Source of the DNA: Saprospiraceae bacterium
Lineage (GTDB): Bacteria > Bacteroidota > Bacteroidia > Chitinophagales > Saprospiraceae
Length of the DNA stretch: 52,161 nt
Reading direction: 5' to 3'
Assembly (NCBI GenBank): GCA_022448955.1
Contig: JAKVCU010000059.1
Location: forward strand, 1 to 52,161
The notes beneath the pieces were generated by a model that was given only the letters and a program-made list of their open reading frames with translations, was not told the DNA's origin and ran no database searches. Position 1 is the stretch's first letter; each line of letters opens with the position of its first letter. Made by a program: the position numbers and the translations under genes. Positions 1 through 52,161 of the stretch are shown in pieces.

Positions 1-353
1 AGAACTATGGCGTCCGATTGGATCAGTTATTTAGCTCGCTAAACGCCTTCACAAATCGTTAGCCAAAACCCTACCTTTACCGGTAGGCAGGCTCAAATCG
101 TTGATTATCAGTTTGAATAAAATTTAAACACACTCTAAACTATTTATGGACAAAACCAACTGAAGAAGTAAATATCCAAATATGTTATAAAGCCTTCTAC
201 AGTTGGTTTTTCAGTTCAACTGTCCGGATTGATATTTGCCTCATCTCAACTTATATATCCTTTTTTAATCAAGATCGCCATAAAGGTATTTAAAAAGTCA
301 AAACGGTCAAGTTCATTTCATTCGTAATTTCTACACGGGGGGTAGTTACCAAA
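1..353. other. Intergenic region downstream of the haloperoxidase-like gene
   Basis: No coding frame is visible. The first 130 bases hold one copy of a 127-base repeat whose inverted partner lies near 8.94-9.07 kb. The remaining roughly 220 bases are AT-rich with no recognisable RNA or promoter. The downstream end of the minus-strand operon runs into this region, so the repeat lies 3' of that operon. Confidence 0.6.
4..130 (+). repeat. 127-base dispersed repeat, left copy of an inverted pair
   Basis: Hand alignment with the reverse complement of 8944-9070 gives about 110 identities over 127 positions with no gaps. It contains an internal dyad at 30-43 (six-base arms TTTAGC/GCTAAA, two-base centre) and a second weaker dyad around 70-87 (CCTACC/GGTAGG). 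In the other copy the outermost pair of the first dyad is C-G instead of T-A, a compensatory change that keeps the stem. No open frame lies inside. It could be a small non-autonomous mobile element or a structured 3' element. Confidence 0.85.
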
Positions 354-1682
354 CTAGTCTTTCAATTGTATATTTTCGACAATAAACTGGCCTACCTTAC
401 GCCCTTGGTCTACGCCATATTCAATAGCTGGTCGATAGTGAATACCTCCATATAGACGACTAATAGCAGCTTCCTCTGATGCAGCATAAAAGGAGGCAAA
501 AGAACGTGGTGGCAAACCAAATTTTACTTCCGTGCTATCAATGAAACTAAAGTCTGGACCATATAGATGAGTCAATGCAACTGCCGAAGCCGTTGAAATT
601 ACGCTATGACCACTCGTATGTTCAGGGAAAGGCGGTGTTTGTAAAAGTGGAAGCCACTCTTGATCAATATACTGATTGATCACTGTTTCTGGTCTAATCA
701 GGCTACTCCTATACTTTTCATCCCAGCAACTAATAAAAGCATCAAACAATGAAATAGAAACCATGGTATAGGCTTGAGCCGTTTCATAGATATCAGAATC
801 TTCATTGCGAGAAGCAATTTGAGTAATACCCATCCAATGCCCACCTGGAGATATCTTCTTTGTCGCGAACATAATATGCCCTTTCACATTCGAAACGAAT
901 GGATTACAGTCCCAGAACTTTGCTATTTCGATATGCTCCTCTTTTGCCTTGGCTACTGCATCATATACTTCCATCAATTCCTTATGGAATTGGCTACCTT
1001 CTTCTAAGTTAAATGTTGTAGGAGGTAAGGGCACAAATTGAGTGGCAGAGTCTAAGACTAATGGACGAATTTTATTCCAATGAGGCTCAATTCCATCCAT
1101 ATAATCTGGTGGCGTAGGTGCCCAGCGAGATGGATCTTCTGAGATGGAGTATTTTGGAAAAGAACGAGTTTGGTTATAATTATCACCATTTGCCCATTCA
1201 ATAATCGCTTTAGCCATGGTATTGCCATAGGCTATCGAGCGTTCATAAACATCTATTGGAATACCAATGGCTTTAAATTCTGCTTGTATTTCGCTTTGGA
1301 ACACCTCTAATTTAGGGATAGAAAATACGAAGTGTTTACTGGTTTCCAAGAAAGCTTGAATACTTGCAAGGCCCATCGCGTAATCTTTTCCAGCTTCTAG
1401 TTTTGGAACTTGATTTAGGTCTCTAAGTTGTCCTACTAAAGAGGTATAGTCTGTATTTTCACTTGCTAGAACTTCATAAGCAGCAATACATGGATACACA
1501 TAGTTCCTACTCGCCACTGGTGGCGAGAATATATCATGTACAATAACATCTGTAAGACGATCTACCGAACGATGCAAAAATGCTGGATGAAGTGCATCTT
1601 CTTTATAGTTGGGGTTAAGCTTTTCGCTTTGACAGCTAAAAGATATGATCGACCATATCAATACGCTCCATAATCCCTTCAT
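354..1682 (-). CDS. Vanadium-dependent haloperoxidase-like (PAP2 superfamily) lipoprotein
   Basis: This is a 442-residue exported lipoprotein with a hydrophobic signal ending at Cys17. The full vanadate/phosphate-binding triad of the PAP2/vanadium haloperoxidase superfamily is visible: Lys323 with six residues before Arg330-Pro331, the TSGH motif at 356-359, and Ser408-Arg409 followed five residues later by His415. In characterised vanadium haloperoxidases the last His ligates vanadate and the His of the (P/T)SGH motif is the acid-base. Length is in the range of single-domain bacterial members. It is the last gene of a tight operon, starting three bases after the stop of the upstream FG-GAP/ASPIC gene. 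Family assignment is firm. Whether it is a haloperoxidase or an acid phosphatase cannot be told from motifs alone. Confidence 0.88.
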   Translation of the reverse strand: MKGLWSVLIWSIISFSCQSEKLNPNYKEDALHPAFLHRSVDRLTDVIVHDIFSPPVASRNYVYPCIAAYEVLASENTDYTSLVGQLRDLNQVPKLEAGKDYAMGLASIQAFLETSKHFVFSIPKLEVFQSEIQAEFKAIGIPIDVYERSIAYGNTMAKAIIEWANGDNYNQTRSFPKYSISEDPSRWAPTPPDYMDGIEPHWNKIRPLVLDSATQFVPLPPTTFNLEEGSQFHKELMEVYDAVAKAKEEHIEIAKFWDCNPFVSNVKGHIMFATKKISPGGHWMGITQIASRNEDSDIYETAQAYTMVSISLFDAFISCWDEKYRSSLIRPETVINQYIDQEWLPLLQTPPFPEHTSGHSVISTASAVALTHLYGPDFSFIDSTEVKFGLPPRSFASFYAASEEAAISRLYGGIHYRPAIEYGVDQGRKVGQFIVENIQLKD

Positions 1683-1685
1683 AAT

Positions 1686-4600
1686 CTATTCCTTTAAAAG
1701 GTATTGAAAATCATTATTACAACGAATTAGATAACGGTTATTACCTAAAGGAAGAATACCTCTAGTATTAAGCTGTTGGGGTAATGGCAATGCTTGATAG
1801 GCTTTAAAGTTGCCTTCATTAGCATCAAAAGCATCAAATTTGCCTCCACTATTAGCTACATTTTGTCCCAATTCCGTTAAATATTCTTTGTAATTACCTA
1901 CAAATAATAATTGACCTTGTTCGTTCATCACCATACCTTGGATAGGGCTCCATTGAGCCTCATTAGGTAAGGCCTTGGCAATATATCCCTCTCCTTCTGA
2001 CAAATAAATCATGGAACGCAGCTCGTTAATTTGTTTGCGCTCAACAATTTCTTCCTTTTTCACGAGTTCTATACCCTCAATACCTGTTACTGCTGTATAC
2101 TTGGAATAATTAGTAAATTGTTTACGTACCAAGGGGACCTGAGCAGCCAATTCATCCAAAGACATAAATGGCATATTTTTAGAGAAGTAGTGATGGAATA
2201 TTAAGGGTTCCGTTTGTCCATTCTTATCGGCATCCATAATATAGAGCTGAATAGGTTTTTCAGCAGAAGCTTTCCATTTAATATTTTTACCAGCATTCCC
2301 AGCAATAATATCCAGACGGCCATCTTGATTCAAATCCTCTAATAGGATGGTATTCCAAAGTCCAGCACTATTCCCAAACCCTAGATTCTTTGATTGATAT
2401 TCCAAGTTACCGCCACCTTGATTCACTAAAACACAAATAGGCATCCAATCACCACACATGACTAGATCCAGATCATCATCACCATCGATATCTGCCCATT
2501 GGCTATCTGTAATCATTCCATAACGTTCCTTCTTTACTAGATCTAGGCCAAGGCCTTGTTTATTCTTCAAGACAAAGCTAAACGGTGAAAGGCCATAAGA
2601 GCCAGGTATAGAACGTGCTCCAATGAATAAATCCTCATATCCATCTTTATCAAAATCACCAATAGCGATAGAACTACCATTCGTATGGGGAAGCGAAATG
2701 GGTAAACGCTTTAGATTACCTTTTCCATCATTCAGATAAAGGCGATCTTCTAATGCTTTATTGAGTTCTCTTTCATCATTGCCCCCACTAACTACATACA
2801 AATCGAGATCACCATCTTTATCAAAATCAATGACTGCTGCTGCCACATCTTCATACTTGGAATCACGCTGAAAATCTTCGCTTGCCGCCTGTTCTTTAAA
2901 CTTCCCGTTTTTTTGAAGGAGGATTCTTGGTGCTTGATATCTAGCACCTCCAATGTATAAATCTTTTTGACCATCTTGATCAAAATCGGCATATAAGACA
3001 GCTGGCCCTTCTTTTGAAAGTAACTCTGGGATCAATTTATCCGCATTATAATCTTCAAATTTATTCTCTTCATGTCTAATCGGAAGAGCTGAAATTTTAG
3101 ATATATCTAAGGAAGAAGCTTGAAAAGCGTAAGGTGTTGTATTGGAAGATTTTTGAAGTTTCGTATAGGTATTAATCGCCATATTTTTTAGTACTTCCTT
3201 GCTATGGTCAGGCCAAATAATTACCGCAGAATCCACTGCTTCTTCTTTTCCTATACCGAAGAATAAGGTATGGCTACTAGAAGACTGAAAGCCCTTTGTA
3301 GTCACATAATGCTTCTTCTGTTTTTTCCCAGCATAATGAACTTCTACAATAGTTCCTTTTACACTTGGAGTACCATTTGCGGAAGCAAAAGAGAACCCTA
3401 TATAATTCCCCTTTGTGCTACTCGTATTTTCAAGTAAAGTCGCATCTGCATCAATATTATTGATAACAATATCCAGGTCGCCATCTTGATCAAAATCAGC
3501 ATAAGCTGCTCCATTAGAGAAGCTAGGTGTTCCAAATTTTGCTTTATCCATCGATGAGAACTCTAGTGCTCCATCTTGTAAAAAAAGAACGTTTGGCAAC
3601 TTCTGAGCAGGCATCAATTTTAAGAATTCATCCAACTCTGCCTGGGTAATTTCCTGATTAGGCTTATTACTTCTTTTATTGACGAAGTTGATATAATCCA
3701 AATCATTTGGACGTTTCACAATACCATTAGTGATAAAAATATCAACTTGTTCATTATTATCAAAGTCTTGTAAAAGCACTGACCAACTCCAATCTGTGGC
3801 ATAAGTATTCGTCATCAAAGCCAAATCAGAAAACTGATTGGCAGTGCGCTGAATTTGCAGATGATTACGTGCATACTGATCTTCAAAGCCAAGATCTTTT
3901 CTAATCGCAAATACTTGATCCGTATCTTCCCCACCAGATCTTAATGCCACCTCTTCATCATAAGGAAGCATATCGGTAGTGAAAATATCTTGCAAACCAT
4001 CACCATTGATATCAGCAATATCTACACTCATCGTAAACTTAGAACTATGCCCTAATAAAGAAGGCATTGATTCCGTAAAGGTCTTATCACCATTATTGAT
4101 ATAGATATAATCATTTTCATGAAAATCATTTCCCACATAAATATCAGCCCATCCATCATGGTTGATATCGACGGTCATGATTCCGAGGCCATAGCCCAAT
4201 GCACTACTATAGATACCGGCCTGAGCGGTAACATCGACAAATGTAGCTTCACTTTCGTTCAAACGATTTTCAAATAGACGATCACCAGCGAGATCATCTT
4301 TTTCTTTTCTTTTGGAGGCTTTGCCATAACTACTTACCGAGTGCACAGAGTGATTCAACAAGTACATATCTAAATCGCCATCACGATCATAATCAAAGAA
4401 TGATGCTTGGGTAGAATAGCCTGAGAAATCTAGGCCAAACTGTTGGGATGACTCTGTGAAAGTACCATCTCCTTTATTGATATAAAGCAAATTATGTGTA
4501 CCAGCTTCTGAAATCGGAGCAGCTTTACAAATGTAAATATCCAAATGACCATCACCATTGACATCATCCATACTAACGCCAGTTGACCAATTTGTCATAG

Positions 4601-4943
4601 CAGCTATACCACTGCTTGTAGTAATATCCTCAAACTGCAATCCACCTTTATTCAAATACAGCTTATCTGAAGTTTGATTTGCGCTAAGCAAAATATCCTC
4701 TAGTCCATCATTATTGACATCACCTACTGCGACACCACCACCATTGTAATAATATAGGTATTCTAAAATATTAAGCTGCAGGCTAGGACTCAGCTGGTTG
4801 TTGAAATCAAGGCCTGTTTCTGCTTTCGTCTTTTCTACAAAAACACTTGATTTAGTAATTTCTCCTGGTGTTTTTTGCTCTGCTTGACAGCCAATCAGTA
4901 AGCACAAAATAGCCAAAGCAGGATAGATATATTTAATTTGCAT
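1686..4943 (-). CDS. FG-GAP/VCBS repeat and ASPIC/UnbV domain lipoprotein (paralogue 1)
   Basis: A 1085-residue lipoprotein with lipidated Cys19 followed by an acidic stretch. Seven FG-GAP/VCBS calcium-loop motifs of the form DxDxDGxxD lie in the N-terminal half, an ASPIC/UnbV domain sits at about residues 510-585, and a second set of such motifs follows. The sixth motif (DFDNNEQVD) has lost the glycine, and the expected fourteenth near the C-terminus is degenerate (MNEQGQLLFVGN). This suggests two seven-bladed beta-propellers joined by the ASPIC domain. It is probably anchored on the outer-membrane surface. The ligand is unknown; CRTAC1-like relatives are often assigned carbohydrate or protein binding, without proof. 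It is 30 bases downstream of paralogue 2 and 3 bases upstream of the haloperoxidase-like gene, so it is co-transcribed. Confidence 0.9.
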   Translation of the reverse strand: MQIKYIYPALAILCLLIGCQAEQKTPGEITKSSVFVEKTKAETGLDFNNQLSPSLQLNILEYLYYYNGGGVAVGDVNNDGLEDILLSANQTSDKLYLNKGGLQFEDITTSSGIAAMTNWSTGVSMDDVNGDGHLDIYICKAAPISEAGTHNLLYINKGDGTFTESSQQFGLDFSGYSTQASFFDYDRDGDLDMYLLNHSVHSVSSYGKASKRKEKDDLAGDRLFENRLNESEATFVDVTAQAGIYSSALGYGLGIMTVDINHDGWADIYVGNDFHENDYIYINNGDKTFTESMPSLLGHSSKFTMSVDIADINGDGLQDIFTTDMLPYDEEVALRSGGEDTDQVFAIRKDLGFEDQYARNHLQIQRTANQFSDLALMTNTYATDWSWSVLLQDFDNNEQVDIFITNGIVKRPNDLDYINFVNKRSNKPNQEITQAELDEFLKLMPAQKLPNVLFLQDGALEFSSMDKAKFGTPSFSNGAAYADFDQDGDLDIVINNIDADATLLENTSSTKGNYIGFSFASANGTPSVKGTIVEVHYAGKKQKKHYVTTKGFQSSSSHTLFFGIGKEEAVDSAVIIWPDHSKEVLKNMAINTYTKLQKSSNTTPYAFQASSLDISKISALPIRHEENKFEDYNADKLIPELLSKEGPAVLYADFDQDGQKDLYIGGARYQAPRILLQKNGKFKEQAASEDFQRDSKYEDVAAAVIDFDKDGDLDLYVVSGGNDERELNKALEDRLYLNDGKGNLKRLPISLPHTNGSSIAIGDFDKDGYEDLFIGARSIPGSYGLSPFSFVLKNKQGLGLDLVKKERYGMITDSQWADIDGDDDLDLVMCGDWMPICVLVNQGGGNLEYQSKNLGFGNSAGLWNTILLEDLNQDGRLDIIAGNAGKNIKWKASAEKPIQLYIMDADKNGQTEPLIFHHYFSKNMPFMSLDELAAQVPLVRKQFTNYSKYTAVTGIEGIELVKKEEIVERKQINELRSMIYLSEGEGYIAKALPNEAQWSPIQGMVMNEQGQLLFVGNYKEYLTELGQNVANSGGKFDAFDANEGNFKAYQALPLPQQLNTRGILPLGNNRYLIRCNNDFQYLLKE

Positions 4944-4973
4944 ACTAGTCTGTTTATTTATGCCTTTCCTCTT

Positions 4974-7900
4974 TTAATTAAAAGAGAAAGCAGCCAAAGT
5001 ATCTCTACTTCTATTGATCAAAACCATACCATCCATTAAGATGATATCTCTTACTTCTCCCTTTACCCGAAAACCACTTTTCTCCTTAGCAAACTCAAAC
5101 TGATTATCGCCTTTATTTTCTAAATAATGTCCATAACTGGCATCATAAATCCCCATTTCAGGAACTACATAAAACAAGTTTCCACCAAGCAATACATCTT
5201 GATCACCATCCTGATCGAAATCATGTGCTTGAATAGCATAGTTAGGACTAAACTGAACTTCCTCAGGAAGCGCTACTCCTTGAAACTTAAATTGGCCCTC
5301 ATTAATCAAAAGTACTGTCTGCAATTGATTTGCTTCTAAGACATTGGCACTCGCTAGTTCCTCTTCCGTAAAAATAGCTGTGATATCAGCTTGTTTGAAG
5401 GACTTAAAGTCAGGAAAGCGTTTTTGCAGTTTCTTAATTTGATCAATCAAATTATGGCGAAGTGCGTAAGGATAATCCTTACCGTCCTCTGCTTGGAACG
5501 TCATGATCCCTTCTAACATGCCATTATTATCATAATCAGAACAGAAAAGCTTGATCGGGCGATCTGCCGATGCTTTAAAGCGGCTATTTTTACCAAGGTT
5601 GCCCACCATCATATCCAAATCACCATCCTGGTCAGCATCAAATAATTCGATAGTATTCCACCAACCTTTTAAAGGAATATTAGCAGATAAATTGGTCTTT
5701 TTTAGTAGTCCATTCTCCCCTTTAAAAATGCTCACTGCCATAAATTCACCAACAACTACCAAATCCATCTGTCCATCCTGATCTAGGTCAGCAAATTTAG
5801 CATCCGTAACCATGCCGATGTTTTCTAAGCCGGGGCATATATCAGCAGTGGCTTCGGTGAAGTTGCCTTGTCCATCGTTCAGTAAAATATAAGCAGAACA
5901 AGTGGCCCCAAAGCGGCCTACCTTGATACGCTCTCCGACAAATAAATCTTGATCGCCATCATTATCAATATCTGCATGTGCTACTGCACCGGTACTTACC
6001 TTATGCTCTTCGCTAGGCAATTTTTTATTCACAAGGCTAAAATTACCTTGTCCGTCATTTGCTAATAGATGATCATAATAGTACTCTGAGTACTCAGACA
6101 ATTCTACTCCACCACTGGCCAAATACAAGTCCAAATCACCATCATTATCCATATCAAATAATAAGGCTTGAACATGTTCAGCCTCTTTTAAACTGGCTAA
6201 ATCTTTCCCTACTTCTTTTTCATCGAACAGCCCACTTCCTTTGTTGATGAAGATATTGGCTATGCTACCCTTTGCTCCTGGAAAAATGAGGTCTTCTTGG
6301 CCATCGCCATTGATATCACCCTTAGCAGCCTGGCCACCTTCATTACTACGCATGTGATAAATCAAGCGTTCTCTATTAAAATCAGAGTAGTTATTTTCTT
6401 TTTTGGTATAGTCAAATGGTGCATCCACTTGCGTAAAAACAAGCGCCTTATCATTCGCTTTTTCGGTGTTTTCTTCTGCTTCTTGCTCCCTAAGCGTAAT
6501 CGTTTGATTGGTTGGTACAGCTTCTAGCTGACTCACCTTTCCTGATGGCCAAATAATTTTCACATCTACGCTAGTCGCATTGCCCACCCCTATATTGGGT
6601 CGAAAATCAATACTTGATTGAAAACCTCTAGTTGGAATGTTTTCATAAACAAATTGGCGATCGCCATCCGTTACTACCACTCTAGAACCAATCCCGAAGT
6701 AATTCGAACCAGAGGCCTCTAATTGCAGTTTTAAATAATTTGCAGAACTAGATTTCAAGGTGTTTTCATAGACAAAACAAGGCATATTGATATTGTTCAC
6801 CACCAAATCCATATCGCCATCATTATCTAGGTCACCATAAGCAGAGCCATTAGAGAAACTAGGCTCTTGCAATCCACTTTCGTTAAATGGCTTAAATTCA
6901 AGGCCATCCATATTTTTAAAAGCATGATTTTCTACCTTGTTAGAAGGGATGATATCCACTAATTCTTTATAATTCACGCCATCATCTTGGATAATGGACT
7001 TCATTACAGCCTCATTAGAAATATACTGTAAATAATCTTGATCAGTGAGGTCTTTATAAATACCATTCGCTACGAATAGATCTTTATAACCATCGTTATC
7101 CATATCAAAGAATAAGGCTCCCCAGCTCCAATCTGTTGCCTCTACCCCAGCCAAACGCGATACTTCACTAAAGGTATCATCTCCATTGTTGCGGTGTAGG
7201 ACATTACGCGTAAACTGATGGTGATAACCATTTTTGACATTGTATTGGTATTTATTCCAAGTTTCGAAGGTAGTAACTGACTTTAAGCGTTCATAATCAG
7301 AAGGAAGCATTTCTGTAACAAATAAATCTGGATTACCATCATTATTGATATCTGCGGCATCTGCCCCCATTGATGCACCACTGATCGAAGTCATTTGATT
7401 GGTCAAGTCTTCTTCGAAAGTACCATCTTGTTGATTAAGGTAGAGGTAATCTCGCTCAAAAAAGTCATTGGAAATGAAAATATCTAACCAAGAATCATTA
7501 TTGAAATCACTTACCGTTACACCCAGTCCAAAACCGATGACACTTCCATAAATACCAGCCTGTTCGCTTACATCTACAAATTGGCCATCGCGGTTTTCCA
7601 TTAGTTTATCACCACCTAATTCATCTCTTTTTGGTCGTTCGTTTTTACGTAAGTTAAAACTCCCAATGGCTTGGTAAGAGTTATTCAGAATGTACACATC
7701 TAAATCGCCATCTTTATCATAATCAAAAAAAGCGGCATGTGTAGAGAAGCCTTTATCATTTAGGTTGTATTTGGCGGCAGCTTCTTCGAATTGAACACCA
7801 TTTACTTCACTCCCTTTATTGATAAAAAGCTCATTTTCTTTATTATCCCCTTTGATATCGCCTGAGTTACAAACATAAATATCCAACCAGCCATCATTAT

Positions 7901-8285
7901 TAATATCAACGAAAGTAACACCTGTTGACCATGCCTTCTGACCGCTTACGCCTGCTTGCTCAGTGATATCTTCGAAGGTCAAGTTTCCTTTATTTAGGTA
8001 TAGCTTATTAGAAGATTGATTAGAAACCATATAGATATCAATGAGTCCATCATTATTGATATCACCTAGTGCTACGCCACCACCATTATAGAAGTTTCTG
8101 TATTTATATACATTAAAATCCATGGTAGACACTAAGTCATTAGAGAAGTTAACTCCTATTTTTTCATTATCTAACAAACGAAACAATGGGCTACCTTCAT
8201 TGCTTGGCTCTTGTTCGTTATTGCAAGAAATTAAGGCAATACCTAGGAGTAAGGTGCCTAGATACTGAATAATATGTTTCATCAA
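4974..8285 (-). CDS. FG-GAP/VCBS repeat and ASPIC/UnbV domain lipoprotein (paralogue 2)
   Basis: A 1103-residue lipoprotein with Cys21 following a hydrophobic signal. I count fourteen DxDxDG-type loops: seven before and seven after an ASPIC/UnbV domain at about residues 515-590. The last loop (DFDQDGDQD) lies close to the C-terminus, so the second propeller appears complete, unlike paralogue 1. The thirteenth loop ends in Glu rather than Asp, as it does in paralogue 3. The N-terminal segment around YRNFYNGGGVALGDI is almost the same as in paralogue 3, so 2 and 3 are closer to each other than to 1. It is second in the operon, 10 bases after the small lipoprotein gene. Function is unknown beyond probable calcium-stabilised surface binding. 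Confidence 0.9.
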   Translation of the reverse strand: MMKHIIQYLGTLLLGIALISCNNEQEPSNEGSPLFRLLDNEKIGVNFSNDLVSTMDFNVYKYRNFYNGGGVALGDINNDGLIDIYMVSNQSSNKLYLNKGNLTFEDITEQAGVSGQKAWSTGVTFVDINNDGWLDIYVCNSGDIKGDNKENELFINKGSEVNGVQFEEAAAKYNLNDKGFSTHAAFFDYDKDGDLDVYILNNSYQAIGSFNLRKNERPKRDELGGDKLMENRDGQFVDVSEQAGIYGSVIGFGLGVTVSDFNNDSWLDIFISNDFFERDYLYLNQQDGTFEEDLTNQMTSISGASMGADAADINNDGNPDLFVTEMLPSDYERLKSVTTFETWNKYQYNVKNGYHHQFTRNVLHRNNGDDTFSEVSRLAGVEATDWSWGALFFDMDNDGYKDLFVANGIYKDLTDQDYLQYISNEAVMKSIIQDDGVNYKELVDIIPSNKVENHAFKNMDGLEFKPFNESGLQEPSFSNGSAYGDLDNDGDMDLVVNNINMPCFVYENTLKSSSANYLKLQLEASGSNYFGIGSRVVVTDGDRQFVYENIPTRGFQSSIDFRPNIGVGNATSVDVKIIWPSGKVSQLEAVPTNQTITLREQEAEENTEKANDKALVFTQVDAPFDYTKKENNYSDFNRERLIYHMRSNEGGQAAKGDINGDGQEDLIFPGAKGSIANIFINKGSGLFDEKEVGKDLASLKEAEHVQALLFDMDNDGDLDLYLASGGVELSEYSEYYYDHLLANDGQGNFSLVNKKLPSEEHKVSTGAVAHADIDNDGDQDLFVGERIKVGRFGATCSAYILLNDGQGNFTEATADICPGLENIGMVTDAKFADLDQDGQMDLVVVGEFMAVSIFKGENGLLKKTNLSANIPLKGWWNTIELFDADQDGDLDMMVGNLGKNSRFKASADRPIKLFCSDYDNNGMLEGIMTFQAEDGKDYPYALRHNLIDQIKKLQKRFPDFKSFKQADITAIFTEEELASANVLEANQLQTVLLINEGQFKFQGVALPEEVQFSPNYAIQAHDFDQDGDQDVLLGGNLFYVVPEMGIYDASYGHYLENKGDNQFEFAKEKSGFRVKGEVRDIILMDGMVLINRSRDTLAAFSFN

Positions 8286-8295
8286 GATTGTTGTT

Positions 8296-8880
8296 TTATT
8301 TATTTAACAAATCGGAATGTCTCAAATCTGTAATTTTCGCCATTACATCTTTATCCCCCAATGGATACATAACGATCTGGCGATTTCCATCTACTTTAGC
8401 AAATGCTTTCGTTTGTTCATTAATATCAATTTCCAAAAAGTCATTACCAGGATAAGCTTGGGAGAAATGTATTTTTAATGCCTCCATTAGTTGATCTGAC
8501 TGATAGATTTCATTCCAAGGAGACCATTTGATGTAATTCATTTTCATTTCCATACCGTGCATAATCTTGTCTTCATCAAAGATACCGTAAAAGAGCATTT
8601 CTACTTTTTCTGAATTTTGAGAGGTAGAATCAAGGGTTAGAATATATTTGGCGTATTTATTCCCGGGTCCCTGGGCTACCAGTTTTTGTTTATTCAATTG
8701 CCAACAATGATCATAAAATTCTTTCCGAGTTTGGCCCATTTTCAATCCCAAGATCAAATCTTCATGAATAACCCCAGATTTGATTTCTTCTTTTACGATT
8801 TGTGAGTACTCTGATTCACAAGCACTAGCTCCTAAACATAAAATTAATAAAAAGAAAATCTGCTTTACCACTACTTCCAT
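8296..8880 (-). CDS. Uncharacterised small lipoprotein
   Basis: A 194-residue protein with a hydrophobic signal and lipobox ending GASAC at Cys21, followed by ESE, compatible with export to the outer membrane. I recognise no domain. It has a segment LGLKMGQTRKEFYDHCW that resembles the opening of small conserved lipoproteins with a beta-rich fold, but this is only an impression. It is the first gene of the four-gene operon with the two FG-GAP/ASPIC genes and the haloperoxidase-like gene. The start used is the ATG; a GTG three codons in would give a shorter n-region. Being first in the operon suggests a dedicated accessory role for the downstream proteins. Confidence 0.72.
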   Translation of the reverse strand: MEVVVKQIFFLLILCLGASACESEYSQIVKEEIKSGVIHEDLILGLKMGQTRKEFYDHCWQLNKQKLVAQGPGNKYAKYILTLDSTSQNSEKVEMLFYGIFDEDKIMHGMEMKMNYIKWSPWNEIYQSDQLMEALKIHFSQAYPGNDFLEIDINEQTKAFAKVDGNRQIVMYPLGDKDVMAKITDLRHSDLLNK

Positions 8881-9257
8881 AATTCTAAGATTTTTTAATT
8901 ATTTCTATGGTTTTATGTTATACGTTAATAAATTTTAAGCGAATGTTTAAATTTTATTCAAACTGATAACCAGCGATTTGCGTCTACCTGCCCGTAAAGG
9001 TAGGGTTTTGGCTAAGGCTATGTGATGGAACTTAGCGAGCTAAGTAACTGATCCAATCAGACGCCATAATTTTCAAAACATTGGTTTTTAGGCAATAGAA
9101 AATTTAAACAGACTCGAAGTAAGCACAAAAAATTATATGGCTTTCTCTTTTTTTACCAAAATATTGAGAACCATTAGACTAATAGAAAAGTCGGAGCCTC
9201 CATTTGGTGAAATATTAAAAGAAATGCGTTCACATAATGGCTCTATAACCTAATGGA
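8881..9257. other. Intergenic region splitting the FG-GAP/ASPIC locus
   Basis: This 377-base gap separates the downstream four-gene operon from the third FG-GAP/ASPIC gene. It holds the right copy of the 127-base inverted repeat. About 30 bases beyond the repeat, at 9100-9115, a short copy of the repeat's AT-rich terminal motif AAAATTTAAACA appears again, in the opposite orientation. I see no open frame. The promoter of the four-gene operon should lie here, but I find no clear TAnnTTTG element close to 8880. Confidence 0.55.
8944..9070 (-). repeat. 127-base dispersed repeat, right copy of an inverted pair
   Basis: It is the reverse complement of 4-130 with about 17 substitutions and no gaps. 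The dyad at 9031-9044 has arms CTTAGC/GCTAAG. Relative to the left copy both outer bases changed together, which keeps the pairing. The two copies bracket exactly the four-gene minus-strand operon (354-8880). Confidence 0.85.
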
Positions 9258-12200
9258 TTAGTAGCTGTAAACTTGAATAGATTGGCCTACAACCCCAATC
9301 ATCACTTTATTATTTTGTAATAATTCGAAATCTCTAATTTGTCCATCAATATTCAAGGCACTTGCATTATCATATTGAATGTCTCCTCCTTTTTTGCCTC
9401 CGATTAACAGCCAGCCTTTAGAAGCGTCTTCTCTACCAAACTGTGGCTTGGTCAAATAGTGATTTCCTCCAATTAATAGGTCAAGTGTGCCATCTTTGTC
9501 AAAATCATTTGCTGTAACTGCATGTACGGATGAGAACTGTACCTCCACAGGCAAAGGCTGTCGTTCAAACTGACCATTTTTCTGAAAGTATAGTTGACTT
9601 TCCACCACATCTAAATTCAAAACAAGACTCTCTTCTAAAGTATTTGCATCGAATAGCTGTTCCATAGTTGCTTCCGCAAAATCTTTATAATAGACATATT
9701 TCCGTTTTAAGATGGGTAGTTGAGACATTAGCTCATCTTTATCTAAAGAAGGATAAATCTTTTTATCTACCTGCTCAGCAAGTATTTGTTCTACACTTCC
9801 ATTTTTATCAAAATCATTTATATAGAGCAAATGATTCTTACGAATAGCACTGTTGCTCCCTATATTGCCCACAAAAATATCAGCTTGTCCATCCTGATTA
9901 AAGTCTTCTACCAATAAAGTATTCCAAATACCCTTCGTTTTGGCAAAAGCGTTTTCTTCTTTTTCAAAGCGCCCATTCTTATTCATAAAAATGGTGATTG
10001 GCATCCACTCTCCAACGACGATTAAATCCAATAAGCCATCTTGATTGACATCTAACCATTGGGCGTCTGTTATTATTCCCAATTCTTTAAATTCAGGAAT
10101 CTCTATCGATTCAAAATTTTGTTGTCCCTTATTCCTAAATAGGTATGCAGAGCCTGGCAAGCCGTAGGCTTTGTTACTATTGCGTTCCCCTACGAATACA
10201 TCTTCCAAGCCATCTTGATCAAAATCTGCAATAGCAACCGCACCAGTTGCGACCGCTTGAGGAAATTTAAAGGCCTCCTTATTTTTTGTCCATTGCCCGT
10301 CTCCTTCATTGACGTATAAGACATCATGCAATTCTGAGGCAAATGGGGAAAAAGCAGTACCCCCATGTGCAACATAAAGATCTTTATCACCATCATTATC
10401 AGAATCAAAAAAGACAGCATCTACAACTTCAGATCGTTTATCTTCCTCAAAGAACTCCATTTTATGGAATGCTCCATCTTCTTTAGAAATCAAAAGACTA
10501 GAAGAAAAACCTTTTGCTCCTCCTACAAATATATCCTCTACTCCATCCTGATTAAGGTCTGATAGAGCGATTACGGGTCCATCTACAGTATTCATTTTCA
10601 TTAGTAGGCGTTCTCTGTTGAACTGATTAAAACGGAGTAGTTGATGTTCAATGCCTAGATCATAGGAGCCAGTAAAAAAGGAAGCTTTCTCATCTGCAAT
10701 GGCATTAGAAGAAGGGATAAATGGAGAAGAATGATCTGATGGTGCGAAAGTCCATTCCTTATTGACTTTGAGGTTGGTATGTATATCGTAATACCCATTC
10801 GGCCAGATAATTTTTAGACTATCAACAGAGGTGCAATTCCCCAGTCCAAAGAGTAAGTGATTAGAAATACTAGACTGAAAACCACGAGAAGGATAATTCT
10901 CCGCCATAAAGTTTTGCCCACAAGCGTAAACAACCACTTTTGCACCAATAGCTTTTGTATTTTTCTGCTTTCCCTGTAGCTTGATCTTGAGGTAATTGTA
11001 TCCAGAACGTTCAGAAGTGTTTTCATAAATAAAACTTGGCATATTAACATTGTTGAACACCAAGTCTAGATCACCATCATTATCCAAATCACCATAGGCA
11101 CAACCGTTACTAAAACTTTTCTGATCTAATCCCCACTCATCTGCATAATTTTCAAAATTAAAATCTCCGAAGTTTTTAAATGCAAAATTGGCTACTGCTT
11201 GAGAGGGCATAGCATCAATTAGCTTAGTAATGGCGTTCGTACTACCTTTTGCTAAATCATTTTTAATACTAGCATCATCTGCTATGAAAGCCAAGTAATC
11301 ACGATCTAATAAATCTTTATAAATACCATTTGCAACAATTATATCCTTCAAACCATCATTATCAAAATCTTGCATTAAAGAAGACCAGCTCCAGTTGGTT
11401 GCTTCTACCCCCGCCTTTCTCCCAACTTCCAAAAAACCAGCATTGCCCATATTTCTTTGCAGCATATTACGCGGCAACTGATGATAATAACCATTCGAAA
11501 CAGCGAGAGAATACTTTTTCCAAGATTCATACAATGCCTTTGTTTTTTTGCGTTTCACTGTGTGTGGCAACATTTCTGTGATCATCAAATCAGGCATTAA
11601 ATCATTATCCAAGTCTGCTACATCTGCCCCCATTGATCCCCATGGGTAACATTCAAAATACTCCTCTCCTTGCTCTGTAAAGGTTTTATCTTGATTGTTT
11701 AAATACAGATAATCTTTTTCAAAGAAGTCATTAGAAATGTATATATCCGTCCACCCATCCAGATCAAAATCACTCAGAGTAATTCCAAGGCCATATCCAA
11801 TAGCGCTACTAAAAATACCTACCTCTTCAGTGACATCCACAAATTTACCATCCTGATTTTCAAAAAATTTATTGCCATTTTCACTCGGTGTATTACGCTG
11901 CTCAGGAATTAAATCAAATCCCCCTACAGAACGAAGGGAGTTATTCAATAAGTAACAATCTAGATCCCCATCACGATCATAGTCAAAAAAAGCAGATTGG
12001 ATAGATAAGCCGGTAATATTTAATCCATATTCAGCAGATTTTTCCTCAAATTGAGGAATACCATTTTCATCCAGTTGCCCTGTATGGATAAACAACTCAT
12101 TATATCGCTGATCTCCTCCTGGTTTGCCGGCTTTACACACGTATAAATCTAACCAACCATCACCATTAATATCTACAAAGTTTGCGCCTGAAGACCATAC

Positions 12201-12521
12201 GCCAGAACAGGCTAATCTAGTAATAGAAGTTACATCTTCAAAATTCCAATTACCTCTATTCAAAAACATCTTATTATCGACGATATTTCCTGTGAAATAG
12301 ACGTCAATCAGTCCATCATTATTGATATCCCCTAAAGCGACACCCCCACCATTATAGAAATTCCGATAAAGGTATGGATTAAAATCTTCCGTATACTCTA
12401 ATGTATTATTAAACGGAGCAGTATCCTCACTTTTTAGTACAAATAGATGTTTTTCCTCATTACAAGCGAACAAATTCAACGCCAATAAAAAGGCTAAAAA
12501 TCGAGAACATTTAAGAAACAT
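9258..12521 (-). CDS. FG-GAP/VCBS repeat and ASPIC/UnbV domain lipoprotein (paralogue 3)
   Basis: A 1087-residue lipoprotein with Cys20 followed by NEEK, an acidic post-cysteine stretch of the kind linked to surface display in Bacteroidota. Fourteen FG-GAP/VCBS-type loops are visible: seven N-terminal, an ASPIC/UnbV domain at about 507-580, and seven C-terminal. The fifth loop (DLDNDLMPD) lacks the usual Gly. It lies 80 bases downstream of SusD, separated by a hairpin, so it is probably expressed with the SusC/SusD pair at a reduced level. Its context suggests it works as a third surface lipoprotein of the SusC complex. The substrate is unknown. Confidence 0.9.
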   Translation of the reverse strand: MFLKCSRFLAFLLALNLFACNEEKHLFVLKSEDTAPFNNTLEYTEDFNPYLYRNFYNGGGVALGDINNDGLIDVYFTGNIVDNKMFLNRGNWNFEDVTSITRLACSGVWSSGANFVDINGDGWLDLYVCKAGKPGGDQRYNELFIHTGQLDENGIPQFEEKSAEYGLNITGLSIQSAFFDYDRDGDLDCYLLNNSLRSVGGFDLIPEQRNTPSENGNKFFENQDGKFVDVTEEVGIFSSAIGYGLGITLSDFDLDGWTDIYISNDFFEKDYLYLNNQDKTFTEQGEEYFECYPWGSMGADVADLDNDLMPDLMITEMLPHTVKRKKTKALYESWKKYSLAVSNGYYHQLPRNMLQRNMGNAGFLEVGRKAGVEATNWSWSSLMQDFDNDGLKDIIVANGIYKDLLDRDYLAFIADDASIKNDLAKGSTNAITKLIDAMPSQAVANFAFKNFGDFNFENYADEWGLDQKSFSNGCAYGDLDNDGDLDLVFNNVNMPSFIYENTSERSGYNYLKIKLQGKQKNTKAIGAKVVVYACGQNFMAENYPSRGFQSSISNHLLFGLGNCTSVDSLKIIWPNGYYDIHTNLKVNKEWTFAPSDHSSPFIPSSNAIADEKASFFTGSYDLGIEHQLLRFNQFNRERLLMKMNTVDGPVIALSDLNQDGVEDIFVGGAKGFSSSLLISKEDGAFHKMEFFEEDKRSEVVDAVFFDSDNDGDKDLYVAHGGTAFSPFASELHDVLYVNEGDGQWTKNKEAFKFPQAVATGAVAIADFDQDGLEDVFVGERNSNKAYGLPGSAYLFRNKGQQNFESIEIPEFKELGIITDAQWLDVNQDGLLDLIVVGEWMPITIFMNKNGRFEKEENAFAKTKGIWNTLLVEDFNQDGQADIFVGNIGSNSAIRKNHLLYINDFDKNGSVEQILAEQVDKKIYPSLDKDELMSQLPILKRKYVYYKDFAEATMEQLFDANTLEESLVLNLDVVESQLYFQKNGQFERQPLPVEVQFSSVHAVTANDFDKDGTLDLLIGGNHYLTKPQFGREDASKGWLLIGGKKGGDIQYDNASALNIDGQIRDFELLQNNKVMIGVVGQSIQVYSY

Positions 12522-12549
12522 GTGGTACGCAAGTTGATTTAAAGAAGAA

Positions 12550-12577
12550 GGGTCGCCTCCCGTAAAGAAAGCGACCC
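12550..12577 (-). terminator. Intercistronic hairpin after susD
   Basis: Perfect seven-base arms GGGTCGC/GCGACCC enclose a 14-base loop between the susD stop and the next gene's start. In the transcribed (minus) direction it is followed by a pyrimidine-rich stretch TTCTTCTTT, not a clean U-run. It may act as a partial terminator or as a 3' stabiliser giving more SusC/SusD than FG-GAP/ASPIC protein. Confidence 0.6.
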
Positions 12578-12601
12578 CTAAAGTTATTATTTTATATAGT
12601 A

Positions 12602-14203
12602 TTAATAACCATCATTTTGTGTAAGTGTACCACCACTAGCTTGAAGTTGCTCAAACGGAATAGGGAATACATTTACGTGATCAGATGGGTCAGCTGGCTT
12701 TTCCCACCAAGCATCATTGTATTTGCCAAAGCGGATTAAGTCCATACGACGTACACCTTCTTGGAACATTTCGCGGCCTCTTTCTGCTAAGAACTCATCT
12801 GCATCAATTGTGCTGTAGCTATTTACTTTAGCTCTTGCTCTAAGAACGTTTACATCATCCAATGAAACGTTCCAATCACCAGCAGCTCTTGCTCTCGCTT
12901 CACCACGCATTAGGTAAACTTCACCTAAACGAACGATTGGGTAGTCATTATCCATATCTGGACGACCGAACTGCTTAAAGCTAAACTTACCTGGACGAGC
13001 ACCAGCCTCACGTAGAGAGTTTGGTGTCAATTCATTGATAGCAGGGGTATAGTTTAATACTAATTCACCATCATCAGATGCATAATCAAGGATTGCAGAA
13101 CCACCGAAATCAAGCTGTTGCCCTACAATGAAGCTAGCTTCTTTACGCGCATCACCATTTTCAAAAGAATTATAGAATTCTTCCAAAGTAGCATAACCAT
13201 TCCATGGCTGAGCATCAAAATTCCAAGTAAATTGGCTAGAGTAGTGGAGATTCATCTGACTGAAGTTCATACCACCAGCAGATGCCTCATCGTACAATAC
13301 CGAGAAAATGTGCTCTGGGTTGTTTTCGTTATTGGATGCGAAAACAGCAGCAAAGCCACTAAGTTCATCTGGATCACTAGCTACACCAGCTCTTTTACCT
13401 TGGTTAGCAACCTTGCATCCATCACCACAAAGTTGATAGACACCTCTGTCAATGATGTAAGATGCTGCATCAGCAGCTTCCTGCCATCTTGCAGTACCTG
13501 TGTAAACCTCTGCATTCAGATATAGCTTAGCTATGATACCCAATGTTCCAAACTGGTTCATTGCATAAGGATTGGGATCTGTACCTAAGGCACTACCTGA
13601 TAAATCCATTGAAGAAGAAATCTCAGAAACACCTAGAGCATCCAATAACTCAGATTCAACGAATGCAAATACTTCAGCACGAGAAGCCTGTGGAGCATCT
13701 TGACCAGGAGAAGTAATAATTTTTACTCTACCATAAAGGTCAAGAAGACGGAAGTAATAATAAGCACGAAGGGACCTAGCCTGAGCAGTTTGATTGGCAT
13801 CCAAATTATCACCATTTAGTAATTCATTAACCGTGTTAATAGCATTGTATGTTTGTACCCAAGTACCATTTACAAATGCATGTGTTGCATCGTAAGTATG
13901 ACGATGAAGATCAATCAAGATACCACCATCAAACCAGTCACCACCTTTTGCACAGATTACCATTTCATCTGTAGGAAGCTCTTGTACAGAATAATATCCA
14001 CCATGGTTAGCAGTACCTGCTCCTCTTAGAGAAGCGTAAGCAGCGCTTAATGGCCCAGCAGAACCACCACCACCACCTGTGTCGATACCTTCAATATTAA
14101 TATCCTCTGTTACGTCACCTACCAAATCTTCTTCAAGATCTGTACAGGCTTGAACAGCAAAAATTGCTACTAAAGCAAATAAAAATTTTAAAAATTTACT
14201 CAT
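12602..14203 (-). CDS. SusD/RagB family nutrient-binding outer-membrane lipoprotein
   Basis: A 533-residue SusD-type lipoprotein with lipidation at Cys20 (VQAC), then an acidic linker and a pentaglycine stretch at about residues 43-48. The helical TPR-like region with ARSLRAYYYFRLLDLYG, typical of SusD/RagB, and the C-terminal block with FPIPFEQL and the closing LTQNDGY are all present. SusD proteins cap the SusC barrel and bind substrate at the cell surface. It sits 21 bases after its SusC partner, the standard gene order. No glycan-specific gene lies next to it, so the substrate cannot be inferred from neighbours. Confidence 0.95.
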   Translation of the reverse strand: MSKFLKFLFALVAIFAVQACTDLEEDLVGDVTEDINIEGIDTGGGGGSAGPLSAAYASLRGAGTANHGGYYSVQELPTDEMVICAKGGDWFDGGILIDLHRHTYDATHAFVNGTWVQTYNAINTVNELLNGDNLDANQTAQARSLRAYYYFRLLDLYGRVKIITSPGQDAPQASRAEVFAFVESELLDALGVSEISSSMDLSGSALGTDPNPYAMNQFGTLGIIAKLYLNAEVYTGTARWQEAADAASYIIDRGVYQLCGDGCKVANQGKRAGVASDPDELSGFAAVFASNNENNPEHIFSVLYDEASAGGMNFSQMNLHYSSQFTWNFDAQPWNGYATLEEFYNSFENGDARKEASFIVGQQLDFGGSAILDYASDDGELVLNYTPAINELTPNSLREAGARPGKFSFKQFGRPDMDNDYPIVRLGEVYLMRGEARARAAGDWNVSLDDVNVLRARAKVNSYSTIDADEFLAERGREMFQEGVRRMDLIRFGKYNDAWWEKPADPSDHVNVFPIPFEQLQASGGTLTQNDGY

Positions 14204-14224
14204 GACTATATGTTTTAATAATCA

Positions 14225-17200
14225 TTAAAAGTTTAAGTTAACACCCAATGCAAATACTCTAGAATTGAAGTAGTTATTTCTTCTTTCAATACCTGGAGAT
14301 AATACATCACTAGCAATCGTGGTGTTACCATTACCTGCAGAACCTCTGTCCACTAAACTAGGCTCTGGATCAATACCACTATAGTTAGTAATAACGAATG
14401 CATTACGTATCATTAAAGATACTTGAATTGAACGAATTGCAGCGTCATTTAAGTTGAATTGTCTAGAAATAGTCAAATTGTCCAACTTGAAGAAATCTGC
14501 CTTCTCTACATAAAGCGAGCTGAAACGTGCAGTAGTCAATCCATCCACTGCGTTTTCAGTATTCACGAAGTTGTAAGATGTCTGAGTAGACAATCTTGGC
14601 TCGTAGAATGCACGGAATGTATTCACTAGGCTATGGCCGAATGCCCCTCTAAAGAACGCATTAATTGACCAATCACCAATTTGGATTTGGTTAGTCCAAC
14701 CTAATTCTAAATCCGGAACACCATTACCTAGTACTTCAAAGTCAGCATCTGGATTCAAGGCTTGATCTTGTCCTGTAACTAACTGACCATCACCATTGAT
14801 ATCAGCAAAAATAGGAGAACCATCTTCAACACCTTCGTAAACTGGCCCCCAAATGTTACCTATTTCTTGACCAACTTGAACTAGAAGCATGTTCGTACCG
14901 TTCTGACCAGGAGCACCTAGGTTACCTCTGGTTTCTGCGTCAAGTACATATTCTTCCAATACCGTTTCGTAAGTAGAAAGCACAACACCTGTTGTGTAAT
15001 TGAAGTTTTCACTACGTACAACATCATAGTTAAGTGCTAATTCTAAACCTTGTGTATTGAGCTTACCTGCATTTTCGAATCTTCTGTCAACACCGAAAAC
15101 GGCAACGTCAACTGTTCTTTCTAAGATAAAGTCAGAAATATCTCTGTTATATAAGTCTAAAGTAGTAGAGAATCTTCCCATACTGAATTCAAGACCAAAG
15201 TTTAATTCTGCCTTTTCTTCCCATTTTAAATCAGGGTTGGCAGCACGCGCAAGCGTTGTATTAACAGCACCTGAAGGGTCGTTTGATATTGATCTAATTT
15301 CTTGTGATAAACCAGACTGTTGAGGAAGTGCACCTGTTACACCATAACCCACTCTAACTTTCAATAAATCAACACTGCCGATATTCAAGTATCTGTTTAA
15401 GTCAACACCTACACCAAATGCTGGGAAGATACCCCACTGATTACCTTCACCTAACTTAGATGAACCTTCACGACGAACAGAAGCGTTCAAGAAGATCGCA
15501 TTATCGAATGTGAAGTTAGCACGTCCGAAGAAGGCAATGATTTTGTTATTTGGAGATCTGTTACTACTTGCATTAATGAAACCAGCATTTTGTAAATCCT
15601 GAGAACTTTCAATCAAGTTGCTGAAATCAAGAGAATTGTCAGGGAAATCACCGATGCTAAAGAATCTATCATTAAAATTATCTTCTTGGTAAGAATAACC
15701 TGCTGTAATAGTAAGATCAGATTTACCAAAGCTAGTTAAGTAAGTAGCAAAACCTTCGTATAGGCTAAATGTTGCATTAGACTCGTAAAATTCTGCTAAA
15801 CCTTTTCTGGTTGGAGAAGTAGCATTTCCTCTAAAGTTAGCTGTTGTAGGAGCATACTGGTCATTAGAGAAATCAGTGCTCTGTTGAGCGATTCTCATTG
15901 TCACAGATAAGTTAGAAAGAATATCATAAGACAAGTTCGCACTGTAGTTAAACTCTGATCTTTCAGCTACGTTTCTGTTTTGATCAACAATTGATACCGG
16001 GTTGAAGCTATCGAAAAGACCCAATGTTTCAAAGAATCCACCAAACTGACTACTGTTGAATTCGAAAGGAGAATTTGCACCTAAAACGGGAGCAGTTGGG
16101 TTATACAATACCGCATATCTTAATGCTTCATCATAACCAATACGTTGATCTTTCGTTGTGTAAGAAGAACTGAAATCGATTTTCAGCTTATCGTTGAATA
16201 CTCTAGAAGAGAAGTTCAAACGAGCGTTAAACTGATCGAAGCCAGTGTTTCTCATAATACCGTTTTGCTCTCTGATATTAACAGAAGCACGGAAATTAGA
16301 GTTAGCGCCTACTCCACCACCAACGGATAAACCATGTGTATGGTTGATTGGATTTTCAGTTACTTCGTCAATCCAGTCCGTACGGCTACCCAAATCTGTA
16401 CCACCTGCAGCTACGAATTCATTTCCATCCAGGATCTCAATGCTGTTAAGGATAGACTCTGTAGAAACCTGCCCGTTGTAAGACCACTGTAGTTTCTGAG
16501 AAGCTTTACCCTTCTTAGTAGTAACAATGATTACACCTGAAGAACCACGAGAACCGTAAATCGCCGCAGCAGAACCATCTTTAAGTACGCTGATCGTTTC
16601 GATATCATTAGGGTCAACATTCTGTAAAGAAGCCCCAATAACACCATCGATCACGACTAATGGTTGAACGTTAGCACCTACAGTAGATAGACCTCTCAAA
16701 CGAATCACAGACTGATTGTTTGGGTTTCCACCTCTGTTGTAAACTTGCAAACCAGCTACCTTACCTTGAAGAAGCTGTGCAGGATCAGAAATTACTCCTT
16801 GGTTGAAGTCCTTCTCAGATACTTCGACTACAGAAGAAGTGATCTCTTTTTCCTTTTGTGTTCCGTAACCTGTTACGACAACCTCGTCCAAGTCTGTACC
16901 AGCACTCATCTGTACATCGATGACGTTAGAAACGCCAATGTCTTGAGTGGTTGTTGCATAACCTGTGTAAGAAAATTGAATTTGAGCTGCGCCATCTGGC
17001 ACATTTAGTGAGAATTTACCATCAAGATCGGTAACTGTACCAGTAGAAGTACCTAACACGGCTACCGAAGCTCCGATTAAAGGCTCGTTGGTCTCTGCAT
17101 CGGTAACCGTACCTGTTACGGTACGCTGCGCCATTGCAAAAGTCCCCATTGCTACAAAAAGTAGTAACAATGCATACTTTAAGTCGACTTTAAGTTTCAT
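14225..17200 (-). CDS. SusC/RagA family TonB-linked outer-membrane receptor
   Basis: A 991-residue TonB-dependent transporter. Order: signal peptide (about 1-24), carboxypeptidase-regulatory-like beta-sandwich (about 25-110), the SusC signature DEVVVTGYGTQ, plug domain (about 115-230, including VVIDGVIG and SVLKDGSAAAIYGSRG), then a beta-barrel. The C-terminus ends in an aromatic residue (NLNF), as expected for an outer-membrane barrel. Its partner SusD follows at once. Transport would be powered by TonB-ExbBD; an ExbB/ExbD cluster lies about 5 kb away. The upstream region is rich in dyad symmetry, but no sigma/anti-sigma pair or hybrid two-component gene is adjacent. Confidence 0.95.
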   Translation of the reverse strand: MKLKVDLKYALLLLFVAMGTFAMAQRTVTGTVTDAETNEPLIGASVAVLGTSTGTVTDLDGKFSLNVPDGAAQIQFSYTGYATTTQDIGVSNVIDVQMSAGTDLDEVVVTGYGTQKEKEITSSVVEVSEKDFNQGVISDPAQLLQGKVAGLQVYNRGGNPNNQSVIRLRGLSTVGANVQPLVVIDGVIGASLQNVDPNDIETISVLKDGSAAAIYGSRGSSGVIIVTTKKGKASQKLQWSYNGQVSTESILNSIEILDGNEFVAAGGTDLGSRTDWIDEVTENPINHTHGLSVGGGVGANSNFRASVNIREQNGIMRNTGFDQFNARLNFSSRVFNDKLKIDFSSSYTTKDQRIGYDEALRYAVLYNPTAPVLGANSPFEFNSSQFGGFFETLGLFDSFNPVSIVDQNRNVAERSEFNYSANLSYDILSNLSVTMRIAQQSTDFSNDQYAPTTANFRGNATSPTRKGLAEFYESNATFSLYEGFATYLTSFGKSDLTITAGYSYQEDNFNDRFFSIGDFPDNSLDFSNLIESSQDLQNAGFINASSNRSPNNKIIAFFGRANFTFDNAIFLNASVRREGSSKLGEGNQWGIFPAFGVGVDLNRYLNIGSVDLLKVRVGYGVTGALPQQSGLSQEIRSISNDPSGAVNTTLARAANPDLKWEEKAELNFGLEFSMGRFSTTLDLYNRDISDFILERTVDVAVFGVDRRFENAGKLNTQGLELALNYDVVRSENFNYTTGVVLSTYETVLEEYVLDAETRGNLGAPGQNGTNMLLVQVGQEIGNIWGPVYEGVEDGSPIFADINGDGQLVTGQDQALNPDADFEVLGNGVPDLELGWTNQIQIGDWSINAFFRGAFGHSLVNTFRAFYEPRLSTQTSYNFVNTENAVDGLTTARFSSLYVEKADFFKLDNLTISRQFNLNDAAIRSIQVSLMIRNAFVITNYSGIDPEPSLVDRGSAGNGNTTIASDVLSPGIERRNNYFNSRVFALGVNLNF

Positions 17201-17680
17201 ACATTACTTAAATTTGGTTAAAAAATGTAATTACATCTCATGTAATTCGTTACATCTAATTATATAGAGTAGATATCTTTTAAACCATTGTGTAGAGATA
17301 ATTTTATCTCCATTTTGTTATTTATTCTTGCGGGTTTTATGGGGGAAACTCAGTAAAATGGGATTATTGAACAATATGTGTGCATTTAACACTAACTAGA
17401 TGTAAAAGTCATAAATAAGTTTTAAAAAAACAAGAATAGACTAAAAGATTTTCAAAAATCCCATCAAAACAAAATATTATTAGGATTTATACATCTTAAA
17501 AATCAACACTCCTGCTTTTCCAAACGTTTAAATACTGTCTTTAGCTGCTTTTATCCTCTACTTTGAATTCTTGAAATGGTGCAACAAATAAGGAGATGAT
17601 AAAGAATTCAGCATGCTTTAATTAATAGCGATAAAAGACAAAGGTTGTCTCTAATCATGACATACACAGGTTTATATCAC
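17201..17680. other. Divergent intergenic region between susC and the aspartyl protease gene
   Basis: About 480 AT-rich bases carry the control regions of two divergent genes. The susC-proximal 110 bases contain several inverted repeats, listed separately. I found no exact TAnnTTTG element facing susC. The plus-strand side has TACTTTG near 17557, one base short of the consensus spacing. No coding frame is supported here. Confidence 0.5.
17225..17310 (-). promoter_or_regulatory. Cluster of dyad-symmetric sites upstream of susC
   Basis: Four perfect palindromes lie 25-110 bases before the susC start: ATGTAATTACAT at 17225-17236; ATGTAA-TTCG-TTACAT at 17240-17255; AGATATCT at 17271-17278; and GAGATAA-TT-TTATCTC at 17295-17310. 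The first two share the same six-base arm, which fits a dimeric regulator binding twice or alternative RNA stems in the leader. No regulator gene adjoins, so the binding factor is unknown. Confidence 0.55.
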
Positions 17681-18922
17681 ATGAAAAATCAAATTCTTTT
17701 TCTTTTCATTTTTTTTCTTCCTTTAGGACTATCTTCTCAGGTCATTAAAAAGCCTAAAGTTGATTTTAAGCTCTCCCAAAATAGTAAGAAGATAGAACTT
17801 CCATTTGAATATGAAAATAACTTCATTATCGTTAAAGTTCTTTTCAATAACTTTCTCCCTTTGCGTTTTATCTTCGATACAGGAGCGGAACATACAATTC
17901 TCACCAAAAGAGAAATTTCTGATTTAATGGCTATTAATTATACTCGAAAGTTTTCTATCATGGGAGCTGATTTAACGACCGTCTTAATAGCATACCTTAC
18001 CCAAAATATTGATCTAACTATAGGTCGATTCAAAGCGCTCAACAAAAATATCTTAGTTCTAGATGATGATTATTTTAAATTTGATCAATTTGCAGGGATC
18101 GATGTACAGGGTATTATTGGAGCCGACCTGTTCAGGAGATATATTGTAAAAATTAACTTTAAAAGAAAAGTGATCACCTTATATCAGCCCAAACACTTCG
18201 AAGCTCCTTCAAAAAAATACATTGAACTACCTGTTGAAATTAAGAGACATAAACCCTATGTAACAACGAATGTTCAATTTGCAGATCAAACAGAATTAGA
18301 AGTCAAACTATTATTGGATACAGGCGCTAGTCTGCCGCTTATGCTGCATACCAATACCCATCCTAATCTTGACCTTCCGGAGAAGATCATACGCAGTAAA
18401 CTAGCAGCTGGCTTGGGAGGTGACCTAGAAGGATTTATTGGTCGTACGCAAAAACTATTCTTAAAAGATGTAGTCTTACAGGAGACGACAACTTATTTTC
18501 AAGATTTACCCGACGCGATTGATAGTATACAGATTAACTCGAGAAACGGGATAATCGGAAACGAAATACTAAGTCGATTTGTGGTTATATTTGATTACAT
18601 TAACGAGAAAGTATATTTAAAGCCAGCCAAAAAATTTAAAAAGAAATTTAAGTTTGATCGAAGTGGACTATTACTGGCTCGTTCTGGAAAACGTATGGAA
18701 CATTTTGTTGTATATAGTGTAATCAAAGACAGTCCAGCGGAGAAAGCAGGCATTCAGGTAGGAGATGTTATTATTCGATGTAATGGCTGGCCTTCTAGCT
18801 TCTATACTCTGGAAGGTATTTCACGAAAGTTTAAAAAGCGAGTAGGTAAAAAAATCAAATTAAAAGTACAGCGTGACAATCAAAAATTAGAGTTTAAATT
18901 TAAACTCAGAAATATTATCTAA
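17681..18922 (+). CDS. Pepsin/retropepsin-like aspartyl protease with PDZ domain
   Basis: The start chosen is the ATG at 17681, giving 413 residues and a clean signal peptide (MKNQILFL..., cleaved near LSSQ); an upstream in-frame ATG at 17645 would bury it. Two aspartyl protease halves are visible, each with a catalytic DTG: FDTGAE at about residue 66 and LDTGAS at about residue 213. A C-terminal PDZ domain (about 335-410) has the SPAEKAGIQVGDVI signature. Such aspartyl protease-PDZ proteins are common in Bacteroidota as exported proteins of mostly unknown substrate. The gene precedes ruvX by nine bases and probably shares its transcript. Confidence 0.88.
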   Translation: MKNQILFLFIFFLPLGLSSQVIKKPKVDFKLSQNSKKIELPFEYENNFIIVKVLFNNFLPLRFIFDTGAEHTILTKREISDLMAINYTRKFSIMGADLTTVLIAYLTQNIDLTIGRFKALNKNILVLDDDYFKFDQFAGIDVQGIIGADLFRRYIVKINFKRKVITLYQPKHFEAPSKKYIELPVEIKRHKPYVTTNVQFADQTELEVKLLLDTGASLPLMLHTNTHPNLDLPEKIIRSKLAAGLGGDLEGFIGRTQKLFLKDVVLQETTTYFQDLPDAIDSIQINSRNGIIGNEILSRFVVIFDYINEKVYLKPAKKFKKKFKFDRSGLLLARSGKRMEHFVVYSVIKDSPAEKAGIQVGDVIIRCNGWPSSFYTLEGISRKFKKRVGKKIKLKVQRDNQKLEFKFKLRNII

Positions 18923-18931
18923 ACTCTTAGC

Positions 18932-19345
18932 ATGGCAAGACTAATGGCGATAGATTACGGCACTAAACGAACTGGATTGGCCGTTTCGGATCCACTAAAA
19001 ATTATTGCAAGCGGCCTAGATACAATAGACACCCATAGGTTATTAGACTTTTTAGGCACTTATTTCAAGGAAGAAGAAGTAGAAACCATAGTTATCGGTG
19101 AGCCGCGGCATGCGGATGGTAACCCAACTAAAATCACTCATCTTGTTATTGGCTTAGAACGAAAACTTAAAAAACTTTATCCTGAAAAAAAGGTTATTCT
19201 ACAAGACGAAGCATTTACCTCAGCAGAGGCAAAACAAATTATACTACAAAGTGGAGCAAAAAAAAAGAAAAGAAGAGAAAAAGGGCTGGTCGATAAAATT
19301 AGTGCTGTACTCATTCTACAAGAATATATGGAGCGAAATAGGTGA
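18932..19345 (+). CDS. ruvX: RuvX/YqgF-type Holliday junction resolvase or pre-16S rRNA nuclease
   Basis: A 137-residue RNase H-fold protein of standard YqgF length. The N-terminal block AIDYGTKRTGLAVSDP carries the first catalytic Asp, IVIGEPRHADG matches the central GxP motif, and the C-terminal DKISAVLILQEYM supplies the last acidic residue. In E. coli YqgF matures the 5' end of 16S rRNA; a resolvase role has also been proposed. It sits between the aspartyl protease and deformylase genes in the same direction. Confidence 0.93.
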   Translation: MARLMAIDYGTKRTGLAVSDPLKIIASGLDTIDTHRLLDFLGTYFKEEEVETIVIGEPRHADGNPTKITHLVIGLERKLKKLYPEKKVILQDEAFTSAEAKQIILQSGAKKKKRREKGLVDKISAVLILQEYMERNR

Positions 19346-19389
19346 GTAGTCACAAAATTGTTATTTTCGCCCCGCAAAAAGAAAAGAAG

Positions 19390-19950
19390 ATGATCTTACC
19401 AGTATATGCCTACGGACAAGCCGTGTTAAAAAAAGTTGCTGACCCAATCGAAAAGGACTTTCCCAACCTACAAGAATTGATTGAAAACATGTGGGAAACA
19501 ATGTACCATGCTAGTGGTATGGGATTAGCTGCACCCCAAATTGGAGTCTCTGCTAGGTTGTTTCTTGTAGATACTTTACAACTAAAAGACGAAGAAAAAA
19601 GTAAGGGCGGCATTAAGAAAGTTTTCATTAATGCTCAAAAAATTGAAGAGGGGGGAGAACCTTGGACTTATGAAGAAGGCTGCTTAAGTATTCCACAAAT
19701 AACAGGCGATGTAGAAAGACCCGCCCAAATTAAATTGCGCTATCAAGATGAAAACTTGGTAGAACATGAAGAAATTTTCACAGGAATGAATGCCCGTGTC
19801 ATCCAACATGAATATGATCATATTGAAGGAACCCTTTTTCTAGAGCATCTGAAACCTATCAAACGTAGATTGCTCAAAAGGAAATTAGAGAACATCAAAA
19901 AAGGAAAAGTAAGCGTTGATTATAAAATGAAATTTCCAGTTAAAAAGTAA
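19390..19950 (+). CDS. def: Peptide deformylase
   Basis: Starting at the ATG at 19390 (MILPVYAYGQ) the protein has 186 residues, the usual length. A longer frame from 19342 starts before the ruvX stop and adds 16 residues foreign to the family. All three deformylase motifs are present: GMGLAAPQIG, EEGCLSIP with the metal-binding Cys, and HEYDHIEG with the two metal His and the catalytic Glu replaced in this block by its usual position before D. It removes the formyl group from nascent N-terminal Met. A near-consensus -7 element, TATTTTCG, lies at 19362-19369, so def may have its own promoter inside the ruvX-def gap. Confidence 0.95.
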   Translation: MILPVYAYGQAVLKKVADPIEKDFPNLQELIENMWETMYHASGMGLAAPQIGVSARLFLVDTLQLKDEEKSKGGIKKVFINAQKIEEGGEPWTYEEGCLSIPQITGDVERPAQIKLRYQDENLVEHEEIFTGMNARVIQHEYDHIEGTLFLEHLKPIKRRLLKRKLENIKKGKVSVDYKMKFPVKK

Positions 19951-19953
19951 GTG

Positions 19954-20589
19954 CTATTTTCTTCCAAAATCAGCTGGTATTTCTCCCCAATTGGAAGTAT
20001 CCCATTTTAAAATCTCATTATCAAATGTATTGGCCTTAAGCCAAGCTTCTGCACGTTTAATGACTTGATGTAAAGCAGCTGTCTTTGCATTTCTAACTAG
20101 TTTAGTTCTACAGGTCTTTGCTTTAATCCAGCCTTGAGCAATTTTTGAATCTGTATATATAGGTGTATTTTTTTCTAAACGCTTAAATAAAGCTAAAGCA
20201 TGCACAATAGCTAAAAACTCCCCTATATTATTGGTGCCTAGATCAAACTTTTTATGAAAAATCTGATCTCCTGTACTCGTATCTACACCTTGATACTCCA
20301 TCACACCTGGATTGCCGCTACAAGCAGCATCTACAGCAATACTATCCCAGATGATCTCTGGATGAGATACAGGGGTAGCACTGATGTGCTTTTTTGGCGC
20401 ATTCTGGCCAATAAAGTCCCTAGAGTCACTTTGATAAGCAGCATCGGCTGCTTCTTTAGATGGGAATGACTTGTATCGTGCCCCAGGATAATTTTTTATA
20501 TGCCTTTGACACTCATTCCAGCTATCAAATACTCCTGTCTCGTGTCCCTCCCAAATTACGTAAAACTTTTTCTTTTTAGCCATTAGCAT
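19954..20589 (-). CDS. rnhA: Ribonuclease HI with N-terminal viroplasmin (RNase H hybrid-binding) domain
   Basis: A 211-residue protein. Residues 8-50 (FYVIWEGHETGVFDSW...) form the caulimovirus-viroplasmin/hybrid-binding domain common in Bacteroidota and eukaryotic RNase H1. The catalytic domain shows Asp87 (AVDAACSGNPG), Glu124 (NNIGEF), Asp146 (YTDS) and Asp207 near the C-terminus (PADFGRK). The enzyme cleaves RNA in RNA-DNA hybrids. The ATG two codons downstream (20583, MAKKKK) is an equally good start. It converges on def with only three bases between the stop codons. Confidence 0.93.
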   Translation of the reverse strand: MLMAKKKKFYVIWEGHETGVFDSWNECQRHIKNYPGARYKSFPSKEAADAAYQSDSRDFIGQNAPKKHISATPVSHPEIIWDSIAVDAACSGNPGVMEYQGVDTSTGDQIFHKKFDLGTNNIGEFLAIVHALALFKRLEKNTPIYTDSKIAQGWIKAKTCRTKLVRNAKTAALHQVIKRAEAWLKANTFDNEILKWDTSNWGEIPADFGRK

Positions 20590-20853
20590 TTTTTTATGAT
20601 TACACCATCTTAAACTCCCTTACGAAGTTCAGCTCCAAGAGCTACACAAATAAAAACAAATTGAAGGATTACTAGTTAAATTTTAATCATAGTAAAGCCT
20701 AACTTTCTTTTTGATATAGATAACATTTTTTAAAGATACCACCTAACTAGCAGCAAATAATAAAGTGAGCTATGTATGCTTTCCTTTTTTTTGATCCATA
20801 ACTCAATTATTTAGGCTAGAACCTATCAGCCTCTCGCTGAAAAGGGTATAATG

Positions 20854-20972
20854 AAATTCAGCCATAGGCGGACAGATTTTAGTGTCCCTTCAAAAATCAT
20901 ACACAACTATCTTTTAGTCAGTTTCTCATGATTTTCGAAGGGACCATTTTAACGTACAAGCAATTTTGACTA
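20854..20972 (+). repeat. Dispersed stem-loop repeat, copy A
   Basis: About 119 bases shared with 31767-31886 and, less closely, 49237-49350. The core is a long inverted repeat: 17-base arms at 20884-20900 and 20928-20944 (GTCCCTTC.../...GAAGGGAC, one mismatch) around a 27-base loop. The conserved tail reads ACAAGCAATTTTGACTA. No frame is open across it. Confidence 0.8.
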
Positions 20973-21131
20973 TTAGCTTTTGGCTATGCAACACAAAAAG
21001 GGCTTTGCTTTGACACTCTAGTCGCAATCTTTGATTGGAGACTTACTTCATGCTTTAACTAAAAAGGTGTTTGAAAAGACAAAATAATTTTTATTTCACA
21101 CATACACCAAAATGCTTTAGAAATTAATCTA

Positions 21132-21139
21132 TACATTTG
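21132..21139 (+). promoter_or_regulatory. Putative -7 element for tatD
   Basis: TACATTTG matches the Bacteroidota -7 consensus TAnnTTTG, 22 bases before the tatD start. No TTTG is visible at the usual 19-base distance upstream, so this is only moderately supported. Confidence 0.4.
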
Positions 21140-21161
21140 TGCGAAAAGTAAGCTGCAATAA

Positions 21162-21962
21162 ATGAAATTGATAGATACGCACACGCATTTGTACGCCAAA
21201 CAATTTGAAGATGATCGTGAGGAGATGATGCAACGTGCTTTCGCAAATAATGTAGGAGCTTTTTACCTACCAAACATTGATAGTTCTTCTATTGAAGAAA
21301 TGTTGGCATTGGAGCAGAGCTACCCTGATCATTGTTTCGCAATGATGGGCTTGCATCCATGCTCAGTAAACGAAAGCTATAAAAAAGAGCTTACCACCAT
21401 TAAAAACTGGCTAGATAAGCGACCATTTGTAGCAATTGGAGAAATCGGAATTGATTTATATTGGGATAAAACCTTTTTTGAACAACAAAAAGAAGCCTTT
21501 CTTACACAGGTTGAGTGGGCCAAAGAGCTTGATATTCCAATTGTTATTCACTCTAGAGCATCTACTTCTATCATCATTGAATTGCTGAGAGAAGTTAATG
21601 ATGTCAGACTAAGAGGGATATTTCATTGCTTCGGGGGTAACCTCGAGGAAGCGGAAGCCATCATCAATCTTGGTTTCTCTCTGGGAATTGGAGGTGTATT
21701 GACTTTTAAAAAATCTGGTCTAGCTAACACCTTAGAATCTGTTGATCTAAAGCATATCGTTTTGGAAACAGATTCACCTTACCTTGCACCTGTTCCATAT
21801 CGTGGCAAACGAAATGAGAGTAGTTATATCCTTCATGTTGCCGAAAAATTAGCAACGGTGAAGCAAATAGGTCTGGATGAAGTAGTACGAGTAACCAGTG
21901 AAAATGCTTTAGCTATATTTCAAACTTCGCCTCACGGAATAGATAAAAAATTACATTTTTAG
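21162..21962 (+). CDS. tatD: TatD family metal-dependent hydrolase / DNase
   Basis: A 266-residue TIM-barrel hydrolase of standard length. Metal-ligand motifs appear in order: DTHTHLY at the N-terminus, EIGIDLYW, IVIHSRAS, FHCFGG and the C-terminal ETDSPYLAP. TatD proteins are 3'-5' exonucleases or related deoxyribonucleases; the physiological substrate varies. It is monocistronic here, followed by a gap with a large hairpin and then a tRNA. Confidence 0.93.
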   Translation: MKLIDTHTHLYAKQFEDDREEMMQRAFANNVGAFYLPNIDSSSIEEMLALEQSYPDHCFAMMGLHPCSVNESYKKELTTIKNWLDKRPFVAIGEIGIDLYWDKTFFEQQKEAFLTQVEWAKELDIPIVIHSRASTSIIIELLREVNDVRLRGIFHCFGGNLEEAEAIINLGFSLGIGGVLTFKKSGLANTLESVDLKHIVLETDSPYLAPVPYRGKRNESSYILHVAEKLATVKQIGLDEVVRVTSENALAIFQTSPHGIDKKLHF

Positions 21963-22030
21963 TAGGCTAAGTGCATAAAAATAGGGATACACCCTGAGCA
22001 ATAAGGGAATTATCCGTATCATTGAGAAAT

Positions 22031-22106
22031 CAAGCTAAAGGCGGCTAAAGTCACAAAAATTTTGAATTGTTACATCTTTTTACAATTTTTGTGGCTGTCG
22101 AGCTTG
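22031..22106 (+). other. Nested hairpin between tatD and tRNA-Ser
   Basis: Inner ten-base perfect arms CACAAAAATT (22052-22061) and AATTTTTGTG (22084-22093) sit inside outer arms CAAGCT (22031-22036) and AGCTTG (22101-22106). No U-run follows on the plus strand, so it is not a simple intrinsic terminator. It could be a processing signal or part of a small RNA. Confidence 0.4.
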
Positions 22107-22203
22107 GTAAAAAGCTTGTAATAATTAAATTTGTTCGTGTCAAAATTACACTAGCAAGTTTATGAAATGTTCAAAGGGGTATTTCATATTATTTTGAACT
22201 AAT

Positions 22204-22291
22204 AGAGAGGTGCTCGAGTGGTTGAAGAGGCACGCCTGGAAAGCGTGTATACCTTAACAGGGTATCGAGGGTTCGAATCCCTTCCTCTCTG
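22204..22291 (+). tRNA. tRNA-Ser (anticodon GGA)
   Basis: A class II tRNA. Acceptor arms AGAGAGG (22204-22210) and CCTCTCT (22284-22290) pair fully. The anticodon stem CACGC/GCGTG encloses loop CTGGAAA, giving anticodon GGA, which reads UCC/UCU serine codons. A long variable arm (TACC..GGTA) and the T-loop GTTCGAATC are present. The 3' CCA is not encoded; the next base is the discriminator G. Confidence 0.97.
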
Positions 22292-22403
22292 CTAGGTTGT
22301 GAGGCAATTTTAACCTGTTAGTGCCTCATAAAACCTCAATAGGTTAATGGGTATTTGTTAACTAACATTTTTATCAAAAAACAATCGTAAAACCTTATTG
22401 ACT

Positions 22404-23153
22404 ATGCGAAGATTATTAGCATTACTGCTTGTACTTGGTTTAGCAGTATTTTCAGCAAATGTGGTATACGCACAAGGCAGTAGCGACAGTACAGAACAAG
22501 TTGAATCATCAGAAGATTCTGGTTATCAAGTTTTAAAAAAGCAATTCATCGATGGTGATTGGCGCTTTATGAGTTTCGTACTCGTATGTTTAATTCTTGG
22601 TCTTGCTTTTTGTATTGAGCGTATTATTACATTAAACATTGCAACAGTAAACACCGACAAACTTCTGGGCCGAATTGATGACAACCTCAAGAGTGGGGAT
22701 GTAGAAGGCGCAATGGAAGTTTGTAAATCAACTCCTGGCCCAACAGCCAGCATCCTTTATGAAGGTTTGAAAAGCGCAGACCAAGGACCTGAGGCGGTTG
22801 AAAAAGCAATCGTTTCTTACGGTAGTGTTCAGATGGGTCTTTTAGAGCGTGGTCTAGTTTGGATCTCACTATTCATCGCCATCGCACCGATGCTTGGTTT
22901 CATGGGTACAGTAATTGGTATGATTCAAGCATTTGACCGTATCGAAGCAGTAGGTGACCTTTCTCCATCAGTAGTAGCAGGTGGTATCAAGGTAGCCCTA
23001 TTGACTACAGTATTCGGTTTGATTGTGGCGATTATCCTTCAAATTTTCTACAACTACATCGTTAACAAAATCGACGGTATTGTTAACAGAATGGAAGATG
23101 CATCAATCGCTTTGGTTGATATCATGGCGACAAACAACGTTTTCAAGAAGTAG
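22404..23153 (+). CDS. exbB: MotA/TolQ/ExbB proton channel family protein
   Basis: The start is placed at the ATG at 22404 (MRRLLALLL), giving 249 residues; an upstream TTG adds only two. A cleavable or anchoring N-terminal hydrophobic segment is followed by three membrane segments, at about 50-70, 150-172 and 190-215. The conserved ExbB/TolQ block with LGFMGTVIGMIQAF and GGIKVALLTTVFGLIVAI is clear. It forms the pentameric channel that, with ExbD, drives TonB or a Tol-like motor in the inner membrane. It leads a four-gene cluster ending at 24821. Confidence 0.92.
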   Translation: MRRLLALLLVLGLAVFSANVVYAQGSSDSTEQVESSEDSGYQVLKKQFIDGDWRFMSFVLVCLILGLAFCIERIITLNIATVNTDKLLGRIDDNLKSGDVEGAMEVCKSTPGPTASILYEGLKSADQGPEAVEKAIVSYGSVQMGLLERGLVWISLFIAIAPMLGFMGTVIGMIQAFDRIEAVGDLSPSVVAGGIKVALLTTVFGLIVAIILQIFYNYIVNKIDGIVNRMEDASIALVDIMATNNVFKK

Positions 23154-23217
23154 TAGTCAGTCGTTAAGCGCCAGCTTAATTTCTAAGTAGATTTTTTAAA
23201 GTGAAATCCAAATTATT

Positions 23218-23706
23218 ATGTATCAATTCTTAGTAAAAAATGGCCAATCGGTAGCCTTCGGCTTAGGTGTGCTTGTTGTTGCTGTTTTCTTGATTTCAGT
23301 GATTGGTGGGATGGAAAATTTCGCTGATGCTGCTAAGGAAACGCAATACCAAACTAGCATCTTCGACGTAGGGATCAGTGGAGCGATCGCCTTATCCGTC
23401 CTTGCAGCAATTGCTATGGTTGGCTTCGGTTTGTTCCATATCGCTACCAACTTCAAGGGTTCCATGAAAGGAATTATTGGTTTTGGTATTTTGATTGCTA
23501 TTTTCCTTATTGCTTATGCTACGGCTGATACGTCTTTGACGCCAACCTTAGAAACGGCAATTAAAAAATTCGAAACGGCTCAAAGTAGCCAAATTACTGA
23601 AGGCACACTAAAGTTCATGAGCGGAGGTATTACTACCATGTTAGCGCTTATCGGAATTGCTGTAGCTGCTTTCGTTATTTCTGAAGTTCGTAACTTTTTT
23701 AAATAA
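23218..23706 (+). CDS. Uncharacterised small membrane protein of the ExbB-ExbD cluster
   Basis: A 162-residue protein with four likely transmembrane helices at about 12-32, 50-75, 82-102 and 135-158, short loops and no recognised domain. It lies 64 bases after exbB and 15 bases before the first exbD, so it is part of the same operon. I know the same arrangement (ExbB, unknown membrane protein, ExbD, ExbD) from other Bacteroidota, but no function has been shown that I can name. It could be an extra motor subunit or an assembly factor for the ExbBD complex. Confidence 0.75.
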   Translation: MYQFLVKNGQSVAFGLGVLVVAVFLISVIGGMENFADAAKETQYQTSIFDVGISGAIALSVLAAIAMVGFGLFHIATNFKGSMKGIIGFGILIAIFLIAYATADTSLTPTLETAIKKFETAQSSQITEGTLKFMSGGITTMLALIGIAVAAFVISEVRNFFK

Positions 23707-23721
23707 AATAATCGTACAGCT

Positions 23722-24276
23722 ATGGCAAAAACAAAGACCCGAGATCGCATGAAAAACGAGATCAATGCCGGTTCCATGGCTGACATTGCCTTCTTGTTGC
23801 TAATCTTTTTCTTGGTAACTACAACTATCGTTGAAGACAAGGGGATTTTAGTAAAGCTTCCACCATGGTCTGAAGAAGAACCTGACATTACTAAATTGAA
23901 AGAACGTAACGTTTTCTCTGTATTAGTAAATGCTCAAAACCAATTATTGGTGCGCAATGAACCTGCTTTAGTAGGTGATCTTCGCGAAAGAGCTAAGGAA
24001 TTCATCAGCAATCCAGCAAAGCGAGAAGATTTGGCTGAAAAGCCAACAAAAGCAATTATCTCGCTCAAGAACGACCGTGGGACGAACTACAAAACTTATC
24101 TCGAAGTATATAATGAGCTCAAAGCAGCTTATGATGAGCTTTGGGACGATCTTTGCCAAAGACAATATGGTAAGCCTTACAGCGATGAATTACCTATCGC
24201 TATCCGTAGAGATATCCGTAGTCAAATTCCTATGGTATTATCGGAAGCAGAGCCTACCAACTTCGGTGAAGAATAA
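23722..24276 (+). CDS. exbD: Biopolymer transport protein ExbD/TolR (first copy)
   Basis: A 184-residue single-pass protein. The transmembrane helix at about 19-41 (SMADIAFLLLIFFLVTTT) carries the conserved Asp that lines the proton path. The periplasmic domain follows, with an insertion-rich C-terminal part (DDLCQRQYGKPYSDELP) typical of Bacteroidota ExbD. It works with ExbB; a second ExbD follows 77 bases later. Confidence 0.92.
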   Translation: MAKTKTRDRMKNEINAGSMADIAFLLLIFFLVTTTIVEDKGILVKLPPWSEEEPDITKLKERNVFSVLVNAQNQLLVRNEPALVGDLRERAKEFISNPAKREDLAEKPTKAIISLKNDRGTNYKTYLEVYNELKAAYDELWDDLCQRQYGKPYSDELPIAIRRDIRSQIPMVLSEAEPTNFGEE

Positions 24277-24353
24277 AACAAGAAAGGCTAGTCAGATCTC
24301 GAGTGTCGTCGAAAATTGCCACTCATTATCTCTAACTTTCTAAAAAAAGAATT

Positions 24354-24821
24354 ATGGCAAAATTTTCGAAAAAAAGAGGTAAGTCAAAACCAGAAGTTTC
24401 CACAGCTTCTTTGCCTGATATCATCTTCATGTTGTTATTTTTCTTTATGGTAGTAACAGTATTAAGAGATTCAGAATTAAAAGTTAATGTAGTAACGCCT
24501 TATGCTACTGCATTGACCAAGCTAGAAGAAAAATCACTGGTAAATTACCTCTATATTGGAAAACCAGTTAAGAAGTACGTTGAAACGTACGGAACTAAGC
24601 CGAGATTACAACTTGGCGATAAGTTTGCTACTGTAGAAGATATTCCTTTGTTCCTTGAAAAGCACAAAATTAAAGTGCCTGAGGCAAAGCATGGTCGTAT
24701 TACTTCCTCTCTTCGTGTAGATGGAAAAGTAACGATGGGTATTGTACAGGATGTCAAAACAAAGTTGCGTAAGTCAGGCCAGCTTCGAGTGAACTACTCC
24801 GCAAAAGCTCGTCCTCAATAA
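24354..24821 (+). CDS. exbD: Biopolymer transport protein ExbD/TolR (second copy)
   Basis: A 155-residue ExbD paralogue. The helix at about 17-39 (ASLPDIIFMLLFFFMVV) keeps the essential Asp. The C-terminal domain is shorter than in the first copy. Paired, non-identical ExbD genes suggest a heteromeric motor. A good intrinsic terminator follows 20 bases downstream, which closes the operon; no tonB gene is included. Confidence 0.92.
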   Translation: MAKFSKKRGKSKPEVSTASLPDIIFMLLFFFMVVTVLRDSELKVNVVTPYATALTKLEEKSLVNYLYIGKPVKKYVETYGTKPRLQLGDKFATVEDIPLFLEKHKIKVPEAKHGRITSSLRVDGKVTMGIVQDVKTKLRKSGQLRVNYSAKARPQ

Positions 24822-24841
24822 ACGTATCCTTCTATCGACAT

Positions 24842-24876
24842 AAAAAAGGTCTTCCGCAATGCGAAAGACCTTTTTT
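24842..24876 (+). terminator. Intrinsic terminator of the exb operon
   Basis: Stem GGTCTTCCGC / GCGAAAGACC with one mismatch and a two-base loop, flanked by an A-run on the left and TTTTTT on the right. The A/T flanks also extend the stem, so it may work in both directions. Confidence 0.88.
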
Positions 24877-24977
24877 ATTTTTATCCTTTAGGTAAATCCC
24901 TTAATCTCAAAAATATAAAGCTACCTTAAACGTTGAGAAAAAGAGACGATATTAGTAGAAATAAAATTGTAAAATCT

Positions 24978-26195
24978 ATGAATTCAATGACTCAACTAAT
25001 ATCTTCTCCAGTCCTACTTCTTGCTATCTTTTTTTCCCTAAAAATAGCATCTGCCCAAAAAGCTTATATCCCCAATACTAACTCCAATACCGTATCAATA
25101 ATTGATTTACAAGAAGATATAGTGCTATCTACAATAGATGTAGAAACGAACCCTCGGTATGTAGTAACTAGTCCTATTTTGAACAGGATATATGTTGGTA
25201 ATCAAAGTGCTGCTTCCTTATCCGTCATTGATACAGATACAGATACAGTCGTTGAAACCATTGAAATTGACGAATTTATTCGTGGATTAGCTATTAACAG
25301 CTCTTCGTCACGTATTTATATTGGTTTTAACGCAGGCGTTTTAGCGCTTAATTTATCAAATAATACCATTGAAAATACCATCCCGCTTTCAAGTATACCT
25401 ACACATCTTGAGCTGAGTCCCAACGACGAAATATTACTTGTATCCAGTTCTTCTGAATTAACAATCATTAATACTACAACCAATGCGATAGAAACGACTC
25501 TCCCTATGAATACAGTCTATGGTACTTGCGTTAATGAAGAGAGTACAAAAGCGTATGTTGCTGAATATGGAGCGAATAGTATCAAGGAAATAGATTTAAT
25601 TAACCATACAGCTACTGTTTTTATTGAAAATATCCCAGAGGTAGAAGACCTTGATTTAAATTTAGATGAAACTAAGCTATATATTTCCGGAGGTGGATTT
25701 GGTCCTGGTAAAATGTACGTGATAGATTTGGCGACAGCCTCCCTCATTACAGCTATCGATGTAGGCCAAGACCCTGAAAGTATTCAAATAAATCCATCGG
25801 GGGAAAAGGCATATACGGTCAATTTTTTAGGTAATAGTGTATCTGTTATTGACTTAGAAGTTCATACACTAGATACAACGCTAATGGTAGGAAGTCTTCC
25901 ATTAGCTTGGGGTAATTTCATTTTACCTGCAATCGGTCCTACTCGAAATCCAGAAATAGTCGTAAAAACCATTAATTTTTATCCAAATCCAACAAAAGGT
26001 GTCCTTTACTTCCAAGAAATAAGCTTGGAGAGCATAGAAATTTATACTGTTCAGGGACAGCTATTGCTGCAAAAAAATATGAAAAATCAAGTTCAAGGTG
26101 AATTAGATATGACCTCCTTTACTGCTGGTTTATACTATATCCGGGGAATAAGTGGGGATCAAATTTATACAGCGCAAATCCTAAAAAATAATTAG
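24978..26195 (+). CDS. Secreted YVTN-type beta-propeller protein with type IX sorting domain
   Basis: The start at 24978 (MNSMTQL) gives 405 residues with a signal peptide ending near ASAQ; a TTG 45 bases upstream gives an unlikely charged extension. The body consists of repeated YVTN/YncE-like blades (VSIIDL, LSVIDTDTDTVVETI, KMYVIDLATASLI, VSVIDLEVHTLDTT). The last roughly 75 residues, from INFYPNPTKGVLYF to the end, are a type A C-terminal sorting domain of the type IX secretion system. It should be secreted or attached to the surface. Ligand or activity is unknown. Confidence 0.88.
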   Translation: MNSMTQLISSPVLLLAIFFSLKIASAQKAYIPNTNSNTVSIIDLQEDIVLSTIDVETNPRYVVTSPILNRIYVGNQSAASLSVIDTDTDTVVETIEIDEFIRGLAINSSSSRIYIGFNAGVLALNLSNNTIENTIPLSSIPTHLELSPNDEILLVSSSSELTIINTTTNAIETTLPMNTVYGTCVNEESTKAYVAEYGANSIKEIDLINHTATVFIENIPEVEDLDLNLDETKLYISGGGFGPGKMYVIDLATASLITAIDVGQDPESIQINPSGEKAYTVNFLGNSVSVIDLEVHTLDTTLMVGSLPLAWGNFILPAIGPTRNPEIVVKTINFYPNPTKGVLYFQEISLESIEIYTVQGQLLLQKNMKNQVQGELDMTSFTAGLYYIRGISGDQIYTAQILKNN

Positions 26196-26220
26196 GCTTT
26201 AGAACTTCCAAAGCCTAATT
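26190..26220. terminator. Bidirectional hairpin between convergent genes
   Basis: Perfect 11-base arms AATTAGGCTTT / AAAGCCTAATT around a nine-base loop, overlapping the stop of the YVTN gene. On the minus strand it is followed by a T-run (ATTTTTTAGG), which suits termination of the DUF4293 gene; on the plus strand the T-run is five bases further out. Confidence 0.8.
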
Positions 26221-26229
26221 ACCCTATTT

Positions 26230-26670
26230 TTATCTCAAGCGATCCATAGATTTTACGAGTTTTTCATCTTTACTAATGAAACGATAAGCTAAGAGACAAC
26301 TAACTAAAGCAAGTGGTGGCAAAAATATACCCATATCATCGGTAATATCTGCAGCATCAACATTACCTCCATTTTGCATAAAGAAAATAACTCCAAAAAT
26401 AGAAGCTAATAAAGTCGCTATAAATGAAAATATAGCTAATCGCATTTGTAACTTGCGATTCTTAAAAAGAAAAACACTCACCAAAGCCAATAAACCCGCT
26501 ACTGCAAATAGCCCTATTAAAGCAGGATGATCCATTACATTAAACACCTTATCTTTAAAAATCACTGAGCTCTCTACTGCTTCATTAACAGAAGCAAATG
26601 GAAGGCCAAAAAGGGAGAAAGAAGCTCCCGCTGCTAGAAATAGAAAAATAGATTGAATCCTTTGTATCAT
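26230..26670 (-). CDS. DUF4293 family membrane protein
   Basis: A 146-residue protein with four predicted transmembrane helices at about 5-27, 49-69, 77-97 and 113-131. The opening MIQRIQSIFLFLA is characteristic of the DUF4293 family of Bacteroidota. Function is unknown. It converges with the YVTN gene and diverges from the oxidoreductase gene, with 47 bases between start codons. Confidence 0.82.
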   Translation of the reverse strand: MIQRIQSIFLFLAAGASFSLFGLPFASVNEAVESSVIFKDKVFNVMDHPALIGLFAVAGLLALVSVFLFKNRKLQMRLAIFSFIATLLASIFGVIFFMQNGGNVDAADITDDMGIFLPPLALVSCLLAYRFISKDEKLVKSMDRLR

Positions 26671-26717
26671 CTAACATCCTTATTTTTGTGAATCAATGTG
26701 GCAAATATAACGAACCC
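26671..26717. promoter_or_regulatory. Overlapping divergent promoters
   Basis: TATTTTTG at 26681-26688 faces the oxidoreductase gene, with TTTG 16 bases upstream. CAAATATA at 26702-26709 is the reverse complement of TATATTTG and faces the DUF4293 gene. Both match the Bacteroidota -7 element TAnnTTTG, and the two promoters must overlap. Confidence 0.5.
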
Positions 26718-27863
26718 ATGTCCAAACTTCAATACCAACTTAGCTATTGGGAATACGATTCCTTCTTAAAAAATATTGACGTTGCCATTATTGGCAGCGG
26801 AATCGTTGGCTTAAATGCAGCAATTCACCTTAAAGAACAAGCGCCAAAATTAAAAGTAGCCGTCTTCGAAAGAGGGCCGCTTCCCATTGGTGCCAGTACG
26901 CGCAATGCAGGCTTCGCCTGCTTTGGAAGTATGACTGAATTATTAGATGACATTAATGAACGTGGTGAAGATGCCGTTTGGCAATTAGTGGAAAAAAGAT
27001 GGAAAGGTCTTCAAAAACTACGACAACGTTTAGGAGATCAAGCGATCCAATACAAAGATTGGGGAGCTTATGAATTGTTCCAAGACCATGAATCTGATAT
27101 ATATGAAGCTTGTCTGGAAAAAATGGATGATTTCAATCAGCAACTTCGACCAATAATCGGGCATCCTACCGTATTCAAAGAGGAATCTAATGCCATTCCT
27201 ACTTTTGGTTTTTCTAATATTCATTCCTTGATCAAAAATCAAGCAGAGGGGCAGATACATACAGGAGAGATGATGAAATCACTGCTACAATTCGCTCAAT
27301 CTGTAGGTGTAATGATTTTTACAGGTATTCAAATAGAAAAACTCCACTACGAACCAACTATCGAGCTAGTTACAGCACAATCGTGGAAAATTCATCCAAA
27401 ACAGCTCATTATTGCTACTAATGGATTCACTCATCAATTCTTTCCTCAATTAGACATTAGTCCTGCTCGTAATCAAGTACTCATCACCTCCCCTATTCCT
27501 CACTTAAAAATTAAGGCCTGCTATCATTATGACAGAGGTTATTACTATTTCAGAAATATCCATCATCGAATCTTGATTGGTGGTGGTCGAAATTTAGCCC
27601 CAGCTGAAGAAACAACTAGTGAGTTTGGAGCTACTCAACTCATTTATAATGCGTTAATTGAATTACTTCAAAATGTCGTCATCCCCAACATACCATTTGA
27701 AATAGAGCAGCAGTGGAGTGGTATTCTAGGCGTAGGCAAAAACAAAAGCCCAATCATCGAGGAAATACACCCTAATGTAGTAGTTGCAGCTAGGCTTGGA
27801 GGTATGGGTGTAGCGATTGGCTCATTGGCTGGAGAAGAAGCTGCAAGCCTAATTATTGGCTAA
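26718..27863 (+). CDS. FAD-dependent oxidoreductase of the DAO/glycine oxidase type
   Basis: The start at ATG 26718 (MSKLQYQ) gives 381 residues; a GTG at 26688 lies within the promoter and is rejected. The Rossmann FAD site VAIIGSGIVGLNAAIHL is near residue 22. STRNAGFACFGS follows, as in amine-oxidising DAO enzymes such as gamma-glutamylputrescine oxidase. The C-terminal FAD contact LGGMGVAIGSLAG is present. It probably oxidises an amino acid or amine, but the substrate cannot be fixed. Confidence 0.85.
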   Translation: MSKLQYQLSYWEYDSFLKNIDVAIIGSGIVGLNAAIHLKEQAPKLKVAVFERGPLPIGASTRNAGFACFGSMTELLDDINERGEDAVWQLVEKRWKGLQKLRQRLGDQAIQYKDWGAYELFQDHESDIYEACLEKMDDFNQQLRPIIGHPTVFKEESNAIPTFGFSNIHSLIKNQAEGQIHTGEMMKSLLQFAQSVGVMIFTGIQIEKLHYEPTIELVTAQSWKIHPKQLIIATNGFTHQFFPQLDISPARNQVLITSPIPHLKIKACYHYDRGYYYFRNIHHRILIGGGRNLAPAEETTSEFGATQLIYNALIELLQNVVIPNIPFEIEQQWSGILGVGKNKSPIIEEIHPNVVVAARLGGMGVAIGSLAGEEAASLIIG

Positions 27864-27922
27864 GAGGGTTAAAAGACGGTTAAGGAAGTGCACTTTCAGT
27901 GCATTCCATCCAGAAAATGCCT

Positions 27923-27930
27923 TACTTTTG
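27923..27930 (+). promoter_or_regulatory. Putative -7 element for the ostA-like gene
   Basis: TACTTTTG matches TAnnTTTG 41 bases before the start. No TTTG is visible at the usual upstream distance, so support is moderate. Confidence 0.4.
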
Positions 27931-27970
27931 TGGACTTATTGAGCCAGATTCAAAAAACAAAAAATAATAA

Positions 27971-29902
27971 ATGAATCAACCGCTTCGACCATACGGGCTA
28001 ATTATACTTTTATTGACTTGTGTTGTTACATTTGCAAAAGCGCAACAAAACCCACAGGATACAATTGGGAAGCAAAAGATTGATGTTGACCACGCCGATC
28101 TATTTGAATATCAGCAAAAAGATACGACCATCATTCAAAAACTAAATGGTAATGTAGAATTGCGCCAAGACAGTGTATTTATGTACTGTGATACAGCTAT
28201 CATCATCAATAGTATTGATCTTACTGCTCAAGGTAATGTGATTATCCAACAAGGAGATTCTGTAAATATTTTCTCCGATTCATTAGTCTACAATGGAGAT
28301 ACTAAAATAGCAGACCTTTTTGGTGATGTTATTCTTGTAAATGGCAACCAACGCTTATTTACCAACAAACTCCGGTATGATTTGAATACAAAAATTGCCA
28401 CCTATCAGGAAGGAGCAACTTTGACCAACGATTCTACCCAATTAACCAGTAAACGTGGGTATTATTATGTCGATCAGCAGGCTGCCTTTTTTAAGGACAG
28501 TGTAGTCGTTGTTGATCCGCAGTTCTCACTTAGATCAGATACTCTAGAATTTGATGTTGAAAGTAAGACCGTATTCTTTTTAGGGCCCACCTTGATAAGT
28601 AGTGATAGTAGCAAAATTTACTGTGAGGCAGGGTTTTATGATACAGAGAATAAGCTCGCAGAGTTTCAGGAAAATGCACAGTACGTAAAAGGGGAACAAA
28701 TAGCTGAAGCAGAGATAATTCGATACGATGGATCATCCAATATTTACACATTAGAAGGAAATGCTAGGTTTGAAGAGAATGATAGAAAAGCTTTTGCAGA
28801 TAGTATCGAATATGACGAAAAAAATGATAAAACAACCCTAATTGGCAATGCTTCTTACAAGGACGAACAACAAAATATAAAGGCCGACGAGATTGTTTAT
28901 GATGCTAAAAAAGAAATTTATTCAACTAGAGGAAGATCAGTTATCAGCGATCCACCGCAGATTTTAGAAGCCGATCAAGTTGATTATAGCGAGGAGAAGG
29001 GTCTGGGAATTGCCATCGGAAATGTCGTTTGGCGAGATACCTCAGCCAATCTAACCATTCGATGCGGTACAGCCGATTATAATCGGAAAACAAACTATTT
29101 AAAAGCGAGTGGAGGAGAAAGAGGCAGACCATTATTGATCAGTGAGGTAGATGAAGATTTTCTATTTATGGCAGCAGACACTCTACTTTCTATCAAAGAA
29201 GATAGCCTTGCTGCCGATAGTGTGAGAGTGCTACTGGCCTATAATGATGTGCGTGTCTTCAAAAGCAATTTACAAGCTATTGCAGATAGCTTGAGTTATG
29301 CGAGCGCTGACTCTATTTTCCGCTTCTTTTATAATCCAATTGTGTGGTCAGATACCTCTCAGTTTTATGCAGATACCATCGACATGGAAATGACGCAGGA
29401 AAAGTTAAATAAAATCAACCTATTAAACGATGCCTTCATTATTAATTCTCCAGATGAGGTGTTCTTTAATCAAGTAAAAGGAAAGAATATTTATGCTTCT
29501 TTCCAAGACAATGAGTTGAGGAAGATGGATGTCCAAGGAAATGCAGAATCTGTCTATTATGCTATCGATGAAAAAGGCGCTTATGTAGGAGTGAATGAAA
29601 CGATTTGTAGCGATATGATCCTCCTTTTCGGAAATAATCAGGTCGAACAGATTAAGTTTTTAGCACAACCCCAAGCTACTATGCACCCCATGAAACAAGT
29701 GGATCATGAAGTATTAAAGATTAAAGGTTTTAATTGGGAGATAAAACTAAGGCCCATGAATATAGATGCTCTTTTTGAAGAACGTCCTAAGAGAAGTAGA
29801 AAAAGAATGAAGGCCATGCCAGGAAAAGGTCGAAAAAGTAAAAGACCTGCTAATTCACCGAATACTAGAAAAAGAGAAGAATCAAAACAAAAAAAGAAAT
29901 GA
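27971..29902 (+). CDS. OstA/LptA-like lipopolysaccharide transport protein
   Basis: A 643-residue exported protein with a signal peptide ending at KAQ (about residue 25). Repeated short beta-strand units follow, of the form GNVELRQDSVFMYCDTA, GDVILVNGNQRLFTNKLRYD and GNARFEENDRKAFADSIEYD, typical of the OstA/LptA jelly-roll domain in its long Bacteroidota form. The last 45 residues are very basic (RSRKRMKAMPGKGRKSKRP). It probably bridges the periplasm in LPS transport to LptD. It overlaps the next gene by four bases (ATGA). Confidence 0.85.
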   Translation: MNQPLRPYGLIILLLTCVVTFAKAQQNPQDTIGKQKIDVDHADLFEYQQKDTTIIQKLNGNVELRQDSVFMYCDTAIIINSIDLTAQGNVIIQQGDSVNIFSDSLVYNGDTKIADLFGDVILVNGNQRLFTNKLRYDLNTKIATYQEGATLTNDSTQLTSKRGYYYVDQQAAFFKDSVVVVDPQFSLRSDTLEFDVESKTVFFLGPTLISSDSSKIYCEAGFYDTENKLAEFQENAQYVKGEQIAEAEIIRYDGSSNIYTLEGNARFEENDRKAFADSIEYDEKNDKTTLIGNASYKDEQQNIKADEIVYDAKKEIYSTRGRSVISDPPQILEADQVDYSEEKGLGIAIGNVVWRDTSANLTIRCGTADYNRKTNYLKASGGERGRPLLISEVDEDFLFMAADTLLSIKEDSLAADSVRVLLAYNDVRVFKSNLQAIADSLSYASADSIFRFFYNPIVWSDTSQFYADTIDMEMTQEKLNKINLLNDAFIINSPDEVFFNQVKGKNIYASFQDNELRKMDVQGNAESVYYAIDEKGAYVGVNETICSDMILLFGNNQVEQIKFLAQPQATMHPMKQVDHEVLKIKGFNWEIKLRPMNIDALFEERPKRSRKRMKAMPGKGRKSKRPANSPNTRKREESKQKKK

Positions 29903-30657
29903 TGAGGTTTGCACTACTGTTTTATGTAATTTTATGGGCCGTACCTTCCATATATGGCCAGCATCCTAATCAGCAATTGGATGAAGCTAACAAATTTTAT
30001 CAATCAAAAAAATACGAGGATGCCATTAAAAATTATAAGGAGATACTGAGTAATGGTCATGAGTCAGGAGCTTTGTACTACAATCTAGGTAATGCTTACT
30101 ACCGGACTAATGAAATTGGAAAGGCAATACTCAATTATGAAAGAGCCTTAGTGCTTTTGCCAAATGATACACAGACTAAACACAATTTAAAGATCGCAAA
30201 TGGTCAACAAAAAGATCAAATAGAAGCTATCGAACCCTTCTTTTTAATAAAATGGTGGAGCAGCTTACGCCAAATATTCTCCTCTACAATTTGGTCCATT
30301 ATCACCTTAGTCATACTCTGGGCTGCTGTAGCAGGTTTTGGACTATGGCTATTTGCAACAGATCGCTTACGCAAAAAGCAAGGCTTTTTAGCAGGTATAA
30401 TCGCCCTTTTGGTGAGTATTTTACCGCTTTGTTTAGCCATAAGCAAAGCAGCCTTTGAAAAAGATACTGCTATGGCTATTGTATTAGCTGACGAGATCAG
30501 CTTGAGAAGTGCACCAGATGCTGATAGTCAAAAAATATTAAGTATCCATGAGGGAGTAAAGATAACCTTATTGGATCAAATTGCAGATTGGTACAAGGTT
30601 AGATTAGGAGATGGGGAACAAGGATGGTTGCCCAAAAACAGTTTTGAAAAAATTTAA
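29899..30657 (+). CDS. TPR and SH3 domain membrane protein (BatE-like)
   Basis: A 252-residue protein: signal peptide (about 1-20), two to three TPR units at about 24-95 (SGALYYNLGNAYYRTNEIGKA), two transmembrane helices at about 130-152 and 163-183, and a bacterial SH3 domain at about 190-250 (ISLRSAPDADSQ, WYKVRLGDGEQGWLP). This layout resembles BatE of the Bat aerotolerance operon, but no other bat gene is near. Translation is coupled to the OstA-like gene by a four-base overlap. ATG codons at 29899 and 29902 are both possible starts. Confidence 0.8.
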   Translation: MMRFALLFYVILWAVPSIYGQHPNQQLDEANKFYQSKKYEDAIKNYKEILSNGHESGALYYNLGNAYYRTNEIGKAILNYERALVLLPNDTQTKHNLKIANGQQKDQIEAIEPFFLIKWWSSLRQIFSSTIWSIITLVILWAAVAGFGLWLFATDRLRKKQGFLAGIIALLVSILPLCLAISKAAFEKDTAMAIVLADEISLRSAPDADSQKILSIHEGVKITLLDQIADWYKVRLGDGEQGWLPKNSFEKI

Positions 30658-30658
30658 C

Positions 30659-30683
30659 GCTATTGCCAGTCGAGGGTAATAGC
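30659..30683 (+). terminator. Stem-loop just after the TPR-SH3 gene
   Basis: Nine-pair stem GCTATTGCC / GGGTAATAGC with one G-U pair and a seven-base loop, starting two bases after the stop codon. The following bases are not a T-run, so it is a weak terminator or an mRNA 3' end stabiliser. Confidence 0.4.
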
Positions 30684-30878
30684 TTGAGTACCAAGGCGAA
30701 GCTCTTTTCGAGTTTCATAGCATTAGTTGTGGGACGAAAAAAGATAAAGCATTTGGTGCCCAATAAATTGTCTGTAGGAGTATGATATATTTTTAAATAA
30801 CTTCACTATAATCTTAATCTTTTTGATTCCAGAAATACCCCTCTTTTTGAGGCAAAAAGTAAATATAACATCTACAAT

Positions 30879-31229
30879 TTAGTTTAATAGATTAATTTTT
30901 TCCATCAGCTCATTTTTATAACCTCTACCCAAAGGAAGTACATTACTACCTTTTAAATGAATTTCGTTTTCCTGAAAGTCAATACGTTCAATCAAATAAG
31001 TTTGAACGACATAACTTCGATGAACCCTTACAAACATCTCAGAAGGCAGTCTTTCACAGACTTTTTTAAGAGACATTTTTAGCATAAATTTCTGATCAAG
31101 CGTATGTATAGTGATGTAATTACCATCAGAATGGACCCATTGAATACGGTCTATTTCGATACGTTTGAGTATGGCTCCGTCCTTAATAAATAGGAGAGAC
31201 TCGAAACTATGTGGTTTCGGAAAACTCAT
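30879..31229 (-). CDS. Stand-alone LytTR DNA-binding protein
   Basis: The ATG at 31229 (MSFPKPHSF) gives 116 residues; the longer frame starts at a TTG and is less likely. The whole protein is one LytTR domain: IQWVHSDGNYITIHT, LKKVCERLPSEMFVRVHRSYVV and IHLKGSNVLPLGRGYK are its three signature blocks. No receiver domain is attached and no sensor gene is adjacent, so its control is unknown. It may regulate genes elsewhere or bind small signals through a partner. Confidence 0.85.
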   Translation of the reverse strand: MSFPKPHSFESLLFIKDGAILKRIEIDRIQWVHSDGNYITIHTLDQKFMLKMSLKKVCERLPSEMFVRVHRSYVVQTYLIERIDFQENEIHLKGSNVLPLGRGYKNELMEKINLLN

Positions 31230-31766
31230 TTTGTGTGTTTTTATTTTGTTTGGCAAATAACTATTCTAAAGTATCCATCCCTTATTCATTGCCATTCATA
31301 GTATGTCTACTTTTACTAACTAAACATGCTTTTCAAGAGCGTGTTCTGATAATTTGTTCTTTAAGTCAGTTTCATTAATAATTAGTTCAGTAACGATTAT
31401 TAGCATATTGTTAAAACCATAGCCTATAATTTTAGTCATTTAGGAAAGCTTTTTGCGTAATATAACTAACGAGTATTCTATGCGCTGAAATGCATTCCGA
31501 GGCCAATTTTACAGCAAAATTCCTTGCTTCAGTATACAAGTAGTAATAATTACCATGAGCACATACATGAAAAATATCAGGCTAATTCGAGTGATTTGAA
31601 ACGCCATCTTGCCAAAAGTAAAGAGAGATTTTTGATGGCTTTATTGATATTAATCATTAAATGCATCGTGTTCGGCGCAAATCGGTAAGCTAATGATTAC
31701 AATCTTTTTGTCTTTAAGTAGTAAGCACGAAACCGTGCCTCCCGGCAGGCTGGAATTAGTACAATA

Positions 31767-31886
31767 AAATTCAGCCATAGGCAGACAGGTTTTAACGTCC
31801 CTTCAAAAATCATACGTAACTTTCCTTTCGTCAGTTTCTTATTGATTTTTAAGCTGACAATTTTATTATACAAGCAATTTTGACTA
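31767..31886 (+). repeat. Dispersed stem-loop repeat, copy B
   Basis: Closely matches copy A: shared AAATTCAGCCATAGGC, GACAGRTTTTA, GTCCCTTCAAAAATCAT and ACAAGCAATTTTGACTA. The right arm of the stem is more diverged here (TTGATTTTTAAGCTGAC), so only about eight pairs, AAAAATCA/TGATTTTT, remain. It has the same orientation as copies A and C. Confidence 0.78.
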
Positions 31887-32488
31887 GCCGCTTACCTCAA
31901 TAGTAAAATAAAAATTTGCGCAAAAGCCTAACTAAAAATACAGATAAATTGCTAAAAATCAACATAAACCTTCAATCACCAATAATTTTGTTCGTATGAT
32001 CTTCTTAACTCGACTTCTGTGTTTATGTAATATATGCTGTCATAGGAGTGCTAAGACAGAATTGCTTATACGAGAAAATGATAAGACTAAAAATAGTAAG
32101 TTGCTGATGATAGAAAAGTTATACACATTTTTTGGAGGGACTCAAAGTTTTCAGCATTTGGCTACAAATTTATGATGCCCATTTCTCGGGCTTACTGCTT
32201 AACCAAGTTTAGCCAATCGATTTTCAGCTGCCCTAGTCTTCTCTTTATTTCAAGATTAAATGTTGATCACCAATAATTTGAGTTGTTCCTCACTTACCGC
32301 TTGGTCGAGGCGGAGGAAAATCAAATAATCTGGCATCTAAGCCTGGGCGTATAATCGTATGTACTTTATCCTGCAAGTCATATAAGAGCTTGTAATAAGC
32401 ACCCCACAAATCCACTTTAAACCACTACATTTTGCAATATGCTTAGGACTCGATCGAACAGTATTTCAATAAACTAAGTACTAGATGA

Positions 32489-33300
32489 AACTTAGGGAAC
32501 CGCCTGTTTTCCCCAATTAGTAAAGATCAATTTATTGATGCAAAGGAGAAGTCATCATTTTATCTAGTTGAACAATATGGAATTTTACTTAAAGTCCAGA
32601 TAAAACAAGGAGCTATGAATTATACGATAGAGCTATCGTAAATCATTTGAGATAGATGATATAGGGTATTATAGTTTCAAATGCGCAAGTGATTTATGGC
32701 AATGATATGGACCAGATAATGATTCTCAATAAAAAATAAAAATATCAGTTTACATGGCTTTTTATAAATCATTCATTGAAACCAATTGTGTCAAGGGCCA
32801 AAAAATATTACAAGGAAAGATGTAATCTTTTTTATAATGCTGTAGAGGTACTCCCAATACCAATAATTGAAGAAACTGCTAATGATCTTAATGTAATTTG
32901 GTGTTTTCAACAGTAGAAAATACTAATGGACTTATTCTACTATCGTGTATCTTTCTTCCTACTATAGTTCTACAAGCTGGGAAGTACTATTTTTAAATTG
33001 TTGCTCAGAATGATAACGAAGTTAGTCATTATAGCTTCGACTTTTGACAGTCATATTAAGTGCTTCGGTACCTCATAATGATGTCTGGGTCCCCGCTAAT
33101 AATTTTTATAGAAAAGTCATCTTTAAGGAGAAATAAGTAGGCATATTCATCTTTGATTTTGATGCAGATGAGCTCCATTGCGCAAGTTTTTTATCTTGGA
33201 AATTTATTAGATAGAGCAGAGAAATCTCCAAACCTTATCTCAGTTCATCCAGCTGTGCTACCAAAAAACTTATCTAAGCCATAAGTAGTCTTACCCAATT
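32489..33300 (+). pseudogene. Candidate decayed coding region
   Basis: Reading forward, protein-like segments follow one another with stops or frame changes between them: 51 codons at 32489-32641 (with EQYGILLKVQIKQGAMNYT), then YRKSFEIDDIGYYSFKCASD in another frame, then pieces containing VEVLPIPIIEETANDLNVIW, VENTNGLILLS, IVAQNDNEVSHYSFDF and VPHNDVWVPANNFYRKVIF. This looks like one former plus-strand gene of about 250 codons. No family is recognised, and chance frames in AT-rich DNA remain possible. Confidence 0.3.
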
Positions 33301-33667
33301 TAGAGATATGACGAGAGTAAATCGCAGCTGTAGCAAGGCTCGTTCATATGCGCGTATCAAGCCGGTTGCTCAAAGGGAGTGATCCCTAGCTGAAGAATCT
33401 GAATCAAATATTTCGTAGAGAAAATCTGCCTAATATATTTTTTGATCCGATATTCTGGCGAATCCTGTTTAGAGTATCTTTTTGATACTCATAGCCATAT
33501 TTGATTTTGCTATAACTTAAGCTTACTGCTATTGTTATTTATTTCAAAATTCAAACATACTCTTAAAAATATCTTTTTTCCAAAAAATATCATGGTTGGG
33601 ATTTTGATATTCTCAGATAATAACAACATTTTGTGTGTTCATTATTTCATTCTTAGTTCTTCAGATC

Positions 33668-34855
33668 ATGAGTCAAATATTTGCGCTTGAAGGAGTGGTT
33701 CAGCATTATGCGTGGGGCGGTACATCTTTCATCCCAGACTTAAGCAATATAGATAATACTAATAATCAACCATTTGCAGAACTTTGGATGGGAACACATC
33801 ATCGTGGCCCCTCTTCTATAACAAGAGAAGAAAATACATGGGACCTGAGAGACTACCTCAAGGAATATCCGCAAGCACTTGGTCACCATAGTATTAAAAA
33901 ATTTGGATCAAAACTGCCTTTCTTATTTAAGATTTTGGACGTGAATACTATGCTCTCTATACAGTCTCATCCCACCAAAAAACAAGCAGAAATAGGCTTT
34001 TCTAAAGAAAACGAATTAGGGATTCCTCTAACAGCAAAACATAGAAACTACAAAGATGACAATCACAAGCCAGAATTAATGGTTGCCCTTACTGATTTTT
34101 GGCTATTACACGGTTTTCAGTCTATAGCTCAAATAGACCAGATCGTCAAAAAGGGGATAGGATTTGAGTCTTTAGGCCAAATATGGGAAAAAAAATCTAT
34201 TGTTACACTCTACCAATACATCATGGAGCTACCCCAAGAAGAGATCAATCAATTGTTAAAACCTCTTCATCAAGTACTCCTTTCAAAAGAAGAACAGCTG
34301 CAAAAAAATCAAGCTGATTTTTGGGCACTTAAAGCATTTCAGCAGTACACCAGTCCAGAAGGTAATTATGATCGTGGTATTTTCTCTATTTACTTATTCA
34401 ACCTTGTTTTTATAAAAAAAGGGGATGCCATATTTCAAGATGCAGGAATACCACATGCTTATTTGGAAGGTGTCAATGTAGAAATCATGGCAAACTCCGA
34501 TAATGTATTTAGGGGAGGGCTAACGCCAAAACATGTGGATGTATCAGCCCTTATGGGGAATTTGGTACTCTCTCCTATAGTGCCTAAGATCATTGAAGCT
34601 GAAACGATCTCCGCTACCGAAATGCTATACCCAACACCAGCTCCTGATTTTGGCTTAAGCCAAATACACTTAAAACCAGGCCTATTGCATCAAGAAACCT
34701 CACAAAGCGCACAAATATGCATAGTTATGGAAGGCACTGTGATCGCGGAGGAGCAGCAATTTAGTAAGGGCCAAAGCTTTTTCATACCTGCAGCAACAAA
34801 CTATCAGCTATCAGCAAAAAACGAAACGATTATTTTTAAAGCATTTGTACCTTGA
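33668..34855 (+). CDS. manA: Mannose-6-phosphate isomerase, class I
   Basis: The ATG at 33668 (MSQIFALEGVVQHYAWGG) gives 395 residues and matches the family start; an upstream ATG at 33635 adds 11 hydrophobic residues. Zinc-site motifs are visible: LSIQSHPTKKQAE, HKPELMVAL and the NVFRGGLTPKHVD block. PNAGIPHAY-like DAGIPHAYLEG is also present. The enzyme interconverts mannose-6-phosphate and fructose-6-phosphate and supplies GDP-sugars for envelope glycans. The recG promoter lies within its last codons. Confidence 0.93.
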   Translation: MSQIFALEGVVQHYAWGGTSFIPDLSNIDNTNNQPFAELWMGTHHRGPSSITREENTWDLRDYLKEYPQALGHHSIKKFGSKLPFLFKILDVNTMLSIQSHPTKKQAEIGFSKENELGIPLTAKHRNYKDDNHKPELMVALTDFWLLHGFQSIAQIDQIVKKGIGFESLGQIWEKKSIVTLYQYIMELPQEEINQLLKPLHQVLLSKEEQLQKNQADFWALKAFQQYTSPEGNYDRGIFSIYLFNLVFIKKGDAIFQDAGIPHAYLEGVNVEIMANSDNVFRGGLTPKHVDVSALMGNLVLSPIVPKIIEAETISATEMLYPTPAPDFGLSQIHLKPGLLHQETSQSAQICIVMEGTVIAEEQQFSKGQSFFIPAATNYQLSAKNETIIFKAFVP

Positions 34856-34874
34856 AACTAATTGTTTAAATTTG
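34844..34874 (+). promoter_or_regulatory. Promoter for recG
   Basis: TTTG at 34844-34847, exactly 19 bases, then TAAATTTG at 34867-34874 is a full match to the Bacteroidota promoter consensus. It begins inside the manA 3' end and lies 31 bases before the recG start. Confidence 0.7.
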
Positions 34875-34905
34875 TTACTCAAGTTAACAATATTTAGTTA
34901 GAAAA

Positions 34906-37017
34906 ATGACGCAAGGAGCACTCGATACCTCGATTGAATTCTTAAAAGGAGTAGGACCAAAGAAAGCAGAATTGCTCAATAAAGAACTGGGTATTTTCAC
35001 CTTTCGGGATTTACTCATGCACTTTCCCTTCCGTTATGTTGATAAAACTCAATTTCATCATATCCGTGATCTGAGAGAGGACAGTGGCACCGTACAACTA
35101 AAAGGTATTTTAAGGCGATTAAATATTGTTGGTGACGGAAGAAAAAAGCGACTCAGTGGTCGTTTGAGAGATGAAACTGGATACATTGATTTAGTCTGGT
35201 TTACAGGGATTCACTGGCTAGAAAAACAATTGAGTATTGGATCCGAATATGTTGTTTATGGGAGAGTAAGCGCTTTCCGTAATCAACTTAATATCGCCCA
35301 TCCAGAAATGGAGCAACTCAATCCAGAAAATATAAAAAAGGCATCTAGTTTCGCTCCTGTATATCCAAGTACAGATAAACTCAACACAAAAGGCCTAGAG
35401 GCTAAAGCAAGAAGAAAAATCATGCAAGCTTTGTTTGAGAAGATCACAGCAGCTGACTTACCAGACAACTTACCAGCTTACCTAATTCAAAAGTTTCGTT
35501 TTCCTTCTCGTCACAAGGCCTTACGGCAAATTCACTTCCCCAGAAGTCAAGAAGAATTAACACAAGCCCGAAACCGACTCAAATTCGAAGAGCTTTTCTT
35601 CTTACAGCTGAGGCTTCTTCAGATAAGGAAAAGAAGAAAAGATGCGATCAAAGGTTGGAATTTTGAAAAGATAGGCGATTTTTTTAATACCTTTTTCAAG
35701 AAAAAATTGCCATTTGAACTTACGACTGCTCAAAAAAGGGTACTCAAAGAGATCCGTCGTGATCTTGGATCAGCCATCCAAATGAACCGCCTTTTACAGG
35801 GTGATGTAGGAAGTGGGAAAACGATAGTTGGCCTTATGTCTATGCTTATGGCCTTAGATAATAATTTCCAAGCTTGCCTAATGGCACCTACAGAAATTCT
35901 TGCGCAACAGCACTTCCAATCCATTTCAGAATACTGTGAGGGATTAGATATTAACGTTGGTTTCCTATCAGGAAGCGTAAAAGGTAAAAAACGAAAAGCT
36001 GTTCTAGAAGGAGTGGAAAATGGTAGCATTCACATCCTGATTGGCACACATGCCTTAATTGAACCAAGCGTGGTATTTAAGAACTTAGGACTTGCCATTA
36101 CGGACGAGCAGCACCGATTTGGTGTAGCCCAAAGGGCAAAATTATGGGCCAAGAATACCCCTTATCCGCCACATGTCCTAGTCATGACCGCCACACCTAT
36201 TCCAAGAACACTTGCCATGACGCTATACGGTGATTTAGATGTTTCTGTCATAGATGAATTACCGCCCGGTCGCAAAGCTATACAAACTATGCATAAAACG
36301 GAAAATCACCGCATGCGTGTGATTGGATTCATGCGAGAGGAAATTGCGAAAGGTAGGCAGGTATATATTGTTTATCCATTAATAGAGGAGTCAGAAAAGT
36401 TAGATTTACAAAACCTCCAAGATGGCTATGAGTCCATTTCAAGAGAATTTCCTCCTCCCAACTATCAGATTAGTATCGTTCATGGACGAATGAAAGCAGG
36501 GGACAAAGACTTCGAGATGCAACGTTTTGTTAATCACGAAACTCAAATCATGATTGCAACCACCGTAATCGAGGTAGGTGTAAATGTTCCAAACGCATCT
36601 GTTATGGTTATTGAAAATACGGAGCGCTTTGGTCTTTCTCAGCTTCATCAGTTACGCGGCCGAGTTGGGCGAGGCGCTGATCAGTCCTATTGCATCCTTA
36701 TGTCAAGTTTTAAGCTGAGCAAAGAAGGCAAAGAACGAATTCAAACGATGGTCCGAACTAATAATGGATTTGAAATTGCAGAGGCAGATCTAAAACTGAG
36801 AGGGCCAGGTAATATGGAGGGGACCCAACAAAGTGGCATCCTTAACTTCAGAATTGCCGATTTGTCGAAAGACGGAAAAATTCTAAAGCTTGCTAGAGAG
36901 ATAGCAGCTCGTATACTGGAAAATGATCAAAAACTGGAAAAGGCAGAACACCAAGCCATTAGGTGGTATTTGGAAAAGCATGGGAAAAAGCTGAAAGCTT
37001 GGAGCCGAATAAGCTAG
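34906..37017 (+). CDS. recG: ATP-dependent DNA helicase RecG
   Basis: A 703-residue superfamily 2 helicase of normal length. The N-terminal wedge/OB domain (about 60-160) precedes helicase motifs: Walker A GDVGSGKT near 305, a DEQH box (ITDEQHRFG) near 400, MTATPIPRTL, and the motif VI region with QLRGRVGRG. The C-terminal GPGNMEGTQQSG matches the RecG TRG region. It remodels stalled replication forks and branched DNA. It has its own promoter upstream and is followed by rplU. Confidence 0.97.
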   Translation: MTQGALDTSIEFLKGVGPKKAELLNKELGIFTFRDLLMHFPFRYVDKTQFHHIRDLREDSGTVQLKGILRRLNIVGDGRKKRLSGRLRDETGYIDLVWFTGIHWLEKQLSIGSEYVVYGRVSAFRNQLNIAHPEMEQLNPENIKKASSFAPVYPSTDKLNTKGLEAKARRKIMQALFEKITAADLPDNLPAYLIQKFRFPSRHKALRQIHFPRSQEELTQARNRLKFEELFFLQLRLLQIRKRRKDAIKGWNFEKIGDFFNTFFKKKLPFELTTAQKRVLKEIRRDLGSAIQMNRLLQGDVGSGKTIVGLMSMLMALDNNFQACLMAPTEILAQQHFQSISEYCEGLDINVGFLSGSVKGKKRKAVLEGVENGSIHILIGTHALIEPSVVFKNLGLAITDEQHRFGVAQRAKLWAKNTPYPPHVLVMTATPIPRTLAMTLYGDLDVSVIDELPPGRKAIQTMHKTENHRMRVIGFMREEIAKGRQVYIVYPLIEESEKLDLQNLQDGYESISREFPPPNYQISIVHGRMKAGDKDFEMQRFVNHETQIMIATTVIEVGVNVPNASVMVIENTERFGLSQLHQLRGRVGRGADQSYCILMSSFKLSKEGKERIQTMVRTNNGFEIAEADLKLRGPGNMEGTQQSGILNFRIADLSKDGKILKLAREIAARILENDQKLEKAEHQAIRWYLEKHGKKLKAWSRIS

Positions 37018-37034
37018 GCTTTTCCCAAAACTAA

Positions 37035-37066
37035 TTTGTATTTCTAAAAAGATCATTCTATCTTTG
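37035..37066 (+). promoter_or_regulatory. Promoter for rplU-rpmA
   Basis: TTTG at 37035-37038 and TATCTTTG at 37059-37066, spaced by 20 bases, agree with the Bacteroidota promoter consensus. It lies about 60 bases before rplU, leaving a leader that could hold autoregulation. Confidence 0.7.
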
Positions 37067-37127
37067 CAGCCTGATTGAATTAAGCCATTCAAAGGAATGG
37101 ATTTTTTATTGATTTAAATATATCGAA

Positions 37128-37436
37128 ATGTTCGCAATCGTAACGATAGCTGGTCAACAATTCAAAGTTGAGGAAGGCCAAGAAGTCTTCGTCCACCAGT
37201 TAGAAGCCACTAAAGGAGATAGCGTATCATTCGATCAAGTATTATTGATCGATAATGATGGCGCTGTTGCAGTAGGCACGCCGGTGTTGGACGCAAAAGT
37301 AAATGCAACTGTACTCGAGCATGTCAAAGGAGACAAAGTGATTGTTTTCAAAAAGAAGAGACGTAAAGGATACAAGGTGAAAAACGGTCACAGACAACGC
37401 TTTACAAAAATTAAAATCGATTCAATCGACAATTAA
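37128..37436 (+). CDS. rplU: 50S ribosomal protein L21
   Basis: A 102-residue protein of typical L21 length: MFAIVTIAGQQFKVEEGQ at the start and VIVFKKKRRKGYKVKNGHRQ at the end are family signatures. L21 binds 23S rRNA. It is followed after 60 bases by rpmA, the usual pairing. Unlike its neighbour it carries no extension. Confidence 0.97.
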   Translation: MFAIVTIAGQQFKVEEGQEVFVHQLEATKGDSVSFDQVLLIDNDGAVAVGTPVLDAKVNATVLEHVKGDKVIVFKKKRRKGYKVKNGHRQRFTKIKIDSIDN

Positions 37437-37496
37437 TTTTTGTTCTATCTAGTTCAGAGGAGCATTTTTATTATCAACTCAGAAAATTGATCTATT

Positions 37497-38186
37497 ATGG
37501 CTCATAAAAAGGGTGTCGGTAGTACGGATAATGGACGGGACAGTAAGAGTAAGCGTCTTGGTGTCAAATTATTCGGTGGACAAGCTGCCAAAGCGGGGAA
37601 CATCATCGTTCGCCAAAGAGGTACAAAATACCACGCAGGTGAAAACGCGTACCTAGCAAAAGATTTCACTATCCATGCTAAAGTAGATGGTGTAGTATCT
37701 TTTAGACGTAGAAAAAATAATCGTACCTACGTTTCTATTCTTCCAAATGGTGCAGACGTTATAGCGGCGCCAGCGCCTTCTCCAAAGAAAGCTGAGCCAG
37801 TAGCAACTACTCCAGCAGTGGAAGAAGCTGTTGCAGAAGCGCCTGTAAAGAAAGCGCCTGCAAAGAAAGCTACAAAAACAGAGAAGATCACTTTACCTTC
37901 TGGAAAAAAGATAAAGCAAGATGATCTTAAGATTGTAGAAGGCGTTGGTCCTAAAATTGAAGGTCTCTTAAATGAAGGAGGAATTCATACTTGGGCAGAT
38001 CTTGCTAATGCAGATCTTGAGAAAGTTCAGGCTATCTTGGATGAAGCTGGCTCTCGTTACCGCATGCACAATCCTGCTACTTGGGCAAAGCAAGCTCAAA
38101 TGGCAGTTGACGCAAAATGGGAGGAGCTAGAAGCTTATCAAGATAGATTAGATGGAGGTCGTGAGCCTGACGAAGATGGTAAATAA
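37497..38186 (+). CDS. rpmA: 50S ribosomal protein L27 fused to a helix-hairpin-helix domain
   Basis: Residues 1-85 are a normal L27 ([34 protein letters not shown]), whose N-terminus reaches the peptidyl transferase centre. Typical L27 ends near there, but this protein continues to 229 residues. An Ala/Pro/Lys linker (about 90-140) leads to a C-terminal domain (about 140-220) with [17 protein letters not shown], a helix-hairpin-helix motif of the DUF4332-like kind, and ends in an acidic tail. The frame is continuous, with no sign of a false join. The extension probably sits at the ribosome surface and may bind nucleic acid. Confidence 0.93.
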
Positions 38187-38310
38187 TTGAGGAAAAAAGC
38201 ACCTCTGTCAAACGTTAGAAATAATTGACATCATTTTTTTTGGAGATGTCAAAAATTTCTGGCAACTTACGTAGCAATAGTTTTAGTTTTCATAGCTTTA
38301 TATTTTGGGT

Positions 38311-38339
38311 CCTATCCATCCTTTGGATAGGGCTTTTTT
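38311..38339 (+). terminator. Intrinsic terminator downstream of rpmA
   Basis: Seven-base perfect arms CCTATCC/GGATAGG with a seven-base loop, then GC and a run of six T. It lies about 125 bases after rpmA and abuts the stop of the convergent response regulator gene. A further short stem (GACATC/GATGTC) is at 38227-38250. Confidence 0.8.
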
Positions 38340-39039
38340 AATCTACGACAAAACGATAGCCTACACCTTTTAAAGTGATAATCTTTACACTTTCGTCTTT
38401 CTTGAGATAATCCCTCAATTTTTTGATATAAACGTCGAGATTTCTTGAATTAAAGAACGTATCATCACCCCAGACTTCTTTCAATATTTTTTTACGAGCT
38501 ACACTCTGATTTTTTCGTCCTACTAATAATTGCAACACCTGTGCTTCGCGATGAGAAAGTTTTGTAATTTCTTCCTTGTAGGCTAATTCATACCGCAGTG
38601 GATAGAAATGATAATGGCCTAATTGAAACTTATCAAAAGACTTAGTAGTTGGTTTTATAACATTTCCTTGCATCAATTGAAGTAAGTTTTGCATACGGAT
38701 AATAAGCTCCTCCATACTGAAGGGCTTCTTTAGATAATCATTCCCTCCAACGGTAAAGCCCTTAATGACATCATCGGTTTGATTTTTTGCAGTCAGATAA
38801 ATGATAGGTACATCTAATTGTTTTTTTCTAATTTTTTCACCTAAAGTGAATCCATCAATATTTGGAAGCATCACGTCTAGTATACATATATCAGGTTGGT
38901 ATTGCTCAAAGGCAGGAATAACATGAAGGCCATCTGTAATTAGATTCACCTCATATAATCTACTTTCTAAACTTTCTTTTACAATTTTTGCCAAAAATGG
39001 CTCGTCTTCTACGTAAAGTACTTTTACTTTACTACTCAT
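38338..39039 (-). CDS. OmpR-family two-component response regulator
   Basis: A 233-residue regulator. The receiver domain (about 5-120) has the acidic pocket EDE at 11-13, phospho-acceptor Asp55 (ILDVMLP), and the conserved Lys in YLKKPF. The C-terminal winged-helix domain (about 135-230) includes LSHREAQVLQLLV and SRNLDVYIKKLRDYLKKD. It is 10 bases downstream of its partner kinase gene. Targets are unknown; the divergent GLPGLI/outer-membrane genes are plausible. Confidence 0.94.
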   Translation of the reverse strand: MSSKVKVLYVEDEPFLAKIVKESLESRLYEVNLITDGLHVIPAFEQYQPDICILDVMLPNIDGFTLGEKIRKKQLDVPIIYLTAKNQTDDVIKGFTVGGNDYLKKPFSMEELIIRMQNLLQLMQGNVIKPTTKSFDKFQLGHYHFYPLRYELAYKEEITKLSHREAQVLQLLVGRKNQSVARKKILKEVWGDDTFFNSRNLDVYIKKLRDYLKKDESVKIITLKGVGYRFVVD

Positions 39040-39049
39040 ATCTTATTTT

Positions 39050-40510
39050 TTATCGTGGTAATTGAATTATAAAGCGACTCCCCTCTCCTATTCTACTCTT
39101 TAGAGAAATATCACCCTCATGCTTACGAATAACACTTGCTACGTAGCTTAATCCTAAACCATGCCCTTTTATATGGTGAGTATTACCAGTGGGTACTCGA
39201 AAAAACTTTTCAAATATCTTATTCTGATATTCTTCTGAAATACCTAATCCATTATCACGTACTTCTAATTCTACTGCTTCACTAGCTTCTCTTAGATTGA
39301 TCTCAATTTCAGGATCATGTGGACTGTACTTTAGTGCATTATCTAATAAATTGTAGATGACACTCATCAAATGTAATCGATCACCATTAAGCTGAAAGTC
39401 AGTACCTTCTATATTCAAATTGATCTTTGCAGCTACCTTTTCAAACTGTAATCGCATGGATGTAACAATCTCTTGAGTCAATTCCTTCAAATCAAACATT
39501 TCAATTTTTAGCTTTGGTTCTTTCTGCTCGAACAATGACATCTTCAACACTTTATCTACTAATAAAGAAAGACGGTTCAGTTCATGCTTAGATATTTGAA
39601 GATATTCCTTTGTCTTTTCAGGATCATTCAAAGCATTAAAGCTACTCATTGCTTCAATGGCTACTCCTACTGTTGTAATTGGAGTTTTTAACTCATGCGT
39701 AATATTGCTGATAAAATCATTTTTAAGTGCTGTAAGCCGTTGCTGCTGTTGCAAACTCCTGTAGATAAAAAAGAAGGCTAAGCTCACTAAAGAAAATAAA
39801 AATATGGAAAATAAAATTTCTGTATACATTCCTTTTATTACACTAGACTGGAATTCAGCAATAGCCAATTTATATACATCTCCCTTTAATATATCCCTGT
39901 AATAACCTTCTTGCAACTTTTCACTAAGTAAGCCTGTATCCTGGTACATGATTATCTCATAGCTTGCCGCAATGGCTTTATCATCTAGCTTTGTTGCTAG
40001 CTGCTTATTGAGTTTTTCAAGTACGGTAGGCGCATCCTTTGGGGTATTTGCATTAAGAATCGAATCTAGTCGTAACTCTTCTCCATCATCAATTTGCATA
40101 ATCACGGATACATTCTTCATTCGATTTCCAGTAATAAACATAGAATCATCAAATGAATTGATTTCAATTCTATAATTAGTATCTCGCTCTAAGCTTCTAA
40201 AATCAGGCTGTTTTGCTTCCGAAAACTTTTCTGCTGACTCAAATAGCAGATTGACATCCTCTAATCGCTTACCTTCTACATTTAAGATTAATGAGTCTTT
40301 TATCTCAATGATCGGCCCTAGAATGAGTTTATGGAAACTCTCATCTTCAATATCTCTTGCGGTATTTGCGTAAAAGAAAGTAAGTTCTTTAGTCAAAACC
40401 TCGAGATCATCTTTATAAACCTGCTTTAGCCAAACCCATAAAAAAACAAGTAGTAACAAAAGACTACTAATCATGAGAAAAAAGGATAGGCGGTTATTTC
40501 GATTCAACAT
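39050..40510 (-). CDS. Sensor histidine kinase
   Basis: A 486-residue membrane kinase. Transmembrane helices at about 9-28 and 229-250 frame an extracytoplasmic sensor domain of about 200 residues with no recognised fold. HisKA has phospho-acceptor His272 (THELKTP). The HATPase domain shows the N box NLLDNALKYSP, G1 DNGLGI and the G2 region GHGLGLSY. It is transcribed with the downstream response regulator and diverges from the GLPGLI gene with 136 bases between. Confidence 0.95.
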   Translation of the reverse strand: MLNRNNRLSFFLMISSLLLLLVFLWVWLKQVYKDDLEVLTKELTFFYANTARDIEDESFHKLILGPIIEIKDSLILNVEGKRLEDVNLLFESAEKFSEAKQPDFRSLERDTNYRIEINSFDDSMFITGNRMKNVSVIMQIDDGEELRLDSILNANTPKDAPTVLEKLNKQLATKLDDKAIAASYEIIMYQDTGLLSEKLQEGYYRDILKGDVYKLAIAEFQSSVIKGMYTEILFSIFLFSLVSLAFFFIYRSLQQQQRLTALKNDFISNITHELKTPITTVGVAIEAMSSFNALNDPEKTKEYLQISKHELNRLSLLVDKVLKMSLFEQKEPKLKIEMFDLKELTQEIVTSMRLQFEKVAAKINLNIEGTDFQLNGDRLHLMSVIYNLLDNALKYSPHDPEIEINLREASEAVELEVRDNGLGISEEYQNKIFEKFFRVPTGNTHHIKGHGLGLSYVASVIRKHEGDISLKSRIGEGSRFIIQLPR

Positions 40511-40623
40511 GTTCTTTTGATCATTTCCTCAAAAATAGCTTGAAAATCAACAGAATGCTTGTTCTATTAACCTTAATTAACATTAAATATAGGTTGCTTA
40601 ACGGTAGCCCTTGATTTCCCCCT

Positions 40624-40631
40624 TAGATTTG
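40624..40631 (+). promoter_or_regulatory. Putative -7 element for the GLPGLI gene
   Basis: TAGATTTG matches TAnnTTTG 16 bases before the start codon. No properly spaced TTTG lies upstream (nearest TTG is 27 bases away), which fits an activator-dependent promoter, perhaps under the adjacent two-component system. Confidence 0.45.
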
Positions 40632-40646
40632 TAATCAAAAAAACGA

Positions 40647-41402
40647 ATGAAAAAATTAACAGCATTTATTTATCTCGCTTGTCTTCCTTTCTTTTTCTCT
40701 TCTGCCTATGGGCAAAATAAAGAAGGCCAAATAGTTTATACAGAAACCATCAAGTTTGACATTGATTTGCCGGAAGCGGCGAAAGCATATGCTGATCTTA
40801 TTCCGAAAGAGCAAAAATCAAAAAATATCCTCTTCTTTGATGAAGCAGATTCCATCTACAAGCCTTATGAAGGTGGCGATGATGAAGTAATTGAAAGAGG
40901 AGAAGCTGGTGGCATGATGACAATGGTTATCCAACGCCCTGAATATCAAGTATACAAAGAAATGAATAAGGAGATGATGCTTACCAAGCAAGAATTCATG
41001 GGTAGAGCATTCCTCATCGATAGTCCATTCGAAAATCATAACTGGAAAATCTCAGGAGAATCTAAAAAAATATTAGACTACAACTGCATCAAAGCTACCC
41101 TTCAAGATACAAGCAAGACGGTTGTTGCCTGGTTTACACCTCAAATTCCAGTTTCGAATGGCCCTGGTTCTTATCATAAATTGCCTGGAATGATCCTAGA
41201 ATTAGATATAAATGAAGGAAAAAGAACCCTTCTCGCCGAGAAAGTAACTCTTACGCCAAATGAAAAAGGCACTATCACAAAACCTAAAAAAGGTAAAAAA
41301 GTATCAAGAGCAGAATACGAAAAAATAGTAGAAGAAAAGACTAAAGAAATGGAAGAACAAATGGGCGGAAGCGGCTCCTTCCAAATTCAAATTAGAAACT
41401 AA
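40647..41402 (+). CDS. GLPGLI family exported protein
   Basis: A 251-residue protein with a signal peptide ending at AYGQ (about residue 23). The family block for which GLPGLI proteins are named appears here as KLPGMILELDI near residue 190. It is preceded by ILDYNCIKAT and VAWFTPQIPVSNGP, also typical. Function is unknown; the family is periplasmic and often precedes TonB-receptor-like barrels, as here (93 bases later). The C-terminus is rich in Lys and Glu. Confidence 0.88.
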   Translation: MKKLTAFIYLACLPFFFSSAYGQNKEGQIVYTETIKFDIDLPEAAKAYADLIPKEQKSKNILFFDEADSIYKPYEGGDDEVIERGEAGGMMTMVIQRPEYQVYKEMNKEMMLTKQEFMGRAFLIDSPFENHNWKISGESKKILDYNCIKATLQDTSKTVVAWFTPQIPVSNGPGSYHKLPGMILELDINEGKRTLLAEKVTLTPNEKGTITKPKKGKKVSRAEYEKIVEEKTKEMEEQMGGSGSFQIQIRN

Positions 41403-41495
41403 CACATCTATAAAGTTATTACTAAGAAATCACCACATCATCCGACTTTTAGACGGTGGCTAAATGAGCTGCCGTCTTATAAAACCACACACTCC

Positions 41496-44276
41496 ATGAA
41501 ATACATTTTATCTGTCGCGAGTCTATTTTTACTGGCTTTCACTTCCGTAAAAACCCATGCACAAAGCACCATCATAGAAGGCATTATCCAAGACTCTAGT
41601 CAACAAACGCTACCGGGAGCTACTATTATGCTACTTCAAGCAGCAGACTCCATACTAGTTCATTTTGCTATTACGGAGCCGAACGGACAGTTTAAACTAC
41701 CCCCTACTAATAAAGGCAAGTATTTACTTCAAGCTACTTATGTTGGATACGAAACCTATTTCCTCTCGCTTCAAATGGAAGGCGATCAAGATGTACTTCG
41801 CCTCCCTCCTATTCAATTGCAAGGAGAAGTTGCAGACCTAGAACAAGTCGTCGTGGAAGCAGATCGAATCCCTATACAAATCAAAAAAGATACCATTGTA
41901 TACGATGCAAAAGCCTTCAAAACGCGCCCAAATGCCGCAGTAGAAGATTTACTCAAAAAACTACCAGGAGTTGAAGTTGACCGAGAAGGAAATGTAAAAG
42001 CACAAGGTGAAAGGGTGCAAAAGGTATTAGTAGATGGAAAAGAGTTTTTTGGTAACGATCCAAAAATTGCTACTAAAAACTTAGCTGCCGATGCCATTGA
42101 TAAAGTGGAAGTTTTTGATAAAAAATCAGATCGTGCGGAGTTTTCAGGGATTGATGACGGCCAACGCCAAAAAACAATCAACTTAGCCCTTAAAGAAGAT
42201 AAAAAGAACGGATTCTTTGGCAAGTTAAGCGGTGGTTATGGCACTGATGAACGCTACGAAGCAAAAGGAAATATTAATCGCTTTGGTAAAAAATTACAGT
42301 TTTCTGCACTAGGAATGTTGAACAATATCAATGAAGCAGGATTTTCTATTAATGACTATATCAATTTTATGGGGGGCCTTGGTCGCATGATGGGTGGTGG
42401 CAGCGGTATGCTTCGCTTAAATATTACATCTGATGATATGAGTATGCCAATTGATTTTGGGGGAAATACAGGTATTACTAATACAGGAGCCATTGGCATG
42501 AATTTTAACTATGATTTTAGTAAAAACACACAACTTAACTCCAGTTATTTTTACAGTCGAAGAAATAATGTACTCGATAGAACAGCATTTCGCGAAAGCT
42601 TAGTTGATGACTTTAGCTATATCTCGGATGAAAACTCCATCCAAAATAACTTGAGTAATGGTCACAGCCTAAATCTTAATTTTGAGCATAAGTTTGACTC
42701 TACTCAAAATATCAAACTTCGATCTCAATTTAGACTATTGGATACAGATTTGCAACGGCTAAACAACACACAAAACTTCTTTGGAGATCAATTAGAAAGC
42801 AGTACTTCCCAAGATTATCAATCTGTTGGAGATCGTTTTAATTTTAACGCTAACCTTATTTATAAAAAGAAATTAGGCAAAGCAGGTAGAGTATTAGTCG
42901 CCAGTGCTAATGTTGCACATGTAAATATGGATGCTAAGGCTGACTTATTTTCCTTAAACTCTTTTTCTGACGCAGTTATAGATACTATTAATCAGTCTCA
43001 GGTCAGAAAAAACGAGCAATTGGATTATGAAGCTAAAATATCCTACACAGAGCCTCTAGGGAAAAAACAATACTTGGATTTAAGCTTTAATCACAGAAAT
43101 TATGACAATGAATCAATCAAAAACTTTTTTGATCAAAGACAAATTCCGTCAAGCTTCCTGCCTGCATTGAGTAATCATTTCCAAAGAGATTATTTCTATA
43201 ACTTATTGAAGTTACGTTATCAAAGAAACTCAAAAAAATCCAACCTTAATTTAGGATTAGGACTACAACAATCAGAGCTTAGAGGAGAAATCATTTCTCA
43301 AGAATTTGAAATCAATCGTGACTTCTTATTCTTACTACCAAGTGCAAGTTGGAACTACAACTTTACTTCCACTAAGAATATCAGGTTCAATTATAAAACC
43401 AATATTCAAGAACCATCATTGGAACAATTGCAACCTGTAGTAAATAATACCGATCCATTGAATATTTACATAGGTAATCCAAACCTTAAACCAGAGTACC
43501 AACATTCAATGAGTCTGAATTTTATGACTTTTGACCAGTTTACATTTACTAATTTCTTCACATTCTTGGATGTGACTTATACCCAAGATAAGATCACTAA
43601 CGCTCGTTCTGTTGATGCCTTGTTTCGCCAAACCATGGAGCCTATTAATGTAAGAGAGGATTGGCAGGTCAGTAACTATCTATCTTTTTCAACGCCTATT
43701 AAGATGATCAAGAGTAAGGTGAATATTAACTCCAACATCATTTATCATCGTGGTTTACAAATGATTAATGATTTAGAGAATGTTACGGATCAATTTATTG
43801 GTTCTTTTGATTTGAGCTTGGAAAATCGCAAAAAGGATATGGTTGATGTGGTCATAGGTACAAAATGGACGTATAATGCTACTCAATATTCGATCAACAA
43901 AAAGCTTGAAAGAAGTTTTACGAATCGAGAGTACTATGCAGATTTGACTTTAGACATGAAGAAAAACTACTTATTAAATACTTCATTCACCTACACCTTA
44001 TTCGATGATAATGGATTTAATGATCAGCAAGTAGTGCCTATTTGGACAGCAAGTTTATCCAAAACTTTCTTAAAAGATGATAGAGGCCAGTTGAAGCTAA
44101 CGGTTTTTGATATTCTGAATCAGAACGTTGGCATAAATAGAAGAGCAGAGTCCAATTTTATTTTAGATGAAAGAATTCGATCATTAGGTAGATATGCGAT
44201 GCTCAGCTTTACTTATTCCCTCTCAGGATTTAATCCAAATGAGGATGGAATACAAATTACAACAAAACGAAGGTGA
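41496..44276 (+). CDS. Outer-membrane beta-barrel protein, TonB-receptor-like
   Basis: A 926-residue protein: signal peptide (to about THAQ, residue 23), a carboxypeptidase-regulatory-like domain (about 27-110), a plug-like domain with DLLKKLPGVEVDREGNV and VLVDGKEFFGNDP (about 140-225), then a large barrel of the OMP_b-brl_3 type (about 400-915). It lacks the SusC signature and a SusD partner, so it is a different group from the SusC at 14.2 kb. It pairs with the GLPGLI gene upstream. Cargo is unknown. Confidence 0.9.
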   Translation: MKYILSVASLFLLAFTSVKTHAQSTIIEGIIQDSSQQTLPGATIMLLQAADSILVHFAITEPNGQFKLPPTNKGKYLLQATYVGYETYFLSLQMEGDQDVLRLPPIQLQGEVADLEQVVVEADRIPIQIKKDTIVYDAKAFKTRPNAAVEDLLKKLPGVEVDREGNVKAQGERVQKVLVDGKEFFGNDPKIATKNLAADAIDKVEVFDKKSDRAEFSGIDDGQRQKTINLALKEDKKNGFFGKLSGGYGTDERYEAKGNINRFGKKLQFSALGMLNNINEAGFSINDYINFMGGLGRMMGGGSGMLRLNITSDDMSMPIDFGGNTGITNTGAIGMNFNYDFSKNTQLNSSYFYSRRNNVLDRTAFRESLVDDFSYISDENSIQNNLSNGHSLNLNFEHKFDSTQNIKLRSQFRLLDTDLQRLNNTQNFFGDQLESSTSQDYQSVGDRFNFNANLIYKKKLGKAGRVLVASANVAHVNMDAKADLFSLNSFSDAVIDTINQSQVRKNEQLDYEAKISYTEPLGKKQYLDLSFNHRNYDNESIKNFFDQRQIPSSFLPALSNHFQRDYFYNLLKLRYQRNSKKSNLNLGLGLQQSELRGEIISQEFEINRDFLFLLPSASWNYNFTSTKNIRFNYKTNIQEPSLEQLQPVVNNTDPLNIYIGNPNLKPEYQHSMSLNFMTFDQFTFTNFFTFLDVTYTQDKITNARSVDALFRQTMEPINVREDWQVSNYLSFSTPIKMIKSKVNINSNIIYHRGLQMINDLENVTDQFIGSFDLSLENRKKDMVDVVIGTKWTYNATQYSINKKLERSFTNREYYADLTLDMKKNYLLNTSFTYTLFDDNGFNDQQVVPIWTASLSKTFLKDDRGQLKLTVFDILNQNVGINRRAESNFILDERIRSLGRYAMLSFTYSLSGFNPNEDGIQITTKRR

Positions 44277-44293
44277 TCGATAGAAGAATTAGA

Positions 44294-44326
44294 AGGCTCA
44301 GCAAGAGGTGCTGGGTCCTTTCATTT
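44294..44326 (+). terminator. Probable intrinsic terminator after the barrel gene
   Basis: A nine-pair stem (GGCTCAGCA / TGCTGGGTC, two G-U pairs) with a five-base loop is followed by CCTTTCATTT, a moderately T-rich stretch. It separates the GLPGLI-barrel pair from the peptidase gene. Confidence 0.5.
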
Positions 44327-44453
44327 AGGGCCTTTTGAGCTCCTTTGCATTGTTTACTCCAAATGAAACCCCTAACTACTTTCACGTTTAGCATTTTTAT
44401 TTCTTGGGATTTTAAATAGCTTTCTTTTATTTTAGGATCATAAAATCTTATCA

Positions 44454-46829
44454 ATGATCCGAATTATTCTTTTTTCCATCTGTTTTGTTTACAGCTTTAT
44501 CTGTTTCAGTCAAAATATTTCAAATGCCTCTGCACTTAAAATTGAGCAAATTATGCAAGGCGATCGCTTTGTTGGGTATTCTCCTGATCAGATTAGCTGG
44601 TCGGCAGATAGTAAAGACATCCTTTTCCGCTGGAATCCTGATATGGATACCTTAAAAAGTCAATTTAAACTCGATATCAATGACCAGAAGATCGAGAAAG
44701 TAAGTCTGCAAGAATTAAAAGAAAGACCATCTAGTGGCGATTACAATACCGATCGTACCCAAATGATTTATAGCAAAAACGGTGATGTTTTTCTTTTAGA
44801 TTTAAATTCAATGGCTTCTAAGCAATTGACCAATACTATAGACCGTGAGAACAACCCTCAATTTACTGCTGATGGGCAACAATTTACTTTTGAAAAAAAC
44901 AATAACCTCTTCGTATTCGATTTGGCGAAAGCCACATTAACACAATTAACGAACCTAAAAAGAGGAAAGAAGCGCTCAGAAAGCAGCCTCAATGAAATGG
45001 ATCAATGGCTAGAAGATGATCAATTGGCCTACTTTGACATTTTGGAGCAGCGTAATGCAACAAGGGCCCTGAGACAAGAACAAAGAGAAGGACTTCAAGT
45101 TGATCGCCCAATGGAAATCTACTATGGCAAAAGTAGTATTTCTAATCTGCAAGCATCTCCAGACCTCCGATTTGTTACATTCAGAATGACAAATCGTAGT
45201 CAAGCAGAAGGAACAATCGTCCCTGATTTCGTTACAGAATTAGGTTATACTAAAGATTTAAATGCTCGCCCAAAAGTCGGAAGTGCTCAGGATACTTATG
45301 AAATGGGGGTTTATGATAGACAACGAGATACTTTCTATCGAGTAGACACTAAGCAAATTAAAGGAATTTACAACAAACCAGCCTTTTTAGCAGCTTATCA
45401 CACAGGTGATGATTCCTATAAACCTCAATACGAAAAGCCGAGGGAAGTCATCTTCCACGGTCCCTATTTTTCTGACGACAGTCAAGCCATTATAGTGGTA
45501 CGTTCAATGGATAATAAAGACCGATGGATCTTAGACCTAACGCTGGAGACCGGTAATCTAAGAACACTAGATTGGCAACATGACGATGCTTGGATCGGTG
45601 GTCCAGGTATTAGTGGATGGAATTTCTCAGGAGGGAATATTGGCTGGTATCCAGATAATCAGCATATATGGTTTCAATCAGAAGAAAGTGGATTTTCCCA
45701 TCTTTACAAGTTAAATGTCAACTCAGCTAAAAAAGAAGCATTAACCAAAGGAAAGTTTGAAATTCTAGATGCTTTCCTTTCCAATGATAGGCGTCATTTT
45801 TACATTACATCCAATAGAGAGACACCACACGAGCAGCATTTTTACAAAATGCCAGCCAATGGTGGCAAGATGGAAAAGATTACAGAAGGTATAGGAAACC
45901 ACAGTGTGAGTTTATCACCAGATGAAAAATACTTAGCTATTAGATACAGTTCTAGCAATCAGCCTTGGGAGTTGTACCTAAAGGAGAATAAGGCTGGAGC
46001 CAGCAAGAAAAAGCTCACTTCTTCTACTACTACTGATTTCCAAAAATACGATTGGCGAAAGCCTGAAATCGTTAGATTTACAGCAGCTGATGGGGCCAAA
46101 GTTCCTGCAAGGTTGTATGCTCCTGAGGCTAGTAAAAAAAATGGGGCAGCAGTTATTTTTGTGCATGGCGCAGGTTATTTACAAAATGTACATGAATGGT
46201 GGAGCAGCTACTATCGCGAGTATATGTTTCATAATATTTTAGCAGATAATGGCTATACCGTACTAGATATCGATTATCGAGCCAGTGCAGGATACGGTAG
46301 AGATTGGAGAACGGCTATTTACCAATTTATGGGTGGTCAAGACCTTAGTGATCAAGTAGATGGTGCGAAATATTTGGCAGAAGCCCATGGTATCGATCCA
46401 GATAGAATTGGGATTTATGGCGGTTCTTATGGTGGATTTATTACCCTGATGGGCATGTTTACTTCTCCTGGTACTTTTAAAAGCGGGGCGGCATTGCGTT
46501 CGGTAACGGATTGGGCCCATTATAACCATCCTTACACCTCGAATATATTAAATACGCCAATAGAGGACCCGGAAGCATATCGCAAAAGCTCACCGCTTTA
46601 TCATGCAGAAGGATTAGAAGGAAATTTGCTTATTTTGCATGGTATGGTAGACACCAATGTGCAATTTCAAGATGTGGTTCGTTTATCACAAAGACTAATT
46701 GAATTAGGAAAAGATAATTGGGAGCTAGCGGTCTTCCCAATGGAAGGGCATGGTTTTGTCGAAGCCAGTAGTTGGGCGGATGAGTATAAGCGAATTTTTA
46801 AATTATTTCAACTAACACTCCTAAAATAA
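44454..46829 (+). CDS. S9 family prolyl oligopeptidase / dipeptidyl peptidase IV-like
   Basis: A 791-residue exported peptidase: signal peptide to about ICFSQ (residue 22), a beta-propeller N-terminal domain (about 40-540) and an alpha/beta-hydrolase domain at the C-terminus. The catalytic triad is visible: Ser658 in YGGSYGGF, Asp733 in HGMVDTNVQ and His766 in MEGHGF. Length and layout fit DPP IV-type S9 enzymes, which remove dipeptides or cut short peptides in the periplasm. It has its own gap and terminator-like hairpins on both sides. Confidence 0.92.
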   Translation: MIRIILFSICFVYSFICFSQNISNASALKIEQIMQGDRFVGYSPDQISWSADSKDILFRWNPDMDTLKSQFKLDINDQKIEKVSLQELKERPSSGDYNTDRTQMIYSKNGDVFLLDLNSMASKQLTNTIDRENNPQFTADGQQFTFEKNNNLFVFDLAKATLTQLTNLKRGKKRSESSLNEMDQWLEDDQLAYFDILEQRNATRALRQEQREGLQVDRPMEIYYGKSSISNLQASPDLRFVTFRMTNRSQAEGTIVPDFVTELGYTKDLNARPKVGSAQDTYEMGVYDRQRDTFYRVDTKQIKGIYNKPAFLAAYHTGDDSYKPQYEKPREVIFHGPYFSDDSQAIIVVRSMDNKDRWILDLTLETGNLRTLDWQHDDAWIGGPGISGWNFSGGNIGWYPDNQHIWFQSEESGFSHLYKLNVNSAKKEALTKGKFEILDAFLSNDRRHFYITSNRETPHEQHFYKMPANGGKMEKITEGIGNHSVSLSPDEKYLAIRYSSSNQPWELYLKENKAGASKKKLTSSTTTDFQKYDWRKPEIVRFTAADGAKVPARLYAPEASKKNGAAVIFVHGAGYLQNVHEWWSSYYREYMFHNILADNGYTVLDIDYRASAGYGRDWRTAIYQFMGGQDLSDQVDGAKYLAEAHGIDPDRIGIYGGSYGGFITLMGMFTSPGTFKSGAALRSVTDWAHYNHPYTSNILNTPIEDPEAYRKSSPLYHAEGLEGNLLILHGMVDTNVQFQDVVRLSQRLIELGKDNWELAVFPMEGHGFVEASSWADEYKRIFKLFQLTLLK

Positions 46830-46837
46830 AATAAAAA

Positions 46838-46857
46838 GTAGCATTTTTTGCTGCTAC
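46838..46857 (+). terminator. Hairpin after the S9 peptidase gene
   Basis: Six-base arms GTAGCA/TGCTAC around the loop TTTTTTGC, nine bases after the stop. The downstream sequence is A-rich rather than T-rich, so it is only a tentative terminator. Confidence 0.4.
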
Positions 46858-46882
46858 ATAAAAATTCTAAAACCAACTTATT

Positions 46883-47782
46883 ATGACTACGATGTTACAA
46901 GTAGTAATTGGGATTATTTTTGTCCTTCTACTATTCAGTTTGTTAGCGACTACGATCATGGAGCTGTTAGCAGGTGCACTCGGCTTAAGAGGACAGAATC
47001 TTGAGAAAGCACTTAAAAATATGTTAGCCAATACAGATATAGATGAAAAAATTCTAGAGGCTTTTAAAAATAACTCCTTATTTAAGCAACTTTCTTATCA
47101 GTTTGGAAAAAAACATTATGCCCCTTCCTACTTGGGTTCAAGTTCTTTTCAATCTATTTTATTTGACGTTATACTTGACGGAAAGGATTTAAACTTGGCC
47201 AATATAAAAGAACAGATTCAATCTTTGCCTGATGAGGATTTAAGAAATGTACTCAATCAGCTTCTTCAAGAATCGGAAGGTAAAATTGATCAATTTAAAG
47301 CCAATGTAGAGAATTGGTACAACAATATTATGGACAGAGCTTCGGGTTGGTATAAGCGTTATACACAAAGGATTTTGGTTTTGGTGGGTTTTCTTATTGC
47401 GATCACTTTTAATGCTGATACGATTGCTATCTATGGTCGTCTAGAAAAGGACCCGGAAGCTTTACAGCAAATTGTTGATATGGCTTATACCTTTGCAGGA
47501 AATAATGAACAACCTGCCATAATAGATAGAGATCCAGATTTTGAATTAGCCCTTAAAAATGTACAAGAACTAATAAATCAGGAGCTTGCATCTGTAAAAA
47601 CACCACTAGGCTTAGGTTGGACGAATGTAAAATTATCAGAAATTTCTCCTACTGACTGGTTGATTAAAATTTTGGGATGGACGGTCACGGCATTATCTGT
47701 ATCATTAGGTGCTCCTTTTTGGTTTGATTTGCTCCGAAGTTTTGTCAATCTAAGAAGTTCGGGGAATAAACCTAAATCATAA
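46883..47782 (+). CDS. Uncharacterised membrane protein
   Basis: A 299-residue protein. One transmembrane helix is at the N-terminus (about 7-30), one at about 160-180 after WYKRYTQRILVLV, and one at about 260-285 (GWTVTALSVSLGAPFWFDLL). A soluble, acidic, helical segment lies between the first two. The blocks NIMDRASGWYKRYTQ and GAPFWFDLLRSFVNLRSSG recall a widespread but uncharacterised bacterial membrane family; I cannot name a function. It is followed by the DinB-fold gene after 88 bases. Confidence 0.7.
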   Translation: MTTMLQVVIGIIFVLLLFSLLATTIMELLAGALGLRGQNLEKALKNMLANTDIDEKILEAFKNNSLFKQLSYQFGKKHYAPSYLGSSSFQSILFDVILDGKDLNLANIKEQIQSLPDEDLRNVLNQLLQESEGKIDQFKANVENWYNNIMDRASGWYKRYTQRILVLVGFLIAITFNADTIAIYGRLEKDPEALQQIVDMAYTFAGNNEQPAIIDRDPDFELALKNVQELINQELASVKTPLGLGWTNVKLSEISPTDWLIKILGWTVTALSVSLGAPFWFDLLRSFVNLRSSGNKPKS

Positions 47783-47870
47783 TATCTTCATACCTTTTTG
47801 AAATATTTTTTCATATTGTGATTAGCTTCTATAGAGGCCTCCTTCATTAAAATAAAAATATAACCTCCTT

Positions 47871-48326
47871 ATGCTTAATGCCATAGACATCTTAAAAGTA
47901 ACTAGAGCGAATATTCTTCGCCTCATAGATAAATATGATCTCGAACAATTAAATAAGATACCCGAAGGCTTCAATAATAACTTAATCTGGAATTTTGGTC
48001 ATGTGGTGGTAACGCAACAGTTATTGTGTTACGGCTTATCCAAATTACCTACTCAAGTCTCCGCAGAACTGATTGATAGATATCGAAAAGGATCAAAGCC
48101 AGAGACTTTCGTGGATCAATCCGAATTAGATTTATTCAAAAACTTTGCTGAACAAACTATTATACAACTAGAAAAAGATCTAGCAGGAGGTCTTTTCCAA
48201 ACGTATAAAATATATACAACTAGCTATGGTATTACACTAGAGGGAATCCAAGATGCGGTACAATTTAATAATGTACATGAAGGGATGCACCTAGGTACTA
48301 TGATTGCATTGACTAAATTGATTTGA
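47871..48326 (+). CDS. DinB superfamily protein
   Basis: A 151-residue four-helix-bundle protein. The three metal-binding His of the DinB/YfiT-like fold appear as NFGHVV near residue 44 and NVHEGMHLG near the C-terminus. Members include bacillithiol- or mycothiol-dependent transferases and damage-inducible proteins, but most are uncharacterised. No nearby gene points to the thiol used. Confidence 0.82.
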   Translation: MLNAIDILKVTRANILRLIDKYDLEQLNKIPEGFNNNLIWNFGHVVVTQQLLCYGLSKLPTQVSAELIDRYRKGSKPETFVDQSELDLFKNFAEQTIIQLEKDLAGGLFQTYKIYTTSYGITLEGIQDAVQFNNVHEGMHLGTMIALTKLI

Positions 48327-48462
48327 TGTATATTTATTCTTAAACAATTTTTTCAGGGATTCTTTTCGTTAAGAATTGGACACTTTTTTATTTTTGTTTT
48401 TTAAAGAAGCGGTATCATATCATTATTCTACGGTTTCGAAAAACGATTAAGCGGAAAGGAGT

Positions 48463-49191
48463 ATGAAAATTGTACAAATAACAGATCTGCATGTTGGTAA
48501 GGAAGGTGAAGATACATATGGCATCGATGTCCGTGCAAATTTCCTTAAAGTAAAACAGGCGATTATCCAGACACAACCAGATCATTTGGTCCTTTCCGGT
48601 GATTTATGTTTTGATATTGGTGATAAAACTATTTATCGATGGATTAAGACTCACCTTGACGAAATCAACATCCCTTATGATGTGATTAGTGGTAATCACG
48701 ATGACCCGATCATGTTAGCAGAAGTATTTGGACTTAAAGATCAGTTGAATAACAATCAACTTTACTTTTCCAAGGCCATTGGGGGTTACCCTTTTTTATT
48801 TCTTGATACCACGACTGGAGTTGTTTCGGATGAGCAATTAAGTTGGTTGAAAAAAGAATTAAAGTCACATAAAAGAGAAGTTGTTATTTTCATGCATCAC
48901 CCCCCTGTAAAAGCAGGAGTCCCATTCATGGACGTCAAATATCCACTGCGTAATAAGCCAGCTATTCAGGAAATATTATTTAATCACCCCTACCCCATCA
49001 GTATTTTTACGGGGCATTATCATGTAGAGAAGAATATTCGTCATGGCAATACCATAGTACATATCACTCCTTCCTGTTTTTTCCAAATTGATCAAAAAGA
49101 GCCTGAATTCAAAGTAGACCACCATAGGATTGGTTTTCGCGAAATAACATTCGAAAATGGCACCATTATGGATACGGTTAAATACCTTTGA
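48463..49191 (+). CDS. Metallophosphoesterase (CpdA/Icc-like)
   Basis: A 242-residue calcineurin-like phosphoesterase. The five metal motifs are clear: TDLHVG, LSGDLCFD, SGNHDD, FMHHPP and FTGHYHVE. Size and order match the class III cyclic-nucleotide phosphodiesterase/CpdA group, but these also include other phosphodiesterases, so the substrate is open. The AAAGGAG just before the ATG is too close to be a normal Shine-Dalgarno. Confidence 0.88.
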   Translation: MKIVQITDLHVGKEGEDTYGIDVRANFLKVKQAIIQTQPDHLVLSGDLCFDIGDKTIYRWIKTHLDEINIPYDVISGNHDDPIMLAEVFGLKDQLNNNQLYFSKAIGGYPFLFLDTTTGVVSDEQLSWLKKELKSHKREVVIFMHHPPVKAGVPFMDVKYPLRNKPAIQEILFNHPYPISIFTGHYHVEKNIRHGNTIVHITPSCFFQIDQKEPEFKVDHHRIGFREITFENGTIMDTVKYL

Positions 49192-49236
49192 TTGAGCTCT
49201 ATTGGATATAAAAAGATCCGGCTAAGCATTCAAAAT

Positions 49237-49350
49237 AAGATAAAGGCTGACAGGTTTATCTCAACTCAAAAATCATTAGCAAATCTCCTATCGTCCGTTT
49301 CTTATGATTTTTGAAGGGGCCATTTTATTATACAAGTAATTTTGACTAGC
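49237..49350 (+). repeat. Dispersed stem-loop repeat, copy C
   Basis: More diverged than copies A and B but sharing GACAGGTTTA, the arms TCAAAAATCAT (49266-49276) and ATGATTTTTGA (49304-49314), the following GGSSCCATTTT and the tail ACAAGTAATTTTGACTAGCC. It has the same orientation as the other two copies. Confidence 0.75.
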
Positions 49351-49436
49351 CGATCAATCATTGTATTAATTTGTAAACGTTGCTTACCTTTTCAAATCAT
49401 TTGTTCCTCTTCCTTATAACTCCTCCCATAAAAGTT

Positions 49437-49604
49437 TTATTCCCTTTTGATTTTACTTACATTTTCTAAAACCAACCCAACACCGACAATGGCCTCAGGA
49501 ACTCCAAGTTAAGGCTTTTCAAATGCCAGCAGAATTCCACTTCCTATAGTTAGAATTCCAAATGCAATGCACAATTTACTAAATCAGTCAGAGTCATTTT
49601 TCAT
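49437..49604 (-). pseudogene. Small hydrophobic protein gene broken by two in-frame stops
   Basis: From the ATG at 49604 a single frame of 56 codons runs to a TAA, interrupted only by TGA at codon 7 and TAA at codon 32. With stops ignored it reads MKNDSD, then FSKLCIAFGILTIGSGILLA (a membrane helix), FEKP, then LGVPEAIVGVGLVLENVSKI and KRE. The even frame, start codon and helix-loop-helix hydrophobicity argue for a recently inactivated two-helix membrane protein. No family is recognised. Confidence 0.5.
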
Positions 49605-49858
49605 AAAACATAAAGTTTAAAGGGTAATTTTAATTGACAAACAAAGGGACATATTTTTAATTCGTAATCCAAATAAAGTTACTATTCGAAAGGCTTCTTC
49701 TCAAACACCCACTCGTTTGGCTTTGAAACATATAATTGATTGAGCAAAACGGGATACCTCCCTAAAGTGGATTCCTAGCGTAATGAATGCGATCAAGTTT
49801 TGGAAACCAGAACTTCCCGCTTAAAATTAACGCATGCGTAAATACCAAACCCTTCCTT

Positions 49859-52161
49859 TTACTTTTCTTTCTTCTTACCTAAAGAAATCTTATAATCCTC
49901 AATATTCCCTTTAACCTTTACATTGAGGTATCTTATTTTGGTATTGGGATCCACCTCTACGATATCTTCCTCTTGAATCTCACTCGTGTCCTTATCTTTC
50001 TTCCGTTTAAATAATTTTTGCCAAATCGCTTTTAATACTGTCTTACGAGGAATACGGATGTAATAATCGATATTTTGTTTACTATCGTGCGTACCCGACA
50101 ATTCTATATGACCCAAAGTAGATTCAATGGTCATAGAAGGAATGTTAATGACCCCTTCATTTATATCCAAGCTATTTTGCAAGGTATCAAAACGAATATT
50201 TCTCAGGTTTTTATCTCCCATATAATCGGAAAGAGCCAGCATAGGATCGAAATTTTTTAATCTCCCATCCAGTACTTCCACATCCATTACTATATTAGAT
50301 TGATCCAAGTCTGGAACCATATCTGGGTAGACCCTAATCTTTCCCGTAATTCTAGAGGTGAGTTTGCCTTGAAGATTATCTGATACGAGATAGTCTTGCC
50401 CAAAGTTTTCAAATTTGAACAATAATTTATCCAAATCAACTCCATTCATAACCAAATCTGGCTGCATATAGATATGCTTAGGATCACTACCATTAAAATA
50501 TCCACTCAATTGAATATTCCCTCCTGCCGCGTCCATATAAAGGGTATCAATATAAATATAGTGATTGGGTGTTGTCCTTAAATCAGTCTTGATATTCTGA
50601 AGATCTATCCTATGATAAATAAAGTGGCCAATATCCGCCTTGAATCGCATATCAGTAAAAGGAAGTTCGTATAAATTGAAAGCATCGGCATGCTCCGATA
50701 CATCTTCCCTACTAGAAGCAAGGTCCTCTGCAGGTTGAGGAGGGCTTAAGTCAAAATCGAAAAGCGCATCGTAATCGATATAATTCGCTCTCACGCCCAG
50801 ATAATTATCTCTCTTTTTTATATCCTGATCTTCCCCCAAATAATAGTTTAGATCAAAATTAAAATTGGTCGCCCCAATTTCACCGTGGAAATCATTGATA
50901 ACAATGTGGTCATCTTCATAATGAATTTGACCTCTAAAATCGTGAAAGCGCTGCGGATGTAATTCCATTTTAGTTTCCAACTTATCCAATTCAAGATCAA
51001 TGGATTGCAAGACAGAATCTTTATAATGCATACTAGAAGTAAAATGCAAGGTCAAATCATCAAAGACTTCATGTCGATACTCCTCTGGGACATAATTTTC
51101 TCCCTTATAAGAAAAGACATCTTCCAACTTCAAGGTATCCGAAGTAAGACTAATATCTAAATCTACATCTCCATTAAGTTCAGGCTGCATCCAAAAGGCA
51201 TAATCGTGTATCAGTCCATCCAAATGAAAATCACTATCATCGATAAAACCTGTAAAATCGACAATTCTTAAATCGGCGCTATCTATCAGTATATCAGCTT
51301 GAAAATCGTGTAACTTATGCGGGTAATGCTTTAAATCAGCGTATAAGCTATCGATAAAGAACTCTCCCTTTGGTAAATGTATAGACTCTGTGAAGTCTTT
51401 TGCAGAAGCCACAAAAGATAGCCCTAAACTGAGATTTTCTACCTGCTCATCAAAGCCCGACTGAGTAGAATCTTCCACTAGATAACCTGTTAATTCTTCA
51501 ATATCCAGATAATTTGAGGAAATATCTAAATGGACTTCTGTTGGTATATCCGTGTGATGAACAACAGAGGGTAGATCGGATAGAAAACCACTAACGGAAA
51601 GATCCGAATTCCCCATCATCAAATCAAATTGTTTAAGCTCGGCTTCCTTCCCATTCATAACTAGATAAGCATTTAGGGTATCCAAAGGAGCGGGAAGTTC
51701 TTTTGCGTCCAAGCTTAAATTCTCTACTTTCAATTCGGCAAAATACGCCTGATTAAGCTTCTGAAGTGCCATTTCAGGATTTTCAATATCTATGATATCA
51801 TGAAAATTCATCTTTAGGGTAACAGTCCCAGAGGCACTCTGTACTTGCTCTAGATTAAAAAAGTCTGCAATAAAATCAAGATCAAACTCTGAATCTATTT
51901 GCATATCCACTTCTGGAGAATCAAAATTATTTACCACTACAGAGCCTTTAAATTCTCCCTTTCCTAGGGAGGCAGTCATATCCGTCAAAGAAAACTCCAT
52001 CGTACTTGCATTTCTTTTAACCCCGTTCGTAAAATGACCTACAAAGCCCATTTTATCGATTTTCCTATCTTGAGCTGTATTTTCCAAAAAGCCTTTTCCA
52101 ACACCAAAGTCAGCATTGATAGAAGGCATATTTCCATTGCTGAATGATCCATCAACTCGGG
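49859..52161 (-). CDS. AsmA-like (AsmA_2/TamB-related) protein, 5' end beyond window
   Basis: The frame stays open to the window edge (RVDGSFSNGN precedes the first ATG at 52129), so the true start lies outside; at least 767 residues are encoded here. Repeating beta-strand units such as LKNFDPMLALSDYMG, HIELSGTHDSKQNIDYYIRIP and the C-terminal PNTKIRYLNVKVKGNIEDYKISLGKKK are typical of the AsmA C-terminal region. AsmA-like proteins are inner-membrane-anchored periplasmic bridges linked to phospholipid movement to the outer membrane. The tail is very basic. Confidence 0.8.
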   Translation of the reverse strand, partial: RVDGSFSNGNMPSINADFGVGKGFLENTAQDRKIDKMGFVGHFTNGVKRNASTMEFSLTDMTASLGKGEFKGSVVVNNFDSPEVDMQIDSEFDLDFIADFFNLEQVQSASGTVTLKMNFHDIIDIENPEMALQKLNQAYFAELKVENLSLDAKELPAPLDTLNAYLVMNGKEAELKQFDLMMGNSDLSVSGFLSDLPSVVHHTDIPTEVHLDISSNYLDIEELTGYLVEDSTQSGFDEQVENLSLGLSFVASAKDFTESIHLPKGEFFIDSLYADLKHYPHKLHDFQADILIDSADLRIVDFTGFIDDSDFHLDGLIHDYAFWMQPELNGDVDLDISLTSDTLKLEDVFSYKGENYVPEEYRHEVFDDLTLHFTSSMHYKDSVLQSIDLELDKLETKMELHPQRFHDFRGQIHYEDDHIVINDFHGEIGATNFNFDLNYYLGEDQDIKKRDNYLGVRANYIDYDALFDFDLSPPQPAEDLASSREDVSEHADAFNLYELPFTDMRFKADIGHFIYHRIDLQNIKTDLRTTPNHYIYIDTLYMDAAGGNIQLSGYFNGSDPKHIYMQPDLVMNGVDLDKLLFKFENFGQDYLVSDNLQGKLTSRITGKIRVYPDMVPDLDQSNIVMDVEVLDGRLKNFDPMLALSDYMGDKNLRNIRFDTLQNSLDINEGVINIPSMTIESTLGHIELSGTHDSKQNIDYYIRIPRKTVLKAIWQKLFKRKKDKDTSEIQEEDIVEVDPNTKIRYLNVKVKGNIEDYKISLGKKKEK

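Follow-up and report, generated by a model that had tools for sequence, protein, structure and literature searches.

A Saprospiraceae SusC/SusD operon encoding CRTAC1-like propeller lipoproteins and a vanadium iodoperoxidase-like lipoprotein

Among described systems, the closest to the locus analyzed here on the importer side are classical Sus or polysaccharide utilization loci, for example FjDexUL of Flavobacterium johnsoniae, which, in the accessible part of its report, has a SusC/SusD pair like ours and both a GH65 of the FjGH65A kind and a GH97, enzymes of which one or the other is also found at some relatives of our locus (PMC10316084). On the enzyme side, the nearest counterpart is the vanadium iodoperoxidase of Zobellia galactanivorans (PDB 4CIT/4USZ), an organism whose vIPO3 is up on Ascophyllum compared to alginate according to the available portion of PMC9296495. 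The marine flavobacterium Arenibacter sp. C-21 likewise has several such homologues, with five or more PAP2 homologues of 4USZ; it accumulates iodine in a process that needs glucose, oxygen and calcium and was reported to be H2O2-linked, and haloperoxidase-driven uptake was proposed, with no locus described in that study (PMC5064120). Compared to classical Sus systems and FjDexUL, in our locus FG-GAP/ASPIC proteins (FG) and a conserved small lipoprotein (SML) appear to replace SusE/F, LacI replaces SusR in some related loci, a vanadium haloperoxidase (VHPO) is extra, and the operon shows no visible glycanase. Our literature searches found no paper on an importer-propeller operon paired with a VHPO, and the SusCD-FG-SML layout itself was undescribed in the literature searched.

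The window, meaning the whole stretch of DNA analyzed (contig JAKVCU010000059.1, 52,161 nucleotides), carries on its minus strand, from 17200 to 354, seven co-directional genes of at least 100 aa in the order SusC-SusD-FG-A-SML-FG-B-FG-C-VHPO, and this operon is a genuine unit in a Saprospiraceae-like genome. The genes named in the first-pass annotation were present where it had placed them, with their families matched by a Pfam/NCBIfam scan, although its count of eight has to be reduced to seven; the sole further ORF of at least 100 aa within this stretch lies on the plus strand, inside SusD.

1..139, no strand: dispersed intergenic repeat in which the contig terminates; second copy at 8944-9071, between FG-A and SML
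354..1682, minus: VHPO, lipoprotein resembling vanadium iodoperoxidase, the last gene in view (PF01569, 39.6 bits)
1686..4943, minus: FG-C, FG-GAP/ASPIC lipoprotein (PF13517 and PF07593 over cut-off)
4974..8285, minus: FG-B, FG-GAP/ASPIC double-propeller lipoprotein (PF13517 and PF07593 over cut-off)
8296..8880, minus: SML, small conserved lipoprotein that matched no family
9258..12521, minus: FG-A, FG-GAP/ASPIC lipoprotein (PF13517 and PF07593 over cut-off)
12602..14203, minus: SusD lid lipoprotein (PF07980 over cut-off)
14225..17200, minus: TonB-dependent transporter of the outer membrane, SusC type, which opens the operon (TIGR04056 over cut-off at 600 bits)
17645..18922, plus: retropepsin-like and PDZ protein, divergent (PF13650 and PDZ matches)

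From the coordinates, the intergenic gaps in SusC to VHPO order are 21, 80, 377, 10, 30 and 3 bp. Within the longest of these, which follows FG-A, lies a copy of the dispersed repeat, 87% alike to the copy at the contig end, and this repeat has at least 40 matches in the genome among those listed, counting the query itself. Because the window starts at contig base 1, 353 bp beyond the VHPO stop, the downstream end of the operon is out of view.

SusC and SusD are identified by homology as a TonB-dependent importer: SusC has the PDB homologue 8aa4 (E 2.3e-83), SusD matches the SusD-family structures 3jys and 3ck7, and the operon holds the SusC/SusD pair used to recognize polysaccharide utilization loci. 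In translation, each of the other six operon proteins carries a hydrophobic segment near its N-terminus and a cysteine of the lipidation type soon followed by an acidic residue. A simple lipobox pattern matched four of these six candidates, missing VHPO and SusD; over the frames from all loci, a set that includes duplicates as well as frames whose start is cut or too long, it matched 96/147 VHPO, 86/155 FG and 36/50 SML frames. The lipidation cysteine is invariant in the aligned homologues of VHPO (15/15) and SML (7/7).

All three of the giant FG proteins have the FG-GAP_3 propeller followed by UnbV_ASPIC that defines the CRTAC1/ASPIC-UnbV group, and sequence searches matched FG-A to CRTAC1 (9etn, E 3.8e-5) and FG-C to both CRTAC1 and integrin alpha-V. 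FG-B was the one modelled (AF2, pLDDT 89, pTM 0.89), and its N-terminal half resembles the propeller and ASPIC portion of CRTAC1 (PDB 9ETN; Z 40.1, rmsd 2.6, 458 aligned residues, 22% identity), whereas a predicted lipid anchor and a further propeller in the C-terminal half (Z about 31 to LGI1 EPTP) set it apart. The first start of FG-B is a TTG, with an ATG after it. SML had zero Pfam or NCBIfam matches at E 0.001, and comparison of its predicted model (pLDDT 86) with the PDB found no clear fold match; homologues are present in 42 of 120 genomes of the window's family and in 22 of 296 genomes of the phylum. Neither SML nor the FG proteins matched a SusE/F domain of Pfam at E 0.001. Double-propeller proteins of the CRTAC1 kind, which may capture the ligand, and a small lipoprotein outside known families would together define a type of SusCD locus.

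VHPO is homologous over nearly its full length (residues 9-439; 525.8 bits, E 9.5e-157) to the Zobellia iodoperoxidase, belongs to the same length class and has the same vanadate-site letters; the likeness is drawn at the protein level, and the window VHPO is tied to the SusCD-FG-SML operon. Residues K323, R330, S357-G358-H359, R409 and H415 are invariant in 15/15 aligned homologues and identical in 4cit, a K, R, SGH, R, H pattern which we take to be that of the vanadate site of fungal VCPO. Homologues occur in 100 of 120 sampled genomes of the window's family at E <= 1e-20. VHPO probably oxidizes iodide, and its earlier interpretation as a haloperoxidase gains the backing of a solved relative. 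The first-pass annotation had also proposed a PAP2 phosphatase that acts on organic phosphate esters beside the importer and frees their phosphate. PAP2 phosphatases and VHPOs have their active-site residues in common, and superfamily membership is the positive support for this proposal; however, the PF01569 match alone cannot separate the two activities, a PDB search with VHPO gave, 4cit/4usz aside, zero solved matches above 20 bits at E 0.01, and no phosphate regulator or transporter was named among the neighbor clusters run against Pfam, so that we regard phosphate release as very unlikely.

SusCD-FG-SML-FG cores were found in six family-level groups, so the possibility that the linkage is confined to one genome, which the first-pass annotation had named as a refutation, fails. 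VHPO follows FG-C in line at three further loci of the window's family (L153, L159, L162), at L167 in group f5, at L168-L170 in group f8, and at L034 (SML out of view), L035, L088 and L094; the gap is 3 bp in the window and L034, 6 in L094, 12 in L088, 22 in L167 and longer in the others. Elsewhere VHPO is divergent, with or without LacI, or lies ahead of SusC. In the window's family, 10 of 44 SML places have a VHPO within 20 kb (9/43 without the window; 0.57 expected). Likewise, 14 of 149 VHPO places have an ASPIC place within 10 kb, among the 150 ASPIC places listed (0.70 expected), linkage being about 17-20 times expectation. FG genes occur at 26/80 named VHPO loci versus 0/35 random windows, the latter drawn from six contigs. 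Outside the family, VHPO was found in 5 of 19 sampled SML genomes, spanning three genera with three of the five in one genus, and always (5/5) less than 12 kb from SML; it was not found at E 1e-20 in the other 14, a count against our preferred explanation given below. As SML cores exist in genomes where no VHPO was found, VHPO is an accessory to the core. These data also bear on whether VHPO, FG and SusCD are simply common genes meeting in labile surface-gene islands without a shared function. ASPIC matches reach 29 per genome and the VHPO tree shows 10 or more switches of linkage state, as such a neighborhood would predict, but the excess linkage, its recurrence outside the family and in-line spacings of 3-12 bp at four loci argue against it, and we consider it quite unlikely. 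The switches of linkage state and the variety of arrangements count in favor of our preferred explanation too.

The absence of glycan enzymes and regulators had been taken as evidence against a glycan locus. None of either was found among the eight genes scanned at 354-18922, and the missing glycan enzyme counts against our preferred explanation; yet the exclusion is not supported, since the contig stops right after VHPO and some relatives carry a GH65 alpha-1,2-glucosidase, GH97, GH13, trehalase, Na+/sugar symporter or LacI beside VHPO or the core. In the two closest, L034 and L035, GH65 comes immediately after VHPO, the L034 copy being a 217-aa fragment at a contig end. The L035 enzyme scores 812 bits against FjGH65A and keeps 5/5 of the residues W391, E392, T407, E472 and E616 once the numbering of the paper is shifted by 3 residues relative to the chain, a shift picked as the sole one that fits. 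We take E616 to be the catalytic base. The available part of PMC8626586 assigns the first three to subsite +1 and E472 as the acid. Any of four alpha-glucosidase clusters, with profiles built from these same loci, occurs at 20/80 named VHPO loci versus 0/35 random windows and, in modest excess, at 6/46 SML loci (0/35 in the control, p 0.03); LacI occurs at 8/46 SML loci versus 2/35 control windows. The window genome has one GH65 match (a 774-aa frame on another contig), one strong trehalase unlinked to the operon, and zero matches in a GH97 search. Among the 32 VHPOs with 8 kb visible on both sides, 16 have FG, 11 a glucosidase and only 3 both, and 37/80 named VHPO loci, many on short contigs, lack both FG and a sugar partner within the visible stretch. 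Other VHPO neighbors are an amino-acid permease cluster (13 loci, as frequent as GH65) and, at 9 loci each, a DASS symporter and an M20 peptidase, all three with 0/40 occurrences in the fetched SML regions; the recurrence of permease and peptidase genes would suit a neighborhood without shared function, and these non-sugar partners slightly lower our confidence in the explanation that follows.

We tentatively prefer to see here a locus for uptake of alpha-glucoside-type sugars to which a surface iodoperoxidase has been joined; the gene order is observed and the activity and ligand are deduced. SusC/SusD would act as a TonB-dependent sugar importer at the outer membrane, and, judging from position, signal peptides and fold, two to three CRTAC1-like double-propeller lipoproteins and SML would fill the surface-binding place of SusE/F. 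The ligand is likely an alpha-glucoside or alpha-glucan-type sugar, as the sugar genes of some relatives suggest; their glucosidase type differs, so a single ligand is not named thereby, and halogenated organics are possible. The putative lipid-anchored iodoperoxidase, a frequent add-on to the operon, may oxidize iodide, and perhaps bromide, with ambient or algal H2O2, so that hypohalous acid forms at the cell surface, as expected from its solved relative, most likely removing H2O2 and fending off algal defence or competitors during feeding. The rise of Zobellia vIPO3 on Ascophyllum and the vSGLT-like symporter at L107 also speak for this explanation. By its tie to an importer, and to alpha-glucosidases in some relatives, the operon places widespread, little-understood iodoperoxidase homologues in a concrete context open to testing, and it may matter for iodine cycling in the sea and for bacterial resistance to algal oxidative defence.

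VHPO could instead be the nutrient-capture step itself, its hypohalous acid opening or halogenating a recalcitrant phenolic, humic or glycoconjugate ligand held by the propellers, with the products imported by SusCD. The in-line position of VHPO in several families, the repeated changes in its linkage and the lipoprotein-like nature of VHPO, SusD and the FG proteins are consistent with this, but the SML genomes without VHPO, the 16/32 scorable VHPOs without FG within 8 kb and the failure to find a product-handling enzyme constant across loci make it unlikely. Iodine itself might be the cargo, with surface VHPO making HOI or I2 and the FG/SusCD complex retaining or importing iodine species, as the uptake by Arenibacter C-21 and the description of FG-GAP repeats as calcium-binding in the accessible part of PMC2668756 would allow. 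The cores without VHPO speak against it, as does the one symporter tested (L107), a sugar symporter (787 bits to vSGLT versus 89 to the iodide symporter), and we judge iodine capture rather improbable. Equally improbable to us is that SusCD-FG imports alpha-glucosides from which periplasmic glucosidases and trehalase free glucose, a glucose-oxidizing enzyme elsewhere yielding H2O2 from which VHPO makes HOI, to be used as a chemical weapon or in capturing iodine; if true, this feeding-and-halogenation circuit would for the first time give a genetic basis to the iodine uptake of Arenibacter C-21, with its need for glucose, oxygen and calcium.

The divergent retropepsin/PDZ gene beside SusC belongs to a cluster that is a recurrent neighbor of the core or VHPO (17/121 clustered loci). 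It adjoins VHPO in some loci and SusC in others, which points to the genomic spot itself as what they have in common and lends some weight to a neighborhood without shared function; its product is probably not a working part of the system.

The operon lies on the minus strand between positions 17200 and 354 and comprises seven genes, where the first-pass annotation had counted eight, in the order SusC, SusD, FG-A, SML, FG-B, FG-C and VHPO; the FG genes encode giant FG-GAP/ASPIC lipoproteins, SML a small lipoprotein, and VHPO a vanadium haloperoxidase-like (PAP2) lipoprotein. From SusC to VHPO the intergenic gaps measure 21, 80, 377, 10, 30 and 3 bp; one copy of a dispersed repeat lies in the longest, between FG-A and SML. 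The window starts at base 1 of contig C186, one of the 230 contigs of a 6.4 Mb genome to which Saprospiraceae records are the closest among named relatives. This contig ends in another repeat copy 353 bp beyond the stop of VHPO, so that the operon's downstream end is not in view. The earlier exclusion of a glycan locus was argued from a stretch shortened by the contig end. The repeat is intergenic and about 139 bp long (window 1-139 and 8944-9071, the latter inside the operon), and a search of this genome, in which 40 of 122 candidates were scored, gave at least 40 matches to it, counting the query itself.

Comparison with other loci showed that a SusCD-FG-SML core is conserved, that the iodoperoxidase relative VHPO is a frequent accessory, and that sugar-metabolism partners occur in some relatives. 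Using SML as the core marker, we found it in 42 of the 120 genomes sampled from the window's family and in 22 of 296 genomes across the phylum, three of these 22 being from the same family. Forty-six SML loci were compared (regions fetched at 40 of 63 distinct SML places, five loci from named database records, and the window), with the family-level groups f1, f5, f8, f21, f23 and f37 represented among them. An FG gene of more than 500 aa was visible in all 46, two or more in 39, and SusD in 35, several loci being clipped by contig ends. Outside the family, seven of the 14 SML genomes lacking VHPO were fetched, and because these still show FG-SML-FG (7/7), with both SusC and SusD in six, the core occurs without the enzyme.

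VHPO matched the solved vanadium-dependent haloperoxidase of Zobellia galactanivorans (4cit/4usz), termed an iodoperoxidase (PMC5064120), with 525.8 bits over residues 9-439, and the only other solved structure matched at E <= 0.01 was NapH1, with 18 bits. Residues K323, R330, S357-G358-H359, R409 and H415, as well as the lipidation cysteine C17, were invariant in all 15 aligned homologues, taken from the window and the named loci. Apart from the cysteine, we take these residues to be the counterparts of the vanadate ligands of fungal chloroperoxidase; vanadate-site residues are common to PAP2 phosphatases too. Phosphate release, an idea of the first-pass annotation, gained no positive support beyond PAP2 membership.

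By Pfam, FG-A, FG-B and FG-C each combine a single UnbV_ASPIC domain with seven or eight FG-GAP_3 stretches. FG-B, the only one of the three modelled, was predicted by AF2 to form two propellers (pLDDT 89, pTM 0.89; 32 aligned rows). In this model the N-terminal half plus ASPIC resembles mouse CRTAC1 (9etn; Z 40.1, rmsd 2.6 over 458 residues, 22% identity), and the C-terminal half other propellers (LGI1 EPTP, Z 30.8), a likeness of predicted fold that shows no function. The SML model is confident (pLDDT 86), and no clear structural match to its predicted fold was found (best Foldseek E 9.3e-3; VIA Z 6.3 to DUF4309). SML is the sole operon part outside any known family, all others belonging to known ones. 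To our knowledge, their combination in a SusCD uptake locus is undescribed: no description of the SusCD-FG/VHPO pairing was found in the open-access literature among the matches listed, and the passages retrieved for FG-GAP with SusD held nothing beyond a general remark on adhesion domains of the FG-GAP type and the caption of a SusD table.

VHPO was visible in 19 of the 46 SML loci, in several positions. It stood in line after FG-C in L153, L159, L162, L167-L170 and the named loci L035, L088 and L094, as it did in L034, where SML falls outside the view. In L052, L109, L150 and L158 it lies on the far side of a LacI gene that diverges from SusC; in L149 it diverges from SusC with no gene between; and in L157 its place is downstream of both GH65 and GH13. 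In the named loci L056, L067 and L081, with SML again outside the view, VHPO lies ahead of a SusC-SusD-FG set, and in genome G164 it follows an FG gene by 5 bp, ahead of the core's SusD. Within the family sample and among the matches listed, 10 of 44 SML places had a VHPO within 20 kb versus 0.57 expected (9 of 43 minus the window), and 14 of 149 VHPO places, again among the matches listed, had an ASPIC domain within 10 kb versus 0.70 expected, both expectations assuming mean genome sizes. At E <= 1e-20, 100 of the 120 family genomes have a VHPO homologue, namely 42/42 with SML versus 58/78 without it (p 8e-5); the two lists were compared by eye, and genome size is a possible confounder. Outside the family, five of 19 SML genomes, spread over three of the nine genera and including three of a single genus, had a VHPO at the same threshold; in all five it lies within 12 kb of SML, and the other 14 gave no match at E 1e-20.

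In a tree of 93 VHPOs built by a quick method, the window's enzyme grouped with those of L034 and L035 (SH-aLRT 99). Of its rows, 39 were FG-linked within 8 kb, 16 were not and 38 were left unscored; FG linkage changed at least 10 times among the scorable rows, gains and losses not being distinguishable. Where 8 kb of flanking sequence was available at each side (32 VHPOs), FG was found beside 16, one of four glucosidase clusters beside 11, and both beside three.

Neighbour proteins were clustered over 121 loci (two loci entered twice), with Pfam run on one representative per cluster. On the sugar side, clusters of GH65 (13 loci), LacI (11), SSF (9), GH37 trehalase (6), GH13 (4), GH97 (4) and MFS (4) were recovered; three more clusters, absent from all 40 fetched SML regions, comprised an amino-acid permease (13 loci), a DASS-type symporter (9) and an M20 peptidase (9). 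Compared with 35 random 19.9-kb windows (six contigs, 16 windows from one genome), FG was present in 26 of 80 named VHPO loci versus 0/35 (p 2e-5), and any of the four glucosidase clusters in 20 of the 80 versus 0/35 (p 3e-4) and in 6 of 46 SML loci versus 0/35 (p 0.03), p-values that lean towards an association, given the small number of genomes behind the controls and the derivation of the glucosidase profiles from the same loci. LacI was less specific (8/46 SML loci versus 2/35 controls).

The GH65 proteins of L074 and L035 matched FjGH65A (7fe3) with 802 and 812 bits. W391, E392, T407, E472 and E616, the last of which we take as a further FjGH65A residue for comparison, are all conserved in L035 once the numbering is shifted by three residues. 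Passages of PMC8626586 describe FjGH65A as an alpha-1,2-glucosidase and name the first four residues, and passages of PMC10316084 place it with a GH97 in a branched-dextran locus. L088 and L094 share the order FG-SML-FG-FG-VHPO, GH97 (L094 only), two MFS transporters and trehalase. Among single loci of groups f8/f23, a xylose-isomerase-like TIM barrel lies near L168 and L174, a GFO/IDH oxidoreductase near L174 and a 3-keto-disaccharide hydrolase near L171. A sodium/iodide symporter was considered for the SSF cluster beside several VHPOs and rejected, the member tested, from L107, being a sugar symporter of vSGLT type (787 bits to vSGLT versus 89 to the iodide symporter).

We infer that the ligand of the SusCD-FG locus would be an alpha-glucoside-type sugar, which the propeller lipoproteins may hold, and that VHPO may oxidise iodide at the cell surface, mainly for handling H2O2 and algal or microbial opponents. 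Thin outside support comes from Zobellia, in which vIPO3 and a dehalogenase are up on Ascophyllum according to passages of PMC9296495, and from Arenibacter C-21, whose iodine uptake depends on glucose, oxygen and calcium and which has at least five 4USZ homologues (PMC5064120). Uptake of phosphate-rich or halogenated organics, the ligands first proposed, was rejected as the main reading, since no phosphate or dehalogenase partner was found among the recurrent neighbour clusters (Pfam on one representative each of c0-c20, c20 being without a family and c21 left out).

Because the operon end is cut off, GH65 was sought across the window's genome, where the sole match was an open frame of 774 aa on contig C188; the GH65 seen in L034 and L035 has either been lost here or lies inside an assembly gap. 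GH97 had no match in this genome, and a strong trehalase on contig C77 is unlinked to the operon. A second VHPO (59% identity), adjoined by DASS and amino-acid permease genes, lies on contig C221, which like C186 terminates in the dispersed repeat (C221 overlap 37 bp, 97%). A VHPO-repeat-VHPO adjacency is plausible, and no more than that, given some 40 or more copies of the repeat; since L035 also has a second VHPO, after its GH65, a VHPO-VHPO tandem without GH65 may exist here. Shorter ASPIC proteins also follow SusC-SusD-type genes at two other places in this genome, on contigs C215 and C112, and C215 has a weak VHPO-like match within a 748-aa frame.

Other contexts recurred. A retropepsin-like gene with PDZ (window 17645-18922) is also found in 16 further loci (e.g. 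L161, L154, L040 and L046). Its divergent partner is SusC in some loci and VHPO in others, as though the core cassette had moved into or out of the spot between these neighbours. In L059, L075, L078, L084, L089, L096 and C221, genes for one or more of three proteins (DASS-type symporter, amino-acid permease, M20 peptidase) come directly after VHPO; most of these loci lack FG, which is present upstream in L059 and L096. DUF1501, NHL-repeat and DUF2231/planctomycete-cytochrome proteins precede VHPO and SusC in L103 (Pfam) and, by matching gene lengths only, in L099 and L108, all three being uncultured Bacteroidetes and Flavobacteriaceae records. A cluster of proteins of about 650 aa lies within or beside the SML-FG cassette in L164, L165, L182 and L184, its L165 member having a CHU_C tail (type IX secretion) and DUF6923. 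Finally, homologues of the OstA/LptA-like and TPR-SH3 genes at window 27971-30657 lie near retropepsin/PDZ and VHPO in L039, L046 and L084, which suggests an old, syntenic site for VHPO.
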